DNA of 64,000 nucleotides from Aureococcus anophagefferens (taxonomy: Eukaryota > Sar > Pelagophyceae > Pelagomonadales > Pelagomonadaceae). This document shows, piece by piece, positions 1-64,000 of the stretch. The stretch is taken from positions 597,667 to 661,666 of the forward strand of contig NW_008705577.1 of assembly GCF_000186865.1 (NCBI RefSeq), in the 5' to 3' direction. The notes beneath the pieces are model-generated. The model was not told the DNA's origin, searched no databases, and was given only the letters and a program-made list of their open reading frames with translations. A program made the translations under genes and the position numbers. How positions within the stretch are numbered: position 1 is the first letter of the stretch; each line of letters starts with the position of its first letter.

Positions 1-47
1 CGACGAGCGACCGCCGGCTAAACGGGGGCGGGGGTTAGCGGCGCGCC

Positions 48-2387
48 TCACTTCTTGTTCCCCTTGGCCGGCGCCGCGCCCTTGGCGGGCTGCTCCGGCG
101 GCGGCGGGTCCTTGGCCTGCGTGTCCTGGAGCACGCGGCACCGCGCGACGAAGTCCGCGAGGGGCACGGTGCCCTCGACGGTGTTCGCGCGCGTGCGCAC
201 GGTCACGGTGCCGTCGCTGACCTCGTTGTCGCCGACGACGAGGATGAAGTTGTACTGGGCGAGCTGGGCGTTGCGCACCTTCTTGGGCAGCGTGTTGCCC
301 GAGTCGTCGACGTCGACGAAGAAGCGCGCGGCGCGGATCGTTTTCCGCACGGCGCGCGCGTAGTCGAAGTTCGTGGGCCCGACGGGGATGACGCAGACCT
401 GGCGCGGCGAGATCCAGAAGGGCCACTTGCCGCCCCAGTGCTCCGTGAGGACGGCCATCATGCGCTCGACGGAGCCGAGCATCGCGCGGTGGATGATGAT
501 CGGGCGTGTGACCGCCCCGCCCTCCTCCCCCGACGTGTCGCCCACGCGGTACTTGAGGTCGAAGCGGATGGGCAGCTGGAAGTCGAGCTGGATCGTCGCA
601 CACTGGTGCACGCGCTCCAGCGCGTCCGTGACCTTGATGTCGATCTTGGGCCCGTAGAACGCGCCGTCGCCCGGGTTCACGCGCCAGCCCCCCTTGCCCG
701 CGAAGGCGTCCATGGCGCTCGCCAGGGCGGCCTCGGCGCGGTCCCACACAGCCTTGTCGCCCAGGGCCTTCTTCGGCCGCGTGGACAGCTCGAGCCGGTA
801 GCCCATGCCGAAGACGTCGTAGACGTGCTTCATGAACTCGAGCGCGCCCCTCACTTCCTCCTCGACCTGGTCCTCGCGGCAGAAGATGTGGCCGTCGTCC
901 TGCTGGAAGCGGCGCACGCGCGTGAGCCCGGAAAGCGCGCCGCTGAGCTCGTTGCGGTGGAGCACGCCGAAATCCGCGTAGCGCATCGGCAGGTCGCGCC
1001 ACGACCGGACGTCATGCTTGAACATGAGGCAGTGGCCCGGGCAGTTCATGGGCTTCATGCCGAACTCGGCGCCCTCGACGTCGAAGCAGAACATGTCGTC
1101 CTTGTAGTGGAGCGCGTGGCCCGACGTGTGCCACAGGTCGAAGTTGTAGACGTTCGGCGTCACGACCTCCGTGTACTCGCGGAGCCAGTACTGGTCCTTG
1201 ATGAAGGCGATGAGGCCGTTGTAGATGCGCGCGCCGTGGGGCTCGAAGAAGGCGGATCCGGGGCTCAGCTGGTCGAAGAAGAAGAGCTTCTGCGCGCCGC
1301 CGACCTTGCGGTGGTCGCGCTTCGCGGCCTCCGCGAGCATGGCCTTGTGCTTCGTGAGGCCCTTCTTGTCCGGGAAGGCGACGCCGTAGACGCGCTGGAG
1401 CGTGTCGTTCTCCGTCTTGCCGAGCCAGTAGGCCGACGACGCCCGCAGCACCTCGAAGGCCTTGACGCGACCCGCGTCGGGCACCTGGGGGCCCATGCAC
1501 AGGTCGATGATGGGCCCGCTGCGGTAGGCCGTCGTCATGGCGCCGTCGGGCACCTTGTTTTGGATGATGGCGCTCTTGAAGGGGTTGTAGGCGAACATGT
1601 CCAACAGCTCGGCCTTCGTGAGCGCGAGGCGCTCGAACTTGGCCTTCGCGTTGACGATCTTCGCCACGCGCGCCTGGATGTCCTTGAACTCCTTGTCGCT
1701 GATGGTCTCGTTTCCGATGTAGGCGTCGTAGTAGAAGCCGCCCTCGACGGGCGGGCCGATGGAGAGCTTCGCGCCGTACTTCTGCTCGAGCGCCGCGCCG
1801 AGGAGGTGCGCCGCGCTGTGCCAGAAGACCATCTTCCCCTCGGGGCTCTCGAAGTCGAGCAGCTCGAGCCGGCAGTCGCCCTCGAGGGGCCGCGGCAGGT
1901 CCCAGAGCACGGGCTTGACCACGTCGCCCGCCTCGTCGTCGGCCTCGTCGCCGCTGCCCTCGTCGGCGAACTGGTTGATCGCGAGCGCGGTCCCCGCGAG
2001 TTCCTCGGCGTAGGTGACGCGCGCGACGCAGACGCGGCCCGCGAGCTGCTTGCTGATGCCCAGCGCGATGTCGAGGGGCGACGTCTCGTGCGCGACGCCG
2101 GGCTTGACCGTGCCGTCGGGCAGCGTGATCTCGATGGGGCGTTTCGGCGGCGGCGGCGCGGCCGCGCGCGCCGCGGCCGCGCGGTCCCAAACGGCCTCGC
2201 GGTGGGCCGTGAAGGCCGGGGCCGGCTCGACGGCGAAGGGGCCGCCGATCTTCTCCCCGGCGGCCTGGTCGATCTTGCCGGCCGACGCCGTCGTCAGCCG
2301 CGCGCCGGACGTGCGCTGCGTCTGCTTCACGCCGGGCCGGTCGAAGACGCTGAACTTGCCCGTCTTCTGGAGGGCCGGCGGCGCCAT
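48..2387 (-). CDS. TARS: Threonyl-tRNA synthetase
   Basis: Class II aminoacyl-tRNA synthetase that charges tRNA-Thr. The intact frame shows an N-terminal TGS domain from RPIEITLPDG (about residue 83) and the editing-domain HxxxH in HSAAHLLGA. The catalytic core has the zinc cysteine in MNCPGHCLMF, the histidine in DDGHIFC, and motif 3 with the third zinc ligand region in IIIHRAMLGSVERM. An anticodon-binding domain follows (ISPRQVCVIPVG) and then a Lys/Pro/Ala tail. The frame is open up to an ATG at 2561, but the stretch before 2387 is basic and overlaps the divergent promoter, so the Met at 2387 (MAPPALQKTG) is preferred, giving 779 aa. The longer start could supply a mitochondrial presequence, as is common when one gene serves two compartments; that is inference. 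No intron is needed. Confidence 0.95.
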   Translation of the reverse strand: MAPPALQKTGKFSVFDRPGVKQTQRTSGARLTTASAGKIDQAAGEKIGGPFAVEPAPAFTAHREAVWDRAAAARAAAPPPPKRPIEITLPDGTVKPGVAHETSPLDIALGISKQLAGRVCVARVTYAEELAGTALAINQFADEGSGDEADDEAGDVVKPVLWDLPRPLEGDCRLELLDFESPEGKMVFWHSAAHLLGAALEQKYGAKLSIGPPVEGGFYYDAYIGNETISDKEFKDIQARVAKIVNAKAKFERLALTKAELLDMFAYNPFKSAIIQNKVPDGAMTTAYRSGPIIDLCMGPQVPDAGRVKAFEVLRASSAYWLGKTENDTLQRVYGVAFPDKKGLTKHKAMLAEAAKRDHRKVGGAQKLFFFDQLSPGSAFFEPHGARIYNGLIAFIKDQYWLREYTEVVTPNVYNFDLWHTSGHALHYKDDMFCFDVEGAEFGMKPMNCPGHCLMFKHDVRSWRDLPMRYADFGVLHRNELSGALSGLTRVRRFQQDDGHIFCREDQVEEEVRGALEFMKHVYDVFGMGYRLELSTRPKKALGDKAVWDRAEAALASAMDAFAGKGGWRVNPGDGAFYGPKIDIKVTDALERVHQCATIQLDFQLPIRFDLKYRVGDTSGEEGGAVTRPIIIHRAMLGSVERMMAVLTEHWGGKWPFWISPRQVCVIPVGPTNFDYARAVRKTIRAARFFVDVDDSGNTLPKKVRNAQLAQYNFILVVGDNEVSDGTVTVRTRANTVEGTVPLADFVARCRVLQDTQAKDPPPPEQPAKGAAPAKGNKK

Positions 2388-2572
2388 GGCTCGCGGACCG
2401 CCGCGCGTCGCAGGAGCGAATGGGTGGCGGACCGCCGCGCGCTGGAGCGAGGACCAAGACCGGCAGGTGCGATTGCTGCCGCCTCGCTGAATATATTTTG
2501 AGGCCGGCAAGCAAGGTTCACACTTTTGTGTGAACATTTTGGGGCAGCTAGAGGCAGCCATCCCAGCCCAGC
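2388..2572. promoter_or_regulatory. Divergent promoter with a perfect inverted repeat
   Basis: This 185-bp spacer separates the head-to-head ThrRS and TPR/PhyH-like genes, so it must hold both promoters. It has an AT-rich patch near 2490-2500 (AATATATTTT) in otherwise GC-rich DNA. At 2516-2535 lies a perfect inverted repeat with arms GTTCACAC and GTGTGAAC around four T. The symmetry suggests a dimeric regulator site or a hairpin; neither is shown. Confidence 0.45.
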
Positions 2573-4658
2573 ATGGTTCGCGTCGCGGCGGCGCTGGCGC
2601 TCTGCGCGGCCGTCGGCGGCGCGCCGGCCGCGGAGCCGCCGGACAGTGCCGTGTCGACGGCGGCGCTGCACGACGGCTGGCACCGGTACGGCATCGCGCT
2701 CCGCGACGCCGGCGACGTCGAGGGCGCCATCGCCGCCCAGCGGCGCAGCGCCTTCCACGGGCCGTACCTGCCCCACGCCTGGCGCCACCTGGGCAACGCG
2801 CTCATGCGCGGCAGCGTCGCCCTCCTCGACGTCCACGCGGGCCTCGCCTGCGGCCTCGCGGTCGAGAGCCGCGACGCTTTATCGCTCGCGGACGTCCACC
2901 TCGGCGACGCGCACGCGCCCAAGGGCCTCGCGGTCCTCGCGCGCGACGTCTTCCCGCGCCTCCCGCGCGACTGCGCCGGCGCCGCGGCGGCGGCCCTCGA
3001 CGCCGCCGAGGGGCGCGCCGTCGCCGCGCTCGCCGCGCTCGACGCGGCTCGCGCGCCCGCGCCGGACGCCGTCGCGCGCGCCGCGGCCGCGGCCGTCGAC
3101 GCGTACTGCGCGGACCTCGACGGCATGCACGTCGCCGCGCCCGACCACTCCGCGCTCTCGCCGACGGTCGCGCGGCGCGCCTACGCGGCGCTGCGGCTCT
3201 GCGGCGTCGCGGGCTGTGCCGAATTCAACCACTGGTTTGGGTGGTCCTGACCAAACTTCAGAATTCTCTAGCTCGGTCACATCGGAGTCGATTCGGCTGA
3301 TTTTTGGACGAATCGATCGCTCTCGTCGAGTTCTCGAAGCAGAGCCGAAGAAGTCGCGTCGAAACTGTCGCGTATGCTCACATTGAAGTCGAGTTGAAGA
3401 TTTGAATTCGGCCCAGGTCGCGGGCGTCGCGAACGCGCTCGACGGCGCCGCGCTCGCCGCGGCCGGCGCGGCCGAGCGCGCGGCGCGCGGCGCGCTCGAG
3501 CGCGGCGACGGCGGCCGGGGGCTGACGGCGACGGCCGCGGACGGCGACGAGCCCCGCGTGTCCGGCCGGGGGCCGAACCGCTTCGAGGTCGAGCTGCCCG
3601 CGCTCGACGCGGCCGCCGCCCGCGCGCGCGTCACATCTTCGACCCGACTTCACTGTGCGCGCATGCGACCGTTTCGACACACGCTCTTCGGCCGCGCTTC
3701 GAGATCTCAACGAGAGCCATCGATCCGTCCAGAAATCAGCCGAATCGACGTCGACGTGACCGAGCTCGAGCATCGCAGAGTTTGGCGGGGACGTCCCGAA
3801 CCGGCGGTCGATTCGCGCGCAGGCCGTCGCGGCGCCGGCGGTCGTCGCGAACGGCCTGCTCCACCCCCTCGCCCAGCTCGTGCTGGGCACGGCGGCCGTC
3901 GAGCTCGACGCCGTGTCCTCCGTCGTCGCCTACCCGGGCGCCGTCGAGCAGGGGCTCCACGGCGACACGCCCGCGATCGTCGACCTCGTCCGCAAGTCCG
4001 CGGCGCTGCCGCGGCTCCCGGGGCCGCGAACGGGCGACGCGACGCGAGCGCGCCGCGCGCGCGCGTCCCGGAAAAAGCATCCGCGCGTCGAGGGCGCTCC
4101 GAGAGATGGTCGCTCGTCCGAGCGTCGGCCGAAGCGAGCGGACGACGGCCGAGATCGGAGCCTTTCACCCGTTCGCGGCCCAGGCAGCTCCCGCCCCACG
4201 GGGTCATCGCCATCGCGCCGCTCGTGCCCCTCGTCCACGGCGAGAACGGCGGCACGGCCTTCGAGGTCGGCAGCCACGTCGCCAAGCTCCTCCCCCTGTG
4301 CCGGCCCGCGTGGTCGCGGGCGTCCGACGCGCCGCCGGGCCCGCTGTCCGTCCGGCCCGCGGCCGCGCCGAACGTCGGCGACATCTACGTCTACGACCTG
4401 CGGGTCCACCACTTCGGCATGCCGTTCCCGCCGTCGACGTCCGCGCCGCCGCGGCCGCTCCTCAGCCTGCCCTACGTGAAGAACTGGTACGTCGACGCGG
4501 TCAACCACCCGACGCGGCACACGGACGGCTACGGCGCGCTCGACGACGTCACGAAGAAGCTCCTCGTCCGCGTCGACACGCGCCAGCACCACGAGGCCCT
4601 CTTCCAGGCCGCGGCCACGTGCGAGGAGCCCGCCGCCGCGCGCGCGGGCTGGTTCTAA
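2573..4658 (+). CDS. TPR / phytanoyl-CoA dioxygenase-like secretory protein, split by three introners
   Basis: Predicted 2-oxoglutarate/Fe(II) oxygenase of 496 aa, built from exons 2573-3205, 3417-3611, 3823-4010 and 4184-4658. The total is divisible by three and the last exon ends at TAA. The first residues (MVRVAAALALCAAVGG) look like a signal peptide. Next comes a TPR-like helical pair (HRYGIALRDAGDVEGAIAAQ, then AWRHLGNAL). The oxygenase part has the iron-binding HxD in EQGLHGDTPA and a distal histidine in YDLRVHHFGMP, as in PhyH-like enzymes. Substrate and location are unknown; ER or secreted is inferred from the leader. All three introns are introner-type insertions with 8-bp target duplications. 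An unspliced transcript would be frameshifted or stopped. A related PhyH-like gene lies at 45332-46878. Confidence 0.8.
3206..3416 (+). mobile_element. Introner-derived intron, family 1, copy A
   Basis: Intron of 211 bp made of an 8-bp target duplication (GTCGCGGG at 3206-3213, repeated at 3417-3424) plus a 203-bp element at 3214-3416. The element begins CTGTGCCGAATTCAA and ends TTGAATTCGGCCCAG, a terminal inverted repeat matching at 14 of 15 bases. The GT donor lies in the upstream duplication and the AG acceptor is the element's own right end. Removal is phase 0 and joins ...LRLCG to VAGVANAL. The body is clearly less GC-rich than the exons and matches the copies at 3612, 16416 and 57882. 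Confidence 0.9.
3612..3822 (-). mobile_element. Introner-derived intron, family 1, copy B (inverted)
   Basis: Intron of 211 bp carrying a 203-bp family 1 element in the opposite orientation to copy A, 195 bp further on in the same gene. The target duplication is GCCGCCGC at 3612-3619 against GCCGTCGC at 3823-3830, one mismatch. With the donor in the duplication this is a GC-AG intron, phase 0, joining ...LDA to AVAAPAVVANG. A GT at 3630 could also serve as donor and would keep frame. The ends are more GC-rich and eroded than in the other copies (…CGCGCGCAG). Confidence 0.82.
4011..4183 (+). mobile_element. Introner-derived intron, family 2, copy A
   Basis: Intron of 173 bp: duplication GCGGCTCC (4011-4018) against GCAGCTCC (4184-4191), plus a 165-bp element whose ends (CGGGGCCGCGAAC and GTTCGCGGCCCAG) form an inverted repeat. 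The donor is GC inside the duplication and the acceptor is the element's CAG. Splicing joins ...SAALP to QLPPHGVIAI in frame. The interior resembles the element at 45621-45820 (CGAGAGATGGTCGCTCGTCC here, CGAGAGATGATCGCTCGTCC there). Confidence 0.82.
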
Positions 4659-4671
4659 CAGGATGCAACTA

Positions 4672-4695
4672 ACATATCCCGCCGGCGGGATATGT
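4672..4695. repeat. 24-bp perfect palindrome between convergent genes
   Basis: A perfect palindrome with half-site ACATATCCCGCC lies 13 bp after the stop of the PhyH-like gene and 80 bp before the stop of the convergent CASD1-like gene. A partial copy sits at 12982-13000 and a half copy at 20170-20182, each just after the 3' end of a plus-strand gene. It may mark 3' ends or be the relic of a small dispersed element. Confidence 0.6.
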
Positions 4696-4774
4696 CAAAC
4701 GCCGCTTCAACAATTGCTTCCGAAGGAGTCCGAAGTCAACTTGAACATGAACTTCTTAAGTACCGCGGGTCTTC

Positions 4775-7700
4775 CTAGACCATCTCCCGCGCCGGCGGGC
4801 CCGGCGAGCCCGGCGCCTCGCCGTCGCCGTCGTCGGCCTCCGTGACGGCGACGGCCGCGTAGGCCGGCGGCGGCGGCGGCTCGCAGCGCGAGAGCACGTC
4901 CGCGGCGACGTAGCCGCCGAAGGCCGCGACGGCGGCGGCGCCGAGCGCGACGGCGCCGCCGGCGCACGCGAGCGCGCGCATGGCGCCGTAGACCGCCGCC
5001 GCCGCGGCGAGGAGCGCCGCCGTCGGCGCGGGCCGCGCCTCGGCCGCGTCGCGGAGCTCCGCCGTGCGGACGAAGACGCGGTGCGCCGCGACGAGCCATA
5101 AAGTCGCGGCGAGCGCGAGGTTGCAGAGGGGCCAGTCCTCGTCGGGAAGGAGCCAGAGCACGCCGCCGGCGCTCCGGTTCATGAGCAGGTGGAACTGGAG
5201 GAGGTAGAGCTCGAGCGACCGCGCGCCGACCCACTCGAGCGGCATCGACACGGAGTTCCGCGACGCGGGCGTCGCGTTGCGCAGCAGCGCGTAGAGCGGC
5301 ACCCAGAGCGTGCCCACGTAGGGCTGGACGTCGCGGTAGGCCGCGGGCTTCGCGTGCGTCGCCCAGGCGACCGCGCCCGCGGCCGCGAGCGCGGCCGCGG
5401 CGGCGGCCGCGGCGCCCTTCGCGGTCTTCGAGCGATCCCCGACGACCCACACGGCGACCACGGACGGGAGCGCCGCCGCAAAAACCGCGCCGAAGAAGGA
5501 GCTCAGGTAGTCCATGCGCGTGCGGTACCAGAAGTAGGTCTCGAAGGGCGCGCCGAACGCCGAAGAGAGCGCGGGCCGGAGCGCCAAATCGTAGCCGCCG
5601 AACTCCCAGACGGCCGCGGCGACGGCCGCGTAGAGCACGAGCGCCGGCAGCGCGCCGAGGAGGTCCAGCCCGCGCCCGGCGCCGCCGGGCAGGCACCGGC
5701 GGCACGCGCTCGCCAACCCGAACGCCGCGAAGCAGAGCGCGAAGTGCACCGTGTGCAGGGCCACCACGTAGTAGGCGATCCAGTGCGTGCCCGTCGCCAG
5801 CGACAGGGGCGCGGCGAAGCAGTTGATGCGCCAGACCATCTTGAGGAAGCGCGCCCCGCTGAAGTCGGACGTCTTCCAGAAGTAGCGCGCGTTCCCGAAA
5901 CCCGTGAGCCAGACGTACGCGGACACGAACCAGCGGATGGGCACGTAGACGCCCTGGGCGTTGGCGTAGTGGTAGGCGACGAAGGCGACCTGCATCCAGC
6001 CCTTCCACTCGTTGCACTGGGCCCGGTTGAAGAAGAGGGCCGGGTCCGCCGCGTCGTTTTGGATGCTCCTGACCATCGGCGGCGCGAAGCACACGACCGC
6101 GAGGAGCGCCATGGCGAACCACCAGAGGTCCGGGTTCTCGCCCAGGAGCCGCGACCCGGCGGGGAGCACGGCACTCGGCGCGACGGCGTCGCAGAAGGCG
6201 GCGACGAAGACCCAGGCCGCGAGCTCGAGCGCGGCCGCCGTCGCCGGCGCGGCGCCCGGCTCCGGCGCGCGCGCGCGCGGCGCGCCCGCGGGTCGCCGCT
6301 TGCCGCGGATCTCGGGCAGCTCGACCTCCGGGGTCTGCGGCGCGCCCGTCGCGGCCCGCGCGCGCCGCGCCGCGAGGCGGGGCACCGCGACGACGCGCGC
6401 GGCCGCGCCGACGAACGCGAGCGCCAGGAGCGCGATGAGCCGCGCGCCCGGCGCGAGCACGCAGACGCCCCGCCCCCCCGCAAAGGCCGCCCCGAGGCCC
6501 GCCCGGAAGGTTTTCAGGGCGTCGCGCCAGGCCCGGGCGTCGACGGCCTTGTCCGACGCGCAGCCTCCGGGGAACGCCTCGCGGACGCCGTGGCCGCCGA
6601 GTATCTCGGACGCGCCGCCGCCGTAGCCGACGCCGCCGGCGCCGTCGTCGTCGACGAAGGCGGGCTTGCTCTTGGCCGCCGCGCCGCCCGCCGCGCCGTC
6701 GGCCGCCGCGCCGTCCGTCGGCCGCGGCGTCGGCCGCGGCGTCGGGCGCGGCGTCGGCGCGGCGGCGCAGCGCTTCGCCTCGCGGAGGTCCCCCGGGCCG
6801 TCGCCCGCCGCGCAGGTCCCCGTCGCGCAGTCGCCGGCGACGTCGCAGGTCGCCCCGACGGCGCAGGGGGCGCAGGTGCCGCCGCAGTCGACGTCGGTCT
6901 CGCCCGCGTTTCGAGCGCCGTCGGCGCAGTGCGCGGACGTCGGCGCGAAGGACGTCGGTGGCGCGGAGGTCGGCCGCGGCGCGGGCGCGCGCGTCGCGCC
7001 GGCCTTGTAGGCGTCGCTCCTGCGCGTGCCGTCGGCGCGCGCGGGGAAGACGCGGCCGTCGACGGCGAGCGCGCTCAGCAGGAGCTGCGTCCAGATGTGG
7101 TAGAGCGGGGCCACGGGGTGCCGCCCGTCCTGCGTGCGCGCGTAGACGTTCCACTGGTTCGAGAAGCCGTGGACGTCGAGGAGGGGTAACGGCGGGCCGC
7201 TTTTCTTGCTGACGAATTTTCCCGCGAGGAAGTTGTAGTGGTCGACGCCCTTGACGGCTTCGACGCGCCGACTGTCGCGGTCCTCGTCGTCGTCGACGCA
7301 CGTCTCCGTCGTGTACTCGCCGCAGCAGGGCGACGTCCGCAGGTAGGCCGCGGGCACCCGGTCGAGGAGCAGGGTCGCGTAGTCGTCGAGCGTCTGGGCC
7401 AAGTTGCTCTGGCAGCCCGCGGGGTCGCCGAAGCCGTAGGCGTCGCCGCAGGGGCAGTCCTTGAGCTCCCACCAGCCGACGTTCGCGAGGACGAGGTCGG
7501 CCCAGGGCGCCACCGTGTCCTCGAAGAGGGGCCTGGCGAAGGGCTCGATGGTCTTCCAGTCGAGCATGAACCAGAACTGCGTCGTGATCGCGTCGTCGAC
7601 GAGGTCGTCGCCGCAGAGCGCGCGGGCGTCGTCGGGCACGGGGTGGGTCTTGATGAAGTGCTGGCGGTGCGTGCTCGACTCGGACCAGTCGGGGTCGTAC

Positions 7701-8671
7701 CAGCGGCTCGCCTCGTCGTAGTGCGCGGAGCCCTCGCCGTCGGCCCACTTGGAGTCCTCGAGCTTCTTGAGGCGCGTGTCGACGCGGCCCGTGGCGAGCC
7801 ACTCGTTGAAGATGAAGTAGTGGAAGCGCGTCACGCTGTCGCCGACGAAGGCGACGTGGGGCGTCGCGGCGAGGAGGCAGAAGGCCTCGGCGCGCGAGAC
7901 GTCGGCCCCGTTGTAGGCCTCGACGTTTTCGCCCGTGCCCGCGAAGCCGAGCGTGAGCGCGAGGGACGCGCGCGCCGTGGACCGCACGTCCTTGAGGGGG
8001 TCCTCGTAGTAGGTGTCGACGAGGGCCGGGTTCGTCGGCTTGTTGTGCGCGTCCGCGAGCCTCCGCCTGGACGGCGCCGCGGGGCCCGCGCCGGCGCGGA
8101 CGGCGACGGCCGCGTCGGGGTCGGGCGCCACGTGGAAGGGACGGCCGGCGCAGTGCGCCTCCAGCCGCGCGGCGAAAGTCTCGAGGGTCGCGCCGCCCGC
8201 CGCGACGGCCGCGGCCGCGGCGCCGCCCGCGGCGACGCCGCCCAGCGACCGCGCGGGGGACCCGAAGCGGTCGCCGGCGTCGGGCAGCGCCACGCCGCAG
8301 GCGCCGCCCTCGAGCTCGCCGAGCGCCGCGGCCCAGGCGCGCGCCGCGACGCGGCGCACGGGGCCGCCCGCGTCGCCGTCGACGACCGCGAAGGCCGCGT
8401 CCGCGTCGCGCGCGCGGTGCGCGGCGACGAGCGCGGCGACGTCCGCATTTTCTGCCGCGACGACGGCCGCGCGGCCCAGCGACGCCGCCGCCGCGGCCTC
8501 GACGCGCGCCACGTCGGCGCGCGGGGCGACGATCGTGACGTCGAGGCGCGTCGTCGCGTACTCCAGGCTGCGCAGGCTGTGGGCCGCCTGGTCCGGGCTC
8601 GGGGCGAGCAGGAGGACGTGGAGGGCGTTCGCCGTGCACGCGAGGAGGAGGAGCGTCGACGCTGGCGGCAT
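4775..8671 (-). CDS. CASD1-like carbohydrate O-acetyltransferase (SGNH esterase-type domain plus Cas1p multi-pass domain)
   Basis: A 1298-aa intronless protein with a leader ([17 protein letters not shown]). The lumenal half holds an SGNH/PC-esterase-type domain with the GDS motif in [19 protein letters not shown] and a late D-x-x-H in [12 protein letters not shown] short Cys-rich repeat ([16 protein letters not shown]) and a PTPRPTPR linker follow. The C-terminal half is a multi-pass Cas1p-type acyltransferase with the family signature [20 protein letters not shown], then [13 protein letters not shown]. In CASD1 and plant RWA/TBL systems this pair moves acetyl groups onto sugars in the Golgi; sialic acid is an unlikely substrate in an alga, so a cell-wall or mucilage glycan is inferred. 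It is convergent with the PhyH-like gene. Confidence 0.9.
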
Positions 8672-8951
8672 CGAGCTTATAGGCTACTGGTTAGCTTCGG
8701 CAGGTCAGCATCGTCGTCGACAATTTTCAGTTTGATGCGGAAGCGCGACCTTGGCGAGAGGCCTGGGGTAGGCTTGGGGTACTCGTCCGCTGGACGGGTC
8801 GAGGACTCGGCCGCGGGCAGGCCCGGGCAGGCCTGCGCGCGCGAGCGGGCGACGTCGCGTGCTGCGGCTGATGTTTTAAAACGGGGAGGGCGGGAGGTCG
8901 GGGGATTGGCGACCGCGGCGCCGCGGCGGCGGGCGCGGCGGGCGCCGGGGC

Positions 8952-10391
8952 CTACGCGGCCTGCGTCTTGGCGAAGAAGAAGTCGTCCTCGGGCTGGATG
9001 GTGCCCTTGGGGAGGAAGCCCTGGAGCTCGTCGGCGTGCTCCAACAACAGCCGTCGTCGGGCCTCCTGGACGACGCGGAGGCGGTACTCCTCGGATTTGA
9101 GCGCGTTGCCGTTCTCCTCCATCTCCGCGGCCTTGGCGCGCTCGTAGACCTCCTGGCGCTCGATCTTCTGCAGCTTGACGGCCTCGATGTACTTGGCCTT
9201 GTCCGCGGCGCGGCGGTCCGCGATGAGGCGCTCGTTGCGCTCGTCCTCGGCGAACTTGTGCCGCATCGTCTCGACGAGGCGCTGCTCCTCCTTGCGCTCG
9301 ACCTCGCGCTGCTTCTGCTTGGCGACGAGCATCTCCTCGTTGGCCAAAGCCATGTCGCGCTTGTTCTGCTGGCGCTTGGCCTCGCGGTCCTGCTCCTCCT
9401 TGCGCCGCTGCGCCTCCATCTCCTCCTCCCACAGCAAGTCCCGGAGCGCCTGGAGCTCCTCCTCCTCGGCGCGGTGCTTCTCCGTCTCGGCGACGATGCG
9501 CTCGAAGGCGGCCTTGTCCCGCGCCTTCTTCTCGGCCTTGAGGCGGAAGAGCTCGGACTCGCGCGCGGCGAGCGCGTCCGCGTGCTGCTGGATCTGCGCG
9601 TCCTCGAACGCCGCGCGCTCCTTGGCGTCGACGAGCTCGCGGCGCCGCTGGGCCTCGTACTGCTTGATGAGGGCGCGGCACTCGTCCTTGCGCTTCGACC
9701 GCTCGTCGAGCTCCCGCGTGTCCTCGGCGATGATCTTCCGGACGACGGCCTCCACCAATTCGCGGTCGCGCTCGGCCTCGAGGCGCGCCTCCTCGGCGAG
9801 CTTGAGGCGGTCGGCCATCTGCTCCTGGAGCGCCGCCTTCTGCTTGAGCAGCACCTCCTTCTTGCTGCCCGCCTTCTCGTGCTCCGTCTCGAGCGCGGCC
9901 CGGCGGTCGCACTCCATCTGGTCGTCGATCGCGTGCTCGCGGAGCTGGTGCCGCCGCTGCTGGAGGATGCGCTCCTCGTGCTGCGCCGCGCGCTCCTTGT
10001 TCATGTAGGCGACCTTGAGCTTCAACTCCAGCTCCTTGAGCTCCTCGGACTCGCCGCAGATGCGCTGCACCTCGCGCTCGCGGCGCTCGCGCTCGGCCTG
10101 GCGCCGCTCGAGCTCGCCGGCGAGGGCCTGGGACTGGTGCACCTCGAGCTCGTGGCGCTTCGCCGCCAGGGCCCGCTCGTCCTGGATGCCCTTGATCTGC
10201 GCCTCCGTCGCGAGGCGCAGCGCCTGCGCCGCGCGGCGCCGCTGCGGGATGGAGATCTCGCTCTGGGCCGCGATCTGGAGCCGACTGCTGTCCTCGACGT
10301 AGTGGTGGAGCAGCTTCATCGTGTTCTCCTCCATGCGCCGCTTCCCCATCATCGTGTCCACGCTCGACGTGTTCATGCGCCGGTTCGCCAT
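8952..10391 (-). CDS. MNS1: MNS1-type axonemal coiled-coil protein (TPH domain)
   Basis: A 479-aa protein, almost entirely charged coiled coil rich in Glu, Arg, Lys and Ala, as in the trichohyalin-plectin-homology family. The order of segments and the C-terminal signature (LLLEHADELQGFLPKGTIQ) match MNS1, a microtubule inner protein of ciliary doublets. Length is close to animal MNS1 (about 495 aa). The single frame starts at an ATG at 10391 and ends at TAG at 8952. Along with enkurin at 23.8 kb it indicates axoneme capacity. Related TPH proteins (CFAP45, CFAP53) are less likely because of the C-terminal motif. Confidence 0.82.
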   Translation of the reverse strand: MANRRMNTSSVDTMMGKRRMEENTMKLLHHYVEDSSRLQIAAQSEISIPQRRRAAQALRLATEAQIKGIQDERALAAKRHELEVHQSQALAGELERRQAERERREREVQRICGESEELKELELKLKVAYMNKERAAQHEERILQQRRHQLREHAIDDQMECDRRAALETEHEKAGSKKEVLLKQKAALQEQMADRLKLAEEARLEAERDRELVEAVVRKIIAEDTRELDERSKRKDECRALIKQYEAQRRRELVDAKERAAFEDAQIQQHADALAARESELFRLKAEKKARDKAAFERIVAETEKHRAEEEELQALRDLLWEEEMEAQRRKEEQDREAKRQQNKRDMALANEEMLVAKQKQREVERKEEQRLVETMRHKFAEDERNERLIADRRAADKAKYIEAVKLQKIERQEVYERAKAAEMEENGNALKSEEYRLRVVQEARRRLLLEHADELQGFLPKGTIQPEDDFFFAKTQAA

Positions 10392-10622
10392 CGTCCTCCG
10401 AGCGCGGCGGCGGCGAATCTAGGGGGGCGAGGCGCGGAAAGGCGGACGACGGACCGCCGGCGGCACCGCGGCGGCTCCGGCGGAACCCGCGGCGAGAGCC
10501 GGGGACACGAGGCGCGCCGACGACGACGGCGGCGGCTCCTCGTTTGAGGCAGCGCGCTGCCTGTTATATGCTGAGGCAAGATACCGAGATGATGTTGCTG
10601 TTCGAGGGACGACGATGATGGG

Positions 10623-12003
10623 ATGAAGAAGCCCGCCGCGTGCCCCCTGGGCAAGTATGAGTGGTCGCGCGTCGTCGCGTTCTGCGGGCGCCTCGCGCGC
10701 GGCGACGCGCGGCGGCAGCTCCAGGCCCTCGCGTGCGCGAGCCGCGGCCTGAGCGCGGGCCTCGGCCGCAGCCCGGCCTGGGTCCACGCGGCGGCGGCCC
10801 TCGGCCGCGACGCGCCGCCGGAGGCGGCGCGAGCGATCGTGCTCGAGAGCGTCGCGTACCGCGCCACGACCGCCGCGGGCCTCTACCTCAACAGCCTGCT
10901 GGGCAGCGGTTTGGACGTCCGGCCGTTCGACGTCGCGCTCGACGACGGCTTCGCGTTCGCGCTCACCGCGGCGGGCGACGCGACGATCGCGCCGCGCCGC
11001 CGCCGCCGCCGGCGGCGCCCGGCGACCTGGCGCCGCTTCTCCGCGACGGCGTCCAAGGCGGGCCTCCACACGGAGGTCGCGGGCGCCGTGCGGGCGGGCC
11101 GCGACGACGCGGGCCTGCCGGGCGGCGCGGTCTTCTGCGCCCTGCGCGAGCGCTCCGCGACGGGCGACTTCTGGAACCCGGCCCAGTCGAACCCCTACGG
11201 CACGGAGGTCTGCCCCTGCGAGTACCGCGGCTTCGTCGTCGGCGCCGCCTTGGTCGGCCTCTGCGGCTTCACGCTCCACCCGCTCTGCGAGCGCCGGTGC
11301 ATCGGCTGCTTCGCCCTGCGGCTCCCGGACGCCGCGCCGCGGGCCGGCCCGAGGCCGCGGCGGTCCTGGGCGCGGTGCCGCTTCGTCGGCGCGGGCGTCG
11401 CCGCGCGCGGCAAGCGGATGGCGTGCGAGACGCTCTCGACCTACGCGATGAAGGACGGCGCGGTCCTGCTCGACGACTGCGCGCCCCTCAAGGCGCGCCT
11501 GGGCGACGCGGGCGACGTCGGGCGCTGGGGCGGCGCCGTGCTCGTGCTCGAAAAAGCTGCGGCGACGACTCGACGCCGCCGTCTTCGGCCACCTGCGGCT
11601 GCAGCAGCCCTTCGACAGGGAGACGGGCCCGCCGCGGCGGAACAGCACGGCCGTGCCGCTCCGGGGCGCGCTCACGCCCGGCGCCGGCGGGTCGTGGCGG
11701 CTCTGGGCGACGACGGACCGCGGCGGCGTCGGCACCGCGCTCCGGCCGTCGCCCCCGGCGCGCGACGCCGCGCCGTCGTCGCCCGCGGCGGAGGCGTGCC
11801 GCCGGCTCTGGGGCGACGCGGCCTTCGGCTTCGATCTCAGCGTCGCGCCGCGGGACGGCGCGACCTTCGAGCTCACGGCGACGCTCGACGCCGACTTCTC
11901 GACGATCACCGCGGTCTTCCGCCACAACGAGGGGCACCCGTCCTTCGCCACGACGGACGGCGCCCTCGCGCTGGCCTTCGAGGAGGAGTGGGACCCGGGA
12001 TAA
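10623..12003 (+). CDS. Unknown protein, frame interrupted by a one-base shift
   Basis: I do not recognise this protein. Reading opens at the ATG at 10623 (MKKPAACPLGKYEWSRVVAF) and runs in one frame to about 11550. It then continues in the next frame to TAA at 12003, through LDAAVFGHLRLQQPFDRETG and FELTATLDADFSTITAVFRH. The switch falls in a run of five A at 11551-11555; with four A the text reads VLVLEKLRRRLDAAVFGHL and the gene encodes 459 aa. No splice pair explains the shift. The N-terminus resembles an F-box-like helical start, weakly, and the middle has a Cys-rich patch (PCEYRGF, then CERRCIGCF). An assembly error or a broken allele is likely. Confidence 0.6.
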
Positions 12004-12048
12004 ATGTCCGTGGCGAGGCGTCCGCGGCGCAACCATCACGCAGGCTTC

Positions 12049-12066
12049 ACGCGTAGGCCTACGCGT
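12049..12066. repeat. 18-bp perfect palindrome
   Basis: ACGCGTAGGCCTACGCGT is a perfect palindrome in the spacer between two same-strand genes. It lies 46 bp after one stop and about 190 bp before the next start. It could be a regulator site for the downstream gene; there is no other support. Confidence 0.4.
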
Positions 12067-12252
12067 AAATCGCGCATCGGCGCCGCCGCTGCTCATTGGC
12101 TGAGCTCCTCGGGACCACGCCGCGGCTCTGGAAACGTCGATCCGGAGAGCCGTCGCCGCGCCGCACCGTTCGTGCACCGCCGCACCACCGCACCGCCGCA
12201 CCGCCGCGCGCACGAGACTCGCGCGCGCCGTCGCCGCGACGAAGGAAGAACG

Positions 12253-12936
12253 ATGACGGAGATCTACGAGGCCGTGAAGAACACGGCCGCGGACCTGGAG
12301 GCCGAGCCCGTGCTGCGCTTCGCGGAGCTGGCGGCGTCGCTGCTGTCCTGGACGCTCATGGCGTCGGCGTACCGCGGCAACTACGACGGCCTCTACGAGT
12401 ACAGCAACTACACGCCGCTCAACTTCCTGCTCGCGACCGCGCTGCTCCAGTCGCTCTTCGTCGTCGCCGTCGTCGTCGCGAAGCGGCTCGCGGCGGAGCA
12501 GGCGGCGCTCGTGGACCGGGTCGAGCTCTTCGGCACCCAGGGCGTCTTCGTCGGCATCGTCCTGGGCTTCGTCGCCGGCGCGGCGAGCAGCACGCAGCTC
12601 CACGACGAGTTCGGCGGGTCCTCCGTCTGCGAGCCGCACGGCGTGAGCCACGGCCAGAAGGACAAGGCCGCCGACTTCTGCGGCCACGTCGACGCCGCCG
12701 TCGCCTTCGCCTTCTTCGCCGCCGCGGCCGCGGGCGGGTCCCTCTACGTCGTGTTGAAGTCGCGCGGGCTCCACGGCGGCTTCCGGCCCGAGACGGACCC
12801 GGAGGACGTCGCGCCCAACTCCTACAACCCCATCGGCCGCCAGGACGGCCGCACCTTCGAGCCCTTCCACGGCGGCACGGCCATGGAGGGCGTCGGCCCC
12901 GGCGACGTCAAGCACGACGCCGCGGTCGACCTCTAA
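12253..12936 (+). CDS. Four-helix membrane protein (MARVEL/CASP-like), unknown role
   Basis: A 227-aa protein from the ATG at 12253 (MTEIYEAVKNTAADLEAEPV). Four hydrophobic segments are visible: about 25-42 (FAELAASLLSWTLMASAY), 58-78 (LNFLLATALLQSLFVVAVVV), 95-115 (GVFVGIVLGFVAGAAS) and 150-170 (AVAFAFFAAAAAGGSLYVVL). The C-tail is hydrophilic and contains NPIG and EPFHGGTA. Four helices with short loops are the layout of MARVEL, CASP-like and synaptophysin-type proteins, but no diagnostic motif lets me choose. The upstream frame extends to 12004 but is basic and probably untranslated. Confidence 0.75.
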   Translation: MTEIYEAVKNTAADLEAEPVLRFAELAASLLSWTLMASAYRGNYDGLYEYSNYTPLNFLLATALLQSLFVVAVVVAKRLAAEQAALVDRVELFGTQGVFVGIVLGFVAGAASSTQLHDEFGGSSVCEPHGVSHGQKDKAADFCGHVDAAVAFAFFAAAAAGGSLYVVLKSRGLHGGFRPETDPEDVAPNSYNPIGRQDGRTFEPFHGGTAMEGVGPGDVKHDAAVDL

Positions 12937-13449
12937 CGGCGCGTTCGCGGTGCGCGTGTACCTCGGGGCGGGCGTGAAGGGTCCCGCCGGCGGGATATGT
13001 GAGCTCCCCCCTCACCTCGTCCGGGTCCGCCCTATTTGTGGCTGGGTTGTTTAAGATCCCGGATCGAATGGCGCGGATCGGATTCGAGAAAATCGATGGT
13101 AAAGAGGGCTTTGGCAGTGGTGATGGGCACCTTTGGCAAGCTCTATCTCGGCGCCATGCCCACCGATTTGCAAAATTCTTGTTGCATCTGAAAGCCGGCA
13201 CCGCCGTCTTGCGCGCAGAGCCACTAACTCAAAAACTTCAAGAGCCTCACAAATCCGGTTTTTTATTCAACCCAGCCACATTTAATAACGCCCTATCGAG
13301 TCGGCCCTTCAACTTGCTCTTCGAGCACGGGCTTATGGCAAAAGGCCCTCTAAGGCCCGGTGCTCGAGCGGCGCGCGAGGCCGCTGTGCGCACCAAGTGC
13401 CGCTGAGCAAGTGCCGCTGAACGCGCCAAGCACAGCGTGAAACCCGAGC
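12937..13449. other. Low-GC intergenic stretch with a distant inverted repeat
   Basis: This 513-bp gene-free stretch is much richer in A and T than its flanks, especially 13030-13330. It contains a partial copy of the 3'-end palindrome (12982-13000). It also has a perfect 13-bp inverted repeat, TGTGGCTGGGTTG at 13037-13049 and its complement at 13268-13280. A short open frame exists (12999-13406) but has no recognisable protein. The composition and inverted repeat fit a small non-autonomous DNA element or its remnant; no target duplication was identified. Confidence 0.4.
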
Positions 13450-14253
13450 ATGGCCGCCATCGCAGCGCACAACGCGAAGCGCAAGGTCGAGGCGCAAGTC
13501 TTCGCCCTCCAGGACGAGCTCGAAGACCAGGGCCTCGACGCGTGCGAGATCGACCGGCGCTGCGCGGCGCTGCGCACCGAGCTGCTGGCAGCGCCCGCGG
13601 CGACGCCGGCGCCGCCGGACAGCGTGCCCGCGGCGACGCCGGCGCCGCCGGACAGCGCGCCGCCCGAGAGACCGACGCCGCCGGCGCCGGGCGACGTCGT
13701 CGTGCTGCGGCGATTATTCGACGCGGCCGACGTCGCCGCGGTGCTCGCCGCGGGCGCGACGGCGGCGCGGCGCTACCCGCGCGCCGTCAAGTTCGAGGAC
13801 GAGGGCCACGAGGACGTGACGGGCTCTGACGCGCACGCCGTGCTCTACCTGCACCGCGACGGCTTCTTCGCGCGCGAATACGCGGCGCTCTGCGAGAGGC
13901 TGACGGCCGCCATGCGCGCGGCGCTGCCGCGCGCGCAGCGCCTCGAGGTCCGCTGCGTCGAGCTCCACACCTACGGCGTCGGCGGCGGGCTCACGATCCC
14001 GGACCACCGGGACCTCGGCTCGGAGCTCTCGCTCTCCGCGCTCCTCAGCGACGCGCGCGCCTTCGACGGGGGGCGCTTCGTCACCTACGACGCGGCCGGC
14101 GCCCCCGTGGTCCACGAGCTCGACCGCGGCGACGCCGTCGTCTTCGCGTCCGACCAGGTCCACCACGTCGCGACGGTCTCGCGCGGCGAGCGGCGCGCGC
14201 TCGTCGTCGAGCTCTGGGCCGGCCCGGCGACGAACCACGACCGGAGCCGGTAA
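13450..14253 (+). CDS. cwf21-domain / 2OG-Fe(II) oxygenase fusion
   Basis: A 267-aa protein from the ATG at 13450. Residues 5-45 (KRKVEAQVFALQDELEDQGL, then DACEIDRRCAALRTELL) match the cwf21 helical motif of the spliceosomal proteins Cwc21 and SRRM2. A Pro/Ala linker follows, with a repeated block PAATPAPPDS. The C-terminal 180 residues form a prolyl-hydroxylase-like double-stranded beta helix: HxD iron ligands in IPDHRDLGSELS, FDGGRFVTYD, then the distal histidine and 2OG-binding arginine in VHHVATVSRGERRALVVEL. The pairing suggests an oxygenase recruited to the spliceosome; this is inference from domains only. The gene is convergent with mL53, 18 bp apart. Confidence 0.8.
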   Translation: MAAIAAHNAKRKVEAQVFALQDELEDQGLDACEIDRRCAALRTELLAAPAATPAPPDSVPAATPAPPDSAPPERPTPPAPGDVVVLRRLFDAADVAAVLAAGATAARRYPRAVKFEDEGHEDVTGSDAHAVLYLHRDGFFAREYAALCERLTAAMRAALPRAQRLEVRCVELHTYGVGGGLTIPDHRDLGSELSLSALLSDARAFDGGRFVTYDAAGAPVVHELDRGDAVVFASDQVHHVATVSRGERRALVVELWAGPATNHDRSR

Positions 14254-14271
14254 CCAACATGTACCGCTCGA

Positions 14272-14616
14272 CTACCCCGGCGGCGGCTTGCCCGCGACGG
14301 CGTACTCGAGGGAGATGCCGTGCGCGGTCTGGTACATGTCCGCGATGAGCGCCGTCGCGGGCCGCGTCGACGGCGACTCGATGGCGTAGGTCTTGTCGTT
14401 GACGAAGGTCATCTCGAGCCTCGGCGGCGCGTCGCGGACCATCAAGGTCTCGACCTTGCATTTCGGGTTCGCGGCGATGAGCGTCGGGCTCGTGACCTGG
14501 CGCCACATCTCGCGGAGCGACCGCGCCTCGGACGAGAAGGGGTCGAAGCTGAACTTGAGCTGGCGCACGAACATGAAGAGCTTCAAAGCCTGGGGCTTGG
14601 AGACCTTGAAGGCCAT
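14272..14616 (-). CDS. MRPL53: Probable mitochondrial ribosomal protein mL53
   Basis: A 114-aa protein, complete in one frame. The N-terminal half (FVRQLKFSFDPFSSEARSLR) has the thioredoxin-like strand plus PF and SAR pattern seen in mL53 of the large mitoribosomal subunit. It is followed by NPKCKVETLMVRDAPPRLEM and a C-terminal helix. Size matches the family (about 110 aa). No separate targeting peptide is obvious, which is usual for mL53. The next gene upstream is divergent, sharing a 260-bp promoter stretch (14617-14876). The assignment rests on pattern and length, so another small mitochondrial protein remains possible. Confidence 0.6.
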   Translation of the reverse strand: MAFKVSKPQALKLFMFVRQLKFSFDPFSSEARSLREMWRQVTSPTLIAANPKCKVETLMVRDAPPRLEMTFVNDKTYAIESPSTRPATALIADMYQTAHGISLEYAVAGKPPPG

Positions 14617-14876
14617 CGCGCTGTGTGGCGGCGCGGCGCTCTGCGAGCGCTGTGAGCCGCGAGTCTTTTTGCAGCACTTCTCGAAGCGCTGGTTTTGGAG
14701 GGTTGTGTCAGTCTTTAAGCGGTTAGAGACGCGCTGGGTGGCGCTGGCGCTGGTGCGCGAGACGCTGCAGGCGTCGTCGGCGGGCGGCCGGCCTGGGCGG
14801 GCCGATCGGCTCGCTCCGCCGCTTTCGAGATCGCGTCAGAGTCGAGCTGCGCCGCTTGTCGTCCCGATCAAGTAGG

Positions 14877-15749
14877 ATGAAGACCTTCTTCTTAACGAGT
14901 ATCGTCGGTGAGTAGACTCGCGCGACGCGGGGGTACGGTGGGGGGTGGCGCGAGGCCATTTCTTGGGTCGCTGCGGCCCGAGAACGCGCGAACAGCGCTG
15001 GCTCCGTTTCGCGACCGGACTTGAGGGGGCGCTCCGCGAAACGAGCGAAGGGCGCGGCTGCTCTCGCGCTGGACTCACGCACCCATGCTTTAGGCGTCTC
15101 GGCGCTGACGACGAGCCGGTCCCGGCTCCCGGTCGCGCCCGCGCGGACCGCGCCGGCGTCGCGCATCGCCATGGAGGACTTCGGCCTCCTCAAGGGCACG
15201 CAGTTCGACTTCGGCAAGGAGTGGACCAAGGAGGGCGCATCGGGCCCCGGGTCCATCGAGGACTGCCTCTCCGAGGCGACCATGGAGACCTACATGAACA
15301 AGAACGGCCTCCGGTACAAGATGAACAAGACGGACAAGGAGCGCGAGGGCCTCAAGCTCTTCGGCGGCCTCCTGCCGGAGGTCCGCTTCACGGTCCCGGG
15401 CATCAACGTCGACGTCAACATCGTCGCGCCCCAGGTCGAGTCCATCTGGGAGGCCCTCGGCTTCGCGGCGACGTCGAACAACGCGCGCCGCGTCGAGGAG
15501 AAGATGAAGGCCGTCGCCAAGGAGAAGTCCAAGAAGGAGGGCGAGTACAAGACGCTCGTCGACTACTGGTCCGACAAGTACGGCTACACCAAGTACTACC
15601 CGGGCTCCTGGTTCTACTACGACCAGCTCTCCACGGACCCGGAGGAGTCCGGCCGCGGCGCCATCGGCACGCCCATCCGCAAGATGTCGGGCTTCCGCAT
15701 GCGCAAGGGCGGCTTCTACCTCGACAACACGAAGGACTCCCGCAAGTGA
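14877..15749 (+). CDS. Plastid-type protein of unknown function, with a leader exon
   Basis: The main frame gives MEDFGLLKGTQFDFGKEWTK..., ending at TGA (15749). A 31-bp first exon at 14877-14907 encodes MKTFFLTSIV and ends at a consensus donor (G/GTGAGT). The acceptor TTTAG at 15093 restores frame, so exons 14877-14907 and 15094-15749 give 228 aa. The joined N-terminus (MKTFFLTSIVGVSALTTSRS, then a basic Ser/Ala/Arg stretch) reads as a signal peptide plus transit peptide, as used for complex plastids. The mature part has VRFTVPGINVDVNIVAPQVE, a Lys-rich helix, and an aromatic stretch YGYTKYYPGSWFYYDQL. I do not recognise the family. Confidence 0.78.
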
Positions 15750-15996
15750 TCGTCCCTAGTCGTCGCGTAAATTCCCCACCACTCGCGCCGTCGCCGCGGC
15801 GCGGTCGTTCGAGCGCGGCCGCGCGCCGATCTGTACGCTCGCGCCGTGCTCCGCGGCGTGCGCCGGCGCGTTCCAGAGCCCGGAGCGCGGCTGGGGTCGT
15901 GTCGAACTCGCCCGGAAGCGTCCCGGAGGCCACTTGAAGAGCGTTGCATCGATTCCTTCGGCTGCTGAGCTGGACCGCCGACTCGTCGCAGCCACG

Positions 15997-16943
15997 ATGT
16001 ACTGCCGCTGCGTCGTCCTCCTCTGCGCCGGAACGGCAGCGTTCCAGACGCGCAACGTGCAGCTGCAGCAGACGCAGACGCGCCGCCCAGCGACGATCGC
16101 TCCCGAAGAAGTCGCAACAGACGAGTCGTCCATCATCATCGACGAGGAGAAGATGCTCGCCGCGAGCACGTTCCCGCTGAAGCCCGACGAGCTCATCGCG
16201 CTGTCGAAGCAGTTCCTCGAATCCCGCGGCGGCTTCGGCGCCGACGAGGCGCTGCTCGCCGACTCGTTCGAGTTCGTCGGGCCGGTCGTCGGCCCGCTGT
16301 CGAAGGCGGCCTTCGTCAACGCCATCGGCTCCGTGGACATCGACAAGGCCTTCCCGGACTTCCAGGGCCAGTTCTACGGCTTCTTCGTCGACCCCTACGA
16401 CCTGAACCGCGTCTGGTACCACCGCTGTGTGGAAATCAACCGCTGGTTTGGGACGTCCCGACCAAACTTTGACATTCTCTAGCTCGGTCACATCGAAGTC
16501 GCTTTGGCTGATTTTTGGACGAATTGATTGCTCTTGTCGGGTTCTCGAAGCATAGCCGAAGGTTCTGGTCCAAACCGTTCAATTACGCTCATATTGAAGT
16601 CGGGTGGAAGATTTGAGTTCCACACAGGTACACCGCGCGCGGCGAGGGCACGAACACCGGCCCGCTGCCGCCGTTCGCGCCCGTCGCCACGGGCAAGAAG
16701 CTCGTGAACCCGCCCCAGGTCTGCTCCCTGACCTTCGACCGCAGCGGCCTCGTCACGAAGTACACCATCGGCTACGTCGTCGACCGCGACGTCGGCACGA
16801 CGGGCGGCCTCGGCGGGCTCTACGGCGTGCTCTACGCCATCGGCCGGCCGCTGCCGTTCCCCGAGGCCCAGCCGTGGCGCAAGTCGCCCCAGTACGCGCT
16901 CTTCCAGGCCGTCGGCGGCGCGCTCCAGGCGCTCCTCGGGTAA
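15997..16943 (+). CDS. SnoaL/NTF2-like plastid-type protein with an introner
   Basis: Exons 15997-16415 and 16628-16943 give 244 aa. The start MYCRCVVLLCAGTAAFQTRN has the hydrophobic leader with an aromatic after the cleavage point (AAF-QT) typical of heterokont plastid precursors. The mature region has the SnoaL/NTF2-like layout: helix LKPDELIALSKQFLESRG, LLADSFEFVGPVVGPLSKAAF, a curved-sheet segment, and CSLTFDRSGLVTKYTIGYVV. Such proteins are common in diatoms and pelagophytes and mostly uncharacterised. The frame extends upstream to an ATG at 15934, but the Met at 15997 puts the hydrophobic leader first. Without removal of the introner the frame stops at 16482. Confidence 0.82.
16416..16627 (+). 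mobile_element. Introner-derived intron, family 1, copy C
   Basis: A 203-bp element (16425-16627) with terminal inverted repeat CTGTGTGGAAATCAA / TTGAGTTCCACACAG. The duplicated target is GTACCACCG (9 bp, intronic copy) against GTACACCG (8 bp, exonic copy at 16628-16635); the extra C is in the intronic, unconstrained copy. The donor GT is the first two bases of the intronic duplication, the acceptor is the element's CAG, and the phase is 2. Sequence is close to copies A and D throughout, e.g. CTCTAGCTCGGTCACATCGA. Confidence 0.9.
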
Positions 16944-17262
16944 TCGATCGCTCTTGCCCTGTGGGGAATCGGCGGATTCGGACTGGTTTGCGCCAGCGGG
17001 TCGTCTAGCGCCGCGCGGACTTCAGAGGCCGCGCGAAGGCCGCGCTTCACTTCTGTAGCGCGACCGACGCTCGACCGACCTCTTCGAGCTCCAAAAAAGG
17101 TTAGAAAACGGCAAGTTGGCAAATCCGTGAGGTTCGTAACCGCTGACGGTGCCCTGCAAGATCCCCACATCATTTGACCATTCGTGGCACAGGCAGCCCA
17201 GGCGTCCATCGTCGCGGCGCGCCCACTGCGGCCGACGCGCGCCTCGACCCCGCCGCTTCGCC
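16944..17262. other. Spacer, nothing recognised
   Basis: 319 bp between two same-strand genes. It contains an AT-richer patch near 17080-17180 that may be the promoter of the ankyrin/coiled-coil gene. No conserved element, RNA gene or convincing open frame was seen. Confidence 0.4.
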
Positions 17263-20136
17263 ATGCCGCCGCCGGCCGTGGAGCGGGCCTGGGAGGCCAT
17301 CGCCCTGACCATGGTGGCGCTGCGGGACGGCGACGAGCACGCGGCGTTCAGTAGCGCGGGCCTCGACGCGAGCGTGACGGCCCTGCGGTTCCGGCGCGGC
17401 CAGGGGAACGAGGTGACGCTCGGCGGCCACTTCCTCGGGCGGGCGATCAAGACCATCGTGCCCTTCATCACCGACGGCGACAGCGTGCTCCACGCGCGGC
17501 CCCCGCGCCCCCGCCGCGCGCGCCGCGCGCGCGCGAGACCCGTCCCCCGTCCCTAGGTGGCGGCCCGGCGCGGCTTCGCGGGCGTCTGCCGGACCTATCT
17601 AGCCCAGGGGAGCTTCCTCCTCGCGAAGAACGAGCTCGGGGAGCAGCCCGCGGACGTCGCGCGCGGCCCCGCGGCGCTGCTCCTGTCGCAGATGACGGGC
17701 CGCGCGCCGCCGGAGGCCGGCGGCGACGACGTCGCCCTGGCGACGCAGCGGAGCCTCGACGACGCGCCGGCGCCGCCGCCGTCGCCCGGCGAGAAGGCGA
17801 AGAAGGCCTCCATGTTCTCCCGCGTCGCCAGTGTCGGCAAGAAGCTCGCGGGCTCCAAAAAGGACGCGAAGAAGGACGAGGCCGCCGACGTCGTCGGCGA
17901 CAAGCTCGCCCACGCCTCCGTGGCCCGCGCGGCGACGGCGGAGCAGCGCGTCAAGGATTTAGAGGCGAAGCTTGCCGCGCTGTCCGCCGCGGGCGTGGAA
18001 GACCGCCACGACGCCGAGTCCGAGGCGATGGCGCGCGTCCGCGAGCTCGAGGCCAAGCTCGAGGCCCAGGTGCGCGAGCGCGAGGAGGCCCAGAAGGACG
18101 CGGAGGCGAAGCGCGCCGAGTCGGCGAAGCTCCGCGCGTCGCTCGACCGCGTGAAGCATTTGGAGGCGTCGCTCGCGCGCCTCGACGGTGGCGACGACGA
18201 CGGCGGCGGCGACGAGGACCCGCGCGCGCGGCCGGCGGTGTTGGGCGGCGCCGAGGAGGCGAAGCACGGCGACGACCACGCCGAGGGCATGCACGAGGAC
18301 CCGCGCTTCGCGCCCATCGCGGAGGAGGACGACGACGAGGACGACGACGAGCGCGCGCGCGAGGACGCGTGGGGCGGCGGCGCCGAGGCGGACTCGCGCG
18401 TGCGCTGCGAGACGTTGAGCGCCCCGCCGACCCTCGTGCCGGCGAATCTCGACGACCTCGCCGACGACGACGGCGAGGACGACGCGCCGACGGCCGAGGC
18501 GTTCATGGAGCGCGCGGCCGACGCGCCGGACGCGGCGGCGAAGCAGCCGACGCCCGAGGAGCTGCGCATCGCCCAGGCGGAGCAGCGCGTGCGGGAGCTC
18601 GAGGAGCAGCTGCGCCAGCGCGACGAGATGCACAAGATGGCGCTGAGCCACCCGGCGGCGGCGGCGCACCTGCCGCATCGCACGGGCAAGCGCGCGTCCG
18701 TGCACGGCGCGCTGAACACGAAGACGCGCCGCGCGACGACGCACTTCGACGACTCGAACAAGCCCAACCTCAAGGCCATGACGAAGGACTACTCGGACCT
18801 CGCGGAGATCCCCAAGTTCGAGGCCATCGCCGCGGCCAAGGAGGCGGAGCGCGTCGCCAAGGCGGAGCAGAAGGTCCGGGACCTCGAGGCCCAGGTCGCC
18901 AAGCTCGACCCGTCGAAGCTCATCGAGATGGAGAGCGAGATCTCCATGCTGCGCACGGCGCTGAGCCGCGCGGCGGCCGGCGGCGGGTCCGCCGCGCCGG
19001 ACAAGGGCCTCGACGACCTCGAGGCCGAGCTCCAGTCCGCCGCGGACCGCTTCTTGGGCGGCGACGAGTCCGCGGAGGCGCTCCTCGACGAGATCCACAA
19101 GCAGATCATGGCCCACCCGGAGACGGCCGTGCGCAAGGACGAGGCCGCGAAGAAGTGGGAGGAGGACGAGCGCGACAAGAATCTGCGGGCCCTCGACGTC
19201 ATGCGGTCCTTCGTGCCCGGCGACATCTGCGCGTCGTCGTCGACGGCCGTCTCCGAGGCGATCCTCGCCGCGCTCGGCGAGGACCACGCGGCGGCCGCCG
19301 CGAAATTGGCGAAGCGCGTCTGGAAGACGCAGGCGCTCTGGCTCATCCGCATGCCCGTGGAGCGCATCCGCCGGTCCCACATCGCCGACTTCCGCACGCG
19401 CTGGGCCGTCAACGGCCTCGACATTGTGGAATTGCGCGCGGTCTACGCGGTCCTGCCCCTCACGTTCGAGCAGGACGGCGGCGGCCAGAAGCTCGCCTGG
19501 CGGGCGAACATCCGCGAGAAGCTCATGGCCCTCGTGGCCAAAGAAGCCAAAAACCAGCTCACGCCGCCGGAGAAGCGCAACCTCGCGTACCGCGGCGTCG
19601 AGGCGACGCTCGGCGACGGCGGCCGCATCTTCGACCCCGGCGCCGCGGCCAAGGACATCGAGGGCGCGAGCCACAAGGACAAGGAGCGCCGGCCCAGCGA
19701 CGCCGGCTCCGCCGCCTCCGCGGGCTCCGCCGGGTCCCTGAAGAAGCAGGGCTCGCGCGACGACCTCGGCGACGACGACGACGCGGCCCGCGCGCGCGCG
19801 GCGACGGACCCGCCCCGGCCGCGCAAGCCGCCGGCCGCCTCCTCCGCCCGGGGCAAGGACGGCAAGCCGCCGCCGGGCCCGCCGCCGGCCCACGTCCTCC
19901 AGCGCGCCGCGAGCGCCAAGGCCGCGCAGGCGAGGCCAAAGAAGTCGAACGACCTCCTCTCGCAGCTCCGCAAGCCGGGCCTCGAGACGCCGGGCCAGGT
20001 CGGCGTCCTCGGCCAGACGTCGCCCACCAAGGGAAGCGACGACCCGCCGCCGCCGCCCGCGGCGCCGCCCGCGCCCGCGCCGCCGACCGCGCCGCCGCCG
20101 GCCGACGACGCGGGGGGCGGCGACTTCGACGTCTAG
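17263..20136 (+). CDS. Ankyrin-repeat / coiled-coil protein with proline-rich tail
   Basis: Exons 17263-17493 and 17557-20136 give 936 aa. The splice is a 63-bp GC-AG intron that rejoins a textbook ankyrin repeat: ITDGDSVLH plus VAARRGFAGVCRTYLAQGSF and then NELGEQPADVA. After this come a basic linker, Ala/Glu/Lys coiled coils separated by acidic stretches (about residues 180-450), a more compact helical region (RVWKTQALWLIRMPVERIRR, YAVLPLTFEQDGG) and a disordered Pro/Ala tail. Ankyrin plus coiled coils suggests a scaffold; no enzymatic motif is seen and the compact region matches nothing I know. It is convergent with the RTX-repeat gene, 56 bp away. Confidence 0.78.
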
Positions 20137-20169
20137 ACGCCGCGCCCCCGCCGACGCGCGCGCGCATAA

Positions 20170-20182
20170 CACATCCCGCCGG
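20170..20182. repeat. Half copy of the 3'-end palindrome
   Basis: ACACATCCCGCCGG resembles the left half of the 24-bp palindrome at 4672-4695 (ACATATCCCGCCGG) and again lies between convergent genes, 34 bp after a stop codon. Confidence 0.4.
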
Positions 20183-20192
20183 CTGCTTCTTC

Positions 20193-21116
20193 TTAGTTGT
20201 AGACGACGTCGTCGTCCCCGGTGCCGCCGTCGACATGGACAAATTCCGTAGAGTCGGACTCCCCGTCCACTTCACCGACGACGATGCGGTCGTCGCCGGC
20301 CTCGCCGTAGACGTCGACGGAAACCCCGCTGTGCACGTAGATGTCGTCCGCGCCGTCGCCTCCCTCGATGCAAATGTTGTCGCCGGTGGTGTCGATGTCG
20401 TCGGCGCCCGCGTATCCGTACACGTACGTCGTAAGGTAGCCCGTGTCCTCGCCGTTGAGGCTCTGCACCTGGATGGTGTCGTCGCCGTCCTCGCCGTTGA
20501 TGATCGAGTCCCAGCCCTGGTCGTAGATGAAGTCGTTCCCGGAACCGCCGTGGATCGTGTTGTGGCCGCCGTTCATGACGATCGAGTCCGACCCCTCGCC
20601 GCCGTAGACTTCCGTGTTGTGCCCGAAGACGGCGAGGCAGTCGTCGTGCTCCGTCAACGAAATGTGGAGCGTCGAGCGGTCTACGTCGTTGACGTCGTCG
20701 TCGCGGTCTACGACGAGGCACACGCACGTGCTGCCGGGCCCGTAGATGTAGTTGGAGAAATCGGGAACTGACCCATCGACGTAGTAGTCGCTCACGTCGT
20801 CGCAGGCGCCGCAACACTCGGCGCAGGTCCCGTTGCGATACAGACAGTCGCGCGCGTCCGCCGCGCCGTCGGCGGGAACCGTCGGCATGCCCGTCGCGGT
20901 CGGCATGCCCGTCGGCGGGGGCGACTCCGTCGGCGCGTCATCGGCGTCGTGGAATCCAAAGGCGAGCGCGCGACCGCCGCGGAGGCGAGCCCCGGGGGTC
21001 GCGGGCTGCATCTCCGAGCCTTCGACGGCTGCGGCGCCGGCGGCGCCGGGGGTCGCGGCGCTGCCGATGGCGGCGGCGACGGCGACAATCCTCATAATAC
21101 TCATAGGAATGCGCAT
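20193..21116 (-). CDS. Secreted protein with RTX-type (GGxGxD) calcium-binding repeats
   Basis: A 307-aa protein. The Met at 21116 (MRIPMSIMRIVAVAAAIGSA) begins a signal peptide; two further Met codons within nine residues are alternatives. A low-complexity Pro/Thr region follows (TESPPPTGMPTATGMPTVPA), then a Cys cluster (CLYRNGTCAECCGACDD). The C-terminal 170 residues carry beta-roll nonapeptide repeats such as YGGEGSDSI, HGGSGNDFI, NGEDGDDTI and EGGDGADDI, which bind calcium in the RTX superfamily. These repeats occur in many secreted bacterial proteins, including enzymes and adhesins; nothing here indicates a toxin. In an alga a cell-surface or matrix role, or descent from a bacterial gene, is plausible. 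Confidence 0.8.
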   Translation of the reverse strand: MRIPMSIMRIVAVAAAIGSAATPGAAGAAAVEGSEMQPATPGARLRGGRALAFGFHDADDAPTESPPPTGMPTATGMPTVPADGAADARDCLYRNGTCAECCGACDDVSDYYVDGSVPDFSNYIYGPGSTCVCLVVDRDDDVNDVDRSTLHISLTEHDDCLAVFGHNTEVYGGEGSDSIVMNGGHNTIHGGSGNDFIYDQGWDSIINGEDGDDTIQVQSLNGEDTGYLTTYVYGYAGADDIDTTGDNICIEGGDGADDIYVHSGVSVDVYGEAGDDRIVVGEVDGESDSTEFVHVDGGTGDDDVVYN

Positions 21117-21504
21117 AACTGGGCAGCTCAGTGTCCAAAAGAAACCCCCCAACGTTACCTTCACGTTCCAGACAAATCCTTTTGTTCGCCGTGAGCAGTG
21201 AGCACACCGCGATTCACACGGCGACAAGGCGTTCGCGAGAACCACCACAACCTCCGTGCGCGCGCCGCAGCTCACGTCCGAAAGCTCCGTCTCCGCCGGT
21301 CGCACGCTCCGCTCATCCGCTCCGCCGCCGCACCGTCCGCGGCCCGCGTCTCGCGTTCGCGCGTTCCGGGCAGCCCGTGCACGGGCTGCCCATTCAACGC
21401 GGCGAAGATCGCGGTCGCCCGGACCCCCTCGCCCGCGGCCGGACGCGGCGCCGAGACGTCCGCCGCAGGTACGCCCTCGCGTCCACGCTCGACCGCCGGG
21501 AATC
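21117..21504. promoter_or_regulatory. Divergent promoter between RTX-repeat and HSF genes
   Basis: 388 bp between head-to-head starts. The RTX side (21117-21200) is AT-richer; the HSF side is GC-rich with GGGCAGCCCGTGCACGGGCT near 21368-21387, an imperfect palindrome (GGGCAGCCC...GGGCTGCCC). No clear nGAAn heat-shock elements were seen. Confidence 0.35.
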
Positions 21505-22334
21505 ATGGAGGGCAAGGGCCGGCGCGGCGCCGGCGTCCGCCGCCCTCCGTTCGACTTCGACTTGAACGCGGCCGCGGCGACGCGTCGCCGGACCGCCGCG
21601 CGCGCCGCGCGCTCCCGGGGACGCCGCGCGCCGCAAACGTCGCACCGTCCATCGCAGGGCGACGACGGCGTTCATGCGGCAGCTCACGCGCATGTTCGAG
21701 GAGAGCGAGGAAATCATCTGGGACCGCGGCACGATCGTCATCCCGGACCCGGCGCGCCTCGAGAAGGTCCTCCCGCGCTACTACAAGACGTCCAAGTTCT
21801 CCTCCTTCCAGAGGCAGCTCAACAATTTTGCGAGTCGCCCCGCGTCCGCCGCGCGACGCGCGCGCGCGACCGCCTCGTTCCCGCCTCTTTTCATCCGCGC
21901 GCGCGTCCCCGCAGGGCTACCACCGCTCCTACACGGCGAACGACCGCGTCGGCACGGGCGACCGGAGCAAGGCGCGCGGCGTCTGCTACCACAAGGTCGC
22001 GGGCGCGCCGGCCTCGACGGACATCCAGGGCCTCCTCAGCCTCCGCCCGCTCGTGCGGCGGAAGAAGCGCGAGGCGCCGGCCGGCGAGGAGGGCCCGGCG
22101 GCGAAACGGCGACCGGCGGGCCCCGGCGACGGCGCGTCGGCCTCGCCGGGCGCGCCGCGCGCCGCGGCGCCGCCGGCGGAGTCGCCGGCCGGCGCCGCCG
22201 GCGACCGCGCGGCCGTCAAGGTCGACGACATCTCGCTGACCGACGCCGCGAAATGCCTCCTGATGATGACGTCCTGCATGCCGAAGCAGAACCTCGTCAC
22301 CGTGGGCAGCTCCACGAAGAGCTCGTGGATCTAG
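21505..22334 (+). CDS. Heat-shock-factor-type DNA-binding protein
   Basis: A DNA-binding domain of HSF type is clear: TTAFMRQLTRMFEESEEIIW, then IVIPDPARLEKVLPRYYKTS, then the recognition helix KFSSFQRQLNNFGYHRSYT. The last junction needs removal of a GC-AG intron (21830-21914, donor GCGAGT) that splits the helix as HSF introns often do. The first exon is less certain: the best model starts at 21505, with a donor at 21549 and an acceptor ending at 21657, giving 211 aa. The tail is disordered and ends near KCLLMMTSCMPKQNLVTVGS. HSF-type genes are expanded in heterokonts. Nuclear transcription factor; target genes unknown. Confidence 0.78.
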
Positions 22335-22735
22335 GCCCGCGGCCGCGCCCGCGCGGCGGGAACGCCGCGCGCGCGCGCCCGCGCGCGTACCCTATCCGGG
22401 GCCCCGCGCCCCGAGGCGGCTCCTTCGCCGCTTGCGCCCGAGCCCGCGATCGCCTAAATCCGTGCTCGGCGTACCTCCGTCGTCCTTCCGGGCCGCCATT
22501 TTTCAATTTTCGGTTTTCGACTTACAGTTACTCACTTAGTTACTCAGAACAATGAGAGAGAGAGAAGTTTTTGAGTTGCCACGTAGCGAAGTCGTTGCGC
22601 CTCGCCGAAGATCAAGGTTGGCCTGCTGCATCATAGCTGCAAGCTACTGCAACGCAAGTTCTTGGGCCATCGCCTTGCGCCAGAGGCTGTGGCAGCGCGG
22701 CGCACCGGGGCTGTGGCAGCACCACCGCCGAAAAC
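22335..22735. other. Promoter spacer with AT-rich core
   Basis: 401 bp without a gene. 22495-22580 is strikingly AT-rich for this genome (ATTTTTCAATTTTCGGTTTT) and contains a short GAGA run (22553-22565). It is likely the 5' region of the RPC4 gene; nothing else was recognised. Confidence 0.4.
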
Positions 22736-23014
22736 ATGTCGGATCAGCAGCCGGCGGAGTCGGCGCCGGCGTTGAAGAAGCGGTCGAAGCGCTTCGCGCC
22801 GAAGCGGCCGCAGAGCCGCGTGGCGCCGCCCGTCGCCGTCAAGCAGGAGAGCGAGGGCGGCGGCCGGGGCAAGGGCGGCGGCCGGCTGCGGCGCAACGAC
22901 GGCCGCGGCCGGGGCCGGGGCCGCGGCGAGGGCCGGGGCCGGGGCCGGGGCGAGCCCGCGCCGCAGGGCGCCGCGTTCTTCGAGCCCACGGCCGCGCCGG
23001 GCAAGGGGTCGTCC

Positions 23015-23045
<31 letters not shown>

Positions 23046-23704
23046 CGTCGTCCGGCGCGGCGTCGGGCGTCGCCGGCGGCGTCGCGGCGATCGCCAAGTG
23101 GGAGGAGGACACGAACTTCCTCGACGGGAGCAGCGGCGACGACGAGGACGCCATGGACGTCGACGGCGGCGACGACCCGCTGCGGCCGACGGCCGTCGCG
23201 GGCCTCGAGGACACCGGCGCGCCGCCGCCGCCCCAGCCGAGCACCTTCGGCGAGGAGCGCGAGCGCGCGCGGTCCGAGCGGCTCTTCGCCGTCGACGCCG
23301 CGGACGACGACGAGGACGAGCTCCTCGTGATCCAGCTGCCGACGTCTTTGCCCGCCTCGCTGCCGCGGCGGGCCAAGGTCAAGGCCGAGGACGCCGGCGA
23401 GGGCGACGAGGCGCCGACGGCGGAGGGGTCCTACGACGAGCTGTCGTCGCTGCGGCCGGGCAAGATCGGCAAGCTCCAGATCATGCGCTCCGGCGAGGTC
23501 CGGCTCGTGCTCGGCGACGAGGTCCTCGACGTGGACCGGGGCGTCCAGGCGCAGATGTACCAGCAGATCGTCACGGTCGACGCGGACGCGGACGAGCTCG
23601 CGGTCCTCGGCGACGTGGGCAAGAAGCTGCTCTGCACGGTCCGCGCGGACGGCGTCGACTCCGACGGCGACGCCGGCGACGCGGCCATGGAAGGCGACCC
23701 CTAG
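22736..23704 (+). CDS. POLR3D: RNA polymerase III subunit RPC4 (Rpc53)
   Basis: A 322-aa protein. The conserved C-terminal RPC4 domain is clear: KIGKLQIMRSGEVRLVLGDE, VLDVDRGVQAQMYQQIVTV, and AVLGDVGKKLLCTVRAD, the strands that dimerise with RPC5 (Rpc37) in the Pol III termination and reinitiation subcomplex. The N-terminal half is basic and disordered with Gly-Arg runs (GRGRGRGEGRGRGRGEP), then acidic patches, which fits other RPC4 proteins. Start at the first ATG, 22736; stop TAG at 23702-23704. No intron. It is convergent with enkurin, 59 bp apart. Nuclear. Confidence 0.9.
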
Positions 23705-23763
23705 GGGCTCGGGCGTAAGGTGCTTAGGTCGGGCGGTGCGTGGAACGGCGCGCGCCGCGCGGC

Positions 23764-24704
23764 CTAGTAGTCGTTCTTGATGTAGATGGGCTGGGGCTTC
23801 TCGAGCTTGCCGATGTCGGCCTCGAGCTGCTTGAGCTCCTTCTCCATGGACTCCTTCCTCTTGACCTTGCCGACCGTGTCCAGATTCACGTTGTGCGTCA
23901 TCTTCTGGTACTTGGCGTTGACCGCGTCCCACTTGCGCTTGAGCGCGGAGATGAGCCGGCTCCGCTCGTCGTCCGCGAGGAGCTCCGACAGGTCCTCCTT
24001 CTCCTCCGTGTTGAGCCCCATCTGCTCCTTGACGTAGGCGTCGATCATCTCGTTCTCTCGCCGGATCTCCTCCTTGACCTGGCCGAGGTACGCGGGCACC
24101 TGCGCGTAGTCCGCCTTCTTCAGGTAGTCGGGCTCGGCCGTGTACTTGACCGTCGGGACCTGCAAAATGGCCTCGACGGCGTTGGCCGTGATGAAGTTCT
24201 TGGAAGTCTTCAGGCCCATGACGGGCTTCTCCGTGCGCCGCGGCACCGCGCTCTTCTTGTCGACGACACTGTCGAAGCTGAACTTCGTGACGTCGACGCG
24301 CGCGGGCACGCGCTGCACCTTCTGGCCGCCGCGGAGGAACTCGGCCGGGTCGGCGACCTGGCTGTTGAGCGGCTTGCCGAAGGTCGCCGTGTCCTTCTTC
24401 TTGATCGCGCCCGCGCCGAGGAGCTGCGTCGTCCCGTGGATCCCGAACGTAGACCCGGTCACGGGCGTCTTCGGGTCGTGCTTGCTCCGGTACATGCGCG
24501 GCTTCGGCGGCTCGACGTACTGCGCGGGGGGAGGGGGCGGGTGTGTCGTCCGTTTTTCTTTTCCCGGGGTGCGCGCGCGGCGGCGGCGGCGGCGCGCGGC
24601 GCGGGCGGCGGGCGGAGGCGGCCGGCGGCGAAGGAACGTCGGACGCGGGGCGGCGCCTCCATGGGCACGAGGTTGTAGATCGACTCCTCGTCGCGGTAGG
24701 CCAT
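23764..24704 (-). CDS. ENKUR: Enkurin (axonemal adaptor)
   Basis: Exons 24645-24704 and 23764-24519 give 271 aa. Exon 1 encodes MAYRDEESIYNLVPMEAPPR, the conserved enkurin N-terminus (ESIYNLIP in animals). It joins across a 125-bp GT-AG intron to YVEPPKPRMYRSKHDPKTP. The C-terminal enkurin domain is complete: VPAYLGQVKEEIRRENEMID, LLADDERSRLISALKRKWDA, VNAKYQKMTHNVNLDT and ELKQLEADIGKLEKP. Enkurin is a calmodulin-binding microtubule inner protein of motile cilia. The longer open frame through the intron would replace the conserved N-terminus with a basic stretch and is rejected. Confidence 0.92.
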
Positions 24705-24871
24705 GGTCGACGCGCCGCACCGGCCAACAACGACCGGCTCAGGCGACGGGGCTATCGGGCTCGTTACCGCGTTGAGTAATGGGGTTGCGTATCTGCTCGT
24801 TGCGCAGCTCGTTGAACAGATGTTGAACGGCAACGCTGACCCTTTGCTTAAAGTTGAGCAATATCGAGGCA

Positions 24872-26170
24872 ATGGTCTTCGACTGCTTCGCGCCCGGCGG
24901 CGCCGACATGGCCTGGATGGCCGCCGGCGCCGTCGCGCTGCTCGCGGGCTGGTGCGCCGCGCGCGGCGCCTGCGCGCCCGTTGCCGCCTGCTGGGTCGCG
25001 TGCCTCGCGCCGCTGCGCGCCGCGCCGCCCAAGGCCGAGTCGCCGAAGCTGGCCAAGCGGCCGCGGCGGCGCCCGGGGCGCACGGAGCGGTTCCGCCGCG
25101 GCCTGTCGTGCCTCTGCGCCCTGCTGTGCGCCGCGGCGCTCGCGAGCTACGCGTCGTCGAGCCGCCGGCTGCGGCCCGCGCTCGTCGAAACGTCGACGGC
25201 CGAGGCGGAGCGCGCCGCGTGCGCGTGCGCGAGCGTCGGCTGCCTGCGCCGCGCGCTCGGCGCCGGCACGCGCGGCGCGCTCTCGGGCCGCGGCGGCGCC
25301 GTCTTCAAGCCGCCCCACTTCTGGCTCGGCGGCTGCCAAAAGTGCGGGACGACGTCGCTCTACGACCTGCTCGCGCGGCACCCGCAGATCGTCGCGCCGA
25401 CGCCCAAGGAGCCGGGCTTCTTCGCCTACCCGTCCGTCGCGCGGACCTGGTACGACGCCTGGTACGCGCGGGACGTCCTGCGGCTGCCCGAGCTCTGCGG
25501 CCGCGGGCTCGCGCGCGCGGCGACGTTCGACGCGACGGCCTACTACCTCCAGTGGGGCGGCCCCGTGGCCCGCGCCCTCAAGGCCGCGGCGCCCTGGGCC
25601 AAAGCCGTCGTGATCTTCCGCGAGCCCGTCGCGCGGGCCATCTCGTGGCTCCAGCACATGGCCCTCAAGTTCCCGAAAGTCCCCAACTGCCTCCACTACC
25701 GGCCCCTGGACTGCTGCGTCGCCAAAAAGTGGTTCCTCGAGGGCGGCCACCACCTCGGCGGGTCGCGCTACCACGCCCACCTATCCTCGTGGCTGGACAA
25801 CGGCTGGGCGCTCGACGAGTTCCACGTCGTCCGTTTCGAGGACCTCTTCGAGCGCGACGGCCTCGCGACGCTCTACGCGGGGATCCTGGCGTTTCTGGAC
25901 CTGGACGTCGCGCCGGCGCGCAACCTGTCCAAGGCCGAAGAAACGCCGTCGAACCGGCGCTCCGTGGCGCCCTACAACGTATCCGCGGCGAACTACGACG
26001 CCATGGTCGCGGCCGTCGCCGACGACACGGCGCGGCTCGAGGCGCTCCTCGGCCGCGACTTCGGCTGGAAGCGCACCTGGGACGCCCAGCGCGCCCAGTG
26101 CGCCCGCGACGGCATCTGCCGCGTGTCCCTCATCCCCCCGAAAGGCGTCCCGAAGGCGCGGCGACGGTAA
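24872..26170 (+). CDS. Type II membrane carbohydrate sulfotransferase
   Basis: A 432-aa protein from the ATG at 24872 (MVFDCFAPGGADMAWMAAGA). Two hydrophobic segments near the N-terminus (about 15-50 and 87-105) anchor it in the Golgi membrane. The PAPS-binding 5'-phosphosulfate loop is FWLGGCQKCGTTSLYDLLAR and the 3'-phosphate-binding segment is AVVIFREPVARAISWLQHM, as in heparan-sulfate and related glycan sulfotransferases. Conserved HP and KEPGFF follow the loop. It transfers sulfate from PAPS to a glycan, here probably a surface polysaccharide. The frame is open 18 bases upstream without an ATG. It is followed after 56 bp by the OTU protease gene. Confidence 0.88.
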   Translation: MVFDCFAPGGADMAWMAAGAVALLAGWCAARGACAPVAACWVACLAPLRAAPPKAESPKLAKRPRRRPGRTERFRRGLSCLCALLCAAALASYASSSRRLRPALVETSTAEAERAACACASVGCLRRALGAGTRGALSGRGGAVFKPPHFWLGGCQKCGTTSLYDLLARHPQIVAPTPKEPGFFAYPSVARTWYDAWYARDVLRLPELCGRGLARAATFDATAYYLQWGGPVARALKAAAPWAKAVVIFREPVARAISWLQHMALKFPKVPNCLHYRPLDCCVAKKWFLEGGHHLGGSRYHAHLSSWLDNGWALDEFHVVRFEDLFERDGLATLYAGILAFLDLDVAPARNLSKAEETPSNRRSVAPYNVSAANYDAMVAAVADDTARLEALLGRDFGWKRTWDAQRAQCARDGICRVSLIPPKGVPKARRR

Positions 26171-26226
26171 CGGTGCACGGCACGGTGCTCTTTTGAGTCG
26201 CGATCGGTTCGGAGGTCGCGTCCCGC

Positions 26227-27564
26227 ATGCTGTCGTCCTTCTTCCGGCGGCGGCGGTCGAAGCCGTCGCTGGACAGCTGGGCCGTCGACGAGGACTGGGA
26301 GCGGGGCGGCTCCCGGGGCGTGTCCGCGTCGAGCGCGAGCCGGCGCAGCGGGCCGGGCCTCGACCCCGTCGCCCGGCCGGGCCTCACGGCGCGAGGTGGC
26401 GGCTCCGCGGCGTCCGCGCCCGCGGACGCGCGGCGGCCCGCGAGCCTCGGCGACGACCGGCCGCGCGACCGGGCCGCGCGGCCCGCGCCGGGCCGCGCGG
26501 CGGCGGCGGCGGGCAAGGGACATCGGACCGCCGCGAGCGCGGGCGACGACCCCTTCGACCCCGGCGCCGCGGAGCGGCGGCGGAAGCGGCGCGAGCGGCG
26601 GGAAGCCCGGGCGCGGTCCGAGGTCCGCGCGGAGTCCGCGGCCGTCAACGAGTACTGGGGCAACGCCCACGCGCCCGTGTCGGACCAGCGGCCCTCGCGG
26701 CCGCCCCCGACGCTCGCCGCGGCGCCGCGGCGGCCGTCCGCGGCCGCGGCCGCGGCCGCGCCCGCGCGCGCGAAGCGGCGGTCGCGCGCGTCCGGCGCGC
26801 TCGACGACGACCGCGAGAACGTCGCCCCGGCGCGCGGCGCGGCGAAGCCCGCGGCCCCGGTGAGCGTCGCCGCCGCGCGGCGCCGCGCGTCCGACGGCGG
26901 CGGCGCGCGGCGGTCGCGGTCGCTCGAGGAGGCGCCGCTCGCGACGCGGAGCGCGCGGGACCTGCGGAGCGAGCCCGCCGACGACGCCGCGGCGGCGACG
27001 GGCGCCAAGGGCGGCAAGCTCTGCTGCTCCAAGTGCGACGGCGCCCACGAGTCGAGCAAGTGCCCCCACTTCAAGAAGCAGCGCGACAGCCACCCGGACG
27101 CGACGCGGAACCTCGGCAAGGGCAAGACGCTGGGCAGCGACTGCCCGCCCGTCGTCGTGCGCCGCGCGCGCGTCATCCCCCAGCCCCCCGACGGGTCCTG
27201 CCTCTTCCACTCGCTGTCCTACGGCCTCCGCGACGGCCGCGGCGCGACGAGCCTCCGGCGCGAGATCATGGCCTTCATCCGCAACAACCCGGACCTCAAG
27301 ATCTCCGACACGCCCCTGCGCGACTGGATCCACTGGGACGCCTTGGTGTCCGTCGCGACCTACACGCAGCGCATGTCGCGCGGCGGCTGGGGCGGCGGCA
27401 TCGAGATGGCCGCGACGTCCGAGCTCAAGAACTGCAACGTCGAGGTCTACGAGCAGTGCGCCCTCGGCTACAAGCGCATCTCCCTCTTCCAGAAGCAGGG
27501 CGCCGAGAAGACGGTCCGCGTCTGCTACCGCGGCGGCGTCCACTACGACTCCCTCGTCATCTAA
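26227..27564 (+). CDS. OTU-family deubiquitinase with zinc knuckle
   Basis: A 445-aa protein. The N-terminal 250 residues are basic, disordered Arg/Ala/Pro sequence. A short Cys/His cluster follows (KLCCSKCDGAHESSKCPHFK). The C-terminal OTU domain has the catalytic Asp and Cys in PPDGSCLFHSLSYGLRDG, the WGGGIEMAATSELKNCNVEV block, and the catalytic His in RGGVHYDSLVI at the extreme C-terminus. All three catalytic residues are present, so it should cleave ubiquitin or a ubiquitin-like protein; linkage preference cannot be read. It ends 34 bp before the convergent secreted-protein gene. Confidence 0.88.
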   Translation: MLSSFFRRRRSKPSLDSWAVDEDWERGGSRGVSASSASRRSGPGLDPVARPGLTARGGGSAASAPADARRPASLGDDRPRDRAARPAPGRAAAAAGKGHRTAASAGDDPFDPGAAERRRKRRERREARARSEVRAESAAVNEYWGNAHAPVSDQRPSRPPPTLAAAPRRPSAAAAAAAPARAKRRSRASGALDDDRENVAPARGAAKPAAPVSVAAARRRASDGGGARRSRSLEEAPLATRSARDLRSEPADDAAAATGAKGGKLCCSKCDGAHESSKCPHFKKQRDSHPDATRNLGKGKTLGSDCPPVVVRRARVIPQPPDGSCLFHSLSYGLRDGRGATSLRREIMAFIRNNPDLKISDTPLRDWIHWDALVSVATYTQRMSRGGWGGGIEMAATSELKNCNVEVYEQCALGYKRISLFQKQGAEKTVRVCYRGGVHYDSLVI

Positions 27565-27598
27565 CGGCCGATGTCGGTTACGAAACGAACGAGGGCGA

Positions 27599-29047
27599 TC
27601 ATCCGGACGTCGGGTTCGTCGGCGCCGGGTCCCGGGGCGGGTCCCACCGGTGGATGCCGTCGCCGAGGCTCGAGCTGCAGTAGCCCTGGCCGCAGAGCGT
27701 GAAGTTCCACGTGGGCACGAGCGCCGGCGCGGACTCGAGGTAGCCGTTGATCTGGAGCGAGTAGCCGCTCGGCTCGACGACGTAGAGGGCGTAGAGCACG
27801 CCCGCGTCGAGCACGGTCTGCTTGTAGAGGCGGTACGTGTTGCCCGCGTCCGTGTCGAGGGACCGGAGCAGGCGGTCGAGGTAGTAGCCCGACACGGCGT
27901 CCTTGTGGACGGACTGGGGCGGCATGTCCATGCCGTAGTGGTTGTCGATCCAGCTGTCGAAGCCGCAGACCGGCGACAGGATCACGGACCGGTGGACCTC
28001 CTTGAAGTAGCCCTCGACGTCCGCGATCGTCATGCCGCCGAGCGACGACGGCGGCCGCTGCACGAAGTGGAGCTCCCAGTGGAAGACGTAGTCCGACGGG
28101 TTGATGATCATGTAGATGTGCGTGTTCGTGTTGCCCAGCGCGTCCGTCGTCGTCTCGTTGTAGACCGTCGACGCCCAGAAGTGGGACGCGTACCACGCGG
28201 CGTCGCGGTTCGCGTCCGACGACGCGCGCGAGATCCACAGCGGCGTCATCTGCGTCTCCGTGGCGCCGTCGCGGCTCAGGTGGGCCAGGGACTGGGCGCA
28301 GCGCGGCACGTCGACGGCGAGCACGTTTCCGTCGCCGAGCGCGGACGCCGACGGCGGCACGCCGACGAACTCGACGAGGACCATCGTCTTGGGGACCGCG
28401 ACGAGGACCGAGTAGTAGGACAGGCCGTCGACGGACGTCCACGACAGCGTCAGGAAGGGGATGGCCTCCTCCCGGAGCATGACGATGGTCAGGTCCAGGT
28501 CCGGCGTCCAGAGGCCCACGTGGTGGTCCATGACGTCCGTGTACTCGGCGAACGCCGCGTACTTGGACGTGAAGATCTCCTCGAGGTCCGCGACGGACTT
28601 CGTGCCCGACGGGTGCACCATGTCGTTCGTCGCGTGGAGGCCGAAGTCCGACGTCCCGTTGCAGGTCACGCGGCCCTGGACGCCGCACTCGCAGTAGGGG
28701 TCGCAGCCGTCGAGCGCCTTGTGGCTCGGCACGTACTTGAGGAAGAACTCCTGGGCCAGGATCGGGTCCGTGCTCGCCCAGGTCATCTTCGTCAGGTTGT
28801 TCTGGTTCACGACCGTCGTCATGTCCGCGCGCAGGTCCGACTCGGCCGCCCGCGCCGACGAGGCCGACGAGGCTGCCCGCGCCGACGAGGCTGCCCGCGC
28901 CTCCTCGGACGGCGCGTCGACGGCCGCCGGCGCCGCGGCCAGCGACACGGTGGCCACCGCCGCGGACGAGTGCGATCGGTAGGCGACGAGGCCCACGGAG
29001 GCGAGCAGCGCCGCGCCAGCGGCCGCGGGCCTCGACGCCGGCGCCAT
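27599..29047 (-). CDS. Secreted or membrane-anchored protein of unknown function
   Basis: A 482-aa protein from the Met at 29047 (MAPASRPAAAGAALLASVGL), which begins a signal anchor. An Ala/Ser/Asp low-complexity stretch follows, with a repeated AARASSA unit (DNA repeat near 28848-28895). The rest is a well-ordered, normally composed protein with many aromatics: TWASTDPILAQEFFLKYVPS, a Cys cluster CDPYCECGVQGRVTC, HHVGLWTPDLDLTIVMLREE, and a Cys pair near the end (TLCGQGYCSSS). Several NxS/T sites fit secretion. The HVGLWTPDLD and AIPFLTLSW segments recall glyoxalase-type folds, but this is weak. The family is not recognised. Confidence 0.75.
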   Translation of the reverse strand: MAPASRPAAAGAALLASVGLVAYRSHSSAAVATVSLAAAPAAVDAPSEEARAASSARAASSASSARAAESDLRADMTTVVNQNNLTKMTWASTDPILAQEFFLKYVPSHKALDGCDPYCECGVQGRVTCNGTSDFGLHATNDMVHPSGTKSVADLEEIFTSKYAAFAEYTDVMDHHVGLWTPDLDLTIVMLREEAIPFLTLSWTSVDGLSYYSVLVAVPKTMVLVEFVGVPPSASALGDGNVLAVDVPRCAQSLAHLSRDGATETQMTPLWISRASSDANRDAAWYASHFWASTVYNETTTDALGNTNTHIYMIINPSDYVFHWELHFVQRPPSSLGGMTIADVEGYFKEVHRSVILSPVCGFDSWIDNHYGMDMPPQSVHKDAVSGYYLDRLLRSLDTDAGNTYRLYKQTVLDAGVLYALYVVEPSGYSLQINGYLESAPALVPTWNFTLCGQGYCSSSLGDGIHRWDPPRDPAPTNPTSG

Positions 29048-29097
29048 AGCTCCGCACTCCAATCCCACCGCAAGGTCCGGCGCAACCCCAAACATTA

Positions 29098-29176
29098 TTG
29101 GGCTGCCTCTCACGAGGTGGGCTGCCCCTCTTCCTGCGACCGAGGTGGGGCTGCCTCTTCCTGCGACTGTCGCTTC
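29098..29176. repeat. Short degenerate direct repeats in a divergent promoter
   Basis: Variants of GAGGTGGGCTGCCTCTTCCTGCGAC occur about three times in 80 bp between the divergent genes starting at 29047 and 29208, for example GGGCTGCCCCTCTTCCTGCG and GGGCTGCCTCTTCCTGCGAC. They may be regulator sites or slippage products. Confidence 0.5.
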
Positions 29177-29207
29177 CTGCGCGCCGCGAAGCCGCCGCCT
29201 CCACGCG

Positions 29208-29678
29208 ATGGTGCTCGGCAAGCAGTTCCACGTCGCCTGCGTGCTCTACTACGCGTGCTGCATCTTCGTCGATCTGTCCGCCGACTTGAACGCCGACCCG
29301 CTGAAGACGAGAGACTACTACTGCGTCTTCTTCGCGGGCGTCGGCGGCTGGGCCTGGAAGCACTGGTTCGTCGCCTTCGCGTTCCTGTGCCTCGGCCCCG
29401 CGCAAGCGACCGTGCTCTACCTGCGCCTCGGCCGGTCGCTCTGGACGCTCAACGACACGCTGACCGTCGCGGCCATGGTCGTCGGCGCGCTGCTGCCCAT
29501 CGGCCTCTCGAACGTGACGGCGATCCAGCCCCTGTGCGCCCTGGAGCCGACGGACGTCGCGGGCCACGCCGCCTACGCGGCCGCGACCGCGCGGTGGCAC
29601 GCGTTCGTCCTCGCGACCTACGCCGTCGTCCTCGCGCTGCGCCTCGACGACGCCCCGGCCAAGGCGAAGGGGGATTAA
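29208..29678 (+). CDS. Small multi-pass membrane protein, unknown
   Basis: A 156-aa protein from the ATG at 29208 (MVLGKQFHVACVLYYACCIF). Four hydrophobic segments are seen: about 5-22, 42-70 (VGGWAWKHWFVAFAFLCLGP), 83-102 (TLTVAAMVVGALLPIGLS) and 128-146 (WHAFVLATYAVVLALRL). The C-tail is short and basic. I do not recognise the family. It stops 14 bp before the end of the convergent PX gene, so the two 3' untranslated regions must overlap. Confidence 0.68.
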   Translation: MVLGKQFHVACVLYYACCIFVDLSADLNADPLKTRDYYCVFFAGVGGWAWKHWFVAFAFLCLGPAQATVLYLRLGRSLWTLNDTLTVAAMVVGALLPIGLSNVTAIQPLCALEPTDVAGHAAYAAATARWHAFVLATYAVVLALRLDDAPAKAKGD

Positions 29679-29692
29679 CAGGGGGGGGGAGC

Positions 29693-30342
29693 CTAGTACA
29701 TGCCCGTGCAGGACATGATCCGGGAGAGCACGTCCGCGTCGCAGATGCTCCCGGGCGGCTCCTCGCCGTCCTCCTCGAACTCGTTCATCTCGATGCGGTC
29801 CGGGTCGTCGGCGCCGAGGAAGTCCGCGAGGCGCGCCGCGAGGAGGGCCGCGTCGCCGCCGTCCTTCGTCGACGACGTCTGGGTTTCCGCGACGAGCGTG
29901 CCGAAGTAGCGCTCGAAGGCCTTGCGCCGGAAGGACACGACCTTGCTCGACTTGGAGTTGAAGGCGAGGCGCGACGGGAACTCGAGGGACTTGGGCATGG
30001 TCTGGACCTACGAACGTTTTCGCGATCGACGAGTGTCCGCGAGGCCGCGCGTTCGTCGTCGCGATCGACGAATTCGCGATCGACGAGTGTCCGCGAGGCC
30101 GCGCGTTCGTCGTCGCGATCGACGAATTTCCGCGACGCGTCGGGACGCGGCGCGCGCGCGTCCGCGACGAGCTGCGTGTGGAAGGCGAGGCATTCAGAGT
30201 AGCGCCGCAGCACGGACCAGTGGCGCGCCGGCGCGTCGCCGCTCGCGCAACGGAATTCGTACATAACGGCGTCGCTTTCCTTGCCCGGCGACGCCGGGTC
30301 GCGGTCGGCGATCAGGACCGTGACGCCCGCGACGGTCGCCAT
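29693..30342 (-). CDS. PX-domain (phosphoinositide-binding) protein
   Basis: Exons 30124-30342 and 29693-30001 give 175 aa. Exon 1 (MATVAGVTVLIADRDPASPG) contains the PX core with the phosphoinositide-binding arginine in HWSVLRRYSECLAFHTQL. Exon 2 continues the fold: PKSLEFPSRLAFNSKSSKVV, then SFRRKAFERYFGTLVAE. The tail is acidic. The join removes a 122-bp intron (30002-30123) containing a 54-bp tandem duplication, each copy with possible GT donors. PX proteins bind PI3P on endosomes; no second domain is present, so it is a minimal sorting-nexin-like protein. It is divergent from lysyl-tRNA synthetase. Confidence 0.8.
30021..30128. repeat. 54-bp tandem duplication at an intron/exon boundary
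   Basis: Two identical 54-bp units, 30021-30074 and 30075-30128, lie almost wholly inside the PX-gene intron. Each contains CGCGATCGACGA twice. The unit length is a multiple of three and both copies stay open in the exon 1 frame (FVDRDDERAASRTLVDRE). Use of alternative donors could therefore add 18 or 36 residues. Confidence 0.85.
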
Positions 30343-30519
30343 GACACGCCGCGCCTCACGCCCGAGAACTCGGCGCGTCGAGCTGTAGAAAAAGACCGCT
30401 CGAGAGGCGCCTTTGCGCGGCGGAGCTGGGGCGGATCGCCGATTGCCCGCGCGGCGGCTCTGGCGCTTGAAACCTCGAGTGCTGCGGGCGACTGTGGTCT
30501 TTGTTGCTAGGTCGCAGCG

Positions 30520-32409
30520 ATGGGAGACGCGCCAGCAGGTGAGAATGCTGCCAACATGGTCAAGGACGACGTCACGGGCGAGATGATGTCGAAGAACGCG
30601 CTGAAGAAGCTGCAGAAGAAGCGCGAGGCCGACAAGAAGAAGGCGGCCAAGGCCGCGGAGAAGGAGGCCAAGGCCGCGGCCGAGGGCCCGAAGAAGAAGT
30701 CGGCCCTCGCGTCGTCCGAGGCCGACGACCAGCTGTCGCCGAACCAGTACTTCGAGAACCGCTGCGCGACCATGAGCAAGCTCCAGGCCGCGTCGGACGC
30801 CGGCGCGGCCGCGTCGCCGTGGCCGCACAAGTTCGCCGTGTCGCACACGCTGCCCGAGTACGTCGAGGCCTTCGGGGGCCTCGCCGACGGCGCGCGCGTC
30901 GACGACGTCACGGTGAGCGTCGCGGGCCGGGCCATGCGCAAGGCGGGCCAGGGCAAGCTCATCTTCTACGACCTGCACGGGTCGGGCGTGAAGATCCAGG
31001 TCATGTCGGACCCGCGGTCCTTCGGCGCGGGCGAGGAGGCCTGGGAGGCCATCAACGACCGCCTGCGCCGCGGCGACGTCGTCGGCGTCGTCGGGTCCCC
31101 CGGCAAGTCGAAGCGCGGCGAGCTCAGCATCTTCCCGAAAGAGCTCGCGCTCCTCTCGCCGTGCCTCCACATGCTGCCCAAGGGCCAGGGCGCGTCCGTG
31201 CTCAAGGACCCGGACACGCGCTTCCGCAAGCGCTACCTCGACCTCATGGTCAACGAGGGCGCCGCGGACGTCTTCGCGATCCGGAGCCGCATCGTGTCCT
31301 CCGTGCGCAAGTACCTCGACGACCGCGGCTTCCTCGAGGTCGAGACGCCCATGATGAACATGGTCGCCGGCGGCGCGACGGCGAAGCCCTTCGTGACCTA
31401 CTTCAACGAGCTCGGCATCAACGTCTTCATGCGCGTCGCGCCCGAGCTCTACCTCAAGACGTGCGTCGTCGGCGGTTTGGACCGCGTCTACGAGATCGGC
31501 CGCCAGTTCCGCAACGAGGGCATGGACCTGACGCACAACCCCGAGTTCACGACCTGCGAGTTCTACATGGCCTACGCGGACTACCACGATTTGATGGACA
31601 TGACCGAGGACATGATCTCGTCGCTCGTCAAGGACATCCACGGCACGTACAAGGTCAAGTACCAGCCCAAGGAGGGCGACGAGATCGAGATCGACTTCTC
31701 GCCGCCCTGGCCCCGCGTGCCCATGCTCGCGGGTTTGGTGAAGGAGCTCGCGAAGCTGTCCATCGACGCGGCGTGGCTCGACGCGCCGGGCGCGCTGTCG
31801 CTTCCCGACGCCGCGGCGAAGCTCCTCGCGGTCCACTCCGCCGCGAAGATCGACCCCTGCCAGAAGCCCCACACGGTCGCGCGCCTCGTCGACAACCTCG
31901 TCGGCGAGCTCCTCGAGGACAACTGCGTGAACCCCGCGTTCATCACGGAGCACCCCGCGGAGATGTCGCCGCTCGCCAAGTACCACCGGGACAAGCCGGG
32001 CCTCACGGAGCGCTTCGAGCTCTTCGTCGCGGGCAAGGAGCTCTGCAACGCCTACACGGAGCTCAACAACCCCTTCGTCCAGCGCGAGCGCTTCGCGGCG
32101 CAGGCCGGCGACGTCGACGCGGGCGACGACGAGGCCATGGTCAAGGACGAGGACTTCTGCGTCGCGCTCGAGCACGGCCTGCCGCCCACGGGCGGCTGGG
32201 GCTGCGGCATCGACCGCCTCACCATGTTCCTCTCGAACAAGAACTCCATCCGCGAGGTCCTCCTCTTCCCCGCGATGAAGCCGGAGACGTCCGCGCCGCC
32301 GCCGCCGCCGCTCGCGCCGGACGCGCCCGACGACGCCAAGATCGCCGCCCTCTGCGCCCAGCTCAAGGCCGCGGGGCTCAAGCCCTGCGTCGGCGGCGAG
32401 GCCGCCTAG
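30520..32409 (+). CDS. KARS: Lysyl-tRNA synthetase, class II
   Basis: A 629-aa intronless protein. A Lys/Ala-rich N-terminal helix (about residues 25-65), typical of eukaryotic cytosolic LysRS, precedes the OB-fold anticodon domain ([20 protein letters not shown]). Next come class II motifs: motif 1 around [40 protein letters not shown], motif 2 in [20 protein letters not shown], the lysine pocket near [19 protein letters not shown], and motif 3 in [21 protein letters not shown]-terminal extension of about 40 residues is Pro/Asp-rich. It charges tRNA-Lys in the cytosol; a mitochondrial form would need another start, not seen. Confidence 0.96.
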
Positions 32410-32659
32410 GCACCGGAGCCCCCGCCCCCCCTAATCCGCGCGCGACCAACTTTACGGGTGCTCGCCGGCGGCGTCTAGCCGCGTGCCGGCAGCGCGCGAC
32501 CCGACGTCCCCCGCGACCCGACGTCCCCCGCGCGCCGCGGCGGCGAGGCGACTACGGTAGAGGTGGCGTTAGCGGGGCGGGCCCCGCGCGCGCCGATGGG
32601 CAGCGACGGCGGGGGCGGACCGCGGGCGGCCGGCCGCCCCCCGGGAGACCCGCGCGGCC

Positions 32660-33232
32660 CTACGCCGTGCCGCCGCCGGCCTTGATGCGGAGCTGGGCCT
32701 GGCGCTTGCGCGTGAGCTTCTGCACGGGCTTCTCGGCGTCCTCCTCGCCCTTCTTGACGGGCTCCTGGTACTTGGTGAGCACGATCTCGATGTGCGCGGG
32801 GCTCGCCATGTAGGGGTTGATGCGGCCGTGGGCGCGGTAGGTGCGGCGGCGCTGCTTCTGGGCGCGGTTCGCCTGGCTGTGCTTGACGACGAGGTCGTCG
32901 ACGTCGAGGCCCTTCATCTCCGCGTTCGCCTCGGCGTTCTTGAGCAGGTCGAGGACGATCTTCGTCGCCTTCTGGGGCCAGCGCACCTTGTCGCCCGCCG
33001 CCTTCTGGAGCTTGCCCTGGGCGTGGCGCCCGCAGCCGCCCGTGAACTTGGTGAAGGCCACGGCCTGCTTGAACTGGAGCACGTCCTCGAGGAACGCCTT
33101 CGCCTTGGCCAGCTTCATGCCCTTGATGTTGTCGCACACCTCGCGGCAGTGCTTGAAGTGGGCCCGGAGGGACGACCCGCAGGCCTTGCTGGACTCCGTG
33201 GCCGAGTCGGCGTCGTAGCTGTACTTGCCCAT
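32660..33232 (-). CDS. RPL17: 60S ribosomal protein uL22 (RPL17)
   Basis: A 190-aa protein. The start MGKYSYDADSATESSKACGS and the body match eukaryotic uL22: LRAHFKHCREVCDNIKGMKL, FTGGCGRHAQGK, KNAEANAEMKGLDVDDLVVK, and the invariant RRRTYRAHGRINPYMASPAH. The basic C-terminal extension is typical of the eukaryotic form. uL22 lines the peptide exit tunnel of the large subunit. Start and stop are unambiguous (ATG at 33232, TAG at 32660-32662) and no intron is needed. Confidence 0.97.
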   Translation of the reverse strand: MGKYSYDADSATESSKACGSSLRAHFKHCREVCDNIKGMKLAKAKAFLEDVLQFKQAVAFTKFTGGCGRHAQGKLQKAAGDKVRWPQKATKIVLDLLKNAEANAEMKGLDVDDLVVKHSQANRAQKQRRRTYRAHGRINPYMASPAHIEIVLTKYQEPVKKGEEDAEKPVQKLTRKRQAQLRIKAGGGTA

Positions 33233-34416
33233 CTTTGCCTACAGGAAGCGGGCGCGTCGGAGGCGGTTGTACGCGGCGCGGTCGCGTCGGTCGGCGCGCG
33301 CGTCTCCCGTCGACGGGGCTTCTCTCGTCGGGCGTCGTCGAACGGCGGCGCAGCGCCCGCGGCAATCGTGCGTCGCACTAGTACCGCCGCGGGGCGACCG
33401 CGCGCCGTCGGACTCGGCGTCGGCAGCCAGGCAGTCCGGCGCCGCGTCGGCGGCGTCGTGCGTCTTTCCGCGATGCGGTCAGCGCAAGAATGAACCGCCG
33501 CGCAGCCGAAGAGTCTGTCGCCGCCGCGCATCTCTCTACATCAACACTAGCCCCCGCGCCCATCGTCGTCCGGACGCCGCATCGGCACCTCGTCGCCGTG
33601 CTCGCCAACAAAAGCGCGAGGGCGAAGAGGACCCCCGGCCATACGAGGCGATGGCCAATCACGTGCAAAGTGTGTTCCCAGCTCCGGGGCGTGTCGGCAT
33701 CCGGGGCGTCTCGGCATCCGGGAGAACCTAAGCATCGTCTGAGGGGAGGGCGGTCATCCGCGTTGAGCCCGGAGGAAGCGGCGTCGGGCGAAGGCGATGG
33801 GCCCCGGGCGCGGCGCGCCGAGCCAAGCCTAGTTTCTACTTATAAAGAGACGGTAGGCACATCCGTGAATCACCGATCTGCTTGCATCCGAATCCGCGAG
33901 AAGCTTGTCGATCTCTGAGGAGGTGGTTGACGGATCGACGTCCGTGTGAAAGCATAGGTGGACCCCCCCGGCCTACCACGCGGCCGAGGCCTGCGCGGAG
34001 CGCGCCGCCAAGGCGCTCGCCGCGTCGGAGGACGACGCCAAGGCCATGGCGCGCGCGGAGAAGGAGCAGCGCGCCGCCGCGGCGCTCGCCGCGTCCAAGA
34101 AGAGCACCAAGGCGCCGGTGCGCGAGGCGCCCGCCAAGTGCGTGGCTGCGCCTGGGATGCGGGAAGTTTCGGCCGCGCGCGACGCGTCGACCGCCACCGC
34201 ACGAGGACTTGCCGGTAGAAGAACGGGAGCGCTCACAAGCGGACTGCCGTCGAAGTCGAGCTTCCTGCTAGCCTATCGCTCGAGCACGAGGCGTAGCACG
34301 CGCGCCGCGCGCGGTCGCAATAGACTTGGCTAGGAGAACCTGAGAAGCTTCCCACCTCCACAGGCCGAGCTCATCAGTCCTCACGCACCGGCGCCACACG
34401 TACTGCCATCGCAACC
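33233..34416. other. Poorly coding stretch of about 1.2 kb with a possible orphan exon
   Basis: No convincing complete gene is visible. 33233-33480 is probably the uL22 promoter. 33695-33724 holds a short direct repeat (GGGGCGTGTCGGCATCCG, then GGGGCGTCTCGGCATCCG). On the plus strand, 33962-34333 is open and reads like a fragment of an Ala/Lys-rich coiled coil (YHAAEACAERAAKALAASED, EKEQRAAAALAASKKSTKAP). It has no clear start and may be a lone exon or gene relic. Composition from 33850 to 33960 is AT-richer. No RNA gene was seen. Confidence 0.35.
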
Positions 34417-36712
34417 ATGACCGACGCCATGGGTCGGAAGATCGCGCTGATCCGCAACACGGAGAATCGCACGGTGCGTCGCAAAACAACACCGAACGAG
34501 TCTCTCTGAGCGAAATCCGCAGGCCTTTGCGAACGCGCTCGGCAAGTTCTCGACGGACTTCCGCTCCCGCATCCTGAGCGACAAGGGCCTCGCCGAGGAC
34601 CTCGACCCGCTCCTCGAGCGGAGCGTCGAGCTCTGCAACGACCTGTTCGCGAAGATCGCGCGCGCGCCGCGTCCGACGATCTCGCGCGCCGGGACGACGG
34701 AGAGGAGGGCCCGGGGGAGGGCCCGGGGGTCGACGCGAGAGGCGGCGCGCCGACGCATCGCCGCACCACGCAACGCCGCACGAAGCGCACGCAACGCGAC
34801 GCCCCGGTGGCACCACCGACCCCCCCGCGGCGCGATCCGATCGACGCGGTCGCTTCCGCCGCTCCGCGGTTCCGCCTCGCGGAACGCAACCCCCCCTCGC
34901 TCGCAGACGGCCGCCGAGGCGCGGCGCGCGAGCCCGACGTTCGGGACCACGGTCAAGGACGAGAAGGTGCTCGCGTCGATCCTCGGCACGCTCGTGCGGA
35001 ACATGGACAGCGACGCCGTCAGCGCCGTCGCGGCGCGCGACGGGGCCCTGCTCGAGCTCGCGCTGCGCATCATCCCGACGAGCGCCGTCGGTTCCCCGGT
35101 GTCCACAAAGACGGGGGTTCCCCGCCCCGCTCCTCCGCGCGCGCGCGGAACGTCGCCGGGACGCGGAACCGTCCCAGGTGTCGACGATGGGCCGCGACGC
35201 GGCGGCGCACATCTTCCTGCGCCTCGTCAGCGGCAAGGGCCCGAGCGAGGCGCTCCTCGCCAAGGACTCGGGCCTCGAGGCGCTCGCGCGCGGCGTCGCG
35301 CGGTCCGTCGCGTCGATGGCCGACCACGAGCTCCAGGAGGCGTGCGTCGACGCGCTCTACGTGCTCTGGCGCGCGTGGCACAAGCGCGGCCTCAAGAACC
35401 TGCCGGGCCCGCCGGTGGAGATCGCCCTGTCGCAGCGGCGGCGCTCGGACGTCGAGCCGTCGCGGAACCCGTGGGCGGCCAAGGCCGCGGCGCTCCGCGA
35501 GGCGCTCCACCCGGCGCTCGGCGGCGCGCTCGCGCAGACCTTCGAGGCGACCCAGGGCGCCAAGGAGCGCTTCCAGGCCGTCTACGAGCGCGCGCGGCGC
35601 GAGGCGCTCCTCGCGACGCGGGCCGAGCCCCGCGGCGGCGGAGAGGACGCGCGCGCGCTGCCGCTGTCGCTCAAGATCAAGGAGCTCCTCGTGCACTGCC
35701 CCTGGCTGCCGCGCGAGCCCGAGACGCCCGTCGACTTCGTCGAGTGGGTCGACTGCGGCGACGAGCGGCTCCACGTCGGCGTCTTCGACAAGCGCGACCG
35801 CGCGCGGATGACGCAGCCGAAGACGCCGCTCTCGCTCTGCTACGCGGACCTCGTGGACGTGGAGATCCACGGGACCGGCGGGCCGAATTTGACGTTCGGC
35901 GTGCCCTACCCGCACGCGCGCAAGGTGCTCCACCACGTGACCAAGTCGCGGCGGCCGCCGCCGGACCACGACGAGCCCGTCCGCGTGCGCCTCTGGCTCC
36001 ACGGCGGCGCGCGCGAGGTCGCGGCGCTGCGCCGCGCCGGCGCGGCCTTCAAGCCGCCGGTGCAGCCCGGCGGGCCGTCGCCCGAGGCCGACGACGACGG
36101 CGCCGCGCTCTCGCAGGAGTCGCACCGGTCGTCCGTGAGCTTCGACGCGGCGCGCGGCGCGGACTTCCCCGACGCGCCCCAGTCGCTCCCGGCGCTCCGC
36201 GGCGCCGCGCGGCGCGCGCCGGCGGGCGGCGGGCGCCACGTCGCCGCGACCTTCGCCATGCCCGGCCGCGGCCCGCCGAAGCCGCCCCGGCCGCCGGCGC
36301 CGCGCAAGAAGCCCGCCGCGCGCGAGCCGTCGCCGTCGCCGCCGCCGCCGCCCGAGCGCGAGACGCAGCCGCCCGCGGCCGCGCCGCCGCCGTCGCCGTC
36401 GCCGTCGCCCGCGGACTTCGCGCCGGAGTCGCGGTCGCCGTCGCCCGCGGCGCCCGAGTCGCGGCAAGCGGCGCCGGAGCGCCTCTTCGGCGGCGGCCCG
36501 GCCGCCGCGCGCCGCGAGGCGCCCGCGCCCGCGGCGCCGCCGCCGTCGCCGACGCCGGATCCGCCGACGCAGTACGAGCACGCGCAGGACGCGCACCCGC
36601 CGCCGCGGCCGACGAAGCCCGCGGCGTCGTCGCCCCTCGACTTCGACTCGGAGCCGTCGCGGCGCTTCGCGGGCACGGAGGAGGAGAGCCCCTGGCTCCC
36701 GGACGCGCGCGG

Positions 36713-36748
<36 letters not shown>

Positions 36749-37907
36749 GGCGAGCTACACGGACGCGTCGCTCTGGAGCGGGCTCTCGGCCGTCGTCCGC
36801 GACCACGGCCGCCTGCCCAAGGCGAAGATCGTCGCCAAGTTCATGGAGGCGCGGCCGTCGAGCGGCTTCACGCCCAAAGAGATCGCCGCGCGCATCGGCC
36901 GGGAGGCGACCTACGACAAGGGCCGGCGCCGCTGGGTCCTCGACCGGACGCGCGCGCCCCTCGAGGAGAGCGACGTGTCGAACCTGACGACGGACGGGTC
37001 GCCCGAGCTCGACGTCGTCGTCGTCGCGGAGTCCGACGACTCGGAGCCGCCGCCGCCGCGGTCCGCGCGGAAGCGGCTCCGCCGCGGCTCGGACCGCGCC
37101 GCCGCGCCGTCGCCCGAGGACTCGTCGCCGGACGACGACTCGCCGCCGCCCGCGCCGCGGCGCCGCCGCGTCGTCGTCGTCGAGTCGTCCGCGTCGTCCG
37201 CGGAGGCGCCGCCGCCGCCGCGGCGGTCGCCGCGCGCGCGGCCGTCCCAGGCCGAGGCCCCCGCGCCGCCGCCGCCGGAGGCCGACGACGCGCCGGAGAC
37301 GGAGTGGGAGGACAGCCGCTGCGCCCTCGACGACGACGACGACGACGACGAGGACGACGCGGACTCGTACGACGCGGCGCCGGCGCCGAGCCCGCCGAGC
37401 CCGGCCGCGGCGCCGCTCGCGCCGCCGCCGCCCGCGCCGGCGTCGCGGCGCCGCTCCGTCGACGACCCCTGGCCCAAGTACCCGCCGACGAGCCCGCCCG
37501 ACGAGGAGACGCCCGCGCGGCGGCCCGCGGGCGAGCGCGGCGGCTCGACGGCGACGGTGCCCGTCGTCTCCACGGCGTCGACGCCCGCGGCGCCGGCGCA
37601 CAAGCGCGCCCGCGTCGCCGCCGCCGCGCCGACGCTCCTCCCCGCCGCCGTCCTCGACGTCACGGGCTTCTCCGAGCTCGACCGCCGCCTGTCGGGCACG
37701 ACCGTGCTCCGCAACGCCATCGACATCTCCGCCGCCGCGTGGACGGGAGGCAAGCAGCGCGGCGGCTGGCAGACGCTCGCCGACGCCACGGAGCACGGCA
37801 CGAACGAGGCCGCGCGCAACGTCAACCGCATGGCCGAGTCCGTCCTCATGCTCCTCGGCTACGCGGACGACATCGAGGCCGCCGTCGTCGCCCGCGCCGC
37901 CGCCTGA
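34417..37907 (+). CDS. Large protein with ordered N-terminal half and Pro/Asp-rich disordered C-terminal half
   Basis: The best model has exons 34417-34473, 34523-34657, 34907-35086 and 35178-37907 (1033 aa). Intron 1 (49 bp) is secure; intron 2 needs a GC donor at 34658 and is less sure; intron 3 is 35087-35177. The N-terminus is helical and repeat-like (FANALGKFSTDFRSRILSDK, SVELCNDLFAKI, KVLASILGTLVRNMDSDAVS), then IKELLVHCPWLPREPETPVD and a beta-rich segment. Long Pro/Ala/Ser and poly-Asp stretches surround a compact island SLWSGLSAVVRDHGRLPKAK that looks like a small helical DNA- or protein-binding module. The C-terminus is compact again (GFSELDRRLSGTTVLRNAID). The family is not recognised; nuclear location is a guess from charge pattern. 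Confidence 0.65.
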
Positions 37908-38534
37908 GCGCGCGCGCGCGCGAATCCCCCTCGCACCCCTCCCGTTCCCCGGCTTCTACGCGTCGCCTTCGAATGTTGCGCCGGGAGGGCTCCAATACGG
38001 GCGCCCCATCTCTCCGTATACGTCGCCGAGAGGCGTCAGTTGGCGTCGACGAGCGAGCCCGTGATCGAGAGCGCGAACGCGATGCGAGGCTGGGGCTCGA
38101 GGCGCGACCACGACGCCCGCCGGAGCGCCTCCTCCCTCCCGCGATCGGGCACCGGGGGGTGCGGGCACTCTACGTCCGCCGACGGCCGGGGCGCGGATCA
38201 AGAATCGCGCGGGCGGACGAACGATCCGATGTGAAGGCGCGAGGAAGGAGGCGGGCGGTGGGCGGAGGGGGGTCGCGAGGGCGCCGGCGCACGCGAGCAG
38301 GTTTGTCGCCACTTTCGCGGGTCGCCCGATCGCTGGTGCCAGCACCACCTCTGGCTCGCGAGGTGCGGGTCAATTCACGGCGCGGCAGGCCGTGGCCCCC
38401 TGCTTGGCGCCCGGCGCACCTGGCGCCTGCGCCGGGGCCCGTGGACCACGCGCACTCAAGGCGAACGTGCGTTAGATCAATAGAGGGGTGCTGTGCAAAA
38501 AAAGGGGGGGTCGACCAACCGGCGCCGTCGCGGA
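37908..38534. other. Intergenic stretch, nothing recognised
   Basis: 627 bp between convergent genes. No long frame with normal composition, no RNA gene and no clear repeat was found. A run CAAAAAAAGGGGGGG occurs near 38494-38508. Confidence 0.4.
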
Positions 38535-40868
38535 CTAGTCCATGGTGAAGCCCGTCGCGTCCATGGCGATGAGGACCTTGAGGCCGGCCTCGAGCTCGGC
38601 GTAGGAGGAGTAGAGGGGGAGGTCGATGCGGTTGAAGCACGTGTGCGCGCGCGGGAAGCGGAGCTCGTTGCGCGGGAGCGACTGGATGCAGAAGCGCTGG
38701 TACTTGCCGTCGTTGCGCTGGAGCGCGCGGAAGCCGTGGCAGGGCACGCGGCTCGAGCCCGTGCAGAACTGGAGGAGCTTGGAGCGGTCGGCGTCGTCGA
38801 GCTTGGCCACGGCCTTCCAGAACCAGGCGATGACGGCGTGCCGGTCGCCGCGGCGCCGGTACTCGCCCGCGTACTCCGTGTGCTTGGCCCAGTCGGCGAC
38901 GTCGATCGTCGGCGAGCCGCACATGAGCAGCTCGAGCTCGTAGGCGTCGAAGACGGCGAGCAGGTCCGGCGGGAGCACGGAGTAGACGCCCTTGGCCAGA
39001 TGCCACGTCGCGTCCTTGTGCGCCTCGAGGACGTGGTGCCGCCAGAGCGCTTCCACGTAAGTCCGCTTGTTGCGGTCCGTGACCTTGACGTCGCGGCCGC
39101 GCTCGCAGAGCTCGCGGATGGCCACGTTCGTGTCGAGGACGTAGGACACGGCGTCGACGTCGCGCGCCTCGCCGTCGTCGTCGTCGTCGCCGAGCGCGTC
39201 CGGGTCCGCGCCCCCGAAGGGGCAGGTCCGCGGCGTCGCCACGGAGAAGTCGAGGTCCAACGCGTCGACGCCGTCATTATGTAAAAGCCAGTCGAGGTTG
39301 CGGCACAAATCCGGGTCGAGGCACTCGAGGTCGTCGTACTCCAGGGGCGCGCCGACGAGCTGCTTGTAGAGCGGCAGGCTCAGGGGCGCCGCGACCGGAA
39401 TGCGCTCGACGAGGGCCTTGGCCAGCAGGCGCCCCGCGAACTCGTAGAGCTCCCGCGCGCGCGGGTGGCCGCCGAGCTTGGCCGGCAGCGACGCCGACGC
39501 GTCGAAGACGAGGCCGCCGTCGCCCGCGGCCTGGCGGAAGACGCCGACGGCGGGGTCGAAGACGGCCTCGGACGCGAGGCCGAACCACTCGCGCTCGATG
39601 CCGCCGACGTCGATGCCCGGCTCGTCGACGAACTGGACGCGCATCCACTGGCGGAGCGACCGCGGCTCGAGGCCGAGCACCTGGTGCACGGAGTCCTCGA
39701 GCAGGCAGTGGCGCCGGATCTCGAGGCGCACGTAGCCCTCCGACGGCGCGCAGCGTAAATCTTCCAAACGCTTCTCGAGCCAGAGGTGCTTCTCGCGGAA
39801 CGGCAGGCCCGCGACGCGATCCAATTCCTCCGCGCGCTCGCGCGCCGCGGCCTCCGCGGACGTCTGCCGCGGCGCCTCCTCGTCGGCGTCCTCCTCGTCC
39901 TCCTCCTCGTCGTCGTCGTCGCCCTCGGACAGCGCGCGCGCGCGCGCGGCGCGCGCGGCGAACGCGCCGAGCCGCGGCGCGGCGTCGCCGTCGTCGTCGC
40001 TCCGCGGCGCGGCGTCCCCGCGGCGCGCCCGGCGCCGCCGGCGGCCGCCGTCGCGCGCCGCGAGCACGGCGCTCGAGACGAACTGGGCGCCGAGGTTTCC
40101 GGGCTCCTCGGGCGACGCCGCCGCGCCCTCCGCGGGGACCAAAGCCGTCGCGCCCGGCGCGCGGTCGAGCAGCGCGTGGACGACGGCGCCGACGCAGCCG
40201 CGCGCGCCGGACGGCGCCGCGCCGCCGCAGTCGCCGTCGAGGCGCCACCGGGCGACGCCATGGTCGTCCAAAGCCCGCCGCCAGCGCCGCCGCCGCGCGG
40301 CGCGGCGCTGCCGCGCGTCGAGCGCGAGGAGCGGCGCCTCCGCGTCCTCCGCGTCCTTGCGGGACCCCTTGCGCCGCGGCGACCGGCTCGGCTTCTTCGC
40401 CTCGTCCTCCTTGGCCTCGTCGGGGACACTTAAACTGCGCTCGCTCGCGTAGCCCGCGCCGAGCCGCGCCTTGGCCTCCAATTCCCGGGCGCGCGGCCCC
40501 GTGCCGACGCGCTGGCTCAGGCCGCAGACGTCGCAGGCGCCCGACGACACGCGGTTCTCGAGGGCGCAGATGGGGCACCGCCAGCCGTCGCCGTCCCGGA
40601 AGACCGCCTCCGAGTCGGCCTCGTCGAGGAGCGGCTGCGTGAGCTCCGCCGACAGGTACCGGCCGCCGTAGCCGCTGAGCCGCCGCAGGCGCCGCACGAT
40701 GCACGTCGAGAAGCAGCAGCACACGAGGCAGGCGAGCACCGCGAGGAAGAGGAAGGCCTCCTCGAGCTGGGGGTCGTCGTTGCCGCCGGGGGCGCCGTCG
40801 TCCATGGCGTCGTCGGTCTGGCCAGGCTGGAGCCGGCCCCGCAGGAAGCGCGCCGCGGCGAGCGACAT
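38535..40868 (-). CDS. Membrane-anchored HECT E3 ubiquitin ligase with RanBP2-type zinc finger
   Basis: A 777-aa protein. A single hydrophobic helix near residues 37-58 (EAFLFLAVLACLVCCCFSTC) is followed by a RanBP2-type finger with C-x2-C-x10-C-x2-C spacing (WRCPICALENRVSSGACDVC). A long disordered Arg/Asp region follows. The C-terminal 360 residues are a complete HECT domain: VDEPGIDVGGIEREWFGLAS, GRLLAKALVERIPVAAPLSL, ELLMCGSPTIDVADWAKHTE, and the catalytic cysteine in FPRAHTCFNRIDLPLYSSYA. An acidic spacer (GDDDDDGEARD) is inserted in the N-lobe. The Met at 40868 is preferred over an upstream one at 41039. A membrane-tethered HECT ligase with this finger is an uncommon layout. Confidence 0.88.
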   Translation of the reverse strand: MSLAAARFLRGRLQPGQTDDAMDDGAPGGNDDPQLEEAFLFLAVLACLVCCCFSTCIVRRLRRLSGYGGRYLSAELTQPLLDEADSEAVFRDGDGWRCPICALENRVSSGACDVCGLSQRVGTGPRARELEAKARLGAGYASERSLSVPDEAKEDEAKKPSRSPRRKGSRKDAEDAEAPLLALDARQRRAARRRRWRRALDDHGVARWRLDGDCGGAAPSGARGCVGAVVHALLDRAPGATALVPAEGAAASPEEPGNLGAQFVSSAVLAARDGGRRRRRARRGDAAPRSDDDGDAAPRLGAFAARAARARALSEGDDDDEEEDEEDADEEAPRQTSAEAAARERAEELDRVAGLPFREKHLWLEKRLEDLRCAPSEGYVRLEIRRHCLLEDSVHQVLGLEPRSLRQWMRVQFVDEPGIDVGGIEREWFGLASEAVFDPAVGVFRQAAGDGGLVFDASASLPAKLGGHPRARELYEFAGRLLAKALVERIPVAAPLSLPLYKQLVGAPLEYDDLECLDPDLCRNLDWLLHNDGVDALDLDFSVATPRTCPFGGADPDALGDDDDDGEARDVDAVSYVLDTNVAIRELCERGRDVKVTDRNKRTYVEALWRHHVLEAHKDATWHLAKGVYSVLPPDLLAVFDAYELELLMCGSPTIDVADWAKHTEYAGEYRRRGDRHAVIAWFWKAVAKLDDADRSKLLQFCTGSSRVPCHGFRALQRNDGKYQRFCIQSLPRNELRFPRAHTCFNRIDLPLYSSYAELEAGLKVLIAMDATGFTMD

Positions 40869-41164
40869 GAGTCGTCGAGCGGTCGGTTTCGGCGCGCGGC
40901 AGGTGCGCTGGGGCCTCCGACGTGTGCCCCCGCCTCGCGCTCTGCCCGACGAGCTGCCGCTCTCCTCGGTGCGCCCGACGCACCGCTCCGCCAAATGGCA
41001 ACCCTGGCAAAATCCGCAACGTACCGTGCGCGAGCGCATCTGCGCGACGCGAGACGTGGGTTCTTTACTGGGATCGGGAGGGGGTTGGGTGCGGTGCGCG
41101 CGCCCGGCTTCGGGCGGCGCGCGGCGGCGCGGGCGCCCGGTGCTTGTCCGGCGCGGCCGCGGCG
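40869..41164. other. Spacer upstream of the HECT gene
   Basis: About 296 bp containing the HECT 5' region and the SmB 3' region. The open frame reaching 41039 is basic and lacks gene-like sequence. Nothing else was seen. Confidence 0.35.
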
Positions 41165-41734
41165 CTACGTGCCCGGCGGCCGCGGCGGCGGCGGCGGCAT
41201 GCCGAGGCCCATGCCCGGCGGCGGCGGCGGGTAGCCGGGCGCGCCCGGCGGCGGCGGCATGCCGGCCATGCCCGGGGGCATGCCCCGGCCGTAGGCCTGG
41301 CCGGGCGCCTGCGCGGCCATGATCGACGCGCCCGGCCCGCCGATGCCGCGGACGGGGCCCGCGAGGCCCAGCGGCGCGGCGCCGAGGGGCGCCGTCGGGA
41401 GCCCCCGCCCCGCCGCCCGCCCCATGCCCGGCCCGCCGACGACGGCCCGGAGGTCGTCCTCGGGCGGCGGCGGCCCTTCGACGGACAGGCTCACGACCAT
41501 CTCGCCCCGCAGCAGCACGAGGCCGAGCGTGCGCTTCTCCTCGCGCTCCTCGGAGATGCCCACCGTGCCCTTCTTCGCCTTAATCTTGCGGTACTCCTCG
41601 CAGTCCGCGAGCACGAGGTTCATGTGCTTGTCGAACGCGAGGAACGTTCCCACGAGCGTCCGGCTGTCGGCGATGGTCACGCGCATGCGGTAGTTGATGT
41701 AGCTCAGCATCTTGCTTGACTTGGCCATGGCCAT
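41165..41734 (-). CDS. SNRPB: Spliceosomal Sm protein B (SmB/B')
   Basis: A 189-aa protein. The Sm1 motif is [20 protein letters not shown] plus [20 protein letters not shown], and Sm2 is [20 protein letters not shown] Gly/Pro/Met-rich tail ([20 protein letters not shown]) is characteristic of SmB rather than of other Sm or LSm proteins. SmB is one of the seven ring proteins of U1, U2, U4 and U5 snRNPs. The Met at 41734 or the one at 41728 could be used. It is complete and intronless. Confidence 0.95.
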
Positions 41735-42079
41735 GGTGCCGTCGGGCGCGTCGCGCGCGCGCGGGGCGCGGCGGCGGACGGCTTGGCGGCGAGCGGCGCG
41801 CTCGCTAGTAGCGGCGGCGGCGCGCGGCGGCGAAAACGACGGTGTGCCGGCGCCTTCGCAGGCGCTCGGACGACCGCGGCGCGCGACGAGAAGCGCGCAA
41901 GGAGGTGGTCGCGACGCGCACGGGCAAAGGCGAGGCGCGCAGTCGAGAGGGCCTCGACGACGGCGACTGTCGATCTCGGACTTTGAGCTCGCTATTTATT
42001 GATGGTGCTGTTATAGGACGATGCTGCCGCAAAGAGGAACGATGATTCTCTCGACCGATGCGGGCAGCGTCCAACGACG
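41735..42079. promoter_or_regulatory. Divergent promoter between SmB and the esterase fusion
   Basis: 345 bp between head-to-head starts; GC-rich near SmB and AT-richer near 41980-42060 (GCTATTTATTGATGGTGCTG). No defined motif was recognised. Confidence 0.35.
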
Positions 42080-43414
42080 ATGAAGGCAGCGCTGCTCATA
42101 CTGGTCTACGCCGCTGACGCCCAAAGCTCCTGCGCCGACAGCGCGTCGTGGCACAAGAGCGGCGCGCCGCAAAAGGACTGCGCCTGGGTCGCGAAGCTCG
42201 CGCCGGACCGCTGCGTGGCCAAGGCCGACGACGGCCGCCTCGGCTTCGAGGGCTGCCCCGCGAGCTGCGGGAACAACGCCGCCGCGTGCGCCGACGACGG
42301 CGCGTGGCACAAGCGCGACGACCCGTCGAAGGACTGCTTCTGGGTGAGCCGCTGGACGCCCGCGCGGTGCTGGGTCGTCGGCGCCGACGCGACCTACGCG
42401 TTCCAGGGCTGCCGCGCGGCCTGCCGCGCCTGCGCGTCCGGCGCGTGCGCGTCGGCGTCCGACGCGACGGCCGCGCCGACGGCCGCGGCCGCGGCTTCGG
42501 TCTGGGAGGGCCTGCTCTTCCCCGCGGGCGCGCCGAACGACGGCGGCTTCGAGGGCCGCGCGGAGAACATCCGCCCGGGCGACGACGGCACGCGGCGCGC
42601 CTACAACGTCGACGCGCCGACGATCGCGTACTGGCCCGCGGCGGCGGCGGCGGCGGCCGCGGTCGTCGTCCTGCCCGGCGGCGGCTACAAGAAGGTCGCC
42701 CTGGGCAAGGAGGGCGACCACGTCGCCGCCCGCCTCGCGTCGCGCCACGGCGTCGACTGCTTCGTCGTCAAGTACCGCGTGCCGTCGCGCGGCAGAGACG
42801 ACGACGAGTGGCCGTCGGACGCGCCGCTCGCGGACGCGCAGCGCGCGCTGGCCCACGTGCGCGCCCGGGGCTACGCCGTCGTCGGCGTCGCCGGCTTCTC
42901 GGCCGGCGGCCACCTCGCGGCGCGCGTCGGCGCCGCGCGCGACCGGGCCTACGACCGCGTCGACGCCGTCGACGATTACGGCTTCGCGCCGGACTTTGTG
43001 TTTCTGGTCTACCCCCAGCGTCGAGCGACGGGGGTGCTTTTTCGCGTGAATTTCGCCTGGAGATGTGAAGAAATCCGACCCCGTCGCACTTGGTAGGTCT
43101 ACCCCTGGGAGCTCGCGGACGACAATGGCGAGGACGCCTTTAGCTTCGACCTGAACCGGGACTTCGACGACCTGTCGGGCTTCCCGCCGGCGTACCTCGC
43201 GCACGCGGCCGACGACGCGACGGCGCCCTACCTCAACTCGCTCGCGTTCTTCCACCACCTGCGCCAGGCCGGCGCCGGGCCCGCCAAGCTCGACGTCGTC
43301 CCGACGGGCGGCCACGGCTTCGGCGCGTGCTCGACGGGCGAGACGGGCGACGCGTGCGGCTGGACGGACCGCGCGTTCGCCTTCCTCCGGCGGGACGCGG
43401 GCCTGGCGGTTTAG
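42080..43414 (+). CDS. Secreted ShK-like repeat / alpha-beta hydrolase (acetyl-esterase-type) fusion
   Basis: Exons 42080-43006 and 43097-43414 give 414 aa. A signal peptide (MKAALLILVYAADAQSSC) is followed by two ShK-like Cys repeats of the heterokont form (CADSASWHKSGAPQKDCAWV, then CADDGAWHKRDDPSKDCFWV). The hydrolase begins near residue 140 and has the oxyanion glycine motif VVVLPGGGYKKVA, the nucleophile elbow GVAGFSAGGHLAAR, the acid in AHAADDATAPYLN and the histidine in GGHGFGACS. The triad layout is that of BD-FAE-type acetyl or feruloyl esterases. A role in deacetylating an extracellular polysaccharide is inferred. The single intron carries 8-bp terminal duplications. Confidence 0.85.
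43007..43096 (+). mobile_element. Short introner-like intron with target duplication
   Basis: A 90-bp intron. GTCTACCCC occurs at both its start (43007-43015) and just after it (43097-43105). This implies an 8- or 9-bp duplication around an 82-bp insert. The donor GT is in the duplication and the acceptor is TAG at the end of the insert. The insert has a 9-bp inverted repeat, GCGACGGGG at 43025-43033 and its complement at 43079-43087. Splicing is phase 0 and joins FVFL to VYPWELADD. It does not resemble the other introner families. Confidence 0.7.
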
Positions 43415-43434
43415 GAGGAACATGCGCGGACGCC

Positions 43435-44583
43435 CTAGTCCGCCTTCTTCGACGCGCGGTTGAGCGTGACCTTGATCTTCTCGAGGACGGCCTCGGACGT
43501 CGTCGCGCCGTCCTTGCGCACGCAGCGCATCGCCCAGTAGCCGTCCTCGTCGCAGGTCGGGAGGGTCTGGTCCAGTTCGAGGATCTCGTTGCAGGGCAGC
43601 GTCGGCATGGACGCGCGCGAGTAGACGGAGCAGAAGACGAGGTGGTCCGCGTGGATCTCCGCGTCGACCTTGAAGTTGAGCGCGTAGCCCGCGAACGTGG
43701 GCCCGTAGAGCCACTGCGTCTCCGGGTTGCCCACGGGCAGGTACTGCCAGCGCACGAAGTGCTCCGTGAAGAAGCGGCGGAAGCAGAGCAGGGGCCAGAT
43801 GTAGAAGTGGAGCGCGAGGTGGTGCGCCCGCTGCGCCTTCCGGAGGTCGTAGTTGAAGGCGAGCTTGTCCTTGGAGAAGGTCGAGGGCTCCTTGTTGAGG
43901 AGCTCGCCGTCCATCCAGATCTTGGGCAGCGTCGCCTCCTTGGTGCCGTCGAAGAGGTAGGACCGGATCGCGAGCGAGAACTGCGTCGGGTACGGCGCCT
44001 TCGTCTCGACGGGGAACTCGAAGGTGTCGCCGCCGGTGGCGAGCTTGCCGCACTTGCCGATGGTGTCGCGGTTCATGTGGTTGCCGTAGGCGACGATCTG
44101 CCACGAGAAGCCCGGCGCCTTGACGTTCTCGACCGTGAGCGTCGTCTTCCGGCCCTTCGGCAGGATCGCGAGCGCGTTGACGTTCGTGTGCGTGTTCCAG
44201 CGCGGCCCGAAGAGCAGCGCGCCGACGATCGTCTTCTGCTCCATTTTGCCCTGGCCCAGCTTGAGGAAGAGCGTGTCCGTCCACTTGTCCGTCGCCAGGT
44301 TGATGCGCATCTTCGCGCCGATGGGCAGCAGCGCGCGCTGCATGCAGCAGTAGTAAAAGTAGGACAGCACGCAGAGGGGCAGCTCCAGCAGGCCCACGAG
44401 GATGGACACGCAGTCCCCGGGCTGCACGGCGTCGATGGTCGGCGGCATGGCCGCGTGGCTCGACGCCGTCAGCAGCTTGAGCAGGGGCTTCTGGACCGTG
44501 TAGAGGCCGATCCAGACGACGTAGGTCGGCAGGGCCATGCCCGCGTAGAACAGGGTCTGCCCGACGAGCAGGAGCTTCCCCAT
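43435..44583 (-). CDS. Membrane protein of unknown function
   Basis: A 382-aa protein from the Met at 44583 (MGKLLLVGQTLFYAGMALPT); the frame is open to another Met at 44655. Hydrophobic helices lie at about 4-30 and 58-80 (SILVGLLELPLCVLSYFYYC). The rest is a mostly beta-like domain with conserved-looking stretches: KWTDTLFLKLGQGKMEQKTI, APGFSWQIVAYGNHMNRDT, AHHLALHFYIWPLLCFRRFF and YGPTFAGYALNFKVDAEIHA. The final 40 residues are charged. I do not recognise the family. It is divergent from the Mpv17-like gene with a 122-bp spacer. Confidence 0.75.
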   Translation of the reverse strand: MGKLLLVGQTLFYAGMALPTYVVWIGLYTVQKPLLKLLTASSHAAMPPTIDAVQPGDCVSILVGLLELPLCVLSYFYYCCMQRALLPIGAKMRINLATDKWTDTLFLKLGQGKMEQKTIVGALLFGPRWNTHTNVNALAILPKGRKTTLTVENVKAPGFSWQIVAYGNHMNRDTIGKCGKLATGGDTFEFPVETKAPYPTQFSLAIRSYLFDGTKEATLPKIWMDGELLNKEPSTFSKDKLAFNYDLRKAQRAHHLALHFYIWPLLCFRRFFTEHFVRWQYLPVGNPETQWLYGPTFAGYALNFKVDAEIHADHLVFCSVYSRASMPTLPCNEILELDQTLPTCDEDGYWAMRCVRKDGATTSEAVLEKIKVTLNRASKKAD

Positions 44584-44705
44584 GGCGTCAATCCCGGGGA
44601 CGAGGATGGACGAGGACGATGGACGAGGACTCGGTGGCTGGCCAAGGCGAGCCATCCGAAAAAGTATCTTTTCAGCTTGGACCTTGCAGTTGTCCTTACT
44701 AAAAA

Positions 44706-45335
44706 ATGGTGGGCCTGGTCCGCGTGCTCGCCGCGCTGTCGGCGTCCTGCGGCGGGGCGAACCGCCTGGACGCGTGGGCGCGGGCGCGTCCGTTGCAGAC
44801 GACGGCCGCGGCGGCGACGCTCCGCGGCGCCGTCGGGGACCTCGCGGCGCAGAAGCTCGAGCTGGCGCGGTCCGGCGACAGCGACGCGTCGCTGGACCGT
44901 CGGCGCCTCGTGTTGTACACGTCGTTCACGAACCTCGTGGCCGTCGTCTACGATCGCCCGCTCTACACTGGCCTCTTCCCGCGGTGGTTTCCGAGCGTCG
45001 TCGGCGGGCGGCGCGCCTGGGGCAACGTCGCCAGGGCCACGCTCGTCGACAACCTCGTCTGCTCGCCGTTGTTGTATTTCCCGCTGTTCTACGTCTTCAA
45101 GGACGTCGTCGTCGAGCGGTCGCGGGGCCTCGGCGGCGCGCTCCGCCACTACGCGCGCGAGCTGCCCGCGCAGCTGCCCGTCTGCTGGAGCTTCTGGATC
45201 CCGCTCACGGCGACGTCGCAGGCCTTCGTGCCCGTCCACCTGCGCATCCCCTACATCTCGCTCGCCGCCTGCGCCTGGGTCGGGATCCTGTCCACGGTCA
45301 CCGCGGACCTCGACCGCGCGGCCTCGCAATCCTAG
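44706..45335 (+). CDS. Mpv17/PMP22-family membrane protein
   Basis: A 209-aa protein. The family layout of four short helices is present, with the N-terminal W-x-x-A-R-x-R-P-L-x-T block (LDAWARARPLQTTAAAATLR), the GDLAAQ motif, YTGLFPRWFP, and the C-terminal signature WSFWIPLTATSQAFVPVHLR, then WVGILSTVTAD. Mpv17 proteins sit in the mitochondrial inner or peroxisomal membrane and form pores. Its stop TAG (45333-45335) overlaps the stop of the convergent PhyH-like gene in a shared CTAG. Confidence 0.88.
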   Translation: MVGLVRVLAALSASCGGANRLDAWARARPLQTTAAAATLRGAVGDLAAQKLELARSGDSDASLDRRRLVLYTSFTNLVAVVYDRPLYTGLFPRWFPSVVGGRRAWGNVARATLVDNLVCSPLLYFPLFYVFKDVVVERSRGLGGALRHYARELPAQLPVCWSFWIPLTATSQAFVPVHLRIPYISLAACAWVGILSTVTADLDRAASQS

Positions 45336-46878
45336 CTTACGCGCGGGGGCGGTTCGAACACGCTCTCGTTGTCGTCCCAGTTCTTCGGGTCGCGGAACCA
45401 GAACTCCGTGAAGTTCGCGTAGGGCACCGCGCGGACCGCGCGCCGGGACCGGTTCGGCAGGCCGAAGTGGAGCACGCGCGCGTCGAAGATGAGCGCGTCG
45501 CCGGCCGCGAGCCGCGGGCGCACGAGCGCGTCCTGGACGCGCCGCAAGAGCACGTCCCGCGGCTCGGCCTCGTCCGTGAGCCGCGCGCACGTCGCGAGGT
45601 CGTGGGACCCGGGCACGAACCTGGGCAGGACAAGGGTGATTCAACGTCGCTTCAACGTGGGTGTTCCGCGCGCGCGCGTTCCGGGAAAAGCATTCACGCT
45701 TCGAGACCGTTCCGAGAGATGATCGCTCGTCCAAAAATCAGCCGAAACGAGTGGAAAGTGGGCGAAATCGGAGCCTTTGAAGTTGGGAATTTCGCTCTCT
45801 TGTCCTGCCCGGGCACGAACGCCGTCTGCCCCGCGGCCGGGTCCGCGGCCGCGGCGCCGCCGTAGAGGAAGACGTTGAGGTAGTGCGGCGGCAGCACGCG
45901 GTCGTCGAAGAGGTGCGGCGCGTCCGCGTGCAGGGCCTGCTCCGCGGCGCCGGGCACGCTCACGACGGCGCCGACGGGCCCCGCGTCGAGCGCGCGCTTC
46001 GGCGCGTCGGGCCCGCCGAGGTCGAAGTTCCACAACCCAAAGTTGCCCCGGCGCGCCGCCGTCCGCGGGGCCTCGCTCGCGAGGCGGCAGATCTCCCGGA
46101 GCGCGCCGTTGTTTCGGAGCGCGTGTCGCCGCTCCGCTCCTTCCTCTCCCTTTAACCGCGGCGTCCCCCGGAGGTCGCAGCGCAGGTCCTCGCGCATGGC
46201 GAGCTCGCGGTAGGTCTCGACGTGCGGCGCGCCCGGGTCCATGAGGTCGACGCCGCGGTGTTCCACGAGCGCGGCGCGGCAGGCTTCGAAGTCCGCGAGC
46301 GCGTCCGCGGCGAGGCCGTCGGCGACGGCCGGGTCGAGCAGCCCCGGCAGGATGACTAAACCATGGGACCGCAACGTCCGCGCCGCGCGCGCCGCGAAGG
46401 CCGCCGCGGGCAGCGGGCCGGCCGCGCGCCGCGCCGCGACGGCGAGCCCGTGCGCGCGCTCGTGCTCCGCCTCCGACGCGGGCGGCCGCGGCGCGCAGCC
46501 GACCTCGTCCGCCGTGCACAGCCGCTTCCCGAAGACGACGGCGGCGCCGCCGCGCCAGCGCTCGACGAGCGCGGGACCGGCGCTCCTCGCCGCGGCCGCG
46601 GCCGGCCCGACGACGGCGACGGCGCCGCCGCGCGCGACGGCGGCGACGGCGTCGCCGAGCGCGTGCACGACGAGCGCGTCGCAGGCGGCGCCCGGCGACG
46701 CGACGTCGAAGCCGGCGCCGCGCGCGCGGTCCTCGTAGGCGCCGTCGACGTCCGGCGCCACGACGATGACGGGCTTCACGGCGCCGACGGGCGGCACGAG
46801 CCGCGCGAGCTCCGCGACGACCTCGCCGACGGTGTCGCCGTCGTCCTCCTCGCTCGTCGAGCCGTCGAAGAGGTCCAT
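45332..46878 (-). CDS. PhyH-like 2OG-Fe(II) oxygenase with an introner
   Basis: Exons 45821-46878 and 45332-45620 give 448 aa. The N-terminal third (MDLFDGSTSEEDDGDTVGEV, VIVVAPDVDGAYEDRARGAG) looks like a separate alpha/beta region. From about residue 165 the oxygenase domain follows: TLRSHGLVILPGLLDPAVAD, iron-binding HxD in EQALHADAPHLF, and the distal His and Arg in FDARVLHFGLPNRSRR. The start matches phytanoyl-CoA-dioxygenase-like proteins. Splicing of the introner joins AAGQTA to FVPGSHDLATC; without it the frame ends in unrelated sequence. The gene is related to the one at 2573-4658. Substrate unknown. Confidence 0.85.
45621..45820 (-). mobile_element. Introner-derived intron, family 2, copy B
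   Basis: A 200-bp intron in a minus-strand gene. Perfect 8-bp duplication GTTCGTGC (minus strand) at 45813-45820 and 45613-45620; element of 192 bp at 45621-45812. The terminal repeat is CCGGGCAGGACAAG / CTTGTCCTGCCCAG, 13 of 14 matching. The donor is the GT of the duplication and the acceptor is the element's CAG. An internal block (45698-45750) matches the core of family 1, including CGTCCAAAAATCAGCCGAA, against CGTCCAGAAATCAGCCGAA in copy B at 3612. Confidence 0.9.
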
Positions 46879-47084
46879 TGTGGATTGCGAGTGAGGCGCT
46901 AGGTCCGAAGGTTTATAGCTCTCCCATGCCTCGCCAGTTCAACAAAAGTTCAAGAAAGCCGCGCCTCGATGCTGCCGCGGATGGTGCCGGCGCTGGGCAT
47001 GGGCGTGCCGGTGCGGGCCTGGGCAGCCCGCCCCCGTTGAGCGACCTCTGAACCCCTCGATAGCCGCGCACGCCGACCCGCGCC

Positions 47085-49930
47085 ATGACGAACCAGATCC
47101 TCCTCATCCGCAAGGAGAAGGCGAAGATGGACAAGAAAGCGGCCAAGGAGCAGAAGAAGGCCGACGCCAAGGCCGCCAAGGAGGCGAAGAAGGTCGCCAA
47201 GGCCGAGAAGGCCGCGGCGAAGAAGGAGGCCAAGGCCGCGAAGAAGCACGAGAAAGAAGTCAAAAAGATGGGCCACAGCGGCGTCCGCGAGCGCAAGGCG
47301 ACGGTCGTGCCCGTCTACAGCATCGAGCACACCGGCGGCGCCTTCGAGGACCGGAAGAACCACGAGGCGGAGGCGGCGCGGCCGGGCACGGCCGAGGAGC
47401 CCGCGGACCTGACGGCCCCGGGGGGGTCCAGCGCGCCGGGCACGCCGGCGACGCCGGGCGTCGAGGCGAAGCGGCGGACGCCCAAGGGTCGAAGCTGGGA
47501 GGAGGGCGGCCACCTCGCCGCGGCCGCGGCGAACCGCGGCGGCACGCCCGAGGAGCAGCGCGCGACGAGTGCGGAGGCGCCCGTGAAGCGGAGCTTCTTC
47601 TTCGGGCGCCGCGCGAAGACGCCCGCGGCGCCGCCGGGCGTCACCGTCGAGGAGGCGTCCCAAAAGATCATGGGCCACAAGCCGGGCCAGGACATCCGCG
47701 CGGACTGGAAGGCCGAGGACAAGGACAAGAAGCCGGGCATGCTGCGGCGCCTCTGGCTCTGGGTCTACGACTACGCGAAGCGCACGTACCAGAAGCGCGT
47801 CGTCGGCATCGACGTCTACGAGGGCATCGACTACAGCATGTACGAGCCCCACATGAAGGACTTCTTCTACCTGGGGTTGAAGAAGCGCGACGTCGTGCGC
47901 CTGTTGAACGTCTTCCTCGAGGTCGACATGGACCGGAGCGGCCTCGTGGACGACCTCGAGTTCCTCACGTTCATCGACGTCGAGCGGACGCCGTTCGCGC
48001 GCAAGGTCTTCGACATCTTCGACAACGACGCCTCCAACGAGATCGACTTCGTCGAGTTCGTCAGCGCCATCTGGAACTTCTGCAGCCAGGACCAGAACGA
48101 CGTCATGGCGTTCGCGTTCGAGTGCTTCGGCGAGTACAACAAGCCGACGCGGTCCCACGTCATGCGCGACCCGACGTTCCTCATGGACTCCATCTTCGAC
48201 CGGGAGACGCGCGAGCGCAAGGAGCGGCAGAAGTTCTTCGACGAGCTCATCTACCGCAACGGCCACGTGACCTTCGAGGACTGGATGAAGTGGTGCACGC
48301 ACAACCGCCGGTCCGTGCGGCCGCTCGTGCAGATCCAGTACCTCATGCGCAAGGCCTGCCTCGGGTCGCGCTTCTGGAAGCGCCAGACGCGCAACCGCAA
48401 GCGCATCTTCGGCAAGATGCCCTTCCACGAGATCGAGAAGACGATCAACTCGCAGCGGCGGCGCATGCCCAAGCGGGCGAAGCGCAAGCCCGTCGTCGTG
48501 CCCAAGTCCGAGCCCGTGCTCGTCTGGGAGGAGCCCGCGGAGGTGCCCGTCGCCTGGGACGACCCGGGCCCGAAGCCGCGACGCAAGGTCAAGAAGAAGA
48601 AGTACCGCACGGTCATGGCCCACGGCTACGAGCAGTCCATCCTCTGCGACGACGACGGCGACGCGCCGTCGCGGCCCGACCCGCCGTCGCTCGACGCGCC
48701 CATCGTCATCAAGCAGAAGGCCCTCATCACGGAGAAGCGCACGCGCCAGGAGGCCATCGCCGTGCTCCAGTCGCTGCGCAACAAGCACCACCGCCTCGCG
48801 GAGGAGCGGAAGCACAAGCGGCGCAAGGCGCGCGACGACACCAAGGGCATGGACGCGGCCTGGGAGCAGTCCCACGCGGGCATCCCGGACCTCATGGCCA
48901 AGCAGCACGGCGCCCAGGCGTTCCTCGCCGTCTCCCGCGCGACCCCGCGTCCCCATGGCGATTTCGACCGGACAAACGATCGCCGCGCGTCGCAGGCATG
49001 AACGCGTCCGCGGCGCGCAAGGTCGCGCGCGGCATCAAGGACGGCGGCCCGTCGAACGAGCGCTTCCCCATCGCCAAGTACCCGTGCGTCTACGAGCCGA
49101 GCCACCTCGAGCGGAGCATCGGCATCTACACGCTGAGCGGCATGATCCCGACGGGCTCCGAGGCGCCGCGGCTCCTGCCCGAGCCCGAGGGCGACGAGGA
49201 GCCGCGGCCGCGGACGCCCGGGGAGGACCGGCTCGTGCGCGTGCGCACGCCCGACGAGGCCGGCGGCCGGCCGAAGACGCCGAAGACGCCCGAGGAGGAG
49301 GAGCGGGAGCGGAAGCGGCGCGAGCTCGTCGCGGGCGTCGACTACTGGACGCGGCCCGCGACGCCCGAGAGCCGCCCGGCCACGCCGTCGTCGCGGCCGG
49401 GGACGCCCCAGGCCTACGGCCCGGCCTACGAGGCGCCCAAGGGCGAGATGGCCAAGTCCATGGGCCGCTCGGACGCGCGGCCGCGGACGCCCGACGGCGC
49501 GGGCGCGGTGCGGCTCCGGCCCGCGACGCCCGACTCGGACACGAAACCGTCGCCGAACGCCAAGCCCAAGGGCCGCTTCTTCCGGGGCTCCATCTTCGGC
49601 AACAAGCGCGAGGAGACGAAGCAGCGCGGCGTCTTCGACTCGCCCGCGGACGAGGTCGAGAGCCGCGACCGCGGCCGCGCGGCCGCGGGCAAGCGGGGCT
49701 TCTCCTTCGTGCGGCCGAAGAAGCGGCCCAAGACGCCCGACGTGGTCGAGGAGTCCATCTACGACGACCAGGTCTGGAACGCCGCGGACGACGCGCCCGA
49801 CGTCGTCGCCGAGAAGCCGCGGTCGCGGACGGGCTTCCGGCGCGCGAAGAAGGAGAAGATCGCCGCAAAGACGCCGCCGTCGTCGCCGCCGGGCAGCCCG
49901 CCGGGCAGCCCCGCGAAGGCGGGGCGATAG
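47085..49930 (+). CDS. EF-hand protein with basic coiled-coil N-terminus and SP/TP-rich tail
   Basis: The best model has exons 47085-48948 and 48996-49930 (932 aa). The N-terminus is a Lys/Ala coiled coil (KKAAKEQKKADAKAAKEAKK). Residues about 275-335 hold paired EF-hand loops (DMDRSGLVDDLEFLTFI, then IFDNDASNEIDFVEFVSAI), arranged as in neuronal-calcium-sensor or calcineurin-B-like halves. A basic helical region follows (FWKRQTRNRKRIFGKMPFHE). The second exon holds YPCVYEPSHLERSIGIYTLS and many TP/SP sites (RPATPESRPATPSSRPGTPQ). The exon junction is a 47-bp GT-AG intron and the exact donor is uncertain. A calcium-responsive scaffold is inferred; the family is not recognised. Confidence 0.72.
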
Positions 49931-49980
49931 TAGTTTCTGTGCGTTCGCTCCGTGTCCGTCGACCGATACCATGGGAGGGG

Positions 49981-50289
49981 ATGGCGAACGGCGCCGGCGC
50001 AGGACGCCCGCCCCCTTCATTGAGCTGCGAGCTTCAGCACTGGTCACGCGTTGAATCCGCTGCTGATTTCGTGATCCGCGGGTGGCGCGAGTTCTTCCAG
50101 CACATGAATTTCTTCCATACTGGCTTCGATGATTTCGCAGACGAGTACGTGGATCGGTGGACGGACCGCCGCGCCGCGAGCGTTTTCGCCCGGATCTTGC
50201 GAGATGAACAGGCGCTCATAGATCGCGGTGGCGGACGCGTGATGGATGACGATAGATCGCGGTGGCAGAGGGAACTGGACAAGGAGTGA
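49981..50289 (+). CDS. Small hypothetical protein
   Basis: A 102-aa frame from the ATG at 49981 (MANGAGAGRPPPSLSCELQH). Its base composition is clearly lower in GC than the neighbours, and the middle has ordinary, non-repetitive protein-like sequence (DFVIRGWREFFQHMNFFHTG, then DDFADEYVDRWTDRRAASVF). The end has a short DNA duplication (ATAGATCGCGGTGGC near 50219 and 50252). It lies 50 bp after one gene and 33 bp before the end of a convergent one. It may be a real small gene or the relic of a larger one. Confidence 0.45.
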   Translation: MANGAGAGRPPPSLSCELQHWSRVESAADFVIRGWREFFQHMNFFHTGFDDFADEYVDRWTDRRAASVFARILRDEQALIDRGGGRVMDDDRSRWQRELDKE

Positions 50290-50322
50290 AGGGAGGACAG
50301 TACTAGTAGTTAAAAAAAGAAA

Positions 50323-51426
50323 TTACGCGCCCCGCTTCTTCTTCTTCGCGGGCTTGACGTCGACGAGCGGCGGGCCCCCGGGCTCGCCCTGGAAGAGGAC
50401 GACGGCGTCGGGCGCGTCGCCGGGGAGCTCGGCGACGCGGAGCGCGATCTTCGTCGCCATGTCGCCGGCCTGGAAGGCCCAGGCGCGCGGCGCCGCGGCC
50501 GCCGTGTCGACCGGGAGCGCGCGGAGCCGGCGCTCGCGCGAGAAGTCGAGCGCCGGCAGCCGCGCGGCCGACAGCGTCTTTCGGACGGCGGCGGGCAGCA
50601 CGTCGGCGTCGTCGGGCTTCCAGTCGAGCCAGACGTTGACGAGGAGCGTCACGCGGTCGCCGGCGGACGACGCGTCGTCGCCGTAGACGCCGTCGGGCGC
50701 CGCGTGCAGGAACCGCCCGTCGAAGGACATGTGCTTGCCCGCGACGGGCCGGCACGCGAAGCACTCGCCGCCGGCGCCGGCGACGGGCTTCTCCGCGTCG
50801 CTCGGGCTCACGAGGGGCACGACGACGGTCGGCGCGCCGCCGTCGGCGAGGTACGTCACCGTCGCGACGTGCGGCGACAGGTTGACGTCGCCCTCCAAGC
50901 TGTAGTCGCGGTCGAAGTGCCACGCGACGCTGCCGCCGTCGCGCTCCATGGCGAGCGTCCACCACTCCGCGCCGGATCGCGCGCGGTCGAAGCTCGCTTT
51001 TCGCGCGTGGAGCTCGAAGACGTCGAGCGCCGCGCGCTCGACCGCGCAGAGCCCGGCGCGGTCCGCGGACGCCGGCACCCAGTACGTGCTCCCGGACGAG
51101 TAGGCCTCGTCGCCCTTCTTCGACCGCGCCGAGAAGGCCGACGCGCAGTCCTTTTTTAGGGTTTTGAGCGATTTTTCATCGGCGACGCCGTCGAACGCGC
51201 GGTAGCCGTAGTCGAGCTCGTCGGCTCCCGCGACGGCGACGCGGCCGTGCGCGTCGAGCGCGAGCTCGCCGTTCGGTAAGGGTTCTGCGGGCGGCGGCGG
51301 CGGCATGGGCTTGGCTGCTTCCTCCGCGGGCATGGCTTTGGCCGCTTCCTCGGTCATCTCGATCGGAGAGAAGACCGGCGTGCCGCAGCGCATGAGCCGG
51401 TTCTTGCGGCGGCGGGCGCAGACCAT
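50323..51426 (-). CDS. 2OG-Fe(II) oxygenase
   Basis: A 367-aa protein from the Met at 51426 (MVCARRRKNRLMRCGTPVFS); a Met 23 residues later is possible. An Ala/Glu/Pro linker precedes the catalytic part. HxD is seen in GSVAWHFDRDYSLEGDVNL, a core strand in SPHVATVTYLADGGAPTVVV, the distal His in FDGRFLHAAPDGVYGDD, and the 2OG-binding Arg in DRVTLLVNVWLDWKPDD. The tail is Lys-rich (KPAKKKKRGA), possibly a nuclear signal. This is the fourth 2OG oxygenase in the window; it differs from the PhyH pair and the cwf21 fusion. Substrate unknown. Confidence 0.82.
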   Translation of the reverse strand: MVCARRRKNRLMRCGTPVFSPIEMTEEAAKAMPAEEAAKPMPPPPPAEPLPNGELALDAHGRVAVAGADELDYGYRAFDGVADEKSLKTLKKDCASAFSARSKKGDEAYSSGSTYWVPASADRAGLCAVERAALDVFELHARKASFDRARSGAEWWTLAMERDGGSVAWHFDRDYSLEGDVNLSPHVATVTYLADGGAPTVVVPLVSPSDAEKPVAGAGGECFACRPVAGKHMSFDGRFLHAAPDGVYGDDASSAGDRVTLLVNVWLDWKPDDADVLPAAVRKTLSAARLPALDFSRERRLRALPVDTAAAAPRAWAFQAGDMATKIALRVAELPGDAPDAVVLFQGEPGGPPLVDVKPAKKKKRGA

Positions 51427-52043
51427 TGCTGTGGTCTTGTCGCTGAAAATATTGCAATTCGGTCGTCCGAAGCGGAGCTGTGGCAGCGGACGAGGTGTCT
51501 GGCGACACACGCAGCCGAAGGTGAGCAGCTTCGGCTCGGCCGCTCTCTGGAGCGGCGCGCGAGCGAGCCGCGGATCCAGCGTCCGGGACACGATCGCCGT
51601 CTCAAAACTCGCTGCTCCTCGAGCCCTGTCGCCCGCCGGCGTCCGATGCCCACAGGGCCCACTTTTTGGCTCACTTACGCGCGAGAGGGCACGAGAGAGG
51701 TGATGGACGTGCGCGAATGCGGCGGCGAGCGAAGTTTCGGCGAGTTCGGCCGCCGCTGCCACCTCATGGCCTCCAAGAGGGCACGAGGTGGCACGCGCGC
51801 GCTCCCGGGCCGGGCGGGCCGCGGGCGCCGCCCACCCGCCCGCGCCGCACCTCCGACGGCCGCCGGAGTTGCGCTGCACCGCTCTGAGAGATCACGGGGC
51901 TGGAAAACACCGCGCGCGCCCGCTCGACGCGCCCGAAGCGCTCTCCCGCTCGACGCTCCCCGCCTCATAGGTTCTGTTCCGCTAGACGGCTATACTTCCC
52001 CCATCCACGGTTGCAGCGCGCGCCCTGTCAACCACCTGAGACC
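51427..52043. promoter_or_regulatory. Divergent promoter stretch upstream of eS10 and the 2OG oxygenase
   Basis: 617 bp between head-to-head starts. The minus frame stays open to 51879 but reads as Arg/Ala-rich non-protein text. An AT-richer patch (GAAAATATTGCAATTCGGTC) at 51445-51464 is near the oxygenase start, and TATACTTCCCC lies at 51991-52001, about 45 bp before the eS10 start. No other feature was recognised. Confidence 0.4.
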
Positions 52044-52510
52044 ATGTTCATCCCGAAGAAGAACCGCCTCGAGGTCTACTCGTACCTGTTCAAGGAGGGC
52101 GTCCTCGTCGCCAAGAAGGACAACTTCAAGCCCAAGCACGACGAGATCGACGTGCCCAACCTCGAGGTCATGAACCTCATGAAGTCGCTCAAGTCCCGCG
52201 GCTACGTCCGCGAGACGTTCAACTGGCAGTACTACTACTGGTACCTGACCAACGAGGGCATCGAGTACCTCCGCGAGTACCTCCACCTCCCCGCCGAGAT
52301 CGTCCCCGCGACGCTCAAGAAGGCGTCGGCCCGCCCCGTGGCCGCCGGCGCCCGCGCGCCGCCCCCGGGCGCCGAGCGCGTCCGGGAAGGCGGCGAGCGC
52401 CCCGAGGGCGGCGGCTTCGGCCGCGGCTTCGGCCGCGGCGGCGGCGCCGGCTCGGCCGCGGCGGCGGCTTCGGCCGCGGCGGCGGCGCGCCGGTCGAGGC
52501 CAGCGCCTAG
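52044..52510 (+). CDS. RPS10: 40S ribosomal protein eS10, with a one-base frameshift near the end
   Basis: Residues 1-95 are unmistakable eS10: [40 protein letters not shown], and [20 protein letters not shown], then [13 protein letters not shown]. The Gly/Arg/Phe-rich tail ([12 protein letters not shown]) breaks after about residue 137. From GGCTCGG at 52449 the natural repeat continues one frame over ([17 protein letters not shown]) to TAG at 52508-52510. One missing base at about 52451 explains this; the corrected length is 155 aa, normal for eS10. The break lies 90 bases before the assembly gap, in poor GC-rich repeat sequence, so an assembly error is likelier than a real mutation. Confidence 0.93.
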
Positions 52511-52540
52511 GCGGGCCACGCCCCCGGCGGCGGTTTTTTT

Positions 52541-52590
52541 NNNNNNNNNNNNNNNNNNNNNNNNNNNNNNNNNNNNNNNNNNNNNNNNNN
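52541..52590. other. Assembly gap of 50 N
   Basis: A fixed-size run of N, preceded by eight T and followed by GC-rich sequence. True length is unknown. The flanks 52511-52896 (386 bp including the gap) show no recognisable gene. Confidence 0.99.
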
Positions 52591-52896
52591 AACCCGCCGC
52601 CTCCGCCGTGACGGCGGCCGCGAGGCCGCCCGCCGCGGCGAGACCGACACCGAGGGCCCGGGCGGGGCCCCAGGATCGCGACGTAGAGTCCGCTGTGCGT
52701 CCCTACCCACGCTTCTTTGGGGGCGGTGCGCGTCGTCTGGTCGGTCGCGACGTCGTCCGCCGGCCGCGGCCGCTAGGCTAGCGGCGCTAGCCGCTCCCTA
52801 CTATGGCGCTGCTCCGGGGCCACGGCCCAGGCTCTCGAGCCGCGGCTAGCCGCTCTCTCGGTCGCCGCCCAGCGACTTCGCTAAAACAGCCGGACC

Positions 52897-53805
52897 TTAC
52901 TTCGCCTTGGACTTGCGGGGCTTGGGCTTCTTGCCCTTGTCCTTCGCGTCCTCCGCCGGCGGCGCGGGCGGCGCGGGCGCCTTGGGCGGCAGGGCGAAGG
53001 GCTTCGGCGGGCTCGGCGGCGGCTCGAGGGTCCGGGGCGGCAGCGTCGGCGCGTTCTTCTTGAACCAGGCGAGCGTCTTATCGTTGAGGAACTTGAGGTG
53101 CTCCTTCGACCGGAAGTAGTGCCCCAACGTCGCGTCGAGCGTCGCCACGGACGCCTTCTCCTTGGGCTCGGGCATGGAGGCGTAGACGTCTCGCATGACC
53201 TTTTTCCCCGCGAAGACGTCGACGTCGCCCCAGAGGAAGAGCTTGGGCTTCGCGCACCGCGCGTGGTTCAGGTACGTCTCCCCCTGGAGGTTGCAGCAGT
53301 ACCAGAGGTAGCTCGCGGGGTAGGACACGGCCACGTAGCCCGCGAACTCGTCGAAGAGCCCCGCGGCCGCGGCGCCGATGGCGCTGCCGTAGGACACGCC
53401 GAGGATCCACACGGACTCGAGCGGCGGCAGGCCGTGGTGCTTCCGCGACGCGTGGAGCCAACGCGCGACGTCGCGCACGTCCTCGCACTCGCGCAGCGGG
53501 CTCCGGAAGTACGTCGCGCCCTCGGACGCGCCGACGCCGCGGAAGTTGAAGCGCACGGTGCAGTAGCCCGCGAGCGCGAGCTTCGCCTGCGTGACGCCGA
53601 TCTCGGGCACGTAGCAGTTGCCGTTGGGCGGCAGCGGCGGGCACATGACGACGGCGACGGAGCCGCCCTTGAGGTTCGCCGTGCGCGCCTCGAGCTTCGT
53701 GCCGTCCTTAGTGGTGATCCGGCACTCGAGCTCTTTCTCCGCCATCTTGCAGAGCAGGTCGACGTTCATCGGCTTGTCGCGCTTCTTCTTCTCCGGCGGC
53801 GGCAT
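52897..53805 (-). CDS. Alpha/beta hydrolase of the dienelactone-hydrolase/KANL3-like type
   Basis: A 302-aa protein from the Met at 53805 (MPPPEKKKRDKPMNVDLLCK). The alpha/beta fold is visible: VAVVMCPPLPPNGNCYVPEI, YCTVRFNFRGVGASEGATYF, nucleophile elbow WILGVSYGSAIGAAAAG, FLWGDVDVF with the acid, and the late histidine in DATLGHYFRSKEHLKFL. The C-tail is Pro/Ala/Lys-rich (PPKAPAPPAPPAEDAKDKGK). The pattern GASEG after RFNFRG is typical of small serine hydrolases of unknown substrate. The frame is open upstream to 53892 through a repeated SSRNA unit encoded by the direct repeat described separately, so a longer start is possible. Confidence 0.82.
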   Translation of the reverse strand: MPPPEKKKRDKPMNVDLLCKMAEKELECRITTKDGTKLEARTANLKGGSVAVVMCPPLPPNGNCYVPEIGVTQAKLALAGYCTVRFNFRGVGASEGATYFRSPLRECEDVRDVARWLHASRKHHGLPPLESVWILGVSYGSAIGAAAAGLFDEFAGYVAVSYPASYLWYCCNLQGETYLNHARCAKPKLFLWGDVDVFAGKKVMRDVYASMPEPKEKASVATLDATLGHYFRSKEHLKFLNDKTLAWFKKNAPTLPPRTLEPPPSPPKPFALPPKAPAPPAPPAEDAKDKGKKPKPRKSKAK

Positions 53806-53808
53806 TTT

Positions 53809-53857
53809 CGCGTTTCGGGATGACGCGTTTCGGGATGATGACGCGTTTCGGGATGGC
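53809..53857. repeat. Direct repeats just upstream of the hydrolase start
   Basis: Three units of CGCGTTTCGGGATGA (15-18 bp, one with an extra TGA) lie in tandem, followed by a degenerate fourth. Unit lengths are multiples of three, so they stay in the hydrolase reading frame and would add Ser-Ser-Arg-Asn-Ala units if the upstream ATG is used. Confidence 0.7.
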
Positions 53858-53989
53858 GTTTCGCGTCGAGCGGGATGGCGTCGCGCCCACACCTCAGCTG
53901 ATCAGCTGCGAGGAGGCACTCTGACGGCAAAGAGCTGATCTTGTGGCAAACAGCGACTCTTTGCCTCGGCAGGCGCCGACTCGAGGCCG

Positions 53990-55021
53990 ATGCGAGCGTC
54001 TTCAAGCGCTGCGTGCGCCGCGATCGGTGCGCTGCTCGCGTGCGGCAATGCGCTCGTACCGTCGCATCGCTGCGTCCTCGCGCGCGTCGCGCGTCGCGCC
54101 GCAGATGTTGATGCAGAGGCGCCGGTGACCGCAGACGATGCCACAGCGCCAGCCGCAGCCGGTGCCACACCGCCGGCCGCCGGCGATGCCGCAGCTCCAG
54201 CTGCCGACGAGACCGCATCGGCCGACGCCGAGGAGGCGCCGCAAGCGAGCGCGCCGATCGCGACGACGGCCTCCTGGCGCCTGGCGCTCAACGTCGGCCG
54301 CGAATCCGGCACGTGGATGCCCGACGACTGGGCCGCGAGCGGCGCGCGGCTGCTGCTGCCCGTGTCGTGCGAGTTCACGGCCGACCAGTACCTGGGCGAG
54401 CCCGAGCCCCTCGTCGGCAGGACATGCTTCCGCGTCCGGCCCCTCGGCGAATCGACCTTCGTCGGCGCGGGCGGCACGGTGAACGTGAAGGTAAAAGGCG
54501 GCGCGTGGAGCGTCGCGCCGCCGAAGCCCGGCGAGCGGCCCGCGCGGCTGCGGTTCTGGCTCGAGTTCCCGGAGGCCTGCGCGCGCAACGACGTCGAGCT
54601 CCCCGCGGGCCGCGTCTTCTTCAACGCGCCCGTCTGGCAGCGGCCCGAGCTGGACGCGGGCGCCGACACGCTCGCGGACGCGGAGGCGCTGCTCAAGACG
54701 CGGCAGGCGGCGCTCGACGCGCACTTCGACGAGCACGGCGACGACCTGACGCCCTTCGGCGCGCCGCTGCGCTTCCGCAAGCGCGTGGACCTCGTCGACG
54801 CGCGCGACGTCGCGCTGCGCCGCGTGAAATTCGTCAAGCGCCTCATGCCCGACGGCGCCGTCGTGCCCGGGCCCTGGCCGGGCGTCGCGGCCGACTCGGC
54901 GCTGAACGTCGGCGCCGGCGGCCTCGTCGTCAAGCGCCGCGGGCGCATCGGCGTCGGCGTCGAGTACCACATCCTCGGCAAGTTCGCGTGCGCGCCCCTC
55001 GGCGACGGCGCGGGCGCGTAA
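53990..55021 (+). CDS. Plastid-type protein of unknown function
   Basis: A 343-aa protein. The start MRASSSAACAAIGALLACGN is a signal peptide, and ALVPSHRCVLARVARRAADV behind it is a transit-like segment, so plastid delivery is likely. An Ala/Pro/Asp repeat linker follows (DATAPAAAGATPPAAGDAA). The conserved part begins at WRLALNVGRESGTWMPDDWA and continues with ARLLLPVSCEFTADQYLGE, KVKGGAWSVAPPKPGERPAR, LRFWLEFPEACARNDVELPA and GRVFFNAPVW. This text resembles a conserved family of algae and plants without an assigned role, as I recall it. No catalytic motif is visible. Complete and intronless. Confidence 0.78.
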   Translation: MRASSSAACAAIGALLACGNALVPSHRCVLARVARRAADVDAEAPVTADDATAPAAAGATPPAAGDAAAPAADETASADAEEAPQASAPIATTASWRLALNVGRESGTWMPDDWAASGARLLLPVSCEFTADQYLGEPEPLVGRTCFRVRPLGESTFVGAGGTVNVKVKGGAWSVAPPKPGERPARLRFWLEFPEACARNDVELPAGRVFFNAPVWQRPELDAGADTLADAEALLKTRQAALDAHFDEHGDDLTPFGAPLRFRKRVDLVDARDVALRRVKFVKRLMPDGAVVPGPWPGVAADSALNVGAGGLVVKRRGRIGVGVEYHILGKFACAPLGDGAGA

Positions 55022-55157
55022 GGCTCATGGTCGGTACGTTTCTCGGGATGATCTACTAGATCATCTAGGGGAGGTCGACGGATTGTCGAAGGCAACACCA
55101 CTTCAATCGACTTTTTCGAACCAGGCCGATGGCTGGCTCGAGAATCCTGACTAAACG

Positions 55158-56630
55158 ATGTGGGTTTGTGCCCTCTGTACTCTCCAGAATGGCAACGACG
55201 AGTGGCTAGCGTGCGACGCGTGCGGCACGCCGAAGGCGGGTCCGCTACCGAGCGCTGCGCCGAGCACTGCGTCATCCAGTGCTCCTCCGACTGCGCCACC
55301 TGCGCCCGAGGCCGCGGCGCCGACGAGCGCTGCGTCATCCACCGCGCCTCCGGCTGCGCCGCCCGCGGCCGCGGCACCCGCGCCGCCGACGGCGAAGCCG
55401 CTGGCGGGCATCTTCCTGCCGAAGAAGCGCGCGTCGACGGCCGCGGACGCGCCCGCCGCGAAGAAGCGCGCGTCGACGGCCGCGGGCGCGCCCGCCGCGA
55501 AGAAGCCCGCGGCGACGCCCGCGGCGCCCGCGCCGCGCCGCGGCGGGCCGCGGCGCGCGACGGAGTGGTGCATCAAGGCGGCGCGGACCTACCGGCTCCA
55601 CTTCGCCTGTTCCCGCGACGCCGCCGGCGCGCTCTCGGCGACGCTGGCCGTCGGCCCGACGGCGCCGCCCGCCGCCGGCGCGGCGCGTCTCTACGAGGGC
55701 TCGCGGCCGACGAAGCTCGCGCTGGGCCCCGACGACGCGTCGCCCGCGGCCGAGTGCGTCGTGACCCTGACCCTCGACGCGCCCGCCGGCGCCGCGGCGC
55801 CGCCGCCGTGGGCGCCGCCCTACGCCGACTACGACGGCCGCCGCGACTGCGGCGCGATCACGCTCCTCCAGTCGCACCTCCAGAAGTGCGTCCGCCGGGG
55901 CCGCGCGGGCCTCGCCGCGCGGAGCGCGCGCGCGCTCGCGTGCGTCGCCTTCGGGCCGGCGAACCTCGTCGGCCTCGCCGCGCTCCTGCGGCGGCTGCCG
56001 ATCATCGCCGTCGAGGATAGCGCGCCGCTGCCGGCCGCGGTGCTGCCGGTGGTCTGGCTCATGGCCGCGACGGGCGCCAAGCCCCGGGACACGGACTACC
56101 GCGCGACGGCGCCGGACGTCGCCTTCGCGTGCGCCGCCGCGGCCGCGCTCGCGAAACACCCGCGCCGCGGCGGACGGGACGGGCGGCGGAGCGCGGGCGA
56201 GCTGCCGCGCGACGCGCTGAGCCTCGCGCTCCTCGTGCGCAAGGCCTACGGGGGCATGGCGGGCGACGGGGCCATGCTCGCGGCCTACGCGTACGGCGAC
56301 GGCGACGACGACGACGACGCGGTGCGGGGCCTCGGCCCCCAGCCGCCGCTCCGGCCCGAGGACTGGATCGCGGAGGGCGTCGACTTCCACTGCAAAAACG
56401 GCGAGATCCTCGCGCGCATGCGCGCGGCGACCCCCGCGCTCGCCGCCGTCGACGACGGCGCGCTGAAGGCGTGGATGTGGCGGACGCGGTCATCAGTGAA
56501 CGTCCGCGACGGCGCGGGCGCGGGCTTCGGCCGGGCCCGGCCGCCGCCCGCGTGGCAGGACGCGGCCGCGCGCGCGGCCGACGACGCGGCGCGCGCCATG
56601 ATCCGCCGCGCGTGGCGCGGCGCGTCGTAA
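55158..56630 (+). CDS. RanBP2-type zinc-finger protein with unknown helical domain
   Basis: A 490-aa protein. Residues 1-28 form a RanBP2-type finger (WVCALCTLQNGNDEWLACDA, then CGTPK), which binds RNA or ubiquitin in other proteins. An Ala/Pro linker with repeated KKRASTAADAPAA units follows. The compact part starts near residue 135 (CIKAARTYRLHFACSRDAAG). It contains AITLLQSHLQKCVRRGRAGL, LLRRLPIIAVEDSAPLP and VVWLMAATGAKPRDTDYRA, a helical block that looks conserved but which I cannot name. The tail is VDFHCKNGEILARMRAATP and a basic Ala-rich end. The gene is convergent with the C2/EF-hand gene, 34 bp apart. Confidence 0.75.
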   Translation: MWVCALCTLQNGNDEWLACDACGTPKAGPLPSAAPSTASSSAPPTAPPAPEAAAPTSAASSTAPPAAPPAAAAPAPPTAKPLAGIFLPKKRASTAADAPAAKKRASTAAGAPAAKKPAATPAAPAPRRGGPRRATEWCIKAARTYRLHFACSRDAAGALSATLAVGPTAPPAAGAARLYEGSRPTKLALGPDDASPAAECVVTLTLDAPAGAAAPPPWAPPYADYDGRRDCGAITLLQSHLQKCVRRGRAGLAARSARALACVAFGPANLVGLAALLRRLPIIAVEDSAPLPAAVLPVVWLMAATGAKPRDTDYRATAPDVAFACAAAAALAKHPRRGGRDGRRSAGELPRDALSLALLVRKAYGGMAGDGAMLAAYAYGDGDDDDDAVRGLGPQPPLRPEDWIAEGVDFHCKNGEILARMRAATPALAAVDDGALKAWMWRTRSSVNVRDGAGAGFGRARPPPAWQDAAARAADDAARAMIRRAWRGAS

Positions 56631-56664
56631 AGGGGGCGTTACGAGTGACGGGGGGCTCGGGTCT

Positions 56665-59554
56665 TCACTCGTCCTCGCCGAAGGACTCCATGCGCGCGTC
56701 GACGGGGCTCGCGGGGTCGTCGTCGTCGCCCGGGGGCGGCTGCTCGATGATGGCGTCGATGTCCGCGAGCTGGTTCGGGTCGAGGGACAGGTCCGTGCCG
56801 CGGCGCAGGGCCTGGACGTTCTTCGGCAGGGGCAGGGGCACGCCCGTGCAGGCGAGCGTGAGGAGGTCGACGAGCGGGTCGCGGAAGAGCGGGCTCACCT
56901 CGAAGAGCAACGGCTGCGAGAGCCCCGGCGCGTGCACCGCGACGCGGTTGAGCTTGGCCGCGTCGGGCTCGACCTTGGTGATGCCCGTCACGGAGACCTT
57001 GTCGCCCTTGCGCTTCGCGTAGGCCAGGTCGTGGACGAGGTAGCCGCCGCCGTTGGGCTCGGGCTTGTCGGGCGCGGGGAAGAGCGTGAGCGCCGTCGCG
57101 TGGCTCCGCGCGCTGTTGAAGGCGAGCGCCTTGGACGTGGGCAGCTTGACGCACTGGAGGCCGCCGTCGCTGTGGAGCTGGCGGCTCAGCTCGTCCTGCG
57201 TCAGCACCTCGACGCAGCCCGTCTTGCGGACGATCTCCGTGAACTCGGCCTTGTCGATCTCCCCGTCGCCGTTGACGTCGAACTTGGCCACGAGGCGCTC
57301 GACGACGCGCGCGACGGCCGTCGGGCAGCCGCCGAACATGGCCTGGGCCCGCGGCGACGCGTTGGGCATCGCGCCGACGATGAAGTCCGTGAGCTCCTTG
57401 CCGTCGACGGAGCCGGAACCGTCCTCGTCGAGGCGGCTGAAGATGCCCGTGACCACGGTCTTGATGAGGCGCTTGTTGTGGCTCTTGCCGAAGCCCGGCA
57501 GCGTCGACCGGCTCAGCTCCGCGAGCACGGGCCGGTCCGTCGGGTGCGCCAACACCGAGATCGCGCCCCGGTCGCCCGTGCCCAACTTCAACTTCCGCAG
57601 CTCGACGTAGCGGCTCCGCGCCTTGGCGCCCTTGGCCGCGACGCGCTCCAGCGCCTTGAGCTTCTCCGTGAGCACGAAGAAGGCGCCGCAGACCGCGGGC
57701 ACGAAGAACATCCACAGCGGCGTCACGTAGTGGAACAGGACCATGAAGACGTTGCCCGCCAAAATGGGCAGCGTCTTCTTCGGCTCCTTCCACTCGAACA
57801 AGTCGCGGACCTCGGCGACGTCCTTGGCCGTGGCCCCGAGCTGGCGCATCGCGAGCGCGGGGCCCGACCCCGCCTTCTTGCCTGTGTGGAAATCGACCGC
57901 TGGTTCGGGACGTCCCGACCAAACTTTGACATTCTCTAGCTCGGTCACATCGAAGTCGATTCGGCTGATTTTTGGACGGATCGATCGCTCTCGTCGAGTC
58001 CTCGAAGCACAGCGAAAGTTCCTGTGTCAAAACATTCGAATACGCACACATTGAAGTCGGGTTGAAGATTTGATTTCCACGCGCCTTCTTGCCGGCGAGG
58101 TTGATCATCTTCTTCGCGATGCCCGACACGGGCCCCTTGTGGTCCTCCTTCCTGTCGCCGTCGTCCTTGGGCTTCCGGAAGCTCAGCGACCGCTTCTTCT
58201 TCTCGCCCCCGGCCGCGCCCGCGAGCAGCGCCGCGGCCTCGGGGTCCTCGGGCTCGTCGTCGACCTCCTCCTCGGCCTCCTCCTCGGCCTTGTCGAAGCC
58301 CATGATCGACGGCGAGTCGATGCACAGCTGCGTGAACTCGTCGAGATCCAGCTCGCCGCCGCCGTCCTCGTCGGCCTTCTTGAAGAGCGCGTCGATCTCG
58401 TCGTCCGGCGGCGGCGGCCGCGCGTTCTTCGTCGCGAGCTCCGCCATCGCCAGACCGATCTCGGACCGGTCGAGGGACCCGCCGCCGTCGGCGTCGATGC
58501 GCTGGAAGCAGGCGGCGGCCTCCGCGCGGATCACGTCGAGCTTCTTCTTCTCGAAGTAGTTGTGGACGAGGAGCGCGACGATGGCCAAATGCAGCATCTC
58601 CCAGAAGTACTCGATGAAGAACGCGACGAAGAGGCAGATCGCGAGCCACGTGCGCGACTTGCGCTCGTCCTTCCAGGTCACGATCTTCTCCGCCGCCGTC
58701 GCCACGTCCAGGTAGGGCTTCATCTCCTTGTTCAGCGCCATGCCGTTCGTGTAGAGGAGGTTGATGTCGAACTTCGTCGCGTCCTTCGTCTTCCGCTGCT
58801 CGGCCCAGAGCATGGACGACGCCTCGCCGAGCGCGCTCACCTCGTACTCGAGGTGGAGGTGCACGGCCGCCGACGCCGCCGTGAAGCCCTCGGCGATCTC
58901 GAGGGGCACCCAGCGCTTCACGAGCCCGAGGAAGCTCAGGTCCCTGATCGGGATCTCGACGGACCCCAGGAGGTCGTCCGCGGACGACACGTCGAGGTCG
59001 TAGATCTCGACGCGGAGCACGGCGTCGTAGCGCGGCACGAAGAACTCGCACTGCTCGTGCCAGCCCGGGTTCAACGACTTCTTCACGGTCGCGCTCTGCC
59101 ACGTCTGCCGCTTCTCCTCGGTCCACTCGTTGCCGTACTTGTTCTTGCCCGTGATGATGAGCCGCGCGTAGGGGTCCGACTTGCCGCCGAGGTCCGCCGC
59201 GGGCAGGTTCGCCGCCTCGATGAGCTTGACCTTGAGCTTGCCGATGCGGAGCCGCTGCTGGTACGCGGGGCCCATGACGACCGCGAGCTTGAAGCGCTTC
59301 TTCGCCTCGTCGCTCAGGTAGTCCTCGTAGACGTTGTCCTCGTGGTCCTTGCGCGCCTCGGACGCGACGAACTCGACGACCTCCTTCGTCGTCATCTTCT
59401 CCCCCTTGACGTTCGTCGCCGCGCTCTTGCCCTTGGCCGGCGACGGGCTGCCGCCCTTGCCGCGCAGGAACCCGCGCGCCTTCTTCTCACTCGACGGCGG
59501 CGACGCCGCCGCCGGGGCGTCCCGGGCCTCGGCACCGGGCGCCGCCGCCGTCAT
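56665..59554 (-). CDS. C2-domain / EF-hand membrane protein with an introner
   Basis: Exons 58093-59554 and 56665-57881 give 892 aa. A basic disordered start is followed by a C2 domain (KLKVKLIEAANLPAADLGGK, SDPYARLIITG, VLRVEIYDLDVSSADDLLGS). A hydrophobic hairpin comes next (SRTWLAICLFVAFFIEYFWE), then two EF-hands (RIDADGGGSLDRSEIGLAM and KADEDGGGELDLDEFTQLC). After the introner come a second hydrophobic hairpin (AGNVFMVLFHYVTPLWMFF), another EF-hand pair (RLDEDGSGSVDGKELTDFI and KFDVNGDGEIDKAEFTEIV) and a C-terminal beta-rich region. The layout resembles MCTP or synaptotagmin-like proteins at membrane contact sites; calcium-regulated lipid or membrane tethering is inferred. Confidence 0.88.
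57882..58092 (+). mobile_element. Introner-derived intron, family 1, copy D (inverted to its gene)
   Basis: A 203-bp element (57882-58084) whose plus-strand sequence matches copies A and C, inserted antisense to the minus-strand C2/EF-hand gene. The duplication is perfect: CTTCTTGC at 57874-57881 and 58085-58092 (GCAAGAAG in the gene). In the gene's sense the donor is GC of GCAAGAAG and the acceptor is CACAG from the element's other end. A GT donor 11 bases later would also keep frame and add four residues. The terminal repeat allows an acceptor to be supplied in either orientation. Confidence 0.9.
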
Positions 59555-59712
59555 CAGCCCGGGATCCGCAGAGGGCAGCCCTCAGAGGCGATCGACGGCC
59601 ACCTCGCAGATTGGATTTCGGGACATGATGCTTGGTCAATTTCACTGCATTGTTGATCTATTGTTGCCTTCGGGCAGCCTTCTGCTATCAGAGTCTGGGA
59701 GAGAGATTCGGA

Positions 59713-62311
59713 ATGCGACCGCCGGCCTACAACCCGGCCTACTCTGCACCCCAGGGCCAGCAGATGATGTCCGTGACCTGCCCCGGGAACGCCGGGCCCG
59801 GCGCGAGGCTCACGATCCAGGCGCCCGACGGCCAGCGGCTCCAGGTCATCGTCCCGCAGGGCGTGCGCCCGGGCATGCAGTTCCGCGTGCCGCTCCCGGC
59901 GCCCCAGCAGGCCGCCGTCGCCGTCGCCACGGCTGTCCCGGTACGCGCCGGCGGCGCCGGTCCGGCCTTGGCGGCCCAGCCTCAACAACAGTACGCGCCG
60001 CCGCCGGCATACGGCCAGCCTGCGCCCCCGTACGCCCGGCCGCCGCCGGCCTACGGTCAGCCCCAATATGGCGCGCCCCAGCAAGGCTACCCGCCGCAGC
60101 AGGGCTATCCGCCGCCGCAGGGCTACGCGCCGCAGCAGGGCTATCCGCCGCCGCAGGGCTACCCGCCGCAGCAGGGCAACCCGCCGCAGCCGAGCTACCC
60201 GCCGCAGCAGGGCTACCCGCCGCAGCCGGGCTACCCGCCGCAGCAGGGCTACCCGCCGCAGCAGGGCTACCCGCCGCAGCCGGGCTATCCGCCGCAGCCG
60301 GGCTATCCGCCGCAGCCGGGCTATCCGCCGCAAGGCTATCCGCCGCAGCAGCAAGGCTATCCGCCGCAGCAGCCCCAGCCCTACGGCCAGCGGCCGCCCC
60401 GCGGCTCGCCGGGCGGCTCGCGGCCGCCGCAGGGCCAGCAGCCGATCGTCATCAACAATTATCAGCAACCGCCGCAACAGCAGCCGCACTATCAGACGAA
60501 CCAGCAGCACGGCGCGGGCTACGGCGGCTACGCGGCGGCCGCGGGCGTGGGGGCGCTCGTGGGGGGGCTCGGCGCGATCTCCCTCGCGGGCCGGCCCCGG
60601 CGCAACTACTACGGCGACGACGGATACTACTACTACTACGACCCGTGGGAGTGTCGGCGTTATCGATACTGGCACGGCGGCGCGTCGCCGGCGTTTTCAT
60701 TTTTCCCGGGGCGTTCCCGTCGGGACGCGCGCGGTCTTCGTAGGCGACTACGGCTTCCATTCTCGCCACCACTTCCACGATCACCACCATCACCATCACC
60801 ACCACGACCACGGCGGGGAGCCCGTCGCCGACGACTTCCAAGAACCGGAACCGGCGCCCGACGCGCCGCCCGAGGCCGACATCCCGCAGCCGCCGCCCGA
60901 CGGGCCGCCGCCCGACGGCGGCTACGACCCGAACGCGCCGCCGCCGGAAGCCTACGCCGTCGACGGCGGCTACGACCCCGGCGCGACGCCGCCGGACGGC
61001 GGCTTCGACCCGAACGCGCCGCCGCCGGAAGCCTACGCCGTCGACGGCGGGTACGACCCGACCGCGCCGCCGCCGCCGGACGGCGGCTACGATCCGAGCG
61101 CGCCGCCGCCGCCGGACGGCGGCTACGAGGCGCCGCCGGATTTCCCGGTCGACGCGTACGCCGGGTGCCCCCAGGACCTCTGGGACGGCGACGGCGGGGC
61201 CGGCGGCGCCGCGCCGGCCGTCGCGAGCGGCCGGCGGCGCCGGTGGCGCGACGTCGCCGGGGTCGCGGCGCACGCCGCCGCGGCCGACTGGCCCGTGCCC
61301 CGCGCGCTCGAGACTCTGGTCCCGTCGCCGCGGCGGCGGCCCCGCGACACCGTGACCGTCGCGACGCAGTGCTCCGCGGACCGGCTGCCGCGGCTCGCAG
61401 CCCTCGCCGCGGCCTGGGGCGGGACGACGTGCTGCGCCGTGCTCGTCCGGGGCGACGGCGACGCGGCCGCGGCCGTCGCGGCCGCGCGCGGCGCCGAGGC
61501 CGCAAACCCCGCCGCGGCCGTCGACCTCGTCCTCTACCGCGAGGACGCGGGCCGCGCGGCGGGCTACCCCGTCAACGCGCTCCGCAACGCGGCGCTGGCC
61601 GCGGTGGCGACGGAGAAGGCGCTCCTCCTCGACGTCGACTTCCTGCCGTCGCGGCGCGCGCGAGACGTCCTCGAGCGGCGCCGCGTCGGCGCGCGCGACG
61701 CACTGGTCGTGCCCGCGTTCGAGAGCCGCGCCGGCGCCGCGCCGCCCGTCGCGTCCAAGGCCGGCCTCCGCGCGGCCGTCGACGCCGGCGACGCGGAGCC
61801 CTTCCACGCGACGCGCTTCGGCCGCGGCGGCTACGCGGCGGGCCACGGGCCGACGGATTCGCGGCGCTGGTTCGCGGCGCGCGAAACCTACGAGGCGCGC
61901 TACGCCGAGGGCTTCGAGCCCTACGTCCTCGTCCGCGCCGCGACGTGCCCGCGCTTCGACGCGCGCTTCCGCGGCTACGGGCTCAACAAGGTCCAGCACG
62001 CCTTCGCGCTGCACGCCCGCGGCTTCGCGTTCGTCGTCGAGCCCGACGCCTGGGTCGTCGCGGGCGAGCACGCCGCGTCCCGCGACTGGCGCGCCGCCTA
62101 CGACCCGCGCGCGCCGGGCTACGACGCCGCGCGGCGCCTCAAGCTCCAGGCGCTCTACGACACGTTCAAGCGCGAGACGCGCCGCGCGCGGCGGCGCCGC
62201 GCGGCGCGGGAGCCGCGGAAGCGCCGCGGCGACGCGGCCCTGCCGGCGGCCGCGGCCCTCGCGGCGACGGCCGGCGCCGTCGCGCTCGCCTCGCGCCTCC
62301 TGTTCGCCTAA
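59713..62311 (+). CDS. Proline-rich N-terminus fused to a GT49 (LARGE/B4GAT1-like) glycosyltransferase
   Basis: Modelled as exons 59713-60652 and 60744-62311 (835 aa). The N-terminus has a small domain ([40 protein letters not shown]). About 100 residues of [16 protein letters not shown] repeats follow, then a Gly/Ala hydrophobic stretch and YYYYYDPWE. After a 91-bp intron come a run of eight His and [13 protein letters not shown] repeats. The glycosyltransferase follows: [20 protein letters not shown], metal-binding DVD in [14 protein letters not shown], then [20 protein letters not shown] and [20 protein letters not shown], with a hydrophobic C-terminal helix. The second exon has no Met codon through its coding part, which favours one gene over two. 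The exact donor is uncertain. Confidence 0.7.
60073..60375 (+). repeat. In-frame 18-bp tandem repeats encoding [12 protein letters not shown]
   Basis: About sixteen units of CCGCCGCAGCAGGGCTAC and variants, encoding Pro-Pro-Gln-Gln/Pro-Gly-Tyr, typical of disordered, slippage-prone sequence. Copy number is likely to vary between strains and may be misassembled. Confidence 0.85.
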
Positions 62312-62533
62312 CTTGGGGCCGCGGGTATGCGGGCCGGCGCCGTCGCGCTGCGCCTCCTCTTTGCGTACGTCGTCTTCGCGGGTAAGTGGGCCGACCGTGC
62401 CGTCAACGTGCATCGATGAAGCTTGGTAGCCTCTTGGACTTTCTTGGACTTCCTCTTGGTTGCATTTGCCTGTGGCAATTCCGGAAAATTCAGTGGCATC
62501 CAATCCACCCCGCATCGGCAGCTGCATTCGGCA

Positions 62534-63397
62534 ATGCTTGCACGCCTGCTCTGCGCGCTCGCACTTGCGAGCGCGGCCGCCGCGCCGGAGGCCCCGTGCC
62601 CCGTCAAGGTCCTCGGCGCCGGCTTCGGGAGAACGGGAACGTATTCCTTGAAGACGGCCCTGGAGACTTTGGGCCTGCGCAGCTACCACATGGACGAGGT
62701 CCTCAGCACCGGGTGGGCGCACATCAAGGCCTGGGACGACCACGTCCACGGCGTGGAGCCCCTCGACTTTGACGCCATCCTCGACGGCTACGACGCGGCC
62801 GTCGACTTCCCCGTCGGCGCGACGCAAATCTGGAGCGCGCTGTTCCGGGAGCGGTGTCCGCGGACCAAGGTGATCCTCACGGAGCGCGACAGCCCGGAGG
62901 TCTGGGCCGACTCCTACCTCGCGACCATCGGCACGTTGTACGACCGCTTCCCCTTTTCGCTGCTGAAGAGCGTCGTGCCGGCGCTCGGGCGCCACGAGCG
63001 CATGTGGCTCAAGCTCGTGGCGGACCTCGTCGGCTACGACACCGTCCGGCCGACGAGGGCCGACGACCGCGGCGCGCTGGTCGCCGCGTACGAGCGCAAC
63101 TCGGCGCTCGCGCGCGAACTCGTGCCCGCGGATCGGCTCCTCGTCTTCAACGTGAAGCAGGGCTGGGCGCCCCTCTGCGCCTTCCTGGGCGACGTCGTCG
63201 AGGGGCCCTGCCCGGAGGGGCCATTCCCGCGGACGAACGACCGGTCCGAGTTCAAGTACCTCCTCGCCAAGGCCACCGGGGGCCTCGTCGTCGCCCCGCT
63301 CCTCGGGCTCCTCGGCCTCCTCTACGCCGCGACGCTCCACGTGCCGCGGCTGCTCCGGCCGAAGCCGCGCCGGCCCGCCGCCAAGAAGCGCGCGTGA
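62534..63397 (+). CDS. Sulfotransferase-family protein (Sulfotransfer_4-like)
   Basis: A 287-aa protein from the ATG at 62534 (MLARLLCALALASAAAAPEA), a signal peptide. The phosphate-binding loop is VLGAGFGRTGTYSLKTALET, the LGAGFGRTGT form of a sulfotransferase family common in algae, fungi and animals. The 3'-phosphate-binding segment is KVILTERDSPEVWADSYLAT. A histidine in SYHMDEV and WGAPLCAFLG-like text (VKQGWAPLCAFLGDV) follow the family pattern. A C-terminal helix (GGLVVAPLLGLLGLLYAATL) anchors it in the membrane, and the end is basic. It probably acts in the Golgi. The frame continues upstream without an ATG. Confidence 0.86.
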   Translation: MLARLLCALALASAAAAPEAPCPVKVLGAGFGRTGTYSLKTALETLGLRSYHMDEVLSTGWAHIKAWDDHVHGVEPLDFDAILDGYDAAVDFPVGATQIWSALFRERCPRTKVILTERDSPEVWADSYLATIGTLYDRFPFSLLKSVVPALGRHERMWLKLVADLVGYDTVRPTRADDRGALVAAYERNSALARELVPADRLLVFNVKQGWAPLCAFLGDVVEGPCPEGPFPRTNDRSEFKYLLAKATGGLVVAPLLGLLGLLYAATLHVPRLLRPKPRRPAAKKRA

Positions 63398-63472
63398 GGC
63401 GCGCGAAATGGCCGACGTCCGAGGCGGCGGAGGAACGCCGCGCGCGAGATGCGAGCGTTACCCCCGCGCGGC

Positions 63473-63859
63473 CTACTCGGCGTCCTCGGCCTCCTCGTCC
63501 TCCGGGGGCAGGTTCGCTCGTCGCTCGTCGTCGAGGACCTTGAGCTCGGCGGCCTTGGCCTTGAGCGCGGCGACCTCGTCCCGGAGCGCCGCGTTCTGCC
63601 GCTTGTAGCTGTCGATGTGGAGGTAGGTGGAGAGCCAGGCCCGCGGGTCCGCGGGCCGTTTCACGGCGCCCTGGTCGAGCTCGACGGCCTCCTCGAGCTT
63701 CGTGAGCACCTCGAGGAGCAGCGGCTTGAGGAAGGCGTCGAAGGTCTCCGCGTAGGCGGCGCCCTTGGCACCGAAGTCCTGGGGGGGCACGACGACGGCC
63801 TCCTCCTCCGCCGCCGCGGGCACGGCCTGCTTGCTCGCCTTCATGGACTTGCGCGACAT
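63473..63859 (-). CDS. Small coiled-coil protein, possibly with a Dpy-30-like motif
   Basis: A 128-aa protein from the Met at 63859 (MSRKSMKASKQAVPAAAEEE). A helical middle (FDAFLKPLLLEVLTKLEEAV) leads to VKRPADPRAWLSTYLHIDSY, which resembles the RP-x-P-x-x-aL-x-x-Y-L core of Dpy-30/RIIa dimerisation motifs. A coiled coil (KRQNAALRDEVAALKAKAAE) and an acidic tail follow. Such small proteins occur in radial spokes and in COMPASS complexes; which applies cannot be read. An in-frame Met at 63907 is an alternative start. Nothing recognisable lies between 63908 and the window end. Confidence 0.65.
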   Translation of the reverse strand: MSRKSMKASKQAVPAAAEEEAVVVPPQDFGAKGAAYAETFDAFLKPLLLEVLTKLEEAVELDQGAVKRPADPRAWLSTYLHIDSYKRQNAALRDEVAALKAKAAELKVLDDERRANLPPEDEEAEDAE

Positions 63860-64000
63860 GGCCGCGGCGGCGCGGGCGTCGTAACGCGCAGGTGTTGGCA
63901 GCCCCACCTCCGTTGCTCCCCAGGTAAAGGAGGCGACATGTTGACGCCAGCTTGAGGCTCATCGCACATGAGCATGTTGCTGCGCTCTCGCGCTCTCGCC

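Follow-up and report, generated by a model that had tools for sequence, protein, structure and literature searches.

Introner elements of the 64-kb window

The window, which is the whole 64-kb stretch of Aureococcus anophagefferens DNA that was analysed, carries four predicted introns (A to D), each containing a 203-bp element of one family, here called F1. Intron A (3206-3416, forward strand, 211 nt) begins with the 8-bp upstream duplication GTCGCGGG (3206-3213), which provides a GT donor and matches its downstream copy at 8/8 positions. The element (3214-3416) follows in gene sense and brings the CAG acceptor at 3414-3416, while the second GTCGCGGG (3417-3424) is exonic. In intron B (3612-3822, 211 nt) the gene lies on the forward strand and the element (3620-3822) on the reverse strand, and it is therefore inverted. 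Its upstream duplication GCCGCCGC (3612-3619) gives a GC donor and matches GCCGTCGC (3823-3830) at 7/8 positions, and the acceptor CAG is retained at 3820-3822. Intron C (16416-16627, 212 nt) has the GT donor in GTACCACCG (16416-16424), which is one base longer than the downstream GTACACCG (16628-16635); the two match at 8/8 if this base is an indel. All three features of copy C are on the forward strand, the element (16425-16627) has intact ends, CTGTGTGG...CCACACAG, and its orientation to the gene was taken from its protein frame. Copy D is on the forward strand (57882-58084) within a gene of the reverse strand and is hence inverted, with the acceptor CAG at the 57882 end. Read on the gene strand, its upstream duplication GCAAGAAG (58085-58092; other copy 57874-57881, 8/8) provides a GC donor and the intron runs from 58092 to 57882 (211 nt).

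The four elements had been pointed out by a sequence-only reading, and direct reading and BLAST within the window agree on their places. That reading had also claimed 8-bp duplications around all four (A 8/8, B 7/8, C 8/8 with one indel, D 8/8), donors taken from the upstream duplication (GT in A and C, GC in B and D), an element-borne CAG as acceptor in every copy, an orientation of B and D in their host genes opposite to that of A and C, and no coding capacity of the element, and it was right on each of these points. Its description of symmetric CTG...CAG ends holds for A and C, where they are intact, but not for B and D as they stand now: there the donor-side end has decayed (GC-rich in B) and the acceptor CAG is kept. 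In the BLAST comparison, pairs among A, C and D were 82-87% identical (E 1e-52 to 1e-66) and copy B was 77-82% identical to the other three (E 1e-34 to 1e-51). The remaining matches were weaker and fell at about 45.7 kb and in short GC-rich stretches.

The match at 45.7 kb is a copy of a second family, F2, which has two copies in the window, one of them a GC-rich relic. These two further related introns were absent from the earlier reading. The first is a 192-bp introner (45621-45812) on the reverse strand in a gene of the same strand; its intron runs from 45820 to 45621 with a GT donor and a CAG acceptor, and the upstream duplication on the gene strand is GTTCGTGC (45813-45820; other copy 45613-45620). 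Read inwards, its ends are CCGGGCAG on the donor side and CTGGGCAG on the acceptor side. The relic F2-type intron (4011-4183, forward strand) is marked by the duplication GCGGCTCC (4011-4018) and GCAGCTCC (4184-4191) and contains a GC-rich 165-bp element (4019-4183) that ends in CAG and matches the F2 profile with 81 bits over 4041-4166. A blind scan of the window for 8-bp duplications with inverted repeats gave 199 pairs, almost all of them GC-rich low-complexity noise (21, 24 and 31 pairs in three shuffles); its one use was to draw attention to the pairs at 45613 and 4011.

None of the six introns has a length divisible by three (the remainder is 1 or 2), and their retention would shift the frame. 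Copy A would add three in-frame stops if retained; B, D and the relic at 4011 would add none. The exons between A, B and the relic are 195 and 188 bp long, lengths compatible with insertion between nucleosomes.

F1 and F2 across the genome and the donor rule

Searches of the genome (49.05 Mb, 86 contigs) gave 40 scored matches among 1649 first-look candidates with copy C as query and 41 among 1959 with F2. The exact 15-base F1 end CTGTGTGGAAATCAA occurs 394+380 times (774) and its reversed control not once, so the F1 ends are not due to chance. Exact F2 ends are found 1336+1355 times, with 7 for the control. Both families thus consist of many near-identical introns at unrelated positions, their exact terminal repeats lying at 774 and 2691 places. 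The unmodified F1 end CAGTGTGGAAATC gave 5+5 places, never two on one contig, which were taken as mutated copies. Two F1 ends stand 745 bp apart at C1:2651791-2652535 and may delimit a longer element or belong to neighbouring copies.

Profiles were run on the 30 best loci (L001-L030), 20 systematic 10-kb stretches (200 kb in total, 12,741 of it N; GC 0.727) and the window. Matches of nhmmer at or below 100 bits were dropped, which kept 49/70 for F1 and 21/72 for F2, the 72 including F1 copies. Two F1 and two F2 copies truncated at a locus end were also dropped, as was one duplicate (copy C is identical with L001 and was kept as L001). Forty-six distinct F1 copies with flanks were obtained; one is an F2/F1 chimera (L008:292-485), which was counted in both families. 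As most F1 copies, those of L001-L030, are the best matches to copy C, the rates given here are valid for young copies. Above 100 bits, the systematic 200 kb held six copies of F1 and eight of F2, and a rough extrapolation from it would put the genome total at about 1,600 F1 and 2,100 F2.

Tabulation of the flanking 8-mers, a check which the sequence-only reading had proposed, bore out the duplication. At the unfitted profile boundary, 7/8 or 8/8 positions agreed in 36/46 F1 and 14/19 F2 copies; when the left flank of one copy was set against the right flank of another this fell to 0.5% and 0%. After fitting, 45 F1 copies reached at least 6/8, and in these the match per base was 0.89-1.0 across the eight positions and 0.18-0.38 in the bases beyond. 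Both families have an 8-bp duplication, with a noisier fall to background at its edge in F2 (18 copies with at least 6/8) than in F1. Among F1 copies, L020 has neither a clear duplication nor a coding-like flank and the duplication of L016 matches at 5/8.

Codon usage in up to 150 bp of flank on each side served to infer the coding strand, with no use of splice signals. Copies below 6/8 (one F1, one F2) were excluded, and so were two F1 copies that scored low for coding; copy C, whose 1-base indel had displaced the automatic boundary, is one of these two. An AG was present at the acceptor end in 42/43 F1 copies when a boundary shift of 3 nt was allowed. Boundaries were then anchored on this AG, so that counts of acceptor base 2 are true by construction; one F1 copy (the second of L012) and two F2 copies (L006:2015 and the chimera) have no AG at the boundary and stand outside the anchored counts. 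The 42 anchored F1 donors are GC in 22, GT in 19 and GA in one (L015), which makes 41/42 GT or GC, and their acceptors are CAG in 41 and TAG in one. At the donor-side end of the same copies the corresponding base 2 is still T in 29/42. The 16 anchored F2 donors are GT in 11 and GC in 5. Read on the antisense strand, the same duplications start with GT or GC in 10/42 F1 and 2/16 F2 copies (Fisher p 5e-13 and 5e-7). Without anchoring, coding and antisense counts are 37/43 vs 10/43 for F1 and 15/18 vs 3/18 for F2. GC alone is enriched at the start of the F1 duplication, with 22/23 of the non-GT cases on the coding strand vs 8/40 on the antisense strand. With unanchored boundaries, the F1 intron starts between codons in 22/43 copies and in the other two phases in 10 and 11. 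In both families one splice site lies in the element and the other comes from the duplication. That the donor requirement is confined to the coding strand speaks for selection on splicing rather than for a target preference of the transposase, and the rule, present on one strand and absent from the other, makes the case readable from DNA alone.

The interior of F2 is colinear with that of F1 (local score 68; at most 34 in 300 shuffles) while the terminal repeat is different. In gene orientation, most F2 copies start with CAGGGCAG and finish with CTGCCCAG. The acceptor-side end read inwards is CTG, which on the opposite strand gives the acceptor CAG, and the donor-side end of 16 copies is CAG in 10, CGG in 4 and CCG in 2, never CTG; the two ends of the F2 family therefore differ at base 2. 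Among the 66 of 100 listed exact F2 ends that fall in regions listed on both strands, 26 pairs stand 192-193 bp apart, all unlike-ended and 13 each way, and one pair is like-ended, 479 bp apart. This A/A pair at C1:618576-619054 may be a longer element or two adjacent copies. A genome-wide search for like-ended elements of the form CAG...CTG, 178-208 bp long and exact at both ends, found none.

The orientation of F2 in genes follows its unlike ends. The acceptor end is downstream on the coding strand in 16/18 copies with inferred strand; of the other two, L006:2015 is contrary with a tied strand call (margin 0.1) and L008 is the chimera. The test gives 16/17 (p 2.7e-4) with L006:2015 and 16/16 (p 3e-5) without it. 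For F1, the interior shows no bias relative to the gene (19 vs 24, p 0.54), in agreement with the earlier claim that insertion in either orientation gives an intron. One-ended F2 is in this respect a built-in control, and its orientation suggests that survival of an insertion in a gene depends on an AG at the right end.

On these grounds A to D are best read as members of a family of high-copy, short, non-autonomous DNA transposons, that is introners, whose donor comes from the duplication and whose acceptor comes from the element, with F2 as a one-ended sister family; we put the probability of this reading at about 0.94. Duplications and inverted repeats alone would look the same if the copies were ordinary DNA-transposon insertions, disrupting genes or retained in mRNA, with splice-like ends by coincidence. 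This is refuted by the start of the duplication, GT or GC in 41/42 on the coding vs 10/42 on the other strand, and it fits neither the downstream acceptor end of 16/18 F2 copies nor the homologues, which match the spliced proteins; it has hardly any credit left. Spread by RNA, in which introns cut out of one transcript enter others by reverse splicing and return to the genome as copies, predicts a location in genes, and 43/45 F1 copies with a duplication of at least 6/8 do have coding-like flanks, one of the other two being copy C, which is genic. Against it stand the 8-bp duplications and the terminal inverted repeats; reverse splicing would produce no duplication, would give one orientation instead of 19 vs 24, and would carry the donor along, which here lies outside the repeated unit. 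We consider such spread extremely improbable.

In the introner reading, a transposase acting in trans would insert the 203-bp element and duplicate 8 bp of target sequence. The element would supply a CAG acceptor at either end, and the spliceosome would use as donor the GT or GC that happens to begin the upstream duplication. Excision of the element with one duplication would restore the original message, and for this reason insertions at G(T/C)NNNNNN on the coding strand would survive and others would be purged, as the strand-specific enrichment suggests. F2, with an acceptor at one end only, would be kept in genes almost only with that end downstream. Transposition in trans, splicing of the RNA and the purging of unspliceable insertions are the inferred steps of this scheme. 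The model of introners as DNA transposons, favoured by the sequence-only reading, fits wherever it could be tested, in the duplication, the coding-strand donor, the element-borne acceptor and the use of both orientations.

Predicted spliced proteins at the element junctions

Removal of A, B and the relic at 4011-4183, the excision of which restores the frame, leaves a single open frame of 496 residues. Compared with six homologues (51-54% identity), this protein has no gap at A or at the relic. Alongside the junction of copy B it has three residues more than all six, and the B element contains a frame-equivalent internal GT; the exact donor of B is for these reasons uncertain. The junction of copy C sits in the conserved stretch NRVW|YTARG, where 117 of the 120 listed homologues (of 418) are free of gaps over the ten columns that span it. 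Pfam domains were found neither in the 496-residue protein nor in the copy C protein. The host of copy D is a C2/EF-hand protein. Its spliced product is 100% identical to P0007 over residues 60-640 and identical at 879/891 positions overall; P0012 has one extra residue near the junction. P0007 and P0018 are close public matches to spliced proteins, each of them a transcript or a gene model. At the level of predicted proteins, splicing as proposed is supported for A, C and D and is ambiguous by three residues for B. The gap-free alignments at A, C, D and the relic are comparisons at the protein level.

These alignments also bear on the copies that start with GC, for which the true donor could be a GT inside the element (CTGT|GTGG), with 12 nt added to the message. 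Such an addition by an internal donor has been published for one Aureococcus sp. family (PMC9860276, in the legend of Fig. 2F), 12 nt would keep the frame, and 20/22 GC-start F1 copies keep the GT at element base 5 intact. An internal GT would nevertheless not need a GC at the start of the duplication, which is enriched on the coding strand (22/23 vs 8/40, as above). Moreover, copy D spliced from its GC equals P0007 at the junction and shows no indel, and hence no 4-residue insertion, against P0009, P0010, P0011, P0013 and P0014, and the relic at 4011 likewise shows no insertion against six homologues. Use of the internal GT is accordingly judged unlikely, and the GC of the duplication is retained as the predicted donor.

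A further protein, P0008, named as from Aureococcus anophagefferens, is identical to the copy D protein in 646/664 aligned residues, which indicates this species or a close relative as the source of the DNA. Residues 479-504 (26 residues) around the GC-AG intron of copy D are missing from it, as are several other stretches. The gap at copy D looks like a gene-model error but, given the other missing stretches, not necessarily one due to the GC donor. About half of the F1 introns examined have GC donors, and together with the 26 residues missing from P0008 this raises the possibility that standard annotation breaks at many such introns.

Known introners, transposon superfamily and terminal repeats

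In the introners described by Huff, Zilberman and Roy in Nature in 2016, the element reportedly carries one splice site and the duplicated target provides the other, with insertion in nucleosome linkers. PMC9481584, which cites Huff et al. 2016, gives about 210 bp as characteristic of A. anophagefferens introners. The introns studied here belong to the same organism or near kin, are about 210 bp long and differ from those of Huff et al. (2016) in nothing tested. Near kin is as possible as the species itself, since the genome of 49.05 Mb and the sample GC of 72.7% depart from the 56.0 Mb and 67.4% stated for A. anophagefferens in PMC9481584. The four near-identical pieces are therefore small jumping elements becoming introns of a kind already described for A. 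anophagefferens; the observation of the sequence-only reading is correct and its core is a rediscovery. What is added here to that reading is the F2 family, unlike at base 2 of its ends, with its orientation rule. PMC9860276 gives 0 to 50.0% GC donors and 0 to 40.0% GA donors by introner family, together with a preference for nucleosome linkers; those introners are of the same general kind and also use rare GC donors. The Aureococcus sp. family of its Fig. 2F, as the legend describes it, has both splice sites in the element and adds 12 bp, unlike D and the relic at 4011, which add none.

For the birth of introns in large numbers, introners provide some of the best direct evidence. Old copies drift towards GC. 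In F1, changes from AT to GC amount to 0.079 per site vs 0.059 in reverse, divergence correlates with GC (r 0.62, 43 copies), and the relic element at 4019-4183 has a GC of 0.75 vs 0.57 in the intact F2 copy of the window. Owing to this drift, older introners become hard to see.

Duplications of 8 bp are typical also of P and Merlin elements, and by this length hAT, P and Merlin all fit as candidate superfamilies. Neither a TA-centred pattern nor nTnnnnAn, the hAT target pattern, was evident in the F1 and F2 duplications. Pfam profiles for hAT (PF05699, PF04937) and KDZ (PF18758) had no match in the genome, and none in any control genome either; those for MULE (PF10551; three controls positive) and Merlin/IS1595 (PF12762; one control positive) also had no genome match. 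The P-type profile PF21787 had one match, on contig C25 (E 1.4e-9), with three TAG codons inside, and F1 or F2 ends were absent near it in the readable 2.5 kb. Thus, of the transposase sharing the element's ends that the sequence-only reading had suggested looking for, the Pfam searches of the whole genome yielded this one P-type domain, and no transposase linked to F1 or F2. Carriage by viruses was considered from two exact patterns in IMG/VR, which hit 2 and 43 stretches and were taken as chance; against the F1 and F2 profiles, only the two stretches with an 18-base core match (E 0.014-0.049).

F1 and F2 share the 8-bp duplication and short terminal repeats with hAT MITEs and elements (PMC3517528 and PMC3942097). 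One F2 end, CAGGG in most copies, resembles the hAT element Mar (CAG(G/A)GG...) and the end primers of BuT2 (CAGTG...). T at base 2 (CTG) sets the second F2 end and the two F1 ends apart from hAT; with respect to hAT-like CAGNG ends, F2 has CAG on the donor side in 10/16 copies and CTG on the acceptor side, and F1 has CTG at both. A joint reading, which we hold tentatively and at a little under even odds, is that F1 and F2 are sister families and that base 2 of the terminal repeat determines whether an element can form introns. A single base change at each end would have turned a hAT-like element into an introner. One-ended elements would survive in genes in one orientation and two-ended ones in both, which would make the two families a natural experiment. 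Four F2 copies (five with L006:2015, the ends of which fit) have the acceptor at the opposite end of the interior and form one modestly supported group (0.79) in a small tree from which L008 was excluded. Within the joint reading, acceptors at opposite ends in two F2 subfamilies would mean that the base change arose at least twice or moved between the ends.

The chimera at L008:292-485 consists of an F2 donor end followed by an F1 interior and an F1 acceptor end, and it is flanked on both sides by GTCACGGT, a perfect 8-bp duplication. Either it moved as such, in which case one transposase takes both end types, or two copies recombined in place; its structure hints at a single transposase able to handle both kinds of end.

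GC donors and gene models

Among the 42 copies of the 203-bp introner family examined, mostly best matches to copy C, 22 (52%, about half) were found to possess a GC donor, as read from the DNA. The share of GC donors in published introner families ranges from 0 to 50.0% (PMC9860276), and the present family is at or slightly over this upper limit. Residues 479-504, which surround the GC-AG intron D (window 57882-58092), are absent from P0008, a public A. anophagefferens protein model homologous to the product of the copy D gene; this absence is perhaps an annotation error due to the GC donor. Further stretches away from intron D are also missing from this model.

Members of the 192-bp sister family and a chimera

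The gene carrying introns A and B also possesses a GC-rich (0.75) relic of the 192-bp sister family at window 4011-4191, which is still readable from sequence as a GC-AG intron. Between these three introns lie exons of 195 and 188 bp. The minus strand carries a PhyH-type dioxygenase gene with an intact introner of the sister family at window 45613-45820; when this introner is spliced out, the frame is open, and a Pfam search matched PhyH. The sampled genomic locus L008 contains a chimera of both families (292-485) with the donor end from the 192-bp family and the interior and acceptor end from the 203-bp family, flanked by a perfect 8-bp duplication, GTCACGGT.

Transposase-like domain and widely spaced ends

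A P-type transposase domain with three in-frame TAG codons was found at locus L051 (contig C25:178372-178818), and the sequence upstream of it consists of N. On contig C1 of the same genome, two ends of the 192-bp family that are alike, both reading CAG inwards, are spaced 479 bp apart (618576-619054), possibly representing a longer or unmodified element. Exact ends of the 203-bp family face each other at a spacing of 745 bp (C1:2651791-2652535) and represent either one longer element or two copies.
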